Shown: in pieces, positions 1-64,000 of the stretch
How positions within the stretch are numbered: the first letter of the stretch is position 1
How the letters are laid out: each line of letters starts with the position of its first letter
Origin: Halichondria panicea
Lineage: Eukaryota > Porifera > Demospongiae > Suberitida > Halichondriidae
Length of the DNA: 64,000 nt
NCBI RefSeq assembly: GCF_963675165.1
Contig: NC_087377.1
Coordinates: 16,968,518-17,032,517 of the forward strand
Reading direction: 5' to 3'
Notes under the pieces: generated by a model
What the model was told of the DNA's origin: nothing
The model's input: only the letters and a program-made list of their open reading frames with translations
Database searches by the model: none
Program-made: the position numbers and the translations under genes

Positions 1-260
1 CATTCAAACTGGTGGTGTGATGAAGGGTCTGGTACACGTACTGTACAATGTCATGTACAAATATTATGAGCTAGTGTTCTCAATTGACACACGTTTCCCT
101 GTACACACCTAAACTGCATACATTAAGCATACCTTGTATACAAGTGCATGTACATACAGACTAGTAAGCACGCTAGGTTCCCATTCTTTGTACTGTACAT
201 TTAATAGTACACAGTCGACTCATTGCACTGCATAACTACACATTATACACATGCACATAC

Positions 261-285
261 CTTGTTCTTGATAAAGGTTCATCAT
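261..285 (-). pseudogene. First coding exon of a further USF-like copy (rest lies left of window)
   Basis: A minus-strand ATG opens a short exon (M-M-N-L-Y-Q-E-Q) that ends in a GTATGT donor with one base over. That phase fits exon 2 of the USF-like genes at 2842 and 17618, so this form looks like the ancestral first coding exon. The sequence around it (1-300) recurs at 14924-15210, where the corresponding exon is altered. The remainder of this copy would lie outside the window. The call rests on similarity between the copies and on splice phase. Confidence 0.4.
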
Positions 286-418
286 CAGCACAGTTTCATG
301 TCCAGTAGCTAATGGTTAGCGCATGCGCAAGCAGTCTACACTACCAGGCCAACTTTCTAGGAAGTGCGGCTTGAGATGGAGGCTAGGCTGCACATAATTA
401 TAATGGGCGTAGCTATGT

Positions 419-2842
419 TCACAACATTTTTTTTCTAAATTTATTATGCTCGGGTTCAATAACACAAATATCATGTATAAAACTATGTATACATAATAAT
501 ACTGACAATGTAGCTATAGTAAGTGAAGGGGAGATTCTGGCCAGAGGAGAGTTTAGAAGTTGCTGGTTAGGTTGCTTCTGACCAGAGGAGGCAGCTCCAT
601 CGATTCCGAATTGGATAATCTGTGCTCGAAGAAATGCGTTCTCTTTCTCTAGGACTAGGATTTGGTTCAAAGCTTTGGTTGATTTCTCTGCGATTTTGGC
701 ACTGGCTGTGAGTTGTTCGTTTTGAAACACGAGCTCTTTCAAGTAGTCCACTGTCTTGTCCAGTACCGTTCCCTTGCTGTACACATACTGCAGTCAGGGA
801 AACATGACGTGAGGGTGAGACATGTACGTGGAGATAACAAAAAACATGCCTAGTTGCTGCTAAAATATAGCAATTTTATTTTATGTGCAACTAACTACAT
901 GTGTTATATACGATGGCCTCTGCTGGATTCTATGCTACTACTAACATAACACTGGGCTCTACACTAATGCATGCTTAAAAAAGCTTAGCAATAATATTAA
1001 AAAATTTAGGCTTAAAAAAAACCAAGTTAGTAGTTATTTCGATGGCTTTCAATAGTACTTTAGTATACACATGAACAGACACACACACTCACCCCGACAA
1101 TGGAACCAGTAGTTGCGTCTTTCTTCTGACAAGCAGGCACTATCTCAGAGCCAGTATCTTGATGAGCTAGTTGATCCTGTCCCGACGCCGACGCTCAACT
1201 GGGCGTGGGAAGAACAACAACAACTGGTAATTATCGTGTTTAGGGCATGTACAATGAAGCTGAGCCAATTGGTAAAATGAATGAACCTTGACCTCACACA
1301 CACACACGTACACCTACTGTACAGTCAAGGCATACTTAATTATTAAGACGTTACAGCATGGATAGATAGCCTCCACACAACAAATAAGTCATTAGTTTTA
1401 GAAGTGGCAGATTTGATGTTAAAGCTTCGTAACTGTACTTTGTGGGAAATGCTTCTATTTGATTATGACCACGTAAGTACATGTACATCTGTTGTATACT
1501 CTAACTTTCGATATGGAATATATTTCACCTTCATTGTGTGTAGCCTTTCTCTGAGCTTCCCTGTTGGCGGCCATATCCCCAGACCTGCAAACCAACCACC
1601 ATAATAACAACACTCATCACAGTTACCGTATTACTAAAAATGTTTGCGAGCATTATGCGAATTTTGAGAGGGTTGACCAATTCGCAGCAATAAAATCGCA
1701 AAACCTAAAGTATGACTATAAATACACACGATTATTGCCAGAACGCAATAGTTAGCACAATCGCAAAAGATCAACTTTGCTGCTGATTGGCAAAGGTTTT
1801 TCACCAACAGCAAAGTATTCTAGTAATACGGTATGTAGCAAGAATGATGCTTTCCCTAACATACTGTCATACATGTTATGCAGAGGTAGGCAATCACATG
1901 AACTGTGTACTCACAACTGCATTTGAACGATGGGGTCGGCCGTGTGATAATCCATAGTTGATATCCCGCTCATCTTGGGTGCTATAGGTCGACCCATTGC
2001 CTGCAGTATCTCAGCACTACTGGATGGTGGGATCATCACATACAGAGGACCTCAACACACACAACAACATAGTAAAAACTGACTATTTTTCAACACCACT
2101 TCCAAGAAACCTTATTTTATAATTATTTTATATCAAACATTAGCAATAATACTCATGGTTCTACATGTAATTAGTATGTACAAGCACTTGGATAACTTAT
2201 CGAGGCCTATAACTTTTGGATTTGGCCAAAAAGCACACTGATAAATATGGTCTTCTTTATTCACCATTAATTTTTGGCCAGACTCTGAACCAGATGATGT
2301 GCTCCTAGTGATGAGGAACTGAGATGAGGGGGTGGTCTGTCCACCTAGCTGCATCTGGATGAGGGCGTGGCCTATAGCGTTGAGGGTGGAGCCATCCTCA
2401 GAGGTCATGTCAGAGGGCAAACCATCATCGCTAGTGAGTGTGTGGAACTCCTGTGTGAGTGGGCAGGAACAACAAGTGTGTGTGTGTGTGTGTGTGTTCG
2501 TTATTTGGGAGGTAGTTACCAACATGCAAATTCTAACCATGTAATACGAAAGCGAAAATAATACGAAAACGAAACGTCTTAGAAGCCGGATACCTTTAAA
2601 AAAACGTTTTTAAGTGCTAGTTTTTATATGTTACTTGGTGTGAACTGTGTGTGTGTGTGTTACCTGGGTATCATGCACAAGGCCAAAGTTAGGGCCCAAG
2701 TCACTGGCCTGTAGCTGCTCCACACTCTCCCCATCATCACTCTGACTTATCTCTATCTCAAACTGTGAACTGGGTACCACCTCTTCAGTAGCGATAGTAA
2801 CTGTCTCCACGTCGGTCGGCTCTGTCCCTACGTGTAGTATCT
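419..2842 (-). pseudogene. USF-like: USF-like bHLH-leucine-zipper transcription factor, copy 1 (disabled)
   Basis: Six exons in matching phase read on the minus strand: 2842-2664 (acidic/Gln-rich activation region), 2450-2291, 2050-1915 (PLYVMIPPSSS...GRPIAPK, the USF-specific region), 1584-1529 (REAQRKATHNE, start of the basic region), 1198-1093 (VERRRRDRIN, helix 1 and loop) and 787-419 (GTVLDKTVDYLKEL, helix 2, then a leucine zipper through ENAFLRAQI). USF proteins bind CACGTG E-boxes as dimers in the nucleus. In this copy exon 6 has a TAG where copy 2 has GAG (RIN*LIK) and 2 extra bases six codons later, so helix 1 cannot be read through. The first exon at 3345-3293 also carries a 6-base insertion that puts a stop in the ancestral frame. 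The zipper exon remains open, so the damage may be recent. Confidence 0.72.
1624..1833. mobile_element. MITE with TACCGTATTACTA ends, in USF copy 1 intron
   Basis: Terminal inverted repeats TACCGTATTACTA / TAGTAATACGGTA enclose about 210 bp between USF exons 4 and 5. The flanking TA fits a Tc1/mariner-type target. The same insertion, internally shortened, is present at 16520-16676 in copy 2, so it predates the tandem duplication. Confidence 0.6.
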
Positions 2843-2960
2843 CTGTATTAAAACAGTTTTTAAGTGTTTGCTTTTATGTTACTTGGTGTGAACTCTGTGT
2901 GGGTACATACCTGGGTATCATGCACAAGACCAAAGTTAGAGTCCACATTATAACCAACTA
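2838..2960 (-). repeat. Partial duplication of USF exon 2 end and its donor
   Basis: The last codons of exon 2 with the splice donor (FGLVHDTQ followed by GT) and about 80 bp of its downstream intron recur just upstream as a diverged tandem copy (NVDSNFGLVHDTQ then GTATGT). The phase does not join cleanly to the first exon, so this is more likely a duplicated exon relic than a used exon. The same arrangement is present in USF copy 2 near 17615-17740. Confidence 0.45.
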
Positions 2961-2974
2961 CACATTATACACAA

Positions 2975-3290
2975 GTACCGTACTTGTTCAAATTAAGGCG
3001 ACCCTCCAAATATGCGACACCCTCGATCTTAGGTAATTTTCTGACCTCTAAAAGTAGCGACTGCTGCGTGTGACAATTATTTTTTTTATGTGGCGTCCTA
3101 AATAGAGGTCAAACCACAGCCTCGATTCCAGGTCGCTAGAAACAATATAATTTTAAGCATCCTATAATCGAGGATAGTAGAGTAACCTCCAATTAGATGC
3201 GACCCTCTAAATATGCGACACCAGGAATTTTTCTAAACCTCCAAAAGAAATGACCTCTCGCTTTGTAATTTAATATTTATGAATAACTGT
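2975..3290. repeat. Intronic degenerate repeat, no gene seen
   Basis: This is the intron between the first and second USF-like exons. It contains repeated phrases (CGACCCTCCAAATATGCGAC, then CGACCCTCTAAATATGCGAC) and a GCCTCGATTCCAGG motif related to a repeat found elsewhere in the window, in an arrangement typical of an old MITE. Copy 2 has the same at about 17760-18060. Confidence 0.35.
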
Positions 3291-3453
3291 ACCTTGTTAA
3301 TGTTCTTGATGAAGGTTCCTCAGTAGTCCCTGTCCATGGACTCATGTCTTCAGCCTCCACCAATACAGACAAATAGTTTGACCACTTGCTCAGAGCTTCA
3401 AAACTGACTGCACAATTTCTTCTTCTCTCTAGCTATGGAAGTGAAAGACCAGC

Positions 3454-3482
3454 CACGTGGTTTAGCAATGTTATCGCACGTG
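3454..3482. promoter_or_regulatory. Two CACGTG E-boxes in a bidirectional promoter
   Basis: CACGTG occurs at 3454-3459 (context GCCACGTGG) and 3477-3482 (context GCACGTGAC, close to the USF consensus). They lie about 110-130 bp upstream of the USF-like first exon on the minus strand and about 150 bp before the untranslated first exon of kinase gene A on the plus strand. Both sites are kept in the second unit at 18235-18240 and 18258-18263. The motifs are seen directly. Binding by the neighbouring USF-like protein is inference. Confidence 0.6.
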
Positions 3483-3529
3483 ACAGCTATTGTTTATTCT
3501 GCAGAGAAAGAGGGAGGGTCTCGTTGTAG

Positions 3530-3609
3530 CTGAGCTAGCTGTTGTCCTGTATTTCTGTATCGTGCCTGGTATCAAGCTGTGAAGATACTGTAGCTCTGGA
3601 TTATTATCA
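3530..3609 (+). other. Untranslated first exon of gene A1
   Basis: The sequence up to TTATTATCA is followed by a strong GTAAGT donor at 3610, and the next acceptor is at 3739-3740 just before the start codon. The same exon end and donor are conserved upstream of A2 (donor at 28112) and A3 (donor at 42528), which supports a real spliced leader exon. The 5' limit is a guess. Confidence 0.5.
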
Positions 3610-3745
3610 GTAAGTACAGACAGCACTGTTTCATTTTCTGCATATAGATCTACGACTACGGTACATGGTTTTACACCAAATATTTATACATAATTACATG
3701 TACCTTCATATCATTGCTTATCTTATTCCACACTCTACAGAGAAG

Positions 3746-6551
3746 ATGTCTGACTATCTCACAATAGCAGATCTAGGAGATCTATACATAGCTACGTTTG
3801 ATGCTCGAATCAAGTTGAGAAACTTCTTGCTAGTTCTTAAAATACCCTCGGATATCATTGACAGAATTGGGAAAGATTGGAGCAACAATCCTGATGACTG
3901 CTATCGTGAGGGTTTGAAAGAATGGCTGAAGGGTGAAGAGAGAAGCTGGGAAGATGTTATCAAAGCTTTGTCAAGTCCTATCGTAGGCCATGTTCACTTA
4001 GCCAAGACCATCGAGAAAGATCATCTACAGTCTACTGGTCCAAGCAATCCTACTGATGTGAAGTCAGAGGGTGAGCACACACACACACACACACAATGTT
4101 TTTACAGTTGACGAAAATCACCAGAAGATCAACGATGATTTGACTGTTTTCCTAGACGAGCTACTAGGTAAAGGTGCATTTGGAGCAGTCTTCAATGGTA
4201 GCTACAAGGGCGAGATTTGTGCAGTCAAACTTCTAATTTACGAGGCTGTAGAAATGCAGACAGGTTTCCCAACAGGAAAAAGTGAAGAAGCCAGCAAAGC
4301 ATTTGATCGTGAGTGTGAGTATCTCCAGTCACTCCAGCACCCAAACGTTGTTCTGTATTTATCGACTGCCAAGCATCCCAAATCAGGTGGTACAATCCTC
4401 GTTGTTGAGCTGATGGATTGCAATCTGAGATCCTATTTCTCTAGCCTTGATGAAGAGTCTCTCACTAGCAAATAGGAAATTAGCCTCTCCAAAGACATGG
4501 CTTGTGGTCTGGCCTACATTCACAGCAAGAAGATTATCCACCGTGACCTCTGTGGTGATAAGGTCTTGCTGAAGCTTACACGACCAGTGCCTGTTGCAAA
4601 GATATCCGACTTTGGAATGTCACGGCTATACGATCCCTCCAAGTTTAGCCACACCCTCACAGCCATTGGTCACCGTATGGGGTATCTACCTCTCGAGGCT
4701 ATTCGATTGGGCAAGGAGAATTACGATAATAGCGTCGATGTTTTTTCCCTTGGGGTGATTATGGTACAGATTGTTTGCAAGCTGAAGACGATCAAATCTG
4801 TGGAAGATCGATCATTCCATGTTGCCCAGATACCTCACACACACAGGTTGAGGAAGCTTATCGACAGTTGTTTGCAAGAAGACATGAGGAGGAGACCATC
4901 TGCCAGGGACATCTGTGAGTCAATGATAAGTATAATATTATTATGTGTTTTACGTTTCAGCTATCTGTAACCCTAACGAAAAAATCATGTCCGTCTATTA
5001 ATGTTGGTATCGATTTTAGATACTTACCTGACAACAAGCTCGGACCCAGTGGAGGCAACAAAGAAGGAGTCAAAGGACACTGAACAAGTCAAGAAGGTGC
5101 GTACATGTAGTGTGATAATGAGATTCCCACAGCAACAATAGTATTGTACCTTAACATGCATGGATGCTGTCTCATGTGTTAAGCCGTAATTACACATCCG
5201 TTTGAGTGTGCCTATAATTATGTATACTTCCTTTAGTGAAGACTGTCTCGTTCTGTTATAGAATTTTCTCTAATGTTATTCATGTCTGTGTTTGATTTCC
5301 ACCAACGTTCCCCTGTACAGGCACACAGGGAACAAATTGGGCACAAAATTGGGCACAAAGATGCTGAGCTGGTCAGGAGAGACGCCATCATTCAACAGCA
5401 GAGACAGGTGAGACAAAATGCACCATTATATTATTGCAGAGCTATAGTAGAAGCTTTGATCTCTTATAATCATACTGTACATTCTATTAGACTGGTGGGC
5501 GTGGCTTCTTAAGCTAATTAGAGAAAGTGATTTAGTGTGCATGCAATTATTGCTACAAGTAACACTCGCTTGTTAGTAGACACTATCCTAATTACACTCA
5601 TTCATTATTCAGGGTCCCCCTCCCAGAGAGTTGAGACCTCCACTCACTCTGAAATGGAGAAGAGGAAAAGACATGCCAATCAAGATGGGTGACTCGGTAC
5701 AGAGTGTTGTTATCGGTGACACGGTGTATGTTGGTGGAGGGTTTGCAGTCAATGATCGTGACAAGTGTACGGTGATGAAGCTCGAGCAAGATCAATGGAC
5801 CAAACTACCAGAGTACACTGCCAAGCGCTTCGCTATGACATCACTCGCTAATCGACTAGTGTTGGTGGGAGGAAATAATCCAAGAAACAAAAAACGCACC
5901 AATCAGCTTGCAGTGTTTGAATCAGGGGAATGGACTCACCCGTACCCACCAATGAACATTGCTCGTGATTTCTCAACCGCTGTCTCCTTCAACAACCACA
6001 TCATTGTAGCTGGTGGGGATGATGATAAACGACGTGCCCTCTCCTCTGTGGAGGTGTTGGACGTGGCATCAAGAAGATGGTACATTGCTCAGTCACTACC
6101 TAACCCACGATCAGAACTGAAATCGACTCTCATAGGAAACACCCTCTACCTAATGGGAGGATACGATCACACTCTGAGTGCAACCAAGACAGTGTACCAC
6201 GTCGACCTCACTGAACTCGTCGCAAAGGCCCATTCGAACCTGGACACACCCACTCTCTGGCAGACCTTACAGGAAGTACCACTCGTGTTGTCAGCTCCTC
6301 TCAGTATTGGGAGGTCACTATTAGCCGTTGGTGGATGGGACGGAGACAACTCAAGTTCATCGATCCACCTCTACCAGCCTGACACCAGGAGGTGGGTGAA
6401 AGTGGGAGACCTGCCTACTGCACGATACCGCTGCACATGCTCAGTACTTCCTAGTGGAGAGGTCATTGTAGCCGGAGGAGATAGACAGACAGCAAGTAAT
6501 TATAATATTATTATTCAAACTGTTGATTTCTTCACTATAAGTGCTAATTAG
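3746..6551 (+). pseudogene. Gene A1: Death domain - TKL-like kinase - coil - Kelch propeller, with stop in the kinase
   Basis: Exons: 3741-4070 (ATG at 3746), 4108-4914, 5020-5096, 5321-5407, 5613-6551. The total is in frame (744 codons) apart from one TAG at 4473-4475. Residues 1-108 form a Death domain (MSDYLTIADLGDLY..., W-x-N-N-P-D-D-C, GLKEWL, W-E-D-V). The kinase has a P-loop GKGAFGAV, AVK lysine, HRDLCGD and DFG. A charged spacer and a 29-residue coil (carrying a 12-bp tandem duplication not seen in the other copies) lead to a six-bladed Kelch domain in a single exon. Death plus kinase recalls IRAK/Pelle, but a Kelch C-terminus is not part of that family. Where A2 and A3 read SEC, this copy reads SK-stop, and the catalytic-loop Asn is Lys (HRDLCGDK). 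Read literally it encodes Death plus half an N-lobe. Confidence 0.78.
5613..6551 (+). other. Kelch exon of A1 (six blades)
   Basis: One exon starts GPPPRELRPPLTLKWRRG after a CATTATTCAG acceptor and runs to TAG at 6549-6551. Kelch signatures (a GG pair followed about 20 residues later by W) recur at VYVGG, LVLVGG, IIVAGG, LYLMGG, LLAVGG and VIVAGG. It is the longest of the six Kelch exons in the window because its tail has extra Asn/Ile codons. The exon is open, so it could still act as a donor in gene conversion even if A1 is not translated through. Confidence 0.85.
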
Positions 6552-6750
6552 TTATTTTGTTATATTAATTGTTTCTCTTTAATTGTGCGATGAGTTTATA
6601 ACGATATTTTTTTTATCATGTTGAGAAAATTAAGTTGCAACAGAATTTTATCGCATATAATTATAGTTATTATGATGACATGAAGTGGTACATACATAAT
6701 TACATTGCCAGAAAATAGTACAAAAACAGACAAAATAATATTTAACAGTC

Positions 6751-6869
6751 TCATAACAAGTTCAGGTCCTTGATTGGGGTCTTGTCCGAGGGTGGGGTGG
6801 ACGCCTTCTCCCAGAATCCAAAGTCTATCTCCTCTTCCGAGTCAGACAGTGAGGGGTGGGGCTCGGGAA
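6751..6869 (-). CDS. Last exon of an unidentified minus-strand gene (alpha tail, copy 1)
   Basis: After a CCCTCAG acceptor the frame reads PEPHPSLSDSEEEIDF..WEKAS and ends ..KDLNLL-stop, 39 codons including the stop and starting with two bases of a split codon. The acidic Ser/Glu stretch suggests a CK2-type or sorting motif. Copies occur at 14296-14414, 31266-31384, 39419-39537 and 45733-45851, all open and of identical length, which argues that it was coding. I do not recognise the family. In the beta tails a 17-codon exon lies upstream (14712-14762, 39773-39823). Confidence 0.5.
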
Positions 6870-7400
6870 CTGAGGGGTTAAAGAGTCACATGATCATAGT
6901 CACACTGCATGAGTGGAAGTTTGAGGGCTTAGGAAGTAAGGGGTGAGAAAATCACATGATAACAGTAGCTATAATTTATACTGGCTAAATGCAAAATGGC
7001 TCAACTATGATAAAGGGACACCACACAACACATGTACTGGTATACAATATGTACGTACTTACATGCTGAAGTGCCTACCCACACAAATAATCAAAGTGTT
7101 ATACAATAGTAAGCAGTAGTGTACAATAGTATGTATGATCTGGCTAAGCAAGTAACGGGAGTAATAAAATAAAACTAGACTATAGGCTGAAACTTTTGAG
7201 AAAAGAGTTTTAGTAGAATCATAGACACGTACTTTATTGCACTACATAATTATACTTCCAGTGAAACAGTAAAACTACTACTGTACTCTATAATTTATAG
7301 AACCCCTATAGAGTGACAAGATTAAGTAGGCAATTGCAAGAAAACGTATGTACAGGTATCGATCACTGCAACTCTACACACTAACTGACGTGACACAACT
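6870..7400. other. Alpha-tail spacer, nothing identified
   Basis: A+T-rich sequence shared with 31385-31850 and 45852-46360. I see no coding frame, RNA or transposon ends. It is probably intron or intergenic sequence of the minus-strand gene whose exons flank it. Confidence 0.4.
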
Positions 7401-7402
7401 CA

Positions 7403-7463
7403 CTAGTCGAGCCACTTTGATTTCTTGCTCTTGGACTTAAACAGAGCCGAGTCAGCACTCATC
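7403..7463 (-). CDS. Short C-terminal exon SADSALFKSKSKKSKWLD (alpha tail, copy 1)
   Basis: After a TTGCACAG acceptor the minus strand reads MSADSALFKSKSKKSKWLD-stop, a lysine/serine-rich C-terminus. It recurs open at 31856-31916, 40500-40605 (with a longer N-terminal part, ISTNQVSWTLTPTSADS) and 46365-46425 (stop changed from TAG to TAA). Conservation across four copies supports coding use. The protein family is not recognised. It could be an alternative end of the gene that also uses the exon at 6751-6869. Confidence 0.45.
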
Positions 7464-7871
7464 CTGTGCAACAGAGAACAGTTAGCTACTTAACTTCTTG
7501 GGAGACAATAAAAAGAGTGATTGTGCTTTATCTGCATTCAAGTGGTTGTATAGTGGTAACAGTGTTAGCATGTACCGTAGCAGGTGAGGTGCAACATTTC
7601 ACGTTTTTCGGGGCAGAGCAGCTAACGTGAACATTAAAACTGGGATAAAGCTATTGATGGGTGTGGTTTCCTAACATTGATACGTGAATATTAGACCCCA
7701 TGAACATTTCTGATAGCCCAAGAGCCGCTATACAGCAAAACTAAGGATTATGATGACTGTTTTACAAAACACTACACGATGACCTTTACCTAGTATGCTC
7801 CAATATAATACTAAGATCTTACCTAACATAACACGTTATAATAACAGTAAGTAAATAACAGGACCTTTACC

Positions 7872-8024
7872 TAATAGCGAGAGGTGCTTCTCTTTGTACT
7901 CATTTTTCCGCTCCTTCTCAAAGTCCTTACATAAACTTTTACCTCCAGTTTGGTGAAACAAGCAAAAACGGAATTATTTTGCTCCTGTAGGGTAGAGGCT
8001 GAGGACTCTATAGTCGCCTTGTCT
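7872..8024 (-). CDS. Coiled-coil exons of the alpha-tail minus-strand gene (copy 1)
   Basis: Exon 8024-7943 follows a TGCCACAG acceptor and reads DKATIESSA..LQEQNN..TKLE. Only 17 bases later (GT...AG) a second frame reads DFEKERKNEYKEK..LSLL up to a GTAAAG donor at about 7871. The two frames differ, so either the 17-base piece is removed or the second frame is not used. The related copy is at 32334-32490. Copy 3 in the tail after A3 has lost this section. Acidic/basic alternation suggests a helical coil. Confidence 0.35.
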
Positions 8025-8856
8025 CTGTGGCAGGGGTGAGTGAGGGGGCGTGTGTTTGCGTGTGTGCAGAGAAACGAGGGTAACTAGTAAAATCAATAAT
8101 TCAATTATGATATGAGAGAATACAGATGACCTTAATCAAAACTTGCAGTTAAGCATGGGCTTATAATCGAGTAAGCGCTAATAATCCAGTTTCTACAGGT
8201 ACAATAACCAATACTCTAGCCTTTATAGGAGTACTAAAACAGGGCCCACACTAGTTGGTGGCAACATTCCTGTCCTATGAATTGCATTTTATGACGTGTT
8301 CAAATAGTTATTCATGGACACAGGCACGTAAACCACAAATTAGAACTAACAATTAACTAACGCATATAAATAAGCATAATCACAATTTGCAGAACGGAGC
8401 TTTGGCTCCAACATGGTCTCAGACAAGGCCCAAGGCTACGGCCCAAAGGCCCCGTCAGGCAGAAATATGACTTGTGCATAAACAAATGGCTCTGGCCAAA
8501 CACAAAAAGTGTGAAAACTCCTAATATTGATTCCAGTAGGACACTTCTAGGAGAGTTGTCCTTTTGGGTACTACAGAGCATTTATAAAGTCCACTGCTAA
8601 GCAACAATTATACAACCAACTGAAAATGCATTCTCAATATGCAATAATAAATAGATGTCCTTTTTGCCAGCTAGTTTCGTAGTTCTGGATGGGGATCAAT
8701 CCCGTACATGTACAATGCTAATACTAAGATCATCATGGCAGATTGTTCATGCATGCACGAGCTCAAAGACAGATTATTATGGCCTGGGGGTATGCACATT
8801 TTGACATTCGAAATTTGGGAAAAGCTATTTCACAATTATAATATGATTGCATTTAC

Positions 8857-8990
8857 CGGAGAGGTGTGGAGGAGGCAGTGACCACTGGAGAGAAGCTTGC
8901 TCTCGGAGGTTTGAACTCTTGGGCATTCAGGTTGAACTTGACGTCTTTGCATTGGGGTTCAGCTTGAACATAGCCCTGAGGAATTGCAAA
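8857..8990 (-). CDS. Exon with a PAM2-like motif (alpha tail, copy 1)
   Basis: The minus strand reads FAIPQGYVQAEPQ..KDV, then FNLNAQEFKPPRASFSPVV, and ends at a GTAAAT donor. L-N-x-x-A-x-E-F-x-P is the PAM2 motif by which cytoplasmic mRNA regulators contact the MLLE domain of poly(A)-binding protein. Here LNAQEFKPP is close, with one residue fewer before the Ala-like position. Copies with the same frame are at 33354-33485 and 47298-47431. The whole gene is not recognised. The PAM2 assignment is motif-level inference. Confidence 0.42.
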
Positions 8991-9754
8991 CTCAGTACAC
9001 GTACACGTACATGTACTAAACTATGCGTGTTATTTAAATATTGTCTACGCTTATTTTCCACAATTTGGGCATGAATTTCATACTGATTTAAGCACACTAT
9101 GCACTATAAAGAAGCTACCGTATATAGCGGGTATATTTCGAGGGTATTAAAAAGGTAGACTGGCGCGTAGCGCGAGCGACTGGCCAACTGCTTATCAGTC
9201 ACTCGTCTCAGCGGAATATATGGATCATAATTATGACACTACCAAACATGAATATCATTATAGATAATGTGGTTATATTTTGCTATGAGATTTAGCTACT
9301 ATGGAATGTACTGAATCCCCTGAAGTGTAAGTGTGGTTAAAATTACAGAGCTAATATGACGTTGAGCAATCTGATAGGCTGCAATGCTCGTTGCAGCTGA
9401 GACGAGTGACTGATAGGCAGTTTGCTAGTCCCTCGCGTGCGTAGGCTCCTCAACATAGATGTACTATTTACTAGTTTACAACAGTTTTTCCGGACCATCC
9501 AAATACAATACTTGGGTACAGTGAACATGAAAATGTTGGCAGTAGGTATATCCTGATAGGATATTAAATAACAACACTATCACTCACTCATCATCCTGAG
9601 TTTGTAATCAGACTTGCATCTTTATGAGCAGCTTCGTCATGTAGGATCATCTGATTGGCCAGGAACTTGCCATTCCCACCTCCTCAGCAATGGTCTCTCT
9701 CCATGGTCCTGGTTATGTCACTGTGGTCTACAAATTATAGGACTGGACACAAAG

Positions 9755-10374
9755 CTAGTCTCGAATACCCGCCTCAACCTAAAAGCTTGAGTCTGGTCCA
9801 ACTCACATATGAACTTTGTTCTGCACAGTCAGCAAAGTCAAGTGGACTACACGCCCACAAGCATAGTGATAAACCCACAAGCCCCCGCATGTTAGGGACA
9901 GAACATACACAGAGGGCTATATCAGACAGTGTATCAATTAAGGCTAGGAGTTGAAAGCCTACGAGAAAAACACTGAGCTTGAAGCCATCATTGCACAGAG
10001 CTAGAGGGCCATGAAACCATGGTCGACGGTCACATTCACATAAATGAGCATTTAGGCTGTTAATTTCGACAAGGTGTTCCAAAGGTCCTGTTGCTAGTCT
10101 GGAGAGTTCTAGTATCATATCCTTACAACTCTCTCCATGAATTTTCCTACGTCGCCTTCTGCATGTCTGGGGCTAATTCTTTCTACTAGTAACAATCCAT
10201 GCTGCCGTGGCGGTTAGCTATAATGATATTCATGTAGAGTATAATTTTATTCATGTTCCACACCCACTTGTGGCCAATTAAATGTCCAAGAAATTCCTGG
10301 ACACACTTGAACCAAACCACAATGTGAGTTTGACCAGACTCAAGCTTTTAGGTTGAGGCGGGTATTCGAGACTA
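9755..10374. mobile_element. hAT-like MITE upstream of B1
   Basis: About 45-bp inverted ends (CTAGTCTCGAATACCCGCCT... at the left and its complement ...GGCGGGTATTCGAGACTA at the right) are flanked by the 8-bp direct repeat ACACAAAG (9747-9754 and 10375-10382). The B2 unit has the empty site (GGACTGGACAAAGCCTTC near 34224). The 8-bp duplication is the hAT hallmark. No transposase is inside. Confidence 0.8.
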
Positions 10375-10449
10375 ACACAAAGCCTCCACCTAACACTGAC
10401 ACAATAGTTAGCCACTTGTTCCATGTTCTATCCAAGGGTGCTGGGTGAC

Positions 10450-10455
10450 CACGTG
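10450..10455. promoter_or_regulatory. E-box CACGTG upstream of B1
   Basis: GTGACCACGTGGTTTG lies 107 bp before the B1 start codon. The same block (CACGTG at 34298-34303) lies before B2. It resembles the CCACGTGG box in front of gene A1, which suggests shared control of A and B genes by an E-box factor. Confidence 0.5.
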
Positions 10456-10561
10456 GTTTGCTGATTCAGCTGTTATTGCATATCGCATGTGATTGGACAT
10501 TGGAATAGGAAAAAGGGCGTATCTTGTACATCTTGTAGCTAGCTAGCTGAGTCAACTAGCA

Positions 10562-13500
10562 ATGTTTTCTTTGCGAGATGATGCTGACTTGAGGGAGTTT
10601 GTGCTGGAGAATGTGGAGCACTTTGGAGAGGAGAGAGTTCTAGGAACTGGCTCCTATGGCTCTGTTCAAGAAGTCAGTCACTAGCACTGCAGGCTCTGTT
10701 TCTGTGCACTGTCTCTAGTGTATATATCTGCTAGCTATTCTAGTGTGACTGCCTCCATGCACAGGTGATGATCAATGGTGAGGTGTATGCAGCCAAGAAG
10801 ATCCACGAGGTTCTCCTGGAGACGGACGAGCGTGGTGGAGTGGCCAACCTAGCTGGGAACTACCGCCGAGAGTGTCGACTCATGGCTCGCATCCGTCACC
10901 CCAACATCACCCAGTTTATTGGGCTGTGTTTCGTTACTGGCTCTCGACTGCCCCTCCTGGTCATGGAGAGGCTAGACTCAAGTCTGGACGATCTCCTGGA
11001 GTCCACCCCCAACATCCCCCTCTCTGTCACCCAGTACATTCTGGTCTGTGTGGCTCGAGGGCTGCTCCACCTGCATCGTGAATCCGTGGTCCATCGTGAC
11101 CTCACTGCCAGGAACGTCCTACTGACGGCATCTCTGAGAGCCAAGATCACAGACTTTGGTAACTCTCGTATCGTGAATCTGGAGCCTGGTCGACTGGCCA
11201 GGACTCTGATGAGGTTTCCTGGGACACTGGTGTACATGCCGCCCGAGGCCCTCTCTGACAGAGGTCACAGTGTGTACGGACCCAGTCTGGACGTCTTCTC
11301 TTTCGGAGTGCTACAACTGTTTGCACTCACACAAGTATGTGTGTAGTTAATGATATTCATAGGTTAGATTCCTGGTGACCTTTCATGCAGTGAATTACCT
11401 TATAAGTATTGTGGTTGTATGTGTTGGGGAGATCCCCCTTTAATATTGTTGACCTTCAGCAAATGCATTTTGTATGTGTATGATTGTGAATATACGTGCA
11501 CTCATTTTCTCCAGACATACATAAAAACAATCATGACAGTCAGTATTCACATGTTCTTTCACTCGTGTCATTGGACTAGGTGTTTCCAGGAGATCTCCTT
11601 GCCCCCACGTACAGCGACCCCAACAACCCAGACCACCTCCTGGCTCGCTCAGAGTTTGAGCGTCGAGGTCCCTACACGGCTCTCCTTGAGAGGAGTCTGG
11701 CGGGTGGACGTGAGCACCCTCTGTTTGGTCTGGTGAGGGAGTGTCTGGCCAACACCCCAGAGAGAAGACCGACCACCGCTGAGCTCCTCTCGTCTCTGGA
11801 GGAGGTGGAGAGGGAGATGGACGGAGGACTGCTCCTGCTGGACATTGGACGAGTGAAGACTGCCAGGACCCTCAGGGCAAAGGAGAAGAGGATAGAGGCT
11901 CTACAGGTGAGTCCAGTCCAGTGAGCTAGTAGGTGCAAGGGTCTGACACTGCATGCTGTACTCTGTTTTCAGAGAGAGGTGGTCCAGAAGGACAGGATAC
12001 TGGAGAGGAAAGATGAGCAAATAGTACAGAAAGATGAACAACTTACTGAGAAAGATGAGCAACTTACTGAGAAAGATGTACTTCTTGTGCAAAAAGACGA
12101 TCAACTAGATCAAAAAGACAGACTTCTGGCACAAAAAGATGAGCTACTTGTTCAAAAAGATGAGGAAGTAGCGGACAAAGATACTCAGCTGGCTAGACTG
12201 CAACAGGTCAGCAGAACCATCGTTTATTTCGTTTATTATAAGCTATTTTGTTCCACGAGCTAACATGTTGATAACCTTTTTTCATACAGGTATTGAATAG
12301 TGTCCGTGCTAATGCTGCCACCAAAGATGGTATGATTGCTGACAAGGACAGACAACTCAGTGAACAAGAGTCAAGGATCACTGATCTCATTTCTCAGAGA
12401 GAGGCTGCTCTAGTTGAGAGGGCCGCTCTCTTACAGGTATTATAGTAGTCACCAAATGCACACACTCTTATACGCTAGTATTATACTACAATAATGATAT
12501 TTGTTTGCGTACATGTAGCTAAGTGTGTCAATGAGATTCCAACAATAGTAGTATACCTCAACAATTGATGCTATTGTATAAATCATGTTAAGCCGCTAAC
12601 TACACATCCGTTTGAGTGTGCCTATAATTATGTACTTCCTTTAGCGGAAATTGTCTCGTTCTGTTGTAGAATTTCCACTAATGATATTCACGTCTGTGTT
12701 TTAGATTTCCACCAACGTTCCCCTGTACAGGCACACAGGGAACAAATTGGGCACAAAGATGCTGAGCTGGTCAGGAGAGACGCCATCATTCAACAGCAGA
12801 GACAGGTGAGACAAAATGCACCATTATATTATTGCAGAGCTATAGTAGAAGCTTTGATCTCTTATAATCGTACTGTACATTCTATTAGACTGGTGGGCGT
12901 GGCCTCTTAAGCTAATTAGAGAAAGTGATTTAGTGTGCATGCAATTATTGCTACAAGTAACACTCGCTTGTTAGTAGACACTATCCTAATTACACTCATT
13001 CATTATTCAGGGTCCCCCTCCCAGAGAGTTGAGACCTCCACTCACTCTGAAATGGAGAAGAGGAAAAGACATGCCAATCAAGATGGGTGACTCGGTACAG
13101 AGTGTTGTTATCGGTGACACGGTGTATGTTGGTGGAAGGTTTGCAGTCAATGATCGTGACAGGTGTACAGTGATGAAGCTCGAGCAAGATCAATGGACCA
13201 AACTACCAGAGTACACTGCCATGTACTTTGCTATGACATCACTCACTAATCGACTAGTGCTAGTGGGAGGAATTGATCCAAAAAACAACAAACGTACCAA
13301 TCAGCTTGCAGTGTTTGAGTCAGGGGAATGGACTCACCCGTACTCACCAATGAACATTGCTCGTAATTCCTCAACAGCTGTCTCCTTCAACAACCACATC
13401 ATTGTAGCTGGTGGGCGTCATGATAAAGGACGTACCTCCTCTGTGGAGGTGTTGGACGTGGCATCAAGAAGATGGTACATTGCTCAGTCACTACCTAACC

Positions 13501-13937
13501 CACGATCAAAACTGTTATCAGCTCTCATAGGAAACATCCTCTACCTAATGGGAGGGTACGATCACACTATGGTGGCAATCAAGACAGTGCACCACGTCGA
13601 CCTCAATGAACTCATTGCAAAAGCCCTTTCCAACCTGGACACACCCACTCTCTGGCAGACCTTACAGGAAGTACCATTCGTGCATTCAGCTTCTCTCAGT
13701 ATTGGGAGGTCACTATTAGCCGTTGGTGGAGCGGACAACAGACGCAACCCAAGTTCATCGATCCACCTCTACCAGCCTGACACCAGGAGGTGGGTGAAAG
13801 TGGGAGACCTGCCTACTGCACGACACAGCTGCACATGCTCAGTACTTCCTAGTGGAGAGGTCATTGTAGCCGGAGGACAGACAAAACCATTGGGTAATTA
13901 TGTTCAAACAGTTGAATTCTTTTGTATAAGCGATTAA
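10562..13937 (+). CDS. Gene B1: TK/TKL-like kinase - long coil - Kelch propeller
   Basis: Seven exons in consistent phase 0: 10562-10672, 10765-11334, 11580-11906, 11973-12206, 12290-12436, 12731-12805, 13011-13937; 796 codons with no stop. Residues 1-37 open the kinase (GTGSYGSV P-loop). Exon 2 has AAKKIHE (lysine), HRDLTARNVLL (close to the tyrosine-kinase loop HRDLAARN), DFGNSR and MPPEA. Exon 3 ends the C-lobe and begins a helix. Exons 4-6 form a roughly 150-residue coil with a 7-residue unit V-Q-K-D-E-Q-L repeated about nine times. Exon 7 is a six-bladed Kelch domain. Presumably it is a cytoplasmic signalling kinase: no signal peptide or membrane segment is visible. The start is the first ATG after an E-box promoter and directly precedes the P-loop; an upstream coding exon cannot be excluded. 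Exons 6-7 are shared with the A genes. Confidence 0.85.
13011..13937 (+). other. Kelch exon of B1
   Basis: Same acceptor and opening residues as the A1 Kelch exon. Six GG/W blades, ending ..NYVQTVEFFCISD-stop. Compared with A1, framework codons are nearly unchanged, while codons after GG (FAV, IDP, RHD, YDH, ADN, QTK) and the codons just before the following strand differ. Confidence 0.85.
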
Positions 13938-14048
13938 TTAGTTATTGTAATATGTTGTGCATTGTTAACAATCTTTTTGAAAAAAGTTTTCTAATTAAGT
14001 TCGCATATTTCGTTTATTTTTATTCGAACTGTTGATCTATAAGTGCTA

Positions 14049-14180
14049 AATACCGTATAGCGCGAAATTTTTGAGGCATTTATATTTTGTGGATAGGCCT
14101 CTTTTCGTTGCACAATGTTCGCGGAATGACTGCTTACCGGAAGCCACGCCTTAAATATTTGCACGTTATAGCAGGTAAGA
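14049..14180. mobile_element. Half of a CCGTATAGCGCG MITE in the beta tail
   Basis: TACCGTATAGCGCGAAATTTTTGAGG marks one end, followed by a GGAAGCCACGCCTTAAAT body shared with the complete element at 39106-39333. The right end is not recognisable, so this copy is truncated. Confidence 0.5.
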
Positions 14181-14295
14181 GAAAATTAAGTTGCAACAGA
14201 ATTTTATCGCATATAAAGTTATTATGATGACATGAAGTGGTACATACATAATTACATTGCCAGAAAATAGTACAAAAACAGACAAAATAATAGTC

Positions 14296-14762
14296 TCATA
14301 ACAAGTTCAGGTCCTTGGTTGGGGTCTTGTCCGAGGGTAGAGTGGACGCCTTCTCCCAGAATACAAAGTCTATCTCCTCTTCCGAGTCAGACAGTGAGGG
14401 GTGGGGCTCGGGAACTGAGGGGTTAAAGAGTCACATGATCATAGTCACACTGAGTGGCCAGTTTACGTGAGCCCAGTTATCCTAATGGAACTGAGGGGTT
14501 AAAGAGTCACACGGTCATAGTCACACTGAGTGGCCTTCTTAGCAGCATAGTACGCCTAAAGGTGTGTGTGTGTGTGTGTGTGGGGGGGGGGGTCGTACAT
14601 GATTGTACATTGCACACCTCAAATAGGACACACTATAGCTGACCTTGAATGACTTTAAGGGACTCTACAAAGTATGACACAAATGCATTTTCCAGCTAAT
14701 GTACTCTGTACCTCTACCTCCATTCTCAGTGCCTCTTCTTGTCTCCTCAACACTTGGCCGGG
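14296..14762 (-). CDS. Two exons of the unidentified minus-strand gene (beta tail, copy 1)
   Basis: Exon 14762-14712 follows a TTTTTCAG acceptor and reads PGQVLRRQEEALRMEVE, then a GTACAG donor. It is 17 codons, coil-like. Exon 14414-14296 reads PEPHPSLSDSEEEIDFVFWEKAS and ends ..TKDLNLL-stop. The intron phase between them does not match perfectly, so an additional exon may lie between. A copy of the pair is at 39823-39773 and 39537-39419. Family not recognised. Confidence 0.45.
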
Positions 14763-15183
14763 CTGAAAAATGGCCGCATAGCTGGGGGCCGGAAAAGATG
14801 AGGGGCGGAAAAATCAAACAATAGTACAGAAGACAAATCGATCAGTCAATCTACAATTAGAACTAGAGCACTGAAGTGCTACCCTCGGCAGTGTCCTGTA
14901 GCCAGGATAAACAACACATGGACACATTCAAACTGGTAGTGTGATGAAGGGTTTGGTACACGTACTGTACAATGTCATGTACAAATATTGTGAGCTAGTG
15001 TTCTCAATTGACACACGTTTCCCTGTACACACCTAAACTGCATACATTGAAGCATACCTTGTATACAAGTGCATGTACATACAGACTAGTAAGCATGCTA
15101 GGTTCCCATTCTTTGTACTGTACATTCAATAGTACACAGTCAACTCATTGCACTGCATAACTACACATTATACACACGTACCT

Positions 15184-15210
15184 TAATTGTTCTTGATGAA
15201 GGTTCTTCTC
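15184..15210 (-). pseudogene. Altered USF-like first exon, second unit
   Basis: Homologous to the exon at 261-285 (KNLHQEQ-type frame) but with no in-frame ATG and two extra codon positions before the GTACGT donor. It would belong to a gene extending left, where sequence instead turns into beta tail, so it is an orphan exon. Confidence 0.35.
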
Positions 15211-15521
15211 AATGCCAGCTAATGGTTAGCTCATGCACAAGCAGTCGATTACCAGGCCAACTTTCGAGGAAGTGCGGCTTGAGATGGAGGCTAGGCTGCA
15301 CATAATTATAATGGGCGTGGTTTATATATAAATGGGCTTGGCTATGTTCACAACAAATTTTATTTTATGTTCACTGAATAAGACACAAATATCATGTATA
15401 AAAACTATGTATACATAATAATACTGACAATGTAGCTATAGTAAGTGAAGGAGAGATTACTAAAAAACACACGTTAAAACTAGAACAGTATAAACAGTCC
15501 ACAATTATAATATACTGTACA

Positions 15522-17618
15522 CTACTGTTGAGAGGATTGGTCCACCGTTTCCATAGACATTGAATCTTGCCCGGGGCTACCAGCACTTGAGTTGCTTGTG
15601 AGCACATTCTGAGCCAGAATCAGAGTGTTGAGCAGACTAGCAGCAGCCGCGGCAGAGAGACCACTGTCTTGTCCAGTACCGTTCCCTTGCTGTACACATA
15701 CTGCAGTCAGGGAAACATGACGTGAGGGTGAGACATGAACGTGGAGATAACAAAAAAACATGCTTAGTTGCTGTTAAAAAATAGCAATTTTATTTTATGT
15801 GCAACTAACTACATGTGTTATATACGATGGCCTCTGCTGGATTCTATGCTACTAGTAGTAACTAACATAACACTGTGCTCTGCACTAAATGCATGCTTAG
15901 CAATAATAGTAATTTTACTCTTAAAAAAAAAACCAAGTTAGTGATATTTCGATGGCTTTTCCAATAGTACTTTAGTACACACACTCACAGAAACACACAC
16001 TCACCCCGACAATGGAACCAGTAGTTGCGTCTTTCTTCTGACAAGCAGGCACTATCTGAGCCAGCACCTTGATGAGCTCGTTGATCCTGTCCCAACGCTC
16101 AACTGGGCGTGGGAAGAACAACAACAACTGGTAATTATCGTGTTTAGGGCATGTACAATGAAGCTGAGCCAATTGGCAAAATGAATGAACCTTGACCTCA
16201 CACACACACGTACACCTACTGTACAGTCAAGGCATACTTAATTATTAAGACGTTACAGCATGGATGGATAGCCTCCATACAACAAATAATGTTTTAGAAG
16301 TGGCAAATTCGATGTTAAAGTTTCGTAACTGTACTTTGTGGGAAATGCTTCTATTTGATTATGACCACGTAAGTACATGTACATCTGTTGTTCACTATAA
16401 CTTTCAGTATTGAATTTGCAGCACCTTCATTGTGTGTAGCCTTCCTCTGAGCTTCCCTGTTGGCAGCCATATCCCCAGACCTGCAAACCAACCACCATAA
16501 TAACAACACTCCTCACAGTTACCGTATTACTAAAATGTTTTACGAGCATATGCACATTTTGCGAGGGTTGATCAATTCGCAACAATAAAATCGCAAAACC
16601 TAAAGTATGACTATAAATACACACGATTATTGCCAGAACGCAATAGTTAACAGCAAAATATTCTAGCAATACGGTATGTAGCAAGAATGATGCTTTCCCT
16701 AACATACTGTCATACATGTTATGCAGAGGTAGGCAATCACATGAACTGTGTACTCACAACTGCATTTGAACGATGGGGTCGGCCGTGTGATAATCCATAG
16801 TTGATATCCCGCTCATCTTGGGTGCTATAGGTCGACCCATTGCATGCAGTATCTCAGCACTACTGGATGGTGGGATCATCACATACAGAGGACCTGAACA
16901 CACACAACAACATAGTAAAAACTCAACACCACTTCCAAGAAACCTCAAACATTAGCAATAATACTCATGGTTCTACATGTAATTAGTATGTACAAGCACT
17001 TGGATAACTTATCGAGGACTATAACTTCTGGATTTGGCAAAAAAGCAATCGTCACACTGATAAATTTGGCCTTCTTTATTCACCATTAATTTTTGGCCAG
17101 ACTCTGAAAGGGGGTGGTCTGTCCACCATGCTGCATTTGGATGAGGGCGTGGCATATAGCGTTGAGGGTGGAGCCATCCTCAGAGGTCATGTCAGAGGGC
17201 AAACCATCATCGCTAGTTAGCGTGTGGACCTCCTGTGTGAGTGGGCAGGAACAACAAGTGTGTGTGTGTGTGTTCGTTATTTGGGAGGTAGTTACCATCA
17301 TGCAAATTCTAACCATGTAATAAGAAAGGGAAAATAATACGAAAACGAAACGTCTTAGAAGCCGGATACCTTTAAAAAAGCGTTTTTAAGTGCTAGTTTT
17401 TATATGTTACTTGGTGTGAAGTGTGTGTGTGTGTATTACCTGGGTATCATGCACAAGGCCAAAGTTAGGGCCCAAGTCACTGGCCTGTAGCTGCTCCACA
17501 CTCTCCCCATCATCACTCTGACTTATCTCTATCTCAAACTGTGAACTGGGTACCACCTCTTCAGTAGCGATAGTAACCGTCTCCACGTCGGTCGGCTCTG
17601 TTCCTACGTGTAGTATCT
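15522..17618 (-). pseudogene. USF-like: USF-like bHLH-zipper gene, copy 2 (altered)
   Basis: Exons: 17618-17440, 17232-about 17110, 16893-16758 (PLYVMIPPSSS..HAMGRPIAPK), 16480-16425 (REAQRKATHNE), 16102-16005 (VERWDRINELIKVLAQIVPACQ) and a last exon at 15700-15522. Helix 1 and loop are open, unlike copy 1, but a 6-base deletion changes ERRRRDR to ERWDR and removes basic residues that touch DNA. Exon 3 has lost about 37 bases including its splice donor. The last exon keeps only GTVLDKTV of helix 2. After that the sequence is unrelated to copy 1. The natural frame stops soon, while an AG acceptor 11 bases downstream would open a frame QGNGTGQDSGLSAAAAASLL..., which has no zipper. It is unlikely to make a normal USF dimer. 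Confidence 0.66.
16520..16676. mobile_element. TACCGTATTAC MITE, internally deleted, in USF copy 2
   Basis: Same site and ends as 1624-1833 but about 50 bp shorter. One end reads TAGCAATACGGTA, a single change from copy 1. Confidence 0.55.
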
Positions 17619-18234
17619 CTGTATTAAAACAGTTTTTAAGTGTTTGCTTTTATGTTACTTGGTGTGAACTCTGTGTGGGTACATACCTGGGTATCATGCA
17701 CAAGACCAAAGTTAGGGTCCACATTATAACCAACTACACATTATACACAAGTACCGTACTTGTTCAATTTAAGGCCACCCTCCAAATATGCGACACCCTC
17801 GATCTTAGGTAATATTCTGACCTCTAAAAGTAGCGACTGCTGTGTGTGACAATTATTTTTTTATGTTGCATCCTAAATAGAGGTCAGACCACAGCCTCGA
17901 TTCCAGGCCGCTAGAAACAATATAATTTTAAGCATCCTATAATCGAGGATAGTAGAATAACCTCCAATTAGATACGACCCTCTAAATATTCAACACCAGG
18001 AATTTTTCTAAACCTCCAAAAAGAAATGACCTCTCGCTTTGTAATTTAATATTTATGAATAACTGTACCTTGTTAATGTTCTTGATGAAGGTTCCTCAGT
18101 AGTCCCTGTCCATGGACTCATGTCTTCAGCCTCCACCAATACAGACAAATAGTTTGACCACTTGCTCAGAGTTTCAAAATTGACAGCATAATTTCTTCTT
18201 CTCTCTAGCTAGTATAGTGCAGTGAAAGACCAGC

Positions 18235-18263
18235 CACGTGGTTTAGCAATGTTATCGCACGTG
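18235..18263. promoter_or_regulatory. E-box pair of the second unit, now next to a transposon
   Basis: CACGTG at 18235-18240 and 18258-18263, same spacing as in unit 1. The KDZ element begins 50 bp away at 18313, so gene A2, which would have shared this promoter, now starts about 10 kb further on. Confidence 0.55.
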
Positions 18264-18478
18264 ACAGCTATTGTTTATTCCTGCAGAGAAAGAGGGCGGG
18301 TCTCATTGTAGCCACCCCATTCGCATGGGTCAGCACTGGTTAATAGTAGTCTTATGGTCAGCATTGGCACTGCATGTAGTCAAGGCTGGTTATAGTCAGA
18401 TCACTTGACCTATGAACTCAAGATATACCACATGCACACGGTTTGCACTGCACTGCACTAGACTGGACAACACAGCTG

Positions 18479-20042
18479 CAGGGGCGGATCCAGGATTTAA
18501 GGAAGGGGGGTTCTTATAGTAATTCTTGTCCGCGCGCGGGCAAAAAGTTCACTCGGCGCACAGCGCCGAAATTTTTGTGACCACGCCCACTAATTAACCC
18601 TCATGTTCTCCCTCATGATTTATAAACTTTTTTTTTTTTTTTTTTTCTTTATAATGTTTGATGCAGAGGAAGCATACAGGATATGACAAGGTAGCTAAAT
18701 GAAGCTAATAATGAAGTCAGTCCATAACCGAAAAGTAAAGGTGCAGGTGCAGGTGTACTTAAGTGAAAAAAAGAAAAAAGGAAAAATTTTAACTTATTGC
18801 TATAGTTTTGACAGGGATAATTTAAAAGCAGATGGGCTAGGGCTACTGATAACATTTAGGGGAAGGGAATTCCAAATGGGGATTACGCTTACAAAAAAGG
18901 AATGTCTATGGGCTAGGGTTTTAACATGGTTTAAAAATAATTTGATTATGAGGGTGACGGGGGGAAGGGCGAGGATGGAGGGTGAAAACATTGGGAGATA
19001 TTATAGATAAATTATTAAGTATATTAAAGCAGACTTTCAGTTTTTGGTTTTTCCTTCGAGATGACAGAGGTTTCCAGTTTAAGGAGGCAAGCAGGTCAGG
19101 GTATTCTGCCCTCCACTGCTTCGTTACAATTTTCCCTGCAAATTTTTGGACGCTTTCCAGTTTTTTTATATCTGTGTGGTGATGAGGGTCCCAGACTGCA
19201 CCGCAATAGTCTAACTTAGGCAGAACAGCCGTGCGGTAGATCTGGTTCCTGATCTGAGGTGGTGATTTATGGAACTTGCGATGGATGAAGCCAAGATGTT
19301 GTTTGGCCTTCTTGCAGGTGTTGTGTATGTGACATGCCCATTTTAGATCATTATTGACAGTAACACCAAGGTACTTTACAGTATCACATGGGGAGATCCG
19401 ATGGTTGTTTATATCTATATTCATTGGGATAGTGCGTGTAGAGCGAGTTATTGTAAGCAGTTTGGTCTTGGAGTGGTTTGCTGTGAGGCCGTGAGATTGC
19501 ATCCAGGAGTTTATTTCATTGACGTCTCCCTGTAGGTCCTGAGTAAACACAGGAGAGATGGTTGTGACTGGAGGAGAGATAGTAGTGGTCCCCAGTGGAA
19601 AGACAGACGGTGGTGGCTGGTGAAGAGGAGACTTGGCTATAGACTTGTAGAACTTGACCATCAATATATTAATGATTTTATAGCAATTATACATGTAAGT
19701 ATGCAGTGTCATTCAATATGCAGTGTCATGCACTCTCCCTTACCTGAAACTTTCCTCTTCTTACACCAGGAGTCAAGGATGGATTCATGGCTAGATATAA
19801 TAATCACTTGACCACGGTGCAAATCAATGTGGCTGCAGTAGCCAGCCCCACCCTCTTGTTATGTAGAGAGAACCAGCCCCACCCTTTTATTATGCAAAGA
19901 GAACCAGCCCCACCCTTTTATTAAGCAGAGAGGACGTACGTACTTTGTCACGACAGTAGTACAGTTAGCTAGCTAACTAATATATACTAGCTGGAAGGGT
20001 AGTTCGTACGAACCCAACGAACTACCTCTGGATCCGCCCCTG
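18479..20042. mobile_element. Element with CAGGGGCGGATCCAG ends carrying an RT fragment
   Basis: CAGGGGCGGATCCAG at the left and its complement CTGGATCCGCCCCTG at the right bound 1.56 kb. The 5-bp repeat AGCTG is immediately outside both ends (18474-18478, 20043-20047). Ends of this type belong to DNA elements, so the reverse-transcriptase segment inside was probably captured or inserted. There is a (T)22 run near 18629. Confidence 0.6.
18790..19650 (-). pseudogene. Non-LTR retrotransposon reverse transcriptase, C-terminal fragment
   Basis: The minus strand reads QGDVNEINSWMQSHGL (RT thumb side), KYLGVTVNNDLKW, LPKLDYCGAVWDPH and LLASLNWKPLSSRR, all typical of Jockey/CR1-like non-LTR polymerases. 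After a frameshift near 18920-18930 another frame continues with HSFFVSVIPIWNSLPLNV, the usual C-terminal signature. Palm and endonuclease domains are absent. The role in an intact element is target-primed reverse transcription. Here it is a dead relic. Confidence 0.8.
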
Positions 20043-20089
20043 AGCTGGTTGGTACAAGGTGGAGAGTAGTGCTAGTGATCAGTAGAATC

Positions 20090-22869
<2,780 letters not shown>

Positions 22870-23365
22870 CCAGCTGACTATAAAACTACTATGATAATTG
22901 TTATAATTATTGTATATACAATTGTAATAGGAATGGTAAAGGTTTCCTTCCATTTTATTCGCGATTCTATATTCTCTCTATCTTGTGTACTGTATACGTA
23001 AGTAAGATTACGTTATTATTGTTTGTACGTACGTATATAATTATGTATGTACAATTGTATGTATGACATAGATAATAATTTATGTCCGAGTTTAGGACTA
23101 TATATATAATTGTCAAAACTATATGCAGTTCATATTCATATAATGTTTAATTATGCATGCGCGCAGTTGACTTATAATAGCCTTGACTTCAATTTATAAA
23201 AGGCATTGATGTTTAAGAAATAATGACTGCCTATAGCTATAAGTGTGATTAATAAATTATTAATTAAAGTACATAAAAAAGATAAGTGTTCAATTGTCCA
23301 CGTCAGAATCATCATCACTACTACTGTCTGTACACATAATATCAGTAACGGAAGGGTAATCATGT

Positions 23366-26300
23366 TCATGAATTAATTTGACAATTGTAAAAAAATGAAC
23401 CATCTGGACCTAATAAGCTCGTATCAGGTAGCTCTACAGTATGATACTGGTTAACTGTTCTGGAAAACGTAATTAAATAAGATTCGCAAAGTAATAATCT
23501 TCGATGCAAAAGGTTAAGGCAACCTTTCTGAAACAGAGACAGACTATCAGATGTGGCGATATCCTGTATATGACGACTTATTACGGAATGCTCGTATTTC
23601 AGGTTGTTGGCAACAGTATTAATTTCTTCCATTATCATCTTCACTTCTTCCGTTGCCCTTTCCTTCATATTACACGCTCTCACAACTTTTATCCACAAAT
23701 GAATGGGAATGGTACAATTTCCAGCCGACGCGACCTCCAACGTAGACAATTCTTCCAAATTGGAAACTGTCTCCCAATTCAAATTGGCTGGCAGATGGTA
23801 TGCTACTCCTTCAAATTGATCATGACGCATACCATTAAATCTGCTCACTGTTCGTTTCAGCGTACTCGTACTTGATGATATCTTCTTTGCAAGGCGTGCA
23901 GCAATCGATTGACCATCTGTAACATAGTACATAGATCATGTTAGCATGCATACATACTACAATCTGATTGACTAAAGGTAGTGTTCTATCCAACTTAGAA
24001 AATCATGTAGATCAAAATCTGATTGGCTAGAGAATCATGGTTGCTATAATAAAAATAAAATTAATGCTTAGACACTAGCTGTTTAGGAAGTTTCCACATA
24101 ATTTAGAAGCCCTTAGGGCTAGTAGAACCCTCACTACGTTTGGGATACTGCTCTTTGGGCTTCTAAATCATAATTATTACTTAACTATTATTTATATAAT
24201 TACATGATTGTGCTGACTAACATTCTTACCAGCGTATCTCGCTTTGGCGCTCGCGAGCAATATGAAGGATGTTCTGAAAGGTTTTGTGACGTTGCCCGAA
24301 ACCTGTCAAAGTTTCATCACGATTTTGATACAATCATCTGATAATTAATGTTCACTCAGATCAGTTTGACTCCTTGCGAACAGCCCGTGTTGTTGTTTCT
24401 GCAATTGTTCAGCTGATGACTCCGTCAGTGTACCTGAAGGTGCAATATAAAAGTGCACAAAATTCACAAACTTTATTCTTGGCTACGTCTAACCATTTGA
24501 CTCATTGATTAGCTTTGATAAGTCCTCTGTTGCACTATGTTGAGTGTTTTGGGCGTTCTTCAGCCTTTTGACTAACGATGCCCCTACGTATACAAGAGTT
24601 AGCACTTTTTTTCCCTTTATGCAAAGCATACATAGGTGCATACCAACTAGTGCTGAGAGCTAATATTAAGGTAGCCCTAACAAAAAACAAACCTAGATTA
24701 AGACGTACTCTTGATATAATGTAATAGAGCTGAGGTAAGGACATCAATGCGATGAGATGGTCGCATTTCTTTGGTGGATTTAGCAAATCTTCTTAGACAT
24801 GACCACAGTCTCTCCATAGCTTCACCATCAGTAAGTCCGCATCCAGTTAGGACTCTAGGTGAATATGTCAGCTACATGTATAATACAACAGTAAGTTATT
24901 AACACACAGCTTTGGCATCTTTCTTCTTACCTGACAGAATGCACAATGCCCATAGACATGAAAAATTGGCACTCCTAATGTTGTCTTTTCTAACATGTCA
25001 AGATGTCCACGATTCTGGAGAAGTAATCAAATATAAGTGCGTACTAATTAAGATTAGATCTGACTATTGAGACACAAACCTTCAGATGAGTTTCGAGTAA
25101 GCAGGCAATATCATACAGTAACAACAGACACTTGTCACCCTTGTTTTGGTGTGCCTTCTTTAGCAGGTACACAGGATATGCTAGTCTAGATAATTAAGAT
25201 ACAGAATACCTTAATTTTTAACAATGCACCATGTATGCTCTTTTTGAAAACCTTAATGTTACGTACATACCTTTCTCCATGCTTCATATTCAGAAATCTT
25301 TGGGGAAACTCATGACGACACATGCTTCCAAACACGGCAGTTTCATCTAGAGCTGCGTACCTTGATTTAGAAAATGCTTGTAGTAATACTGCAATCTGAT
25401 AGGTCACTGAGAGGTCCATTATTTCACTTATGGACCTGAGGTCTTCTAAGTAGGTCTATTATACTGATTATGCCTACAGGCAAGATGATGTCAAGATTAA
25501 CTTGTATTGAACATGGCAACATCACACAGTTTATGTTGAAGTCATAGTAACGATGATACAGTGCATCATTAAAAATTAATTTTTTTTAAAGTTTTGCGTT
25601 CTGCAGTGCCGCTTTGCAGCTTTTATCTCTCTCTTACAGCTACAATAGCTAGTGCTCTAGTGCAGAGCTAACTACTATGACAATAGCAACTTTTTATTTG
25701 CAATGCGTGATTCTCAAGAAACAGAAACTGCCTTCATCAATGTGAGTTTTTTTATGTAGACTAGCCAGAGCAAAGCTTTAACGTTGCTTGAGGCTTGTAG
25801 AAACTCTTGGTTTCAGAGTCTTCTTTGTGTTAATATAGCCTAGCTTGCTTAGCACTATTCTAAACCAGTTATAGGCCTCGTCAACGGTCACTATGGAGTT
25901 TTGAGACCCTCAGGCCCTTAGTAGCACCCTCGCTACGCTCGAGATGCTACAGCCTCGGGCCTTCAGGTCTCAAAACCCCATAGAGACCTTGGACTCAGTC
26001 TATAACTATTATTTGGAGCGCAAAGTGTCTCCAGCGAGGAACTCATGACACCCCTAATGCCAGGATAAAATTAACTGAGTGAAATGTGCTAAAAGTCTAT
26101 TTAAACGATTACATCCAAATTGTATAGCGCAGGTTTTCACACTTGACCAATTAAGTATAACGCTAAAACCTTACCTTGTCGATTATCTGGCCAAATGTAT
26201 CATAATCAGCAACAAACTCATCTACTGCTTGCTGTTCCTCAAAGAATACACCAGAGAAGAGTGGTGGTCGAACACTAACACCAGCAGACTTTTTCCGACA

Positions 26301-27743
26301 TAGTCCAAATACACCATCCATGGATATAATTTGAGTTCCATTGCTCTGCACGTAAAAGGTAAGTATAGGCTGCCAGAGTCTAATTGCTATAACAAAACCA
26401 CAAACCTGAGGACAGGCAGGGCAGATAGCTGTAGTGTTCAAGTCAGGAGACAAAAATAGAAGACAGTCGAGTTGATATCTGTTGAACCTGAATGTTAATG
26501 TGAATATGTCGTATTATGTTCTTTCACAATTAATATACCCTACCTATATTCTTCAAACGCATCAATCATGACAGGATAGATCTTCCGGAGCTATAGAAGA
26601 ATAAACAGATTAAAACAACTGACAATTAAAAGTGTGTACCTCAAGCGATTGCTGACGCATGCAACATGTACACCTCATCAGTGCGCAACAATTAATGTAT
26701 AAGTATAACCGACATCAAATTCACATACTTGTTTGCTGATATCTCTTCCAATTTTGTATTCAAGAGAACGACAAAAAGCATCGACACCAATACACCCTTC
26801 CAGCAAAAGTGACTCCATCCATAGTAGCAGATCCTGATGAAATGCTAGGGTGGGAGTTGCTGGTGTCGCTGGCCACATGTTATGCCGCACAAGAGTAACA
26901 GCCTCAGGCTCACACTTGCAGAAGGTTACGCACACACAATGCTGGAAACCTGTAAGTCATTGGATTCTTAGACACAGGCTATATCAGTGTAGTTAAACAA
27001 ATACCTTTAGGGTCAAGACAAACAACTTCTTTTATGTAAGTTGTACAGCAACAGTGAAGTGCTGGAAAGGTTCTCGACTGCTTGAAATAGTATGGGTGAA
27101 GCATTCCATTCTGTAAAATCAGATTGCATGCATTTAATAATCACAAAAATGTACAGCAGTATGTTTGATTAGTGCATACTTTCCAGAGAAAAGGTCGATG
27201 AAAAATATTTGTCAGAGAGTGTACTGAGTCCACATGGTTGGCACAGTAGTATGCCTGTGGTCCACAATCCCGGCAAATTGCAACAGCGGGTTCTTCACAC
27301 TCGGCACACACAGAACAAGGGGAAGGAATTCCGGTTTCTACACTGGCACGTAGCAACTGGACACGCACTTCAGCCCAGTTGTCAGCAGCCTTCTGCTGTC
27401 GCTTCTCATAAGCACTTGAGCTCACTGTGTCTGGAAAAGTGGTGTCATCCTGCCCCGAGCTCTCTGGATCATGATCATGCCACTCACTACTGATTAATAC
27501 ATCTGGAGAGTCGCCACTGATAACATCAGTAGGCCTGCTCGCTCCATGTACATCTACTTCTTCAGCTTCATTTTTATCACTGGAGAGGAGCCTAGTACTG
27601 CTGGAAGAATTAACAGAAGAGGATTCTGGCACAGCAGACAAAGAGAGAGATTTTTTATGCACAGCACGACGTTTTGAAGGAGATACTTCAAAGTAGGAGA
27701 TAGATTGAGACTTAGGCTTCACACTTATCCTTCTCTTGCTCAT
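23366..27743 (-). CDS. KDZ transposase (multi-exon)
   Basis: Exons read on the minus strand: 27743-27180 (Ser-rich, basic start, then the CxC cluster C-S-V-C-A-E-C..C-R-D-C and H-x-D-S-V-H), 27110-27005, 26949-26729 (CVCVTFCKC, WPATPATPTLAF), about 26590-26546, about 26489-26406 (CPACPQ), about 26346-26174 (SMDGVFGLCRKKS), about 25380-25271 (LDETAVFGSMCRHEFP), about 25185-25078 (YDIACLLETHLK), about 25015-24932 (FHVYGHCAFCQ), about 24870-24712 (GLTDGEAMERLWSCL) and 23935-23366. SMDG, YDI and DGE-x-x-ERLW are the signature blocks of Kyakuja-Dileera-Zisupton transposases, which cut and rejoin the element ends in the nucleus. All exons are open with good donors, so this copy could still be functional. 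One or two small exons between 24,700 and 23,935 may be missing from this list. Confidence 0.85.
25875..25995. mobile_element. Small inverted-repeat element in KDZ transposase intron
   Basis: GGTCACTATGGAGTTTTGAG..CTCAGGCCC and its inverted form GGGCC..CAGGTCTCAAAACCCCATAG surround CACCCTCGCTACGCTCGAGATGC. A related shorter piece (TAGAAGCCCTTAGGGCTAGTAG) is near 24100. MITE-like. Confidence 0.45.
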
Positions 27744-28251
27744 GGCCGGCCAGCTAGCTATAGAATATAGATCTAGATCTACCTGATTCTGCAGAGCTAG
27801 CTCAGTGCACCCATAGATAAAAGAGCTCGCTACTTTAGATTAAACTCGGTATAGACTATAGTCAATAGTCACTGCAGCTTACATGCTGACCTTAAGACTA
27901 CTCTAACCATGCGAACCCCCTGAGCTTGCGCATGTACACATGTAGCCTCGATTCGAGGCCGGCCTGAAATCGAGGCTACACGTGTACGTACATTGCATTG
28001 TAATTGTAGTGCTAGTAAAATCTTAGCCTCGATCCCAGGCCGAGTTTAGTAAAATCTGTGCATCAGTTCATATCATGTTGTGAAAATACTGTGGCCTCTG
28101 GATTATTATCAGTGAGTGCAGACAGCTGACAATGAGCTGTTTAACTGTACATGATTTATAGATGTGCCTTGATACAAATTGCACTGCACCGGCCAGAGAG
28201 ATTGCACACATCTATTAAAGAATTTCATTGCTTCCAAACTCTACAGAGAAG

Positions 28252-28651
28252 ATGTCTGACTATCTCACAATAGAAGATCTAGGTGATCTATACATAGCTA
28301 CGTTTGATGCTCGAATCAAGTGGCGAAATTTCTTGCTGGTTCTTAAAATATCCTTGGATACTATCGACAGCATTGGTACGAAATGGAGAGACGATCCTGA
28401 TGACTGCTACTGTGAGGGTTTGAAAGAATGGCTGAAAGGTGGTGAGAGACGCTGGGAAGATGTTGTCAAAGCTTTGTCAAGTCCTATTGTGGGCCACGTT
28501 CACATAGCCAAGACCATCGAGAAAGATCATCTACAGTCTACTGATGCAAGCAATCCTACTGATGTGAAGTCAGAGGGTAAGCACTAGTTCAGCACAGGAA
28601 TGCATATCTCATACATGATGTTAGCTACTATATATTCACCCCCCCCCCCCC

Positions 28652-28694
<43 letters not shown>

Positions 28695-31078
28695 ACACAC
28701 ACAATGTTTTACAGTTGACCAAAATCACCAGAAGATCAATGATGATTTGACTGTTTTCCTAGACGAGCGTCTCGGTAAAGGTGCATTTGGAGCAGTCTTC
28801 AAAGGCAGCTACAAGGGCGAGATATGTGCAGTCAAAGTGCTGCTTCACGATGCTATGGAGATGCAGGCAAGTATTCCTGTCGGCAAAAACGAAGAAGCTA
28901 GCAATGCAATTGATCGTGAGAGTGATTTTCTCAAGTCGTTCCAGCACCCAAACGTTGTTCAGTTTTTGTCGACTGCCAAGCACCCAAAATCAGGGAGTAC
29001 AATCCTCGTTGTTGAGCTAATGGATTACAATCTGAGATCCTATTTCTCTGGCCTTGATGAAGAGTCCCTCACTAGCGAATGTGAAATTAGCCTCATCAAA
29101 GACATGGCTTGTGGTCTGGCCTACATTCACAGCAAGCAGATTATCCACCGTGACCTCTGTGGCGATAACGTCTTGCTGAAGCTAACACGATCAGTGCCTG
29201 TTGCAAAGATTTCTGACTTTGGCATGTCACGGCTATATGATTCCTCCAAGCTTAGCCACACCCTCACAGCCATTGGTCACCGTATGGGGTATCTACCTCT
29301 CGAGGCTATTCGATTCGAAGAGGAGAAATACGATAGCAGCTTGGATGTGTTTTCCTATGGGGCGATTGTGACGCAGATTGTTTGCAGGCTGGGGACGATC
29401 AAATCAGCCAAGGATCGATCATTCCATGTTGCCCAGATCCCTCTCACACACAGGTTGAGGAAGCTTATCGACAATTGCTTACAAGAAGACATGAGGAGGA
29501 GACCATCTGCCAGGGACATCTGTGAGTCAATTATAATTATGTGTTTACGTTGTAACTATAATGATATTCGCTGTATAATGTTGGTTGTTTACTTTAGATG
29601 CTTACCTGACAAGAGGCTCGGACACAGTGGAGGCAACAAAGAGGGAGTCAAAACACACTGGACCAGTCAAGAAGGTGCGTACATGTAGTGTGATAATGAG
29701 ATTCCCACAGCAACAATAGTATTGTACCTTAACATGCATGGATGCTGTCTCATGTTTTAATCACATCCATTTGAGTGTTATGTACTTCCTTGTGAAAATT
29801 GTTGCTTGTTCTTGTTCTGTAGAATTTCCACTAATGATATTCATGTCTGTGTTTTTTAATTCCCTTGTACAGGCACACAGGGAACAAATCGAGCACAAAG
29901 ATGCTGAGCTGGTCAGGAGAGACGCCATCATTCTGAATAACAGCAGAGACAAGTGAGACAAAATACACAATTATTATTATTATTACAGAGCTATAGTAGA
30001 AGCTTTGATCTTATGATCGTACTATACATTCTATTAGACTGGTGGGCGTGTCCTCTTAAGCTAATTAGAGAAAGTGATTTAGTGTGCATGCAATTATTGC
30101 TACAAGTAACACTCGCTTGTTAGTAGACACTATCCTAAATTACACTCATTCATTATTCAGGGTCCCCCTTCCAGAGAGTTGAGACCTCCACTCACTCTGA
30201 AATGGAGGAGAGGAAAAGACATGCCAATCAAGATGAGCTTCTCGGTACAGAGTGTTGTTATCGGTGACACGGTGCATGTTGGTGGAGGTGATGCAGGCTA
30301 TGATCGTGACATGTGTACAGTGATGAAGCTCGAGCAAGATCAATGGACCGAACTACCAGAGTACACTGCCAAGTACTCCACTATGACATCACTCGCTAAT
30401 CGACTAGTGCTGGTGGGAGGACAGGATCCAAGAAACAACAAACGCACCAATCAGCTTGCAGTGTTTGAATCAGGGGAATGGACTCACCCGTACCCACCAA
30501 TGAACATTGCTCGTGATTCCTTAACAGCTGTCTCTTTCAACAACCACATCATTGTAGCTGGTGGGCGTGATGATGAAGTACGTACCTCCTCTGTGGAGGT
30601 GTTGGACGTGGCATCAAAAAGATGGTACATTGCTCAGTCACTACCTAACCCACGATCAGTACTGAAATCGACTCTCATAGGAAACACACTCTACCTAATG
30701 GGAGGGTTCGATCACATTGGGGCAACCAATACAGTGCATCACGTCGACCTCAATGAACTCATTGCAAAGGCCCTTTCCAACCTGGACACACCCACTCTCT
30801 GGCAGACCTTACAGGAAGTACCATTCAAGTGGTCAGCTCCTCTCAGTATTGGGAGGTCACTATTAGCCGTTGGTGGACAGGTCGACAGATTCCACCTAAG
30901 TTCATCGATCCTCCTCTACCAGCCTGACACCAGGAGGTGGGTGGAAGTGGGAGACCTGCCTACTGCACAACTCAGCTGCACATGCTCAGTACTTCCTAGT
31001 GGAGAGGTCATTGTAGCCGGAGGAGAGACAGGTGTATACACTCCAACTGTTGATTTCTTCTCTATAAGTGCTAATTAG
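28252..31078 (+). pseudogene. Gene A2: Death - kinase - coil - Kelch, frameshift in coil exon
   Basis: Exons: 28247-28576 (ATG 28252), 28715-29521, 29598-29674, 29873-29952, 30161-31078. The Death domain (WRDDPDDCYCEGLKEWL) and the whole kinase are open: GKGAFGAV, CAVK, HRDLCGDNVLL, DFGMSR, LPLEA, DVFSYG, RRRPSARD. The coil exon is 80 rather than 75 bases because of a 5-base insertion (ATTC-TGAAT-AACAG), which shifts the Kelch exon out of frame. If that exon is skipped, exon 3b (ending 29674, phase 0) joins Kelch in frame. The donor after the coil exon is CAA|GTGAGA instead of CAG|GTGAGA. Its promoter is separated from the USF copy by the KDZ insertion. The (C)16(AC)n tract before the kinase exon lies in the intron. 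Confidence 0.75.
30161..31078 (+). other. Kelch exon of A2
   Basis: Open for 305 codons after the usual CATTATTCAG acceptor, six blades. Distinct residues at variable sites: KMSFS, GGDAGYD, KYSTM, GGQDP, GGRDDEV, GGFDHIG, FKWSA, GGQVDRFHL, AQLSC, GGETGVY. Framework sequence is near-identical to the other five. Confidence 0.85.
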
Positions 31079-31265
31079 TTATTTTGTTAATTGTTTCTCT
31101 TTAATTGTGTGATGAGTTTATAACGATATTGATATTTTTATCATGTTGAGTAATTGCAACAGAATTTTATTGCATATAATTATAGTTATTATGATGACAT
31201 GAAGTGGTACATACATAATTACATTGCCAGAAAATAGTACAAAAACAGAATAATATTTAACGGTC

Positions 31266-31916
31266 TCATAACAAGTTCAGGTCCTTGGTTGGGGTCTTGT
31301 CCGAGGGTAGGGTGGACGCCTTCTCCCAGAATCCAAGGTCTATCTCCTCTTCCGAGTCAGACAGTGAGGGGTGGGGCTCGGGAACTGAGGGGTTAAAGAG
31401 TCACATGATCATAGTCGTAATGAGTGGAAGTTTGAGGGCTTAGGAAGTAAGGGGTGAGAAAATCACATGATAACAGTAGCTATAATTTATACTGGCTAAA
31501 TGCAAAATGGCTCAACTATGATAAAAGGGACACCACACACACACCACATGAAGTGCCTACCCACACAGTGTTATACAATAGTAAGTAGTGTACAATAGTA
31601 TGGCTAAGCAAGTAATAAAATAAAACTAGACTATAGGCTGAAACTTTTGAGAAAGGAGTTTTAGTAGAATCATAGACACGTACTTTATTGCACTACATAA
31701 TTATACTTCCAGTGAAACAGTAAAACAGTAGCTGTACTCTATAATTTATAAAACCCCTATAGAGTGACAAGATTAAGTAGGCAATTACAAGAAAACGTAT
31801 GTACAGGTGTATCGATCACTGCAACTCTACACACTAACTGACGTGACACAACTCACTAGTCGAGCCACTTTGATTTCTTGCTCTTGGACTTAAACAGAGC
31901 CGAGTCAGCACTCATC
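31266..31916 (-). CDS. Minus-strand exons of alpha tail, copy 2
   Basis: 31384-31266 encodes the PEPHPSLSDSEEEID..KDLNLL-stop exon and 31916-31856 the SADSALFKSKSKKSKWLD-stop exon, both with intact acceptors as in the first tail. Sequence between them shows no gene. Which of the two ends belongs to which transcript is not clear. Confidence 0.42.
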
Positions 31917-32333
31917 CTGTGCAACAGAGAACAGCTAGCTACTTAAGTTCTTGGGAGACAATAAAGAGAGTGATACTTTATCTGATACTTTATCTGCATT
32001 CAAGTGGTTGTATAGTGATATACAGTGTTAGCATGTACCGTAGCAGGTGAGGTGCAACATTTCACGTTTTTCGGGGCAGAGCAGCTAACGTGAACATTAA
32101 AACTGGGATAAAGCTATTGATGGGTGTGGTTTTCTAACATTGATACGTGAATATTAGACCCCATGAACATTTCTGATAGCCCAAGAGCCGCTATACAGCA
32201 AAACTAAGGATTATGATGACTGTTTTACAAAACACTACACGATGACCTTTACCTAGTATGCTCCAATATAATACTAAGATCTTACCTAACATAACACGAT
32301 ATAATAACTGTAAGTAAATAACAGGACCTTTAC

Positions 32334-33485
32334 CTAATAGCGAGAGGTACTTCTCTTTGTACTCATTTTTCCGCTCCTTCTCAAAGTCCTTACGTAAACT
32401 TTTACCTCCAGTTTGGTGACACAAGCAGAAACGGAATTATTTTGCTCCTGTAGGGCAGAGGCTGAGGACTCGATAGTCGCCTTGTCTCTGTGGCAGGGGT
32501 GAGTGAGGGGGCGGGTGTGTGTGTGTGTGTGTGTGTGTGTGCAGAGAAATAAGGGTAACTAGTAAAATCATAAATTCAATAATAATTATGACATGAAATT
32601 ATAGAGAGAAATGGAAGGAATACAGATGACCTTAATCAAAAACTTGCAGTTAAGCATGGGCTTATAATCGAGTAAGCGCTAATAATACAGTTTCTACAGG
32701 TACAATAACCAATACTCTAGCCTTTATAGGAGTACTAAAACAGAGCACTGGTTTGGTGGCAACATTCCTGTCCTATGAATTGCATTTTATGATGTGTTCA
32801 AATAGTTATTCATGGACATAGGCACGTAAACCACAAATTAGAACTAACAATTAACAAACGCATATAAATAAGCATAATCACAATTTGCAGAACGGAGCTT
32901 TGACTCCAACATGGTCTCAGACAAGGCCCAAGGCTACGGCCCAAAGGCCCTGTCAGGCAGAAATATGACTTGTGCATAAACAAATGGCTCTGGCCAAACA
33001 CAAAAAGTGTGAAAACTCCTAATATTGATTCCAGTAGGACACTTCTAGGGGAGTTGTCCTTTTGGGTACTACAGAGCATTTATGAAGTCCACTGCTAAGC
33101 AACAATTATACAACCAACTGAAAATGCATTCTCAATATGCAATAATAATTAGATGTCCTTTTTGCCAGCTAGTTTCGTAGTTCTGGATGGGGATCAATCC
33201 CGTACATGTACAATGCTAATACTAAGATCATCATGGCAGATTGTTCATGCATGCACGAGCTCAAAGACAGATTATTATGGCCTGGGGTATGCACATTTTG
33301 ACATTCGAAATTCGGGAAAAGCTATTTCACAATTATAATATGATTGCATTTACCGGAGGTGTGGAGGAGGCAGTGACCACTGGAGAGAAGCTTGCTCTCG
33401 GAGGTTTGAACTCTTAGGCATTCAGCTTGAACTTGACGTCTTTGCATTGGGGTTCAGCTTGAACATGGCCCTGAGGAATTGCAAA
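32334..33485 (-). CDS. Coil and PAM2-like exons of alpha tail, copy 2
   Basis: 33485-33354 is the PAM2-like exon (LNAQEFKPP, one codon shorter at its end than copy 1 because three bases are lost), and about 32490-32334 are the coil frames (TIESSASALQEQNN; DFEKERKNEYKEKYLSLL). The 32,500-32,545 (GT)n run and the intervening 800 bp contain nothing further that I can identify. Confidence 0.4.
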
Positions 33486-34389
33486 CTCAGTACATGTACA
33501 CGTGCATGTACTAAACTATGCGTGTTATTTAAATATTGTCCACGCTTATTTTCCACAATTTGGGCATGAATTTCATATTGATTTAAGCACACTATGCACT
33601 ATAAAGAAGCTACCGTATATAGCGGGTATATTTCGAGGGTATTAAAAAGGTAAACTGGCGCGTAGCCAACTGCTTATCAGTCACTCGTCTCAGCGGAATA
33701 TACGGATCATAATTATGACACTACCAAACATGAATATCATTATAGATAATGTGGTTAAATTTTGCTACGAGATTTAGCTACTATGGAATGTATTGAATCC
33801 CCTGAAGTGTAAGTGCGGTTACAATTACAGGGATAATATGACGTTGAGCAATCTGATAGGCTGCAATGCTCGTTGCAGCTGAGACGAGTGACTGATAGGC
33901 AGTTTGCCAGTCCCTCGCATGCGTAGGCTCCTCAACATACATATACTATTTACTAGTTTACAACAGTTTTTCCGGACCATCCAAATACAATATTTGGGTA
34001 CAGTGAACATGACAATGTTGGCAGTAGGTATATCCTATCAGGCTATTAAATAACAACACTATCACTCACTCATCATCCTGAGTTTGTCATCAGACTTGCA
34101 TCTTTACAAGCAGCTTCGTCATGTAGGATCATCTGATTGGCCAGGAACTTGCCATTCCCACCTCCTCAGCAATGGTCTCTCTCCATAGTTCTGGCTATGT
34201 CACTGTGGTCTACAAATTATAGGACTGGACAAAGCCTTCACCTAACACTGAGACAATAGTTAGCCACTTGCTCTATGTTCCATGGGTGCTGGGTGACCAC
34301 GTGGTTGGCTGATTCAGCTGTTATTGCATGTGATTGGACATTGGAATAGGAAAAAGGGCGTATCTTGTACATCTTGTAGCTAGCTGGAG

Positions 34390-34679
34390 TAGTCTCGTGG
34401 ACCAGCCGATATAATTATTATCGTCTGGCAAATACAATGAGCTACTTGTGCAGCGGTCTAAGTAGCTGTTTGCATTGATAAGTGGTTAGTGGTTGGAGGA
34501 CAGATGTGTGAAACCACATAATTAAATCTACTTTTAGCTAGTAATGCAGCTGTGTGGTTTCACAACTTACTACAAACACTTATCAGCCACTTAGAGCGCC
34601 ATGATATTTGTGGCATGGTCAACACAACTTTCTACGGTGAAATTGGCCAGACCTCTTTCAGGCTGGGTCCGCGAGACTA
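34390..34679. mobile_element. hAT-like MITE in the B2 promoter or 5' leader
   Basis: TAGTCTCGTGGACCAGCC at the left and GGCTGGGTCCGCGAGACTA at the right are inverted ends. The 8-bp direct repeat AGCTGGAG flanks it (34382-34389, 34680-34687). B1 shows the empty site (TTGTAGCTAGCTAGCTGAG). It lies between the E-box at 34298 and the ATG at 34722. Confidence 0.8.
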
Positions 34680-34721
34680 AGCTGGAGTGAGTCGCTAGCT
34701 AGCTAGCTGAGTCAACTAGCA

Positions 34722-37700
34722 ATGTTTTCTTTGCGAGATGATGCTAACTTGAGGGAGTTTGTGCTGGAGAATGTGGAGCACTTTGGAGAGGAGAGAGTTC
34801 TAGGAAGTGGCTCCTATGGCTCTGTTCAAGAGGTCAGTCACTGCATGCTCTGTTTTTGTGCACTGTCTCTAGTGTATCTGCTAGCTATTCAAGTGTGACT
34901 GCCTCCATGCACAGGTGATGATCAATGGTGAAGTGTATGCAGCCAAGAAGATCCACGAGGTTCTCCTGGAGACGGACGAGCGTGGTGGAGTGGCCAACCT
35001 AGCTGGGAACTACCGCCGAGAGTGTCGACTCATGGCTCGCATCCGTCACCCCAACATCACCCAGTTTATTGGGCTGTGTTTCGTTACTGGCTCTCGACTG
35101 CCCCTTCTGGTCATGGAGAGGCTAGACTCAAGTCTGGACGATCTCCTGGAGTCCACCCCCAACATCCCCCTCTCTGTCACCCAGTACATTCTGGTCTGTG
35201 TGGCTCGAGGGCTGCTCCACCTGCATCGTGAATCCGTGGTCCATCGTGACCTCACTGCCAGGAACGTCCCACTGACAGCATCTCTGAGAGCCAAGATCAC
35301 AGACTTTGGTAACTCTCGTATCGTGAATCTGGAGCCTGGTCGACTGGCCAGGACTCTGACGAGGTTTCCTGGGACACTGGTGTACATGCCGCCCGAGGCC
35401 CTCTCTGACAGAGGCCACAGTGTGTACGGACCCAGTCTGGACGTCTTCTCTTTCGGAGTGCTGCAACTGTTTGCACTCACACAAGTATGTGTGTAGTTAA
35501 TGATATTCATAGGTTAGATTCCTGGTGACCTTTTATGCAGTGAATTACCTTATAAGTAGTGTGGTTGTATGTGTTGGGGAGATCCCCCTTTAATATTGTT
35601 GACCTTCAGCAAATGCATTTTATATGTATGATTGTGAATATACGTGCACTCCTTTTCTCCATACATACAGACATACATAAAAACAATCATGACAGTCAGT
35701 ATTCACATGTTCTTCCACTCGTGTCATTGGACTAGGTGTTTCCAGGAGATCTCCTTGCCCCCACGTACAGCGACCCCAACAACCCAGACCACCTCCTGGC
35801 TCGCTCAGAGTTTGAGCGTCGAGGTCCCTACACGGCTCTCCTTGAGAGGAGTCTGGCGGGTGGACGTGAGCACCCTCTGTTTGGTCTGGTGAGGGAGTGT
35901 CTGGCCAACACCCTAGAGAGAAGACCGACCACCGCTGAGCTCCTCTCGTCTCTGGAGGAGGTGGGGAGGGAGATGGACGGAGGACTGCTCCAGCTGGACA
36001 TTGCACGAGTGAAGACTGCCAGGACCCTCAGGGCAAAGGAGAAGAGGATAGAGGCTCTACAGGTGAGTCCAGTCTAGTGAGCTAGTGGGTGCAAGGGTCT
36101 GACACTGCATGCTGTACTCTGTTCTCAGAGAGAGGTGGTCCAGAAGGACAGGATACTGGAGAGGAAAGATGAGCAAATAGTACAGAAAGATGAACAACTT
36201 ACTGAGAAAGATGAGCAACTTACTGAGAAAGATGTACTTCTTGTGCAAAAAGACGATCAACTAGATCAAAAAGACGGACTTCTGACACAAAAAGATGAGC
36301 TACTTGTTCAAAAAGATGAGGAAGTAGCAGACAAATATACTCAGCTGGCTAGACTGCAACAGGTCAGCAGAACCAGTTTATTTCGTTTATTATAAGCTAT
36401 TTTGTTCCACGAGCTAGCATGTTAATAACCTTTTTTTATACAGATATTGAATAGTGTCCGTGCTAATGCTGCCACCAAAGATGGTGTGATTGCTGACAAG
36501 GACAGACAACTCAATGAACAAGAGTCAAGGATCACTGATTTCATTTCCCAGAGAGAGGCTGCTCTAGTTGAGAGGGCCGCTCTCTTACAGGTATTATAGT
36601 AGTCACCAAATGCACACACTCTTATACGCTAGTATTATACTACAATAATGATATTTGTTTGCGTACATGTAGCTAAGTGTGTCGATGAGATTCCAACAAT
36701 AGTAGTATACCTCAACAATTGATGCTATTGTATAAATCATGTTAAGCTGCTAAATACACATCCGTTTGAGTGTGCCTATAATTATGTACTTCCTTTAGCG
36801 GAAATTGTTGTTCTCGTTCTGTTGTAGAATTTCCACAATGTTATTCACGTCTGTGTTTTAATTCAAAGATTTCCACCAACGTTCCCCTGTACAGGCACAC
36901 AGGGAACAGACTGAGCACAAAGATGCTGAGCTGGTCAGGAGAGACGCCATCATTCAACAGCAGAGACTGGTGACACAAAATGCACCATTATATTATTGCA
37001 GAGCTATAGTAGAAGCTTTGATCTCTTATAATCGTACTGTACATTCTATTAGACTGATGGGCGTGGCCTCTTAAGCTAATTAGAGAAAGTGATTTAGTGT
37101 GCATGCAATTATTGCTACAAGTAACACTCGCTTGTTAGTAGACACTATCCTAATTACACTCATTCATTATTCAGGGTCCCCCTCCCAGAGAGTTGAGACC
37201 TCCACTCACTCTGAAATGGAGAAGAAGAAAATACATGCCAATCAAGATGGGTACCTCGGTACAGAGTGTTGTTATCGGTGACACGGTGTATGTTGGTGGA
37301 GGTAGTGCAGACAATGATCGTGACAGGTGTACAGTGATAAAGCTCGAGCAAGATCAATGGACCAAACTACCAGGGTACACCACCAAGTGGTTTGCTATGA
37401 CATCACTCGCTAATCGACTAGTGCTGGTGGGAGGACATGATCCAAGAAACAACAAACGCACCAATCAGCTTGCAGTGTTTGAATCAGGGAAATGGACTCA
37501 CCCGTACCTACCAATGAACATTGCTCGTTCTTCCTCAACAGTTGTCTCCTTCAACAACCACATCATTGTAGCTGGTGGGCGTAATGAAGAACCTACCTCC
37601 TCTGTGGAGGTGTTGGACGTGGCATCGAGAAGATGGTACATTGCTCAGTCACTACCTAACCCACGATCAGGACTTAAATCGACTCTCATAGGAAACACCC

Positions 37701-38101
37701 TCTACCTAATGGGAGGGTGGGATCACACTGGGTGTGCAACCAAGACAGTGCACCACGTCGACCTCAATGAACTGATTGCAAAGGCCCATTCGAACCTGGA
37801 CACACCCACTCTCTGGCAGACCTTACAGGAAGTACCACTCATGTGGTCAGCTCCTCTCAGTATTGGGAGGTCACTATTAGCCGTTGGTGGACGAGACGAC
37901 AGACGCAACCCAAGATCATCGATCCACCTCTACCAGCCTGACACCAGGAGGTGGGTGAAAGTGGGAGACCTGCCTACTGCACGATACTGCTGCACATGCT
38001 CAGTAGTTCCTAGTGGAGAGGTCATTGTAGCCGGAGGACAGACAAAACTGTTTACTGCATATACTCCAACTGTTGATTTCTTCTCTATAAGTGCTAATTA
38101 G
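34722..38101 (+). CDS. Gene B2: TK/TKL-like kinase - long coil - Kelch propeller
   Basis: Exons 34722-34832, 34915-35484, 35736-36062, 36129-36362, 36444-36590, 36895-36969, 37175-38101. Lengths are identical to B1 in every exon (796 codons) and open throughout. The kinase differs from B1 at few sites, one of them inside the catalytic loop: HRDLTARNVPL against HRDLTARNVLL. The coil has D-to-Y in ADKYTQL, and the last coil exon ends QRL rather than QRQ. The Kelch exon shows its own set of variable residues (GGSADND, TKWFAM, GGHDP, RSSSTV, GGRNEEP, GGWDHTGC). A Pro next to the loop could weaken activity, but the rest looks functional. Confidence 0.85.
37175..38101 (+). other. Kelch exon of B2
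   Basis: Six blades, 308 codons, ending TPTVDFFSISAN-stop. The block from RNNKRTNQLAVF to GGRNEEPTSS is shared exactly with the orphan exon 250 bp downstream, so the two have exchanged or duplicated sequence recently. Confidence 0.85.
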
Positions 38102-38350
38102 TTAATTTGTTAAAAATTGCTTCTCTTTGATATTGTGCGTTAACGATAATTATGAATTTTTTTATTATGTTCTAAAGTTGCAACAGAATTTCATCGTACA
38201 TAGTTAATACGATGGCATGAAGTGGTACGTACAAGAACAAACAAAGTAATATTTAACAGTTGGTTTCTCTTTGCAATCTTGATATTATTATCTTGCATGT
38301 CGGAAAAAAAACTTTTTTATTAAGTCCAACAAAAATATGACATAAGACAT

Positions 38351-38999
38351 TCCAAGAAACAACAAACGCACCAATCAGCTTGCAGTGTTTGAATCAGGGA
38401 AATGGACTCACCCGTACCTACCAATGAACATTGCTCGTTCTTCCTCAACAGTTGTCTCCTTCAACAACCACATCATTGTAGCTGGTGGGCGTAATGAAGA
38501 ACCTACCTCCTCTGTGGAGGTGTTGGACGTGGCATCAAGAAGATGGTACATTGCTCAGTCACTACCTAACCCACGATCAGTACTGAAATCGACTCTCATT
38601 GGAAACATCCTCTACCTAATGGGAGGGTACGATCACACTGGGTGGGCAACCAAGACAGTGCACCACGTCAACCTCAATGAACTCATTGCAAAGGTCCTTT
38701 CCAACCTGGACACACCCACTCTCTGGCAGACCTTACAGGAAGTACCACTCGTGTGGTCAGCTCCTCTCAGTATTGGGAGGTCACTATTAGCCATTGGTGG
38801 GCGGGAAGACAGAGCCAACCCAAGTTCATCGATCCACCTCTACCAGCCTGACACCAGGAGGTGGGTGAAAGTGGGAGACCTGCCTACTACACGATATTGC
38901 TGCACATGCTCAGTACTTCCTAGTGGAGAGGTCATTGTAGCCGGAGGACGGACAGATTCATTTGAAACTGTTGATTTTTTCTCTATAAGTGCTAATTAG
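38351..38999 (+). pseudogene. Orphan partial Kelch exon
   Basis: It begins abruptly inside blade 2 (CCAAGAAACAACAAACGCACC) with no acceptor or upstream coil exon and stays open to TAG. The first 230 bp equal B2; after PNPRS it diverges to its own variable residues (VLKSTLIGNI, GGYDHTGWA, GGREDRANP, TTRYCC, GGRTDSFETVDFF). No head exists for it, so it is either debris of unequal crossing-over or a reservoir for conversion of the other Kelch exons. Confidence 0.75.
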
Positions 39000-39105
39000 T
39001 TATTTTATTATTGTTTCTCTTTAATTGTGCGATGAGTTTATAACGATATTGATATTCATTTATAATAATGTTGAAGTTGCAACAGAATTTTATCGCATAT
39101 AATTA

Positions 39106-39333
39106 TACCGTATAGCGCGAAATTTTCGAGGGGCTTAATTTTCGCGGATTTCGTGGGTTAGAATCCTACACGAAAATTAAGTCCACGAAAATTGAATTAC
39201 CTACTATAGCATGCATAGATTTAAAGGCGTGGCTTCCGGTAAGCAGTCATTCCGCGAACATTGTGCAACGAAATAGCTTTTAGAGGCTAATCCACGAAAT
39301 ATAAGTGCCTCGAAAATTTCGCGCTATACGGTA
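39106..39333. mobile_element. Complete MITE with TACCGTATAGCGCG ends
   Basis: TACCGTATAGCGCGAAATTT and AAATTTCGCGCTATACGGTA bound 228 bp at a TA target. Relatives: 14049 (truncated), 39987-40196, 53600-53783 (CCGTATGCCGG variant). Non-autonomous, Tc1/mariner-like by its TA site. Confidence 0.7.
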
Positions 39334-39418
39334 GTTATTATGATGACATGAAGTGGTACATACATAATTACATTGCCAGAAAATAGTACAAAAACAGACA
39401 AAATAATATTTAACAGTC

Positions 39419-39823
39419 TCATAACAAGTTCAAGTCCTTAGTTGGGGTCTTGTCCGAGGGTAGGGTGGACGCCTTCTCCCAGAATACAAAGTCTATCTCC
39501 TCTTCCGAGTCAGACAGTGAGGGGTGGGGCTCGGGAACTGAGGGGTTAAAGAGTCACATGGTCATAGTCACACTGAGTGGCCAGTTTACGTGAGGCCCCT
39601 CTCTTTCTTAGCAGCATAGTAGGCCTAAAGGTGTGTGTGGGGGGGGGTCGTACATGATTGTACATTGCACACCTAGCCTTCAAATAGGACACACTATAGC
39701 TGACCTTGAATGACTTTAAGGGACTCTACAAAGTATGACACAAATGCATTTTCCAGCTAATGTACTCTGTACCTCTACCTCCATTCTCAGTGCCTCTTCT
39801 TGTCTCCTCAACACTTGGCCGGG
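39419..39823 (-). CDS. Minus-strand exons of beta tail, copy 2
   Basis: 39823-39773 (PGQVLRRQEEALRMEVE) and 39537-39419 (PEPHPSLSDSEEEID..DLNLL-stop) match 14762-14296 exon for exon. This shows that the beta tail follows the orphan Kelch exon rather than B2 itself. Confidence 0.42.
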
Positions 39824-39986
39824 CTGAAAAATGACTGCATAACTGGGGGCCGGAAAAGATGAGGGGTGGAAAAATCAAACAATAGTACAGAAGACAAATC
39901 GATCAGTCAATCTACAATTAGAACTAGAGCACTGAAGTGCTACCCTCGGCTGTTGACATAAATAATAAGAAACCAGAGGAGTGTTA

Positions 39987-40196
39987 TACCGTATAGCGGG
40001 TAATTTCAGGGGACAAAATATTCGTGGTTCAGCAATATTAAGACATTTCGTGGGTAATATTTTCGTGGTTGCTGCTTGCACTGCAGGTAAAGTGTAGGCA
40101 AGGTCGCTTCATACGTGGGTAAAATATTCGTGGTCAGACCTCCAACCACAAAAACCACAAATATTTTACCCCACGAAAATTACACGCTATACGGTA
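39987..40196. mobile_element. MITE with TACCGTATAGCG ends and ATATTCGTGG body
   Basis: TACCGTATAGCGGGTAATTTC at the left and AAATTACACGCTATACGGTA at the right. Internal AAAATATTCGTGG / CCACAAATATTTT arms are also inverted. 210 bp. A body-only relative is near 59080-59110. Confidence 0.65.
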
Positions 40197-40499
40197 CAAT
40201 AGTATGATCTGGCTAAGCAGCAAGTAACGGGAGCAATAAAATAAAACTAGACTATAGGCTGAAACTTTTGAGAACGAGTTTTAGTAGAATCATAACACTA
40301 ATAGTATCTTATTGCACTAGATTATAATCTTACTTCAAGATATACAGTGAAACAGTATAGCTGTACTCTAGAGGTGGCATAGGTCCGCTATGAAGTCCAT
40401 TAATTAACCTGACTGTATTCTATAATAATCTCTATAGAGTGACTAGAATAAGAAAAGCTTCACTACAACTCTACACACTAACTGACGTGACACAACTCA

Positions 40500-40605
40500 C
40501 TAGTCGAGCCACTTTGATTTCTTGCTCTTGGACTTAAACAGAGCCGAGTCAGCACTCGTTGGGGTCAAAGTCCAGCTCACCTGGTTGGTACTAATCCTCA
40601 GGTCT
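40500..40605 (-). CDS. Longer form of the SADSALFKSKSKKSKWLD exon
   Basis: Here the minus strand reads DLRISTNQVSWTLTPT before SADSALFKSKSKKSKWLD-stop, without the acceptor seen in the other copies. It may preserve an unspliced-together or ancestral exon. It is followed at once by the repeat-flanked foldback element. Confidence 0.4.
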
Positions 40606-40700
40606 ATAGTAGAGAGAAAACACGTGAACAGTACTTACTACGAATTATGGTCAAACAATAATAACTGTACACACACAAGCACGTCTTAAAACGATTGCCT

Positions 40701-41816
40701 CACACGAGATCAACTCCCACGAGATCAATTCTTACCAGATCAACTTTGCATGAGATCAATTGTTAGTAGATCAACTCTCATAGAATCAACTTTTCATAGG
40801 ATCAACTCAACTCCTGAAATCAACTCAAATCAACTCTAATCTTGTTATCCAGAGATTAACTTTTTAAAGGTGTTGGCCTCACTTTTTTAGCTAATTACTA
40901 TTGTGCATGTGCGCCCATACCAGAGATTGGCAGGTATTGAGTAATAAGCCCCTATAGATTTAGCACAATGCACGCTCATTCACAATGGCTCAATCATCAA
41001 GAATTCCAGAAGAGCTATAGGAAAGACTTTGAGAGGTATATCTACACGAAAATAAGACGTACATTTTATGGTATCTGTGGCATTTTATGCACTGACATTT
41101 GTTAACAGCCTGGCTTGCCATCCAACAAACAGTGACGAGCTAGTGGACTATTTCATGCACTTACATGTAGTACAACCTGGACCAATGGAAACATTCACTT
41201 TCAATCACATCAGAGAGCTTAGAGCTAGGATGATGTTACTGCGTTCTATCGTGATAAGCGCCACTGAACTGATCAACCTGTTAAACTACTATATATGGTA
41301 TGTAATCCTATAGGCCCTCTAATAACCAACACCCACTCAAGTCAATGGCCCACACTTTAAAGGTGCTGTTTCAAATTCTTACCCATCCAGCCGTACAGCC
41401 TGTAGTAGTACTGAACAGTATAATGGCAGCTGCAAAAATTCATCCAACAGGCATCCGATTAATATGGCATCCAACCAAAACAAAGATTCAGAGCTACATG
41501 CATGCATGTTTGTAGCTACATCTCGGCCATAGAGACGCAAAATAAAAGAGAAGAATCCATACAAAGACTGTTTGACTGCTTCAATACATGAGGCATGACC
41601 CTGGAGAGTATATTTATTTTACCAGCCATCAAGCATCTTAATTGTAAAAATTGGAAGTGTAGCGGTTTTTTGTAAAACTGAGTTGATCACATGAAGTTGA
41701 TCCTATGAAAAGTTGATTCTATGAGAGTTGATCTACTAACAATTGACCTCGTGCAAAGTTGCTCTGGTAAGAATTGATCTCGTGGGAGTTGATCTCATGA
41801 AAGTTGATCTCGTGTG
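40701..41816. mobile_element. Foldback-type element with GATCAACT subrepeats
   Basis: About 115-130 bp arms are inverted copies: left CACACGAGATCAACTCCCAC..., right ...GTGGGAGTTGATCTCATG.., ending TTGATCTCGTGTG. Each arm contains at least eight GATCAACT-like units in varied spacing. A 79-95 bp direct repeat (CCTCAGGTCTA..ACACGTGAA..) flanks it at about 40604-40682 and 41827-41915. The interior holds an 81-codon frame (41068-41313) that I cannot assign. Confidence 0.65.
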
Positions 41817-42617
41817 CACACATTAAATCCTCAGGTCTAGTAGGGAGAAAACACGTGAATAGTACTTACTACGAATTAGGGCCTAACAATAATAACTGTA
41901 CACACACAAGCACGTCTTCAAACACTGCACATGTAACCAAGGCAATGGCTATAATAGTCTCAAGCAACTTCACCATAACACGACCCCTGGCTATATAAGG
42001 TCAAATACTTGTGTCATTAGAGCCCTTGTCAGAGCTTGCTACATGACGGTAGTCTACTGGCGCACTCTTCAACATACTATTTAAAAGTTTCAAACAGCTT
42101 TCCGGACAATCTAAACAAAATCAAATGCGTCCTATAGGAATAGTGTACATGAAAATGTTGGCAGTAGGTATATCCTATCAGGCTATTAAATAACAACACT
42201 ATCACTCACTCATCATCCTGAGTTTGTCATCAGACTTGCATCTTTACGAGCAGCTTCGTCATGTAGGATCATCTGATTGGACAGGAACTTGCCATTCCCA
42301 CCTCCTCAGCAATGGTCTCTCTCCAGGCTATGGTCCTGGCTATGTCACTGTGGCTCACAATAGGACTGGACAAAGCCTCCAGCCCCTCGCTCCATCCCAG
42401 GCAATAGATTTTGGTCATGCTTCAAAACGTGATTTGCTGATTCATCATTGTTATTGCAGATCTGGTAGACGACAAGTATTGTTTTTTCTACTTGCTGCGA
42501 TCTGAATAAAGTCTCTGGATTTAATCAGTGAGTAGTGCAGACAGCACTGATTACAATGTACATGATTCAGATGCAATTTTTGGCTCTATACATTCATACT
42601 TATCTTTTACAGAGAAG

Positions 42618-43034
42618 ATGTCTGACTATCTCACAATAGCAGATCTAGGAAAACTATACATAGCTACGTTTGATGCTCGAATCAAGTGGCGAAACTTCTT
42701 GCTGGTTCTTGAGATATCCTCGGATACCATCGACAGCATTGGTACGAAATGGCGAGATGATCCTGATGACTGCTATCGGGAGGGTTTGAAAGAATGGCTG
42801 AAAGATGGGGAGAGACGCTGGGAAGATGTTGTCAAAGCTTTGTCCAGTCCCATCGTGGGCCACAGTGACATAGCTAATACCATCGAGAGAGATCATCTAC
42901 AGTCTACTGATGCAAGCAATCCTACTGATGTGAAGTCAGAGGGTAAGCACTAGTTCAGCACAGGAATGCATATCTCATACATGATGCTTAGTTTATTAGC
43001 TAGCTACTATAATATTCACCCGGGTCCCTCTCAT

Positions 43035-43069
<35 letters not shown>

Positions 43070-45532
43070 GTTTTTACAGTTGACGAAAATCACCAGAAGA
43101 TCAACGATGATTTAACTGTTTTCCTAGACGAGCTACTTGGTAAAGGTGCATTTGGAGCAGTCTTCAAAGGCAGCTACAAGGGCGAGATTTGTGCAGTCAA
43201 ACTTCTAATTTACGAGGCTGTAGAAATGCAGACAGGTTTCCCAACCAGCAAAAGTGAAGAAGCCAGCAAAGCATTTGATCGTGAGTGTGAGTATCTCCAG
43301 TCACTCCAGCACCCAAACGTTGTTCTGTATTTGTCGACTACTAAGCACCCCAAATCAGGTGGTACAATCCTCGTTGTTGAGCTGATGGATTGCAATCTGA
43401 GATCCTATTTCTCCGGCCTTGATGAAGAGTCTATCACTAGCGAATGTGAAATTAGCCTGTCCAAAGACATGGCTTGTGGTCTGGCCTACATTCACAGCAA
43501 GAAGATTATCCACCGTGACCTCTGTGGTGATAACGTCTTGCTGAAGCTAACACGACCAGTGCCTGTTGCAAAGATTTCCGACTTTGGCATGTCACGGCTA
43601 TATGATCCCTCCAAGCTTAGCCACACCCTCACGGCCGTTGGTCACCGTATGGGGTATCTACCTCTCGAGGCTATTCGATTGGACAAGGAGACTTACGATA
43701 ATAGCGTGGATGTGTTTTCCCTTGGGGCGATTATGGTACAGATCGTTTGCAAGCTGAAGACAGTCAAATCTGTGGAAGATTGATTAGACCATGTTGCCCA
43801 GGTCCCTCACACACACAGGTTGAGGAAGCTTATCGACAGTTGTTTGCAAGAAGACATGAGGAGGAGACCATCTGCCAGGGACATCTGTAAGTCAATTAGT
43901 GTTGTACATTTTACCGCAAATAATTTGTAAGTCAATTTGTGTGTTGTACGATTCCGAAATTTTATTCGGAAAAAGTTCCTTATTGAAGATTTAACTTTTA
44001 CTTTAGATGCTTCACTGACAAGCGACTCTGACACAGTGGAGGCAACAAAGAGGGAGTAGTATTATACTACAATGATGATATTTGTTTGCGTACATGTAGC
44101 TAAGTGTGTCGATGAGATTCCAACAATAGTAGTATACCTCAACAATTGATGCTATTGTATAAATCATGTTAAGCTGCTAAATACACATCCGTTTGAGTGT
44201 GCCTATAATTATGTACTTCCTTTAGCAGAAATTGTTGTTTGTTCTCGTTCTGTTGTAGAATTTTCTCTAATGTTATTCATGTCTGTGTTTGATTTCCACC
44301 AACGTTCCCCTGTACAGGCACACAGGGAACAAATTGGGCACAAAGATGCTGAGCTGGTCAGGAGAGACGCCATCATTCAACAGCAGAGACAAGTGAGACA
44401 AAATGCACCATTATATTATTGCAGAGCTATAGTAGAAGCTTTGATCTCTTATAATCGTACTGTACATTCTATTAGACTGGTGGGCGTGGCCTCTTAAGCT
44501 AATTAGAGAAAGTGATTTAGTGTGCATGCAATTATTGCTACAAGTAACACTCGCTTGTTAGTAGACACTATCCTAATTACACTCATTCATTATTCAGGGT
44601 CCCCCTCCCAGAGAGTTGAGACCTCCACTCACTCTGAAATGGAGAAGAGGAAAAGATATGCCAATCAAGATGGGTACCTCGGTACAGAGTGTTGTTATCG
44701 GTGACACGGTGTATGTTGGTGGAGGGTTTGCAGTCAATGATCGTGACATAATTTATGTACAGTGATGAAGCTCGAGCAAGATCAATGGACCAAACTACCA
44801 GAGTACACTGCCAAGTTTTTCGCTATGACATCACTCGCTAATCGACTAGTGCTGGTGGGAGGACGTCATCCAAGTATCAACAAACGCACCAATCAGCTTG
44901 CAGTGTTTGAATCAGGGGAATGGACTCACCCGTACCCACCAATGAACATTGCTCGTTGTTCCTCAACAGCTGTCTCCTTCAACAACCACATCATTGTAGC
45001 TGGTGGGTATGATGATAAAGGACGTACCCTCTCCTCTGTGGAGGTGTTGGACGTGGCATCAAGAAGATGGTACATTGCTCAGTCACTACCTAACCCACGA
45101 TCAAAACTGAAATCGACTCTCATAGGAAACACCCTCTACCTAATGGGAGGGTGGTATCACACTGTGATGCCAACCAAGACAGTGCACCACGTCGACCTCA
45201 ATGAACTGATTGCAAAGGCCCTTCCCAACCTGGACACACCCACTCTCTGGCAGACCTTACAGGAAGTACCACTCGTGCGGTCAGCTCCTCTCAGTATTGG
45301 GAGGTCACTATTAGCCGTTGGTGGACGGGACGACAGTGTCAACCCAAGTTCATCGATCCACCTCTACCAGCCTGACACCAGGAGGTGGGTGAAAGTGGGA
45401 GACCTGCCTACTGCACGAGACTGCTGCACATGCTCAGTACTTCCTAGTGGAGAGGTCATTGTAGCCGGAGGACTGACAGATTCATTTCTTTATATTCAAA
45501 CTGTTCATTTCTTCTCTATAAGCACTAATTAG
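42618..45532 (+). pseudogene. Gene A3: Death - kinase - Kelch, A/B chimera with stops
   Basis: Exons: 42613-42942 (ATG 42618), 43080-43886, 44007-(truncated), 44318-44392, 44598-45532. The Death domain is open. The kinase is open to the C-lobe (HRDLCGDNVLL, DFGMSR), then TGA at 43781-43783 replaces the CGA of A1/A2 (a CpG-type change), removing the last roughly 35 residues. In exon 3b A-type sequence ends at AGGGAG (44056) and continues with TAGTATTATACTACAA, which is gene-B intron sequence: a recombination joint that adds a TAG and removes the donor. The Kelch exon has a net 5-base insertion (GACATAATTTATG for GACAGGTG) near 44745, shifting frame in blade 1. Three independent lesions make a functional full-length product unlikely. 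The Death domain plus most of the kinase could still be made. Confidence 0.78.
44598..45532 (+). other. Kelch exon of A3 (frameshifted in blade 1)
   Basis: From 44762 the frame is open to TAG with its own variable residues (KFFAM, GGRHPSI, RCSSTA, GGYDDKG, GGWYHTVMP, LVRSA, GGRDDSVN, ARDCC, GGLTDSF). Only the roughly 50 codons upstream of the shift are detached. Confidence 0.8.
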
Positions 45533-45732
45533 TTATTTTGTTAATTGCTTCTCTTTAATTGTGCGATGAGTTTATAACGATATTGATGTTCTTTTTATCA
45601 TGTTGAGAAAATTAAGTTGCAACAGAATTTTATCGCATATAATTATAGTTATTATGATGACATGAAGTGGTACATACATAATTACATTGCCAGAAAATAG
45701 TACAAAAACAGACAAAATAATATTTAACAGTC

Positions 45733-46425
45733 TCATAACAAGTTCAGGTCCTTGGTTGGGGTCTTGTCCGAGGGTAGGGTGGACGCCTTCTCCCAGAATA
45801 CAAAGTGTATCTACTCTTCCGAGTCAGACAGTGAGGGGTGGGGCTCGGGAACTGAGGGGTTAAAGAGTCACATGGTCATAGTCATACTGAGTGGAAGTTT
45901 GAGGGCTTAGGAAGTAAGGGGTGAGAAAATCACATGATAACAGTAGCTATAATTTATACTGGCTAAATGCAAAATGGCTCAACTATGATAAAGGGACACC
46001 ACACAACACATGTACTGGTATACAATATGTACGTACTTACATACTGAAGTGCCTACCCACACAAATAATCAAGTGTTAGTGTACAATAGTATGTATAATC
46101 TGGCTAAGCAAGTAACGGGAGTAATAAAATAAAACTAGACTATAGGCTGAAACTTTTGAGAAAAGAGTTTTAGTAGAATCATAGACACGTACTTTATTGC
46201 ACTACATAATTATACTTCCAGTGAAACAGTGAAACTACTACTGTACTCTATAATTTATAGAACCCCTATAGAGTGACAAGATTAAGTAGGCACTTGCAAG
46301 AAAACGTATGTACAGGTGTATCGATCACTACAACTCTACACACTAACTGACGCGACACAACTCATTAGTCGAGCCACTTTGATTTCTTGCTCTTGGACTT
46401 AAACAAAGCCGAGTCAGCACTCATC
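45733..46425 (-). CDS. Minus-strand exons of alpha tail, copy 3
   Basis: 45851-45733 (acidic last exon) and 46425-46365 (SADSALFKSKSKKSKWLD, stop TAA). The coil exons that follow in copies 1 and 2 are deleted here between about 46630 and 46640. Confidence 0.4.
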
Positions 46426-47297
46426 CTGTGCAACAGAGAACAGTTAGCTACTTAACTTCTAGGGAGACAATAAAAAGAGTGATTGTGCTTTATCTGCATT
46501 CAAGTGGTTGTATAGTGATATACAGTGTTAGCATGTACCGTAGCAGGTGAGGTGCAACATTTCACGTTTTTCGGGGCAGAGCAGCAAACGTGAACATTAA
46601 AACTGGGATAAAGCTATTGATGGGTGTACATTGAAACGTACAATAACCAATACTCTAGCCTTTATAGGAGTACTAAAACAGGGCCCACATTAGTTGGTGG
46701 CAACATTCCTGTCCTATGAATTGCATTTTATGACATGTTCAAATATTTATTCATGGACACAGACACGTAAACCACAAATTAGAACTAACAATTAACAAAC
46801 GCATATAAATAAGCATAATCACAATTTGCAGAACGGAGCTTTGACTCCAACATGGTTTCAGACAAGGCCCAAGGCTACGGCCCAAAGGCCCTGTCAGGCA
46901 GAAATATGACTTGTGCATAAACAAATGGCTCTGGCCAAACACAAAAAGTGTGAAAACTCCTAATATTGATTCCAGTAGGACACTTCTAGGGGAGTTGTCC
47001 TTTTGAGTACTACAGAGCATTTATAAAGTCCACTGCTAAGTAACAATTATACAACCAACTGAAAATGCATTCTCAATATGCAATAATAATTAGATGTCCT
47101 TTTTGCCAGCTAGTTTCGTAGTTCTGGATGGGGATGAATCCCGTACATGTACAATGATAATACTAAGATCATCATGGCAGATTGTTCATGCATGCACGAG
47201 CTCAAAGACAGATTATTATGGCCGGGGTATGCATATTTTGATATTCGAAATTCGGGAAAAGCTATTTCACAATTATAATAATTATGATTGCATTTAC

Positions 47298-47431
47298 CAG
47301 AGAGGTGTGGAGGAGGCAGTGACCACTGGAGAGAAGCTTGCTCTCGGAGGTTTGAACTCTTAGGCATTCAGCTTGAACTTGACGTCTTTGCATTGGGGTT
47401 CAGCTTGAACATGGCCCTGAGGAATCGCAAA
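47298..47431 (-). CDS. PAM2-like exon of alpha tail, copy 3
   Basis: Same frame as 8990-8857 (VQAEPQ.., LNAKEFKPP-like core). The array ends shortly after this tail, at about 48300, where it turns to unrelated repeats. Confidence 0.38.
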
Positions 47432-48339
47432 CTCAGTACACGTACACGCGCATGTACTAAACTATGCGTGTTATTTATGCGTGTTATTTAAATATTGTCC
47501 ACGCTTATTTTCCACAATTTGGGCATGAATTTCATATTGATTTAAGCACACTATGCACTATAAAGAAGCTACCGTAGATAGCGGGTATATTTCGAGGGTA
47601 TAAAAAAGGTAGACTGGCGCGTAGCGTGAGCGACTGGCCAACTGCTTATCAGTCACTCGTCTCAGCGGAATATATGGATCATAATAATGACATTACCAAA
47701 CATGAATATCGTTATAGATAATGTGGTTAAATTTTGCTTTAGCTACTATGGAATATAATGTACTCAATCCCTGAAGTGTAAGTGCGGTTACAATTACAGG
47801 GCTAATATGACATTGAGCAATCTGATAGGCTGCAATGCTCGTTGTGATAACACGACCCCTGGCTATAAGGTCAAATACTCGTGTCATTAGAGCCCTTGTC
47901 AGAGCTTGCTACATGATGGTAGTCTACTGGCGCACTCTTCAACACACAGTTTCAAACAGCTTTCCGGACCATCCAAACAAAATCAAATGCGTCCTATAGG
48001 AACAGTGTACATGAAAATGTTGACAGTAGGTATATCCTATCAGGCTATTAAATAACAACACTATCACTCACTCATCATCCTGAGTTTGTCATCAGACTTG
48101 CATCTTTACGAGCAGCTTCGTCATGTAGGATCATCTGATTGGTCAGGAACTTGCCATTCCCACCTCCTCAGCAATGGTCTCTCTCCATGGTCCTGGCTAT
48201 GTCACTGTGACTCACAATAGGACTGGACAAAGCCTCCAGCCGCTCCAGCCCAGGCAATAGATTTTGGCCATCTTCAAAACGTGATTTGCTGATTCAGCAT
48301 TTTTATTACAGAAAGTATGAGGGGTGAGTAGTGCCAAAA

Positions 48340-48460
48340 GGAGGGTGTTTGTTTGGTGGCGGCGGCTTAACTTCGAAGGTGGCGGCGGCTTAACCTCGAA
48401 TGTGGCGGAGGCTGTTTCCTTCTTCTATCTATGGCGGCTGGTGTTTTTTGGTGGCAGTAG
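48340..48460. repeat. Short GGCGGCGGCTTAAC tandem repeat
   Basis: GGTGGCGGCGGCTTAAC occurs twice in a row with a third diverged GTGGCGGAGGCTG unit. It marks the end of the duplicated array and the beginning of the transposon-rich segment. Confidence 0.5.
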
Positions 48461-48505
48461 TATGGCAAGCGGTTTGTAACATAAGTATTATTATGACGTT
48501 GACAT

Positions 48506-48557
48506 GCTTTACAGCATGACGTGAGGGCCTTACGGCCCTCACGTCATGCTGTAAAGC
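48506..48557. repeat. Perfect hairpin with 24-bp arms
   Basis: GCTTTACAGCATGACGTGAG.. and its exact complement are separated by TTAC. The right end near 60545-60640 has four spaced GTCACGTACGTCATG units, so ACGTCATG may be a terminal binding motif of the element. Confidence 0.7.
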
Positions 48558-48576
48558 ACGTCACGTAATGTAGGAT

Positions 48577-49569
48577 GTGCAAGGAACCGCGCATGCGCAA
48601 AGTGGAAAAGGTATGGCACCCTTGGTTGAAGGACTCCTAGGTCGCCCTCCTCCCCCTTCGATCTTCTTAGATGAAACAGTGTCAGCCATTGCCTCCTCCT
48701 CTGCTCGTCCTGACTGGCAGACTCTGAACGACATCGACATTCCCCTCAGACAGGGAGCCCTCTCTGCTGCTATTGATGAATCCGTTATGAAGAGCCTGTT
48801 AGCCTCGGCCCCCACCACTAGGTCACGAGCACTGGCCCTCTCCACTGGTCTCCCTCACGCTCACGACTGGCTGAACGTAATCCCTTCTCCCTCACTCGGG
48901 CTTCACCTCCAAGATAGGGAGTTTCGCTCTTGCCTGTGTTACTGGCTAGGGGTCCCGCTGCACAATGACCAGTTCACCTGCCCTGAGTGTCATGGTGTTG
49001 CTGACTCCCTTGGTGACCACCAGGTGGGATGTGGAGGCAACAGTGACCGTATCAGCCGTCACAACGCCGTCCGTGACGTTGTTTTTAAAGCGGCTCAGTC
49101 TGCTGCTCTGGGCCCCTCAAGAGAAACTACAGGGCTTGTTCCTGACTCGGCTTCTCGCCCTGCAGACGTCCTCCTCCCCAACTGGATCAATGGTCGTCCA
49201 GCGGCTCTTGACGTCCATGTCATTTCTCCTCTCCAGTCTCTCACACTGTCTGAGGCTGCAAGGACCCAGGGCCACGCTCTCCAAGTGGGGGTCCAGCGTA
49301 AGCTGGCTTCCAATCTCCCCAGCTGCAGGTCTGTGGGTATGACATGCATTCCCCTTGTGGCCGAAACCCTGGGAGGCTTAGCAGAGGACTTCATCTCAAC
49401 CATCCGTGATATCGGCCGGTCAATTTGTCTCCGCTCAGGCGCGGACCGAGACTCAGTCACCATTAAACACCTCTTTGGGAGAGTCAGCATAGCCCTTTGG
49501 CGAGGGAATGCTTCCATGCTCATTCACAGGTCACCAACTCTATCACCTGTGCTTGATGGGCATACCTAA
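48577..49569 (+). pseudogene. C-terminal part of a restriction-like-endonuclease non-LTR element
   Basis: Open for 330 codons. It has a zinc-finger-like C-P-E-C-x8-D-H-x3-G-C segment, then HNAVRDVV, RPADVLLPNW and ALDVHVISP, the pattern of the PD-(D/E)xK-type nuclease at the end of RLE retrotransposons. No reverse transcriptase motifs are present, so only the 3' end of the ORF is here. It is G+C-rich compared with its surroundings, consistent with insertion. No obvious stop inside. Confidence 0.6.
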
Positions 49570-50525
49570 ACTTACTATATGTTTGTTCTTCATATCTTTA
49601 CCTTACTTAGATTTCGATTTATATCTGTCTACCCGTTTGTACTTACCTTATATCCCGTTGCTACGTTGTTGCCAAGTGCAATATGAAGCATATTGCACTG
49701 CTGAAAGTCATATTGCACTGACCGCAAAGTCATATTGCACTGACCGCAAAACGCCCCTCTGGCAATTAGACAGACAATTAAATTAAAATTAAATTAATAC
49801 GCATGAGAAATAACAAGTATCAAAGTATGTCCAGCCATGCAGGAATGAATGTTCAGCACTGCTGGAGTTTCTTCTTGCAACCGTGCAGGTTTTAAAATTG
49901 TCCAAGATTTATTTTGTGGAAGATTCTGTGTTCCTAGATCGACCTAGTCCTCGACATCGTGATGCATGTCAATTCTGCTTCACCGTAGCACTAGAAGTGG
50001 CTCTTTTTGCTGGGGGCATGAGCTGTTTTGCAGCAGTGTAGAAGCGAGCTTTCTTGGCTTGGTTATGAGGCCGAGCGTAGACCAGCAGCTAGTATTCACT
50101 GAGTAGTGGGGTGGGGCTGTTTCTTTGCAGCAGTAAGTGGGGCGGGGCTGTTTTGCAGCACCAGAAGTGGGGTGGGGCTGTTTTGCAGATTTCAGTTAAA
50201 ACTCCAACAATTTTGTGTCAAGCCATTCGTCGGTCATGCCAATCTTATACGCTGCAGATACTGGCGTCTAGAAGAGAGAAGAGATGGAGCTGTGTCTAGA
50301 GTTGTCTCTGTCTTTTTTTGTGCTGTTTATATTGTGTTACTAGGACAGTGTTATGTTGCTATGCCCTCGGGATATAAACTAGTTATAACACGTGCACTCG
50401 GGCTGCATGGCATATTATTGCACTCAGCCCTCGGGGCTGGCGCCCTCGTGCTTCAGTGCAATATATTCCATACATCCCTCGTGCCCGTGTTATAACTATA
50501 ACTTAACTACTCGTTTCGCCATAAA
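49570..50525. repeat. Short tandem repeats after the RLE fragment; no gene
   Basis: AAGTCATATTGCACTGACCGC is repeated at about 49685-49750. Three units of AGTGGGGTGGGGCTGTTTTG occupy 50103-50185. Frames here are repeats in translation. Possibly the 3' region of the retroelement, ending in the A tract. Confidence 0.5.
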
Positions 50526-50527
50526 GG

Positions 50528-50528
<1 letters not shown>

Positions 50529-50573
<45 letters not shown>
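50529..50573. repeat. Poly(A) tract of about 44 bases
   Basis: An uninterrupted A run follows CATAAAGGCT. It may be the tail of a plus-strand retroposed sequence that includes the RLE fragment. No target duplication identified. Confidence 0.8.
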
Positions 50574-50574
<1 letters not shown>

Positions 50575-51482
50575 TATGTGGACCTCCTTGGAGCACGAGT
50601 GCTACTGCAGTTATACATGGTGGCTGGATGTCCCTCTATATCAGAGACTGTTAACTCTCTTTCCTGATGTCATGGTGTTGTGATGATGCAAAAGGTGTAA
50701 GCGGCTCAACTTTAAATCATAAGGGTTGATGTACAAACAGACAGTGGAAGCCTTACTCTCAACTCTTCACAAGTGCAGTGCAGTTTATTTTTCCCCTCAA
50801 TCATCACAACACTGATGTATATACTAGCATTGGTGAATGTGCTATTTGGCTGGTTATTAATCTCCTTGTGGAGGAAATGCAAGTGCCCTGTGAAGAAACC
50901 TTTTACAGTAGCTTTCTCAACTGAAGGCAGAGCCTCTAAAATCGGCTCCCTCTCTGACTACACAAGACTGTGGTGATCTGAATGATCCACAGAGGAGAAC
51001 ACTATCATGAGGTGGGTATAAAGTATATTATGTGTGTACAGTATCATCGACTCTCGCTATTCTGGCTCTCTGAAGTACGGCCACCTCAATATACCCGCCA
51101 TTTGGTTTGGCACGGATTGCTAGCTATAGTTGTTTATACCACACACTTGCCTTGAAATGTATACCTGCCAGTTCTGGCTGCCCCTAACTATATGTGATAT
51201 ATACGTTTTTATTTTTATTACGGCCGGATGTGACGTTTTGGGTGTAGTTTGGCAGACAAGAGCATTATCTTTGCACCGCAAAATCATGCAGTCATTAGAT
51301 TCGAGGTAGGGTCGTTTTAGCCGCGGCTATTTTCTGAAATGTGGCTACCTCGCTATTCTTGCCAAGCTCCACTGTCTAAGTGTGGCTGGATTAACAATGT
51401 ATGTGCATGGTATTGCATGCATGTGTGTGTGCAAATTAATAAAGTGTGTTTTATCGTTGTGTTTTCCATTCAGGTTTTTGAG

Positions 51483-52027
51483 TTGATTGAATCATAGATT
51501 GAAGAGTTAGAGGGATAGGAAGCGGAGTGGTGCACGTGATGATTTTACATTGAATCTGCAGTGGAGCCTCGAAAATTATCCGCGTTACTCCCTATGAATG
51601 AGGCTATTAAGCACATTTTTGCCGGGTAACTCCCAAAGCTGTGTTTCCCCGAGAAATCATCTCTTTCAGCAACTTATAACACGCCTAGTCCATGAGCCAC
51701 ATGTAGTACTTGCTAATGACTGACCACACCCAGTAAAAAGAGACTTTCCAATAAAGTTATATATGTTCCCAAGGCTGTTTTAGAGCTATTGGAACATGTA
51801 ACGTGTAAGCGTGCTGGTTATGACTACTACAATAGGTATAGACCTTGAAATATAAGTGAGTTGCACGGACTAAGCACAGTTACTTGTAGTTTATTATGCA
51901 CTGCATGGGTGTAGAAATAGATATTGTTGTGGTGGCCTCGATTAAACTGCAGCGTATATAGCGCAGATGTTACTCGAGATACCAACCGTTTCCTATCCCT
52001 ATAACTCTTCAATCTATGATTGAATTA
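51483..52027. mobile_element. MITE with TTGATTGAATCATAGATTG ends
   Basis: GATTGAATCATAGATTGAAG and AGGGATAGGAA at the left, and TTCCTATCCCT / CTTCAATCTATGATTGAAT at the right, form about 40-bp inverted ends around 545 bp. No coding region inside. Confidence 0.65.
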
Positions 52028-52965
52028 AGCTGTTGAGATGCATGGTAGTGCATGTGCGGCCATTTATAATAATAATGCTGTATCCAGCGTGAGTTTTTAA
52101 GCCTTGGCTATTTTCTGAAATAGCAGCTTGCCTGATATAGAGTGGACATGGTCACTATAGGTAAATTGTTGTGTTAAGATCTGTACGCTTATATATAATT
52201 ATAATTATGCTTCGATCAAGTCCAGCTCATGCAGTAACGATTGGTCTATAGATACAATAATTATATTTAATCTGCTATAATTTATTTATACCTTTTACAG
52301 GAAGCTAGAATTATATTAGCTGTTCCTGGTATAACTGCATTGATCACCTAAAAAAAGCTTGCTGAATGGAACCTCATGCACAGACTGTCAGAGCTCACTT
52401 CACTTTGCATGGTCCAGTGATAGCTATGCATACACGAGCTGATAGCACCAGATTCTGTGATGGCAGTCCTAAATTTAACTTGGCCATTTTGGTCCACTGC
52501 GCATGCACTGTGTAAAAGCTCATAGCCATGGCAGCAGAACCTAATTTCATATACGCACCAGATTCTAAATTGAAGTTGGCCACTTTGGTCCACTGATCCA
52601 TCAGCAATTATGTATACCAGGTCTAAGATTTGTTGATTCACCTTATAGCTGCTACAATACCATGCATATGCACCCTCAATAGCCTTCACTCCTTATCCAA
52701 TATGCAACAAGTATCCAATATGAATGGAAGTGTTAGAACTAACGGTTCTTAAGAATTCCAGGTAATAAAGATAGAGAAAGAAAGCAAAGCAAATCTGAGT
52801 ACCTGAGTTTCTTTAAAGTGGTTTGTCAGATATTATGATACTGTTGCAATTGGTGTATAGGACACTACCAACAAGAAACGATAATCTGTCGTTTAATGCA
52901 ATTATATATATACACAAGGATAATAATAATCGGCAACTACTAAAGCCGCTATATATAGAAATCCT

Positions 52966-53440
52966 GGTAAGACTGCAATGTTATGCTATATTTTTAGCTC
53001 ATAAAATTAATGTTCACTCTGGAATAATAAACTGTATATAGTAACTGAACTCTAAACTCGTTGAACCTATTTACTTATAAATCTTATAAATTATTATTAT
53101 GTATATTTTATCCTCACGTGATTTTTGTGTTTATGCCATGCTAGCCTCGTTGTTTGCCTAACTGTTATAAAAGCGAAAACTCGGCCTGGGATCGAGGCTA
53201 ATGCCATGGTAAGACTGCAATGTTATATATTTTTAGCTCATAAAATTAATGTTCACTCTGGAATAATAAACTGTATATAGTAACTGAACTCTAAACTCAT
53301 TGAACCTATTTACTTATAAATCTTATAAATTATTATTATGTATATTTTATCCTCACGTGATTTTTGTGTTTATGCCATGCTAGCCTTGTTGTTCGCCTAA
53401 CTGTTATAAAAGCGAAAACTCGGCCTGGGATCGAGGCTAT
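52966..53440. repeat. Tandem duplication of a 237-bp block
   Basis: TGGTAAGACTGCAATGTTAT through AAAGCGAAAACTCGGCCTGG is present at 52966-53204 and again at 53206-53440 with about 3 percent differences. The block end recurs alone at 54668-54702. The surrounding 53,450-55,790 holds no gene I can support other than the MITE below. Confidence 0.75.
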
Positions 53441-53599
53441 AATGCCATGCATGTGTTTTCTGAAATAAGATTTAATTTGTCACTGGTGTCTCAGAACTAA
53501 CTATGGTCCTATATAGTTGTCAGCGCATGCTTAAAATTTTCATTGTATTTGTGTCGGCTAATTAACCAATAATACATTGTATTATAGAAAATTCACAGA

Positions 53600-53783
53600 T
53601 ACCGTATGCCGGTGGAAAATTTCGAGGTGTTTTTTAATTTCGCGTTTTTTGTGGGTGGCTGCATGCAGAACACGAAAATTAGAACCCGTGGAAGGCTTCA
53701 TATGCGCATGCAAGATAGGTGCCACAACACCCTACTACCCGCGAAATGTTCTAAATATTGAAAATTTTCCACCCGTATGGTAC
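53600..53783. mobile_element. MITE with TACCGTATGCCGG ends
   Basis: TACCGTATGCCGGTGGAAAATTT and AAAATTTTCCACCCGTATGGTA bound 184 bp at a TA target. A diverged member of the CCGTATAGCG family. Confidence 0.55.
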
Positions 53784-55788
53784 ATATAGTATACACATTA
53801 TAGAGAGCTGCTTCACAAGGAGAGTTGCCATGCAGTTGTGCTGCAGCATGATTATAGTGACCCAGCTAGGGCATGTAACTTCATGGATGATGATTGAATG
53901 CCTCAAATTATGAAGGTTTAGCAGGCTGCTGGACCTCTCTGATATTCTAGACCTCTATTTGTAACTCATAATTTATGTTTGAGAAAGGTAGATTCTCTTC
54001 ATGGCTCTGAGCTGCCAGAAACAACACTCGAATGAACAGGTATACATATACACTCCAGTCCTGTGAGTATAGGAAAGATTACCAAAGACAAAAAGAGGGT
54101 TTCAACCTTACCTCACACTATCCAGTCTCCTCCCTTAGTAGAAAAGAGGAGCACTGTTGGGATAGCTGGATATTATCATTGCTCTTGTGCAGAGAAGTAT
54201 AGACATTCTATAATAATATATGTGTACATGCGATGTAAATTAAATGTGTCGTATTAAACAGGTCATTGTCAATCCCCCTGATGATGGCACCACCAAGTCC
54301 TCTAGCTCACATGCACTCTTCACTTCATCCACCATAAGATAATTATACCAATGATGGATCTAGATCTTTCCAAACAAAAATGACTTGATATGATAGAACC
54401 ACACAACAAATCTGACCTTGACGAGCTTTAATTGTCAAGATTTGTAGCCTCCTCACTTGTTCTTCTGTCTTCAGAATAATGTTTTCTAAATAATTAAGAG
54501 CCATTCCAATCGATTAATGATAAACGGGATACTGACTGCTAGTACGATAGTACACGAATATAAATGTGAACAAAAATATCCATTAGTCTAATTTTTAATC
54601 TACTTGAATGACTGGCGCATGCATGCGCAGACAACTAGTGCAGGCCTATAGTTGTTCACCTAAACGTTATAAAAGCGAAAACTCGGCCTGGGATCGAGGC
54701 TAGCTATAATATAAAGCTACGACAATTCAGATGTAGATTAAATTTGGAATGTACCTTGCCATGTCTTGAACATGCACACGCATACATTGCATGCAAAAAT
54801 AGTTTTTTTATGCATGAGTCTAATCTATAGCTACACAATTGTATTGGCCGCATCTCCTTTAACACGCAGGAAGAAACATCAATGATCATTAACTCTATCT
54901 GCTGCCATTGACTATAAGTTGGACTTACTATTCCTCACGAATACTAAACTATTAATTTTTATCTTTACACTATATACTTGTAATAGTTTATACACTTGTA
55001 CACCTATCCCTGGTGGTGTGTTAATTGTTATTATTGTTGTAACATGCATGATATTACTACATGTTTTACTTCATTGAAAGATATTTTCCCCGCCTATATA
55101 GCATGCAGTATGCAAGGATATCGGGTACACTTACCAGTACTATAGGTTTTGCGTTATTGTTGAGAATTGATTATTTAATAAACTGATTAAATTTGCTGAT
55201 TATATAAGCATGTACCGCGAACATTTATATGCAAGATTAACGCATGCATGCATGTATGCTGCAGAAAGGCTGCGCTATTCTGCGAAAATTAAATCTGCGA
55301 AAACCTTTTTATTAAACAGTCATCGTGCGAAGTTTATGTATACCCACTATATACAATGCTCGTAAAAAATTCATTTTTGGTACATGTATATTGAACTGTA
55401 ATATGCATGCTAGCTATTCTTTTATGCTCAAGTTAACAGCCTATATTATAATTGCCTCCAAAACACGGCATATAGGCCCCATGTCGTTGCACAAGTAACA
55501 CAAACTAATAATGGCCATAATTTATGCATATGACCTCTATCTATTAATTCTACAATATATAGGAGATAATATTACCTACCATGCAGTACTTCCGGGCCTA
55601 CAAAATATGTTTATACTATAATTATGACTCGTATATTGACCTGTACGTATTTCAAAACCTCCCTATTATTCTAGCTCATAAATGTAATAAAAGTGCCTAT
55701 TATCAGTGCAATCTGTTGAAGGTGTACATGCATGTGCTCCATTTATAGGATGCTTATATACGGTCTCACCAAAGAAAGTTTGGCATTA

Positions 55789-56055
55789 TCAAACTGCCCG
55801 TGTTGGTGAATCCTGCTGAGGAGCGTGTTGGTGGCTATCTTGTAGATATTGATTGGCAATATGTCGACTAATCTGCTTCAGCGATTTCTTCACTTCACAA
55901 CTGGGAGCAGTGTATTGTCTGTCAGCAGTATCATCGTACAATTCAATCGTCTGAGTGGGCCAGGAGGCCCTGTGCGCACAACACATGTGATGCTTTGCTA
56001 AAGCTACCAATCTCGTATGCCAATTATAGCGAATTTCACGGAAAGTGGATGGCAA
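55789..56055 (-). other. Unassigned open frame downstream of the integrase exon
   Basis: An 88-codon frame (LVALAKHHMCCAHRASW, SCEVKKSLKQISRHIANQYL) with balanced composition lies 600 bp beyond the transposase 3' end on the same strand. Not recognised. It could be an exon of a second gene of the same element, or chance. Confidence 0.2.
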
Positions 56056-56659
56056 TCCTCAACGACAATGACCTTTGTTGCATGGGTAATGAACTGTTTG
56101 TAACTTCTTTCTGAATGGACCATGAACTTCTTAATTAAGTATCGTCATTATCATTATGTTACTATTCCCTGAATGGACCTTGAACTTCTTAAGTTTAATT
56201 ATTTGTGCTGATCACGTCATAATTGTTTTGGCTATATACACAGTAAAAACAGATAATTATGTTATAATAACATAAAACATCTCAAATAAAATGCATCATT
56301 TGAAATTATTTTAATGTAGAAATGACATAAATTTCTGTCATTTTAACACTAAAATACGATGATGCATCCCATATAACATATGTGTTTTTGCTGTGCTATA
56401 CTTAGCTTACTCTCAGTGTCATCCTTCATTTCAATCAATCACCTTCATGGATGTTCATAATAATTATATGATTATCGTCAATTCTAACAATAACTCCCTT
56501 TCATTATATAGGTAGTATTGTTTTGGCTTATAGCTATGTACTGCATGCATACTCTCATTAATCATTTTTCATGTTGATAATTATGAGCTTTGTTTACTGA
56601 GCATCACAATGGCATGCATCAAAATAATAATTATGTAAGAATAACATCAAAATTGAGTC

Positions 56660-59600
56660 ATCATGGTCATGTTTTATACCGTAATCGTTGACATAAACTG
56701 CAAAACTTGTTCATACAAATCAATGCCAAACTCATCAGAAGGTGCTAACGGATTAACAGCTTGCTGTAGGAGAGCAAAATTCTCTGAACTTAGCCTTATT
56801 GGCACCTCAGGCACAACTATAGAACGTCCCTGAGACGGGATGGGGCCTTCCATATCAATTCCATATTCTTCCTCCACATTCTCAAAAAAATCCAAAGCTG
56901 CGAGTCGTGCTGCAAAAGTAGTGCCCCTGTTGTAAACAACTGGTGTGGAGACTTACGGTGTGCAGTTTGGATTGAGTGATGGTTCCATCCACCAATGAAC
57001 AGTGCAAGTGCCTGATTAATACGTGGAATGAACACATAATGAAGGGAATACAGATGCGTCTCATTCAAACAGTCTAATAGATCCACTTGTTCCATAAAGT
57101 AAAACAGCTTGTAAAAGAGAATAGTCACAGCGGTGCATGTCCCTCCATATAGTCGCTCTATGCGTTGATTATGGACCGAGGCTCCTACAATCACACTCCT
57201 CATATCATGTCCTAACATGTGACGTGCGACCAATACATTTTCCCCACCTTGGTCCATTCTTATAATTATACGAGATGGCAGCTGATGCTTTTGAACTGCA
57301 CACAAAAATAATTCGTACACGGTTGACGATTTATTATTGCCACAACACTTCAAGAAAGTCACCAGCCTACTGCAGCCGTCAATGCAGCCACGAGTGACGA
57401 TTCTCCATCTAATAAGCTTATGATGTGAATCTGAAACAAGATAATTCAACCATAATTAATTTTAATGTGATGAAAATTAGTCAATACTATAATGAAAGCA
57501 CCGCAGGTGCTGACGCCTCGATGGAGATGCCAAAGCTACATAACATAAAGCTACTAATAGCTTTTATACACATGATAAACATTTTTGATTTTGCTGCATG
57601 CAAACTTAGAGTGGGTAATGATTGACCATGATTATTTAAACAATAAAACAATCGATGCCAAAAGTTCAAGTCTAAAATTAATGGCTGCATCAGCAGAGCC
57701 TTGCAGCTCTCTTCTCACTCTTGTAATGCAGCTACCAATAGCTAGCATTCTAGTGCAGAGCTAACTACTAAGTAGAGTAGCAACACTCGGTAAATAAGTT
57801 TGGCTACGTGCCCGGCTTCTGAAAAGACTGCAATGGCATTCCAAGTAAGCAAAACTAGGCGTAACTCGAGAACGAAGCATTATTTTGCAAATCCACGAAT
57901 TAAAATCCAAGTAAACATGACTATAGAAGCCTATAGAAACTCTTACTTGCACTTGATTGCAGTCTACACACACATAGACACACAAACGTATACCTCGCTT
58001 GCGCATGCGCACCGAGGCATAATAATGGTCTAACTGGTTTGGGTTTACGGGGCTGCCCAGGGTAATTAAAAGCGTATCACATACGGATCAGTAATTGCAC
58101 AGGATTCAAACAACAGCTGCGGCTAAAAATATTATTAAAATTGCTGAGAACGGCATCATAAACGATTAGGTTACTCGTATAAGGGATTAAGAACACTCAT
58201 AACAAACACAGGCAAGGGCCAATTAGAAGCCTTGCCATTGCTTGTTACTCGTACTACTTGATCAGAGGCTGCAGCTATATACGATATTTTGCTAGCAATT
58301 AGAATTCGAGAGACCAGAAAGGTGTTCATTTACGTCTACTAACGCTCCAGTAAAATGAGACCGCTTCCTTTTTTGCCTTTGGAAAGGGCTACTTTTAACC
58401 GTGCGTAAAGAATCTCACGCACGGAATAACTCTTCTTTGATAAGAATACACAAGTCACAAATTAATACTCGCGCTTATTTATTAATGTTACCATGCAGAC
58501 TCAATTACAAACACATCTATGGCTGCTTGTCGCGGCTAAATGTTTGGCATCCATCCACGCATTATGTAATTTGTGGTTAGTTCTACGCTGGGACAACTCT
58601 TTGATAAGTAGCATACCAGTTCAACAGGAAGTGGTTTAGCAGGTAAGTTCTTTTCACCTGCACAAACTCAAAGTCTACCATGTGAAAGTCTACACTAAAA
58701 AGCTGCTACTTAGCTAGCAGCTACTGTAGATACCAGTATCAATATGACTCAGAGGTGATTACGGTTAAAGTTTATTGAGGCTACTATTTGAGAGCGGCTT
58801 TTATCGCACTGAAGATGGGGATTAATTTTAGAGGCTACTACTATTTGAGTGTGGGCTTTATACAAGGGCAGATTTTGACGAATATCAAAAGGATGATACC
58901 GTATATTTATTCGATCTAAGGTGACACTTTTAAAGCCTAATTTTGGAGGTTGAAAAATTATGTTGAAGTCTTGGTGTTGCATATTTGATCGTTGTTTCTC
59001 TATAGAGGCTATATAGTTTGACCTCTATTTAGAATGTGACATACAAAAATATTGTTAACACAGCAGTCGCTACAGTATAGCCGGACCACGAATATTTTAC
59101 CCAGCGACCTTGACTACCTTTACCTGCAGTGCAAGCAGAAAATAAGATCCACGAATGGACTTCCTCCCGCTCCCCCCCTAAACATCTGCATTCAGGAATA
59201 TGGAAAGGCAATCTCAAAACCCACTAGAATTTATCCTAGATCGACCTTCGAATGAACACCAGTCATGTCTCTGTTATTAATTATTAAACAGGGTGTTGAA
59301 ATAATTATGGTGACTTTTAGACCCCCCTTATTTCCACTCGCTACTTCAAAGTCCTGTAAATGACACCCTGCTGACTAAATAACCCGAAATAACCTGCTAT
59401 ACAGTACTTTTAGAGGTTACAAAATTGCATATTATGGAGGGCCGTGCATGTCCCATATTTGGAGGGCTGCTTTACATGGATACCTTTAGCTATTTTCCAA
59501 CAATCAACATCAAGCTTTTGGGAGACTTAAAGAAGGCCTGTAAGGCCTTAAAGTTATTGCGGGGGACAAGATAATCCCTCTTTCCTATTTTTCCTATAAT

Positions 59601-60464
59601 TATATCTACATGTATATGGTTCCAGTTTTCAATATGCATTTACAAAAACTTGTACAAATAATAATTATACCCACCAATATGCCAGAGGGAGTTTGGACCA
59701 GCAACTGAGTAAGGCTGTCGTCGACTAAGACCACCCATCAATCTTGAAGCTGCACTTAATGGGTCAGATGACCTTAGAGAACATCGGACTCTATCCCTTG
59801 ACATTAATCCCATTCTTCTCAGCCTTCCACATACCATCATAATGACTCTTAACGTCGGGGATTCTGAATGAATTTCCTTGACAATTCTGTTGAGCTCATC
59901 ATTTGATAAAGTTGTTGCAGAGTCATCCAGCAATTCAAACTCAACTCGTCTTCTGTATACACTAGTAAAACATGTATTACTTATGTTTATCAGTCAAAAA
60001 CTTAATTATATATGGTCATACAAGACACACCCAGCAGGGCCGCAATTTCAGTCCAGTTAAAATTTAGTGATGATAGGTACACTAGTTGTTCCTTTTCAAT
60101 TTCAAACTTAGGTCTTCCTCTTCCCAAGATTCTTCTAGCAGCTTGATACTGGAATTTGCTGGTTTCTACATCCAACATCTCTTCATATTGCACCCACTGT
60201 CTGTGTACACTTCTCAGGCACTCTAGTAGATGAACCAAATTCGATTGATTACTAGCTCATCTTCTTCTCCAACTTCAGAACCCCCTTGCAGCATTTGATC
60301 AGATAGTTGCATGCAAGTACTCAGACAAACTTCTAGTCTTGACAAAACATAGTCACAAAATTCTCGATTCGCTATTCATGTTGATGTTCTGTGTTCTCTA
60401 GGAATCTACTGACATCAATAAAGTATTGACTCCATGCTCCAAACAATTCATCCTGCTCAGCCAT
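56660..60464 (-). pseudogene. DDE-integrase transposase (rve-like), decayed
   Basis: Pieces in order on the minus strand: 60464-about 60370 (MAEQDELFGAWSQYF), about 60257-60002 (GRGRPKFEIEKEQL, then an HTH FNWTEIAALLGVSCMTIY), about 59951-59675 (RRVEFELLDDS.., SAASRLMGGLSRRQPYSVAGPNSLWHI, donor GTGGGT) and 57430-about 56660 ([20 protein letters not shown], first catalytic [11 protein letters not shown], second [12 protein letters not shown], catalytic E). The C-terminal part continues in another frame ([15 protein letters not shown]..) after a shift at an A7 tract near 56885, and the donor after the HTH exon is not evident. The family is a multi-copy integrase-core transposase known from many animals. 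This copy is probably inactive. Confidence 0.65.
57450..59670. other. Long intron of the transposase with transposon debris
   Basis: Holds a CACGAATATTTTACC relic near 59085, repeats of GAGGCTACTATTTGAG (58770-58860) and no supportable coding exon. Short frames here have no recognisable motif. Confidence 0.4.
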
Positions 60465-60805
60465 TCTAGCTAGCTAGCTTGTTATGAAAGCTAAGGCAGC
60501 AAGGTTGCTTATGCGCATGCGCATATGAAAAGGTTATAAGGTCACGTACGTCATGCTATAAGGTTACGTACGCCACGTTATAAGGTCACGTACGTCATGC
60601 TGTATGCCACGTTATAAGGTCACGTACGTCATGTTATAACATTCAAACGTCATAACGCCATCATTTCTTTATGTTACAAACCGCTTGCCATAAGCCCGAC
60701 CGTCCCTAACGAGGTTTCAAACCTACGTCAGGATCAGAGGAGGCTGGAACCACTTGACCTTAGCTAATTAAGGTCACTAATTGGATTTATCCAAACTTCT
60801 CTTGC

Positions 60806-61100
60806 AGACTACTTCAAGCCTAGTTTTTAGTGTCTATCAGTTTAAAACGTTATTTTTCAGGGGGGGTCAAATTTTATTTTCGCCAATTTGGCTCAGAAGC
60901 AGAGATACAATCAAAAGTATTGCTCTTGCACTAGCCTCGATAGCAGGAGCGGTTTGTTCTCTAGGTCACTGCATAGCGGGCTTTGAGACTTGTATTTCTG
61001 CTTCTGAGCAAAATTGGTGAAAGTAAATTTGACCCCCCCTGAAAAATAACGTTTTAAACTGATAGACACTAAAAACTAGGCTTGAAGTAGTCTGCAAGTA
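60806..61100. repeat. Foldback repeat with about 100-bp arms
   Basis: GCAGACTACTTCAAGCCTAG...AACGTTATTTTTCAGGGGGG at the left is inverted at the right (CCCCCCTGAAAAATAACGTT...CTAGGCTTGAAGTAGTCTGC), loop about 85 bp. The arms are nearly identical, so the element is young or under conversion. Confidence 0.75.
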
Positions 61101-61109
61101 GCCTCTATC

Positions 61110-62870
61110 CCAGCACCTCTCACTAGAGGGCCTGGTAACCACTGTTTGCGCGTGGGTGGATTCAATAGTAAATTTGTTAGTAAAACTCTTTGTAATTTAT
61201 CAATTAACCTTTTGTACTATGGTCACCCACGTGGTTGATTAAACTATTTAGTGTCAAGAGAGAGAAATCAAACCCATCAAGGATACTAGCAGTCAAACCG
61301 CAATGGTTCCAGCGCATGCTCCTACGTGGAGTTTTATTTTCTCATGAATATATTAATGAGCTATTCGCAATTGCTTGCGCAAAAGTAGCATTTTTTTTAT
61401 AACCCTCTTCCCTTTGCAGTTTGTTTCCTGCTTCCTGCACCAATCGATTACACATGGCAGGAACTAAATATAGCCACAAAGCAGTCACGTGGCTTAGAAA
61501 CTTCAACACAAACAAATTTAGACAAATTTACATGCCACAGCAAACTGAACTGACAAATTGTTGCAAAAGTATATAAGATGAATTTGAACATGTTCAGTGC
61601 TATCTTATAGGATTGTTGAACATTTATATGTAATTGTTTTTCGTGTCGATCCATTGAGAGTCGAGAAATGCATCGTTGAAAATGCTGTATAAAAAACCAC
61701 AAAATAGTACTAGTTGGAGAGATGTGAGCACACAATAAGCCACATTTTGTGTATTACATCCAACAGATGTCCTCCTCAATACATTCTAAGCATCGTCCAA
61801 ATCAGTCGTACTTGTATTCTGTGGTACGAAAAATATGCTATTATTACAGGTCAAATATTTTTTAATCAGGAATTGCCTAAACAGACCACTGTATATGCTT
61901 ACCCCACTGTAGAGAAGCTCAGCTAACCTACCCAGCTTATTTAGTATACCTAGCAAGTGAAATAAACCTGTAATGTTACTCATAAATTATTCCTGAACAT
62001 CCAACATTAACGAGCAACAGGTTAATTAATCTCACCGTTATTTGCCACGTAACAGCGAGTTTTTAAATGTTAGCAGCAGTGGGATACAGCCATTATTACT
62101 GTGGCTGTGGACCAGGGTGTACTTCTGGTCCATTTGCAGAGAGATTGCTGAAACGAAAGAGCCGGAAATTGAATTGGACTCAGACAGTGAAGACCAGTGA
62201 CAGTGACAAGGAGAATATAGAGACAAAAGTCATCAATGGCCTGGAGTAAAAGACGAATTGATAGATATGCAAACATGACTGAACATTTAACCATAGATAG
62301 TGTTTTAACTATGCTCTTTGTATTGTTTACACACTATTTATGATATATTCACATGTAGTGCCATCTACAAAAGTCAACTGACAAATTGTTGCAAAGAGAA
62401 TACACTTACAAAACTCTGCATACACTTAGCTTAATAACATTGGAACAGACTTATATAGTTAGAAGTTGTGTCCCACCCGTAACAGACTAGCTACTCCATG
62501 TAAAAGCCCAAAATCATGTTTACAGGAATGGCAATTTTGGCTACATTACTCAACAAAACTTGCTTCAACTTGAAGTATACGCCTAATTTCAAACATATAC
62601 TACAAAACCAACTTCTGTACTTACCTTCTGAGCTTTGAACAGCTTCTAACAGTGGTCTGGGTCTATGCTACACAGCTCTAACTACAGGCAGCTACTCACA
62701 CAATGGCACCAGCTATTTGCTTCCGGACACTCCCACTTCCTGGAAAATAAACTTCTCGCATTTATTCCAGTTGCTGTTCGACTGCTAGTACCTAGCTAGC
62801 TATGAGATGTTCATCTAGCCTTGTTTTTGAAGCTTGATCTTGGCATCTTCAAACATACTATACTATCTAC
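61110..62870. other. Unannotated A+T-rich stretch
   Basis: Several 60-95-codon frames overlap on both strands but none has a motif, codon consistency or splice context I can defend. Nothing supported. Confidence 0.4.
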
Positions 62871-62894
62871 GAGGGGTCCGACACTCTGTGAAAT

Positions 62895-63000
62895 CTTGTA
62901 CACCTACTTTTGAAATCTTTTGAAATCTCATAAAATCTCATGAAATCCCGAAATCTTGAAATCTCTGAAATCCCACCTTTGACCTCATTTTCCGTAATCT
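62895..63000. repeat. TGAAATCT simple repeat
   Basis: Short units GAAATCTT, TGAAATCTC and TAAAATCTC run irregularly for about 100 bp, then give way to CGTAATCTTATTGTAATCTC. Confidence 0.6.
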
Positions 63001-63114
63001 TATTGTAATCTCAGTGTCATGCTTGACTAGATGGGCGTGGCCTGCCTACAAAAAGGGGACGGGCACGCCCATCTATGCCTTCATGACCGAGGTGCATGAC
63101 TAACTATAGCCTCG

Positions 63115-63201
63115 ATCCCAGGCCGATCCGTCTCTAATTGAACGCTAGGTCGCCTCGAGGAGGCGACCTAGCGTTCAATTAGAGACGGATCGGCCTGGGA
63201 T
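63115..63201. repeat. Perfect palindrome with 42-bp arms
   Basis: Arms 63115-63156 and 63160-63201 are exact complements around GAG, centred on GGTCGCCTC-GAG-GAGGCGACC. The outer part is the dispersed GCCTCGATCCCAGGCCG repeat, and a third diverged arm follows at about 63237-63286. Confidence 0.9.
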
Positions 63202-63289
63202 GGAGCCTTGAGCTGAGAAGGAGGCTAGCCTTACAGTAGCCTTGACCCCAGGCCGATCTGTCTCCAATTGAACGCTAGGTCGCCTACTA

Positions 63290-63983
63290 GGCCTGGTATT
63301 GATTGTATTTGGGCGTGATCTGGGCGTGGTTTTTTAATACATTGACTTGTGGTACAACAAAAAATGAATCCTCCAACAGTGGTCTTCAACAACAGCCTCT
63401 GGGGCAGTATACAGCAGGAAATACTTCCCAGAAGACACTTCTTTGGCAGTGGCAACCAAATCTTTGTCAATTCCTTTATTGCTACTGAGGATGGCAGCAG
63501 AAACACCTCTATTGTTTAGACTCCTGATCTGGTCAATCGTGAGTCTCATGATGAGAGATACAAGGGAAGAGACAATTAACAAGAACAACACTTTTGTCAA
63601 CAGGAGGAGCCTTGGTCCTACCTAGCTTGTAGTCCATTAAAAAGGGTAGCAACTGATATAGCAGAGAGACTTGCCATACCCCGTTGGGAACCAGATAAAC
63701 ACGTCCTTTCCCTCAAACAGGAGCTTGAGAGCCTGGGCCTGTTCTGCCATGAGAGTGAGGCCATCTTGCTTCAAACAAGACAACGCGTTGCATGCCATAG
63801 CTAGCTAGCTATAAATTGAGAACATGACACGGAGCTAAATTACTGTAACTTTTACGGGAGTAAAATGCCTCTACGTACACCTTTAGTATTACAGAAAAAA
63901 AGCAGGAAACAAAATGTAAAGAATAATCTCTGCTTTTGTTTCCTGTTCCTGCCACGCCCAGATACAATCAATACCAGGCCGTA
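63290..63983. mobile_element. Element with GGCCTGGTATTGATTGTAT ends enclosing helicase sequence
   Basis: GGCCTGGTATTGATTGTATTTGGGCGTG-like ends (two parts given here) appear in inverse orientation at 63952-63983 (CACGCCCAGATACAATC, AATACCAGGCC). The 690-bp span contains a RecQ-like fragment and no transposase, as expected for a gene-capturing non-autonomous element. Confidence 0.55.
63340..63800 (-). pseudogene. RecQ-like DNA helicase fragment, frameshifted
   Basis: On the minus strand MACNALSCLKQDGLTLMAEQ, KLLFEGKDVFIWFPTGYGKS (Walker A) and LCY lead to a 2-base insertion (TATATCAG) that breaks CYQLLPFLMDYKLG. After a second shift, LTIDQIRSLNNRGVSAAIL and FLLYTAPEAV continue the helicase motif Ia-II region. 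The DEAH-containing part is not present. RecQ proteins unwind DNA 3'-5'. This piece cannot be active. Confidence 0.7.
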
Positions 63984-64000
63984 TTTTTCAACTTCGTTCT

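What the first reader, a model, noticed from the sequence alone, without database searches (positions are those of the whole stretch)
5613..45532. Kelch exons vary at codons matching the Keap1-type ligand pocket
Six Kelch exons (5613, 13011, 30161, 37175, 38351, 44598) are nearly identical, even at silent sites, except at a few codons per blade. After GG: N/I/Q/H/R in blade 2, D/R/R/R/R/Y in blade 3, Y/Y/F/W/Y/W in blade 4, W/A/Q/R/R/R in blade 5, D/Q/E/Q/R/L in blade 6. In the loop 14-16 residues before GG: D/D/F/T/T, R/Y/Y/W/F, D/N/D/S/C, E/K/V/G/V/K, L/H/W/W/W/R and R/S/S/C/C/C. By counting back from GG, these loop sites fall on or beside the positions of Keap1 S363/S555, and the GG+1 sites on those of Keap1 Y334/R380, which line the substrate pocket. 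Nearly all changes there alter the amino acid, often by two or three bases per codon. This pattern suggests diversifying selection or targeted exchange of a recognition surface fused to Death/kinase signalling, possibly an invertebrate self/non-self or pathogen sensor. The exact blade alignment is mine by eye.
Basis: partly seen in the sequence, partly recalled or inferred. Interest (0 to 1): 0.92.

Follow-up and report, generated by a model that had tools for sequence, protein, structure and literature searches.

The report
Shuffled hypervariable Kelch receptor gene family
An unnamed animal-like genome holds well over a hundred near-identical sensor domains that differ mostly in the pocket where such domains usually grip their targets, and the same sensors sit behind several different signalling parts, which looks like a home-grown recognition system similar in logic to one known in fungi.

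Summary
Confirmed, and larger than reported. The 131 Mb genome holds 171 copies of a conserved segment of this Kelch exon. In 78 distinct exons 25 codons are hypervariable (6-13 residues each); 24 of 25 lie in DA/BC loops with hand-set borders, 20 of 25 with strict model strands, none in AB/CD loops. DA/BC loops are the substrate face of Kelch propellers. Nonsynonymous diversity at the 25 codons is 6.5 times framework silent diversity, 2.6 times their own. Third codon positions vary less, favouring selection over codon-targeted mutation. Linkage decays within about 100 bases; exons behind kinase A, kinase B and a third N-terminus are not distinguishable. Kinase B stays conserved (piN/piS 0.04). 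Best reading: an intracellular recognition-receptor family under gene conversion plus diversifying selection, the logic of fungal HNWD receptors in another fold and kingdom. Ligand, expression, variation between individuals and species are unknown. Two of the six reported exons are damaged, no A-type gene of the window is clearly whole, and single-tree dN/dS is unreliable here.

The parts
3746..4070 (+). Death-like exon of A-type gene 1 (start codon 3746, GT donor after 4070; borders by eye)
   Evidence: Pfam Death only weak, and on a sister copy; weak PDB profile hits, 10 of 11 FADD
4108..4914 (+). kinase exon of A-type gene 1 (borders by eye); has an in-frame TAG
5321..5407 (+). linker exon (29 aa), shared with B-type genes (borders by eye)
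5613..6551 (+). Kelch exon 1, six blades, intact
10562..10672 (+). B-type gene 1, exon 1 (start codon, glycine loop of kinase)
10765..11334 (+). B-type gene 1, kinase exon (HRD and DFG motifs by eye)
11580..11906 (+). B-type gene 1, presumed kinase C-lobe exon
   Evidence: not scanned on its own
11973..12206 (+). B-type gene 1, coiled-coil-like exon (KDEQL-type repeats; coil by eye)
12290..12436 (+). B-type gene 1, coiled-coil-like exon (by eye)
12731..12805 (+). B-type gene 1, shared linker exon
13011..13937 (+). Kelch exon 2 (B-type), intact; the model is one 796-aa frame, 7 exons, GT-AG at all six introns
28243..28584 (+). Death-like exon of A-type gene 2 (extent of tblastn match)
28711..29530 (+). 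kinase exon of A-type gene 2 (approximate), no in-exon stop
30161..31078 (+). Kelch exon 3 (A-type), intact; the linker exon before it has a small insertion (by eye)
34894..35493 (+). kinase exon of B-type gene 2
37175..38101 (+). Kelch exon 4 (B-type), intact
38346..38999 (+). 5'-truncated Kelch copy, tandem duplicate of 37434-38210 at 90%
42600..42950 (+). Death-like exon of A-type gene 3 (Pfam Death E 0.047, below cut-off)
43073..43978 (+). kinase exon of A-type gene 3 (extent of tblastn match); in-exon stop at query position 241
44598..45532 (+). Kelch exon 6 (A-type), frameshifted near 44747

Best explanation
A large germline-encoded family of intracellular recognition receptors. The C-terminal six-bladed Kelch propeller is the sensor; N-terminal modules (Death or Death-like plus kinase, kinase plus coiled coil, or an unidentified 384-aa domain) are the effectors. 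Shown: about 25 codons, mostly on the pocket face, are far more diverse than silent sites; recombination has left linkage only over tens of bases; Kelch exons with different heads form one pool; kinase B is strongly conserved. Inferred: mutations in the pocket codons are favoured because new pockets bind new ligands; short gene-conversion tracts reshuffle them among more than a hundred cassettes; ligand binding clusters the proteins through the coiled coil and activates the kinase or Death module, starting a defence or rejection response. A pathogen or symbiont ligand is put ahead of a self ligand because of copy number and per-copy uniqueness, without direct evidence.
For: Copies: 171 segments within 3 mismatches, reversed-pattern control 0; 125 of 127 scored exons have no stop (458 candidates at first look). 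Selection: HV piN / framework piS 6.5, bootstrap 6.0-7.1; 20 disjoint closest pairs give HV dN / all dS 10.9; sites chosen on other contigs 5.7. Surface: 0 of 25 HV codons in AB/CD loops; 24 of 25 in DA/BC loops with hand-set borders, p 1.2e-10; 20 of 25 strict, p 2.4e-6; 19 of 20 without the last part of blade 6, p 4.8e-8. Papers (passages): these loops form the substrate face. Replication on C6/C28/C12: 15 of the top 25 sites shared, p 1e-12. Exchange: r2 0.054 below 30 bases, 0.013-0.019 beyond, 0 of 1000 permutations reach the short-range value; A against B Fst-like 0.001, 361 of 1000 shuffles as high; three classes 0.013, 132 of 1000; in A genes Kelch framework piS 0.053 (12 genes) against 0.167 in the kinase and 0.247 in the Death exon (14 loci). 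Constraint: kinase B piN/piS 0.04, 7 genes. 77 of 78 exons have unique 25-residue HV strings; Y, W, F and R are enriched there.
Against: No ligand, transcript, cell location or individual was tested. HV sites were chosen and measured on the same data (searches are the independent checks), and piN/piS inside HV codons alone is 2.6, since silent diversity there is raised too (0.18 against 0.073; third-base differences between codons with equal first two bases 0.120 against 0.053). Linked balancing selection would do this, but so would mild local mutagenesis. In B genes the kinase exon has the same silent diversity as the Kelch framework (0.062 and 0.064), and nearby B introns are less divergent than the Kelch exon (0.2-3.6% against 5-8%), so stronger homogenisation of Kelch is shown only against A-type heads; import from a shared pool would explain both. 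The C1 Death-like exon is below the Pfam cut-off. None of the three A-type genes in the window is clearly whole (kinase stop; linker insertion by eye; kinase stop plus Kelch frameshift). The site-wise model used one tree although recombination is heavy. Framework piN/piS is only 0.61.
Confidence: 0.65

Rival explanations
1. Allorecognition: the Kelch sensors tell self from non-self tissue, as fungal HET-D/HET-E do, rather than sensing microbes.
For: Same evolutionary signature as HNWD genes (passages of PMC1805685, and PMC12222747); nearly every exon has its own pocket string.
Against: No polymorphic self ligand identified; no individuals compared; over 100 specificities in one genome fit microbes at least as well (inference).
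Confidence: 0.17
2. Substrate selection: each Kelch directs its kinase to a different endogenous substrate, and the family is ordinary functional divergence of paralogues.
For: Kelch domains commonly select substrates (passages); framework piN/piS 0.61.
Against: HV piN within the C1 copies (0.469) is nearly as high as between C1 and other contigs (0.497) although silent divergence nearly doubles (0.064 against 0.115); sharing of one pool between gene classes would break fixed kinase-substrate pairs.
Confidence: 0.1
3. Targeted or templated mutagenesis (retroelement-type or conversion-coupled) writes the pocket codons.
For: Variation sharply confined to codons; several sites are almost only NNC or NNT, as in adenine-template systems; raised silent diversity at HV codons and slightly beside them.
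Against: Third positions less variable than first and second (0.23 against 0.46 and 0.54); other sites are NNG or NNA; none of 78 copies looks like an AAN template (at most 6 of 25), though 78 is under half of the 171 segments; 4-fold sites within two codons barely raised (0.062 against 0.046).
Confidence: 0.05
4. Relaxed constraint or pseudogene decay in a recent repeat family.
For: Broken members in the window and one broken kinase (L027) outside.
Against: 125 of 127 scored exons open; kinase B piN/piS 0.04; diversity above silent and concentrated on one face.
Confidence: 0.02

Closest known systems
Podospora anserina HNWD/NWD NLR genes (het-d, het-e), WD40 propellers with high internal conservation
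   Same: Beta-propeller sensor, near-identical framework by concerted evolution within and between genes, a few codons under diversifying selection on the interaction face, signalling N-terminus (passages of PMC1805685; PMC12222747).
   Different: WD40, not Kelch; NACHT and HET domains; 10 members and four codon positions per repeat there. Here Kelch, kinase/Death effectors, 171 segments, and exchange between genes rather than repeat exchange within a gene (the last contrast is inferred).
IRAK/Pelle and RIPK kinases (Death domain plus kinase)
   Same: Death before kinase in A-type genes. PDB matches of kinase B: an EGFR chain first, a plant lectin receptor kinase, then many IRAK4 chains; of kinase A: the same EGFR chain, then CTR1, LIMK1, Eph receptors and B-Raf.
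   Different: Those have no Kelch sensor and are few and conserved (recalled).
BTB-Kelch proteins (Keap1, KLHL12, KLHL20)
   Same: Six-bladed Kelch fold; Foldseek TM about 0.7; pocket formed by the same loop classes.
   Different: No BTB seen in the exons scanned; in malaria K13 the DA and BC loop positions are the most conserved (passage of PMC6650413), here the most variable.
Plant highly variable NLRs, sea urchin 185/333, snail FREPs
   Same: Multi-copy diversified recognition genes (titles and abstract openings only).
   Different: Other folds; a sensor cassette shared by several effector classes is not typical of them (recalled).

Membership tests
HNWD-type NLR | WD40 repeats as sensor | tested here: not met
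   Pfam gives Kelch families for the exon, no WD40
HNWD-type NLR | NACHT nucleotide-binding domain | tested here: not met
   none in the Death-like, kinase, Kelch and type C exons scanned; coil, linker and kinase C-lobe exons not scanned
HNWD-type NLR | concerted evolution of the sensor between genes | tested here: met
   against A-type heads; not visible against B kinase silent sites
HNWD-type NLR | few codons under diversifying selection on the propeller's binding face | tested here: met
IRAK/Pelle-like kinase | kinase domain of the TKL group | tested here: inconclusive
   Pfam Pkinase and PK_Tyr_Ser-Thr; PDB matches mix IRAK4, CTR1, B-Raf with tyrosine kinases; no kinase tree was built
IRAK/Pelle-like kinase | N-terminal Death domain | tested here: inconclusive
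   over the Pfam cut-off before A kinases at C28:39634 (64.8 bits) and C6:731163 (54.7); C1 copies weak and without tblastn similarity to those; none in the B model by eye
BTB-Kelch | six-bladed Kelch propeller | tested here: met
BTB-Kelch | BTB/BACK domains | tested here: not met
   B model runs from kinase through coils to Kelch; none in the exons scanned
Diversity-generating retroelement target | template with AAN codons, adenine-specific changes | tested here: not met
   at most 6 of 25 HV codons are AAN in any of 78 copies; NNG and NNA sites vary too; no reverse-transcriptase search was made

The most novel reading that the evidence does not exclude
An animal uses a Kelch propeller as a germline combinatorial recognition cassette: one pool of more than a hundred pockets, reshuffled by short-tract gene conversion and shared by at least three different signalling heads (Death-like plus kinase A, kinase B plus coil, and a new 384-aa N-terminus; a fourth with a different Death domain at two loci on C6/C28), giving a repertoire of pockets that is independent of the effector it drives.
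Probability: 0.5. Interest if true: 0.94.

Novelty: new variant of a known kind. Interest (0 to 1): 0.85.

Why it matters
Hypervariable propeller sensors are established in fungi. The same logic in what is most likely an animal, in another propeller fold and with Death/kinase effectors, would be a convergent way of making recognition diversity without somatic rearrangement. It also makes an open question testable: 25 named codons predict ligand-binding residues, so individuals, sister species and binding screens can be compared directly.

Tried and rejected
Rejected: codon-targeted or adenine-templated mutation as main cause; relaxed constraint. A pseudogene array: many kinase A matches show stops, but the query ran into the next intron; in the 15 A-type loci checked, only the two in the window have stops inside the exon, and L027 matches only query 3-239, so it is broken too; the other loci were not checked. 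Haplotype copies: not formally tested; copies lie at distinct places on C1, C6, C12 and C28. No effect of physical distance on Kelch difference in the C1 array (Spearman 0.03, p 0.15). Led nowhere: no relatives in GTDB or viral contigs; no Pfam or PDB match for the type C N-terminus; no paper found on such genes (listings); species not identified (listing only).

Rows dropped: 94 exon matches extracted from fetched loci and window, 7 pieces dropped as partial, stopped or frameshifted, 78 distinct kept; columns present in 90% of rows or fewer left out (301 kept). Of 77 placed exons 8 had no kinase A/B within 6.5 kb upstream; 7 of them were assigned to type C by positions, one left out, and the one unplaced exon was set to B by hand. 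Loop borders were set by hand in blade 6, where the model has low confidence; one search gives the strict version.

Full report
What was checked. The window is C1:16968518-17032517 of an unnamed 131 Mb genome with 39 contigs.

Scale. One Kelch exon as query gives 127 scored matches (458 candidates at the first look), 125 without an internal stop, mostly in two blocks of C1 (15.48-16.14 Mb, all minus; 16.71-17.39 Mb, all plus), with others at C1 11.0 Mb and on C6, C12 and C28. A conserved 40-base Kelch segment occurs 171 times within 3 mismatches, 0 for the reversed control; a 45-base linker segment 142 times, control 0. Kinase B gives 48 of 150 scored matches at 84% identity or more, kinase A 114 of 129 at 73% or more, the type C N-terminus 12 of 119 matches at 90% or more on C1. 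Kinases A and B are about 32% identical.

Variation. 78 distinct exons were aligned. Twenty-five codons were called hypervariable (posterior mean nonsynonymous rate above 1.9 in a home-made FUBAR-like grid on one tree; 40 of 301 sites have P above 0.9). They carry 6 to 13 residues each; 59 of the other 276 sites are invariant. Because linkage is broken, tree-based rates are not trusted and diversity measures are used. HV piN is 0.4745, HV piS 0.180, framework piN 0.044, framework piS 0.073: HV piN is 6.5 times framework piS (bootstrap 6.0-7.1) and 2.6 times its own piS; 20 disjoint closest pairs give HV dN / all dS 10.9. Sites chosen on 18 distinct C6/C28/C12 copies and measured on 70 C1 copies give 5.7. 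The two groups share 15 of their top 25 variable sites, p 1e-12; over all sites the rank correlation of entropy is 0.48.

Place on the fold. An AlphaFold model from four window exons (mean pLDDT 76.7, pTM 0.81; the other four models 76.7 to 43.7) is a six-bladed propeller, best matched by SAKe designs, KLHL12 and Keap1. With loop borders set by hand, 24 of 25 HV codons lie in DA or BC loops, the last being the second residue of strand A6. By strict DSSP it is 20 of 25, because four sites near the low-confidence end of blade 6 fall into long strands; leaving that end out it is 19 of 20. In every version none lies in an AB or CD loop. Chosen by structure alone, DA+BC codons have piN/piS 1.90 against 0.55 and 0.65 elsewhere. 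Passages of PMC6720452 and PMC6650413 state that BC and DA loops shape the substrate surface or the bottom-face pocket. In K13 those positions are the most conserved; here they are the most variable.

Selection or mutation. At HV codons the diversity of first, second and third positions is 0.457, 0.542 and 0.231; at 103 4-fold framework sites it is 0.044. Third-base differences between 4-fold codons with equal first two bases are 0.120 at HV codons, 0.053 elsewhere, and 0.187 at HV codons with different first two bases; 4-fold sites within two codons of an HV codon have 0.062, farther ones 0.046. Selection on amino acids with hitch-hiking explains this best; mild local mutagenesis is not excluded. 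None of the 78 copies resembles an adenine template.

Exchange. r2 falls from 0.054 (under 30 bases) to 0.019 (30-100) and 0.014-0.017 beyond for framework sites, and likewise for HV sites; 0 of 1000 site permutations reach the observed short-range value. In the main C1 array, exons behind kinase A (38) and kinase B (23) do not differ detectably (Fst-like 0.001, 361 of 1000 shuffles as high); with 24 B and 7 type C the value is 0.013, 132 of 1000. An A gene and a B gene of the window match over 1,357 bases at 92% from the intron before the linker exon through most of the Kelch exon, with no match upstream. In A genes silent diversity is 0.247 in the Death exon and 0.167 in the kinase (14 loci) but 0.053 in the Kelch framework (12 genes). 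In seven B genes the kinase exon has piN 0.0027 and piS 0.062, the Kelch framework piS 0.064 and the HV codons piN 0.42: so Kelch is more homogeneous than its head in A genes but not in B genes, where nearby introns are even less divergent (0.2-3.6%). HV piN is 0.469 within C1 and 0.497 between C1 and other contigs, while framework piS goes from 0.064 to 0.115. Together these indicate one exchanging pool with retained pocket diversity.

Architecture. A B gene splices in silico into one 796-aa frame over seven exons with GT-AG at all six introns: kinase, coil-like repeats, linker, Kelch. By eye it has no signal sequence; an intracellular place is inferred. A genes have a Death-like exon before the kinase; the C1 version is weak by Pfam (E 0.047 in one of three copies) and by PDB profile (10 of 11 weak hits FADD). 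On C28 and C6 clear Death domains (64.8 and 54.7 bits) stand just before A kinases; tblastn finds no similarity to the C1 exon. The third head is a 384-aa open exon without Pfam or PDB match. None of the three A-type genes in the window is clearly whole.

Interpretation and comparison. A hypervariable binding face, concerted evolution between genes and a signalling N-terminus are what passages of PMC1805685 and PMC12222747 describe for the Podospora HNWD receptors. This works like them but is not a member: no WD40, no NACHT in the exons scanned. It is not a BTB-Kelch protein. That it senses microbes or other individuals is inferred. Searches of the held open-access library listed no description of such genes. 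Leads only: a Kelch-motif gene and Death-containing kinases are among sponge transcripts that respond to microbial signals (passages of PMC6208332; PMC8242945). That the genome is an animal follows from the Death domains and kinases by general knowledge; that it is a sponge is my guess; no call tested either.

Noticed in passing
G000 C1:15.48-16.14 Mb and 16.71-17.39 Mb: The Kelch array has opposite orientation in its two halves; some exons are identical in distant places, e.g. one sequence at three places (L046, L047, L048).
   Followed up: partly
L011:4479-5633; relatives on C5, C9, C2, C4, C7 and others: The 384-aa N-terminal domain of type C genes, without Pfam or PDB match, has many diverged relatives elsewhere in the genome (119 matches).
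   Followed up: partly
G000 C3:0.87-1.71 Mb and C11:4.4-6.5 Mb: Further large arrays of kinases related to kinase B at about 45-51% identity, the C3 one also with a strand flip.
   Followed up: no
C28:39634-39861 and C6:731163-731405: At these two loci the A kinase carries a canonical Death domain without tblastn similarity to the C1 one: heads may be swapped too.
   Followed up: partly
window 38346-38999: A truncated Kelch copy directly behind an intact one could be a conversion donor; no other was recognised among the fetched loci.
   Followed up: no
window 21554-21710 and 52965-53449: A 39-copy GTGC repeat and a 239-bp tandem duplication.
   Followed up: no
window 18921-19712 (-), 48574-49569 (+), 56817-57455 (-): Long frames that by eye look like pieces of retroelements or transposons; only the second was scanned and had no Pfam match.
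   Followed up: no
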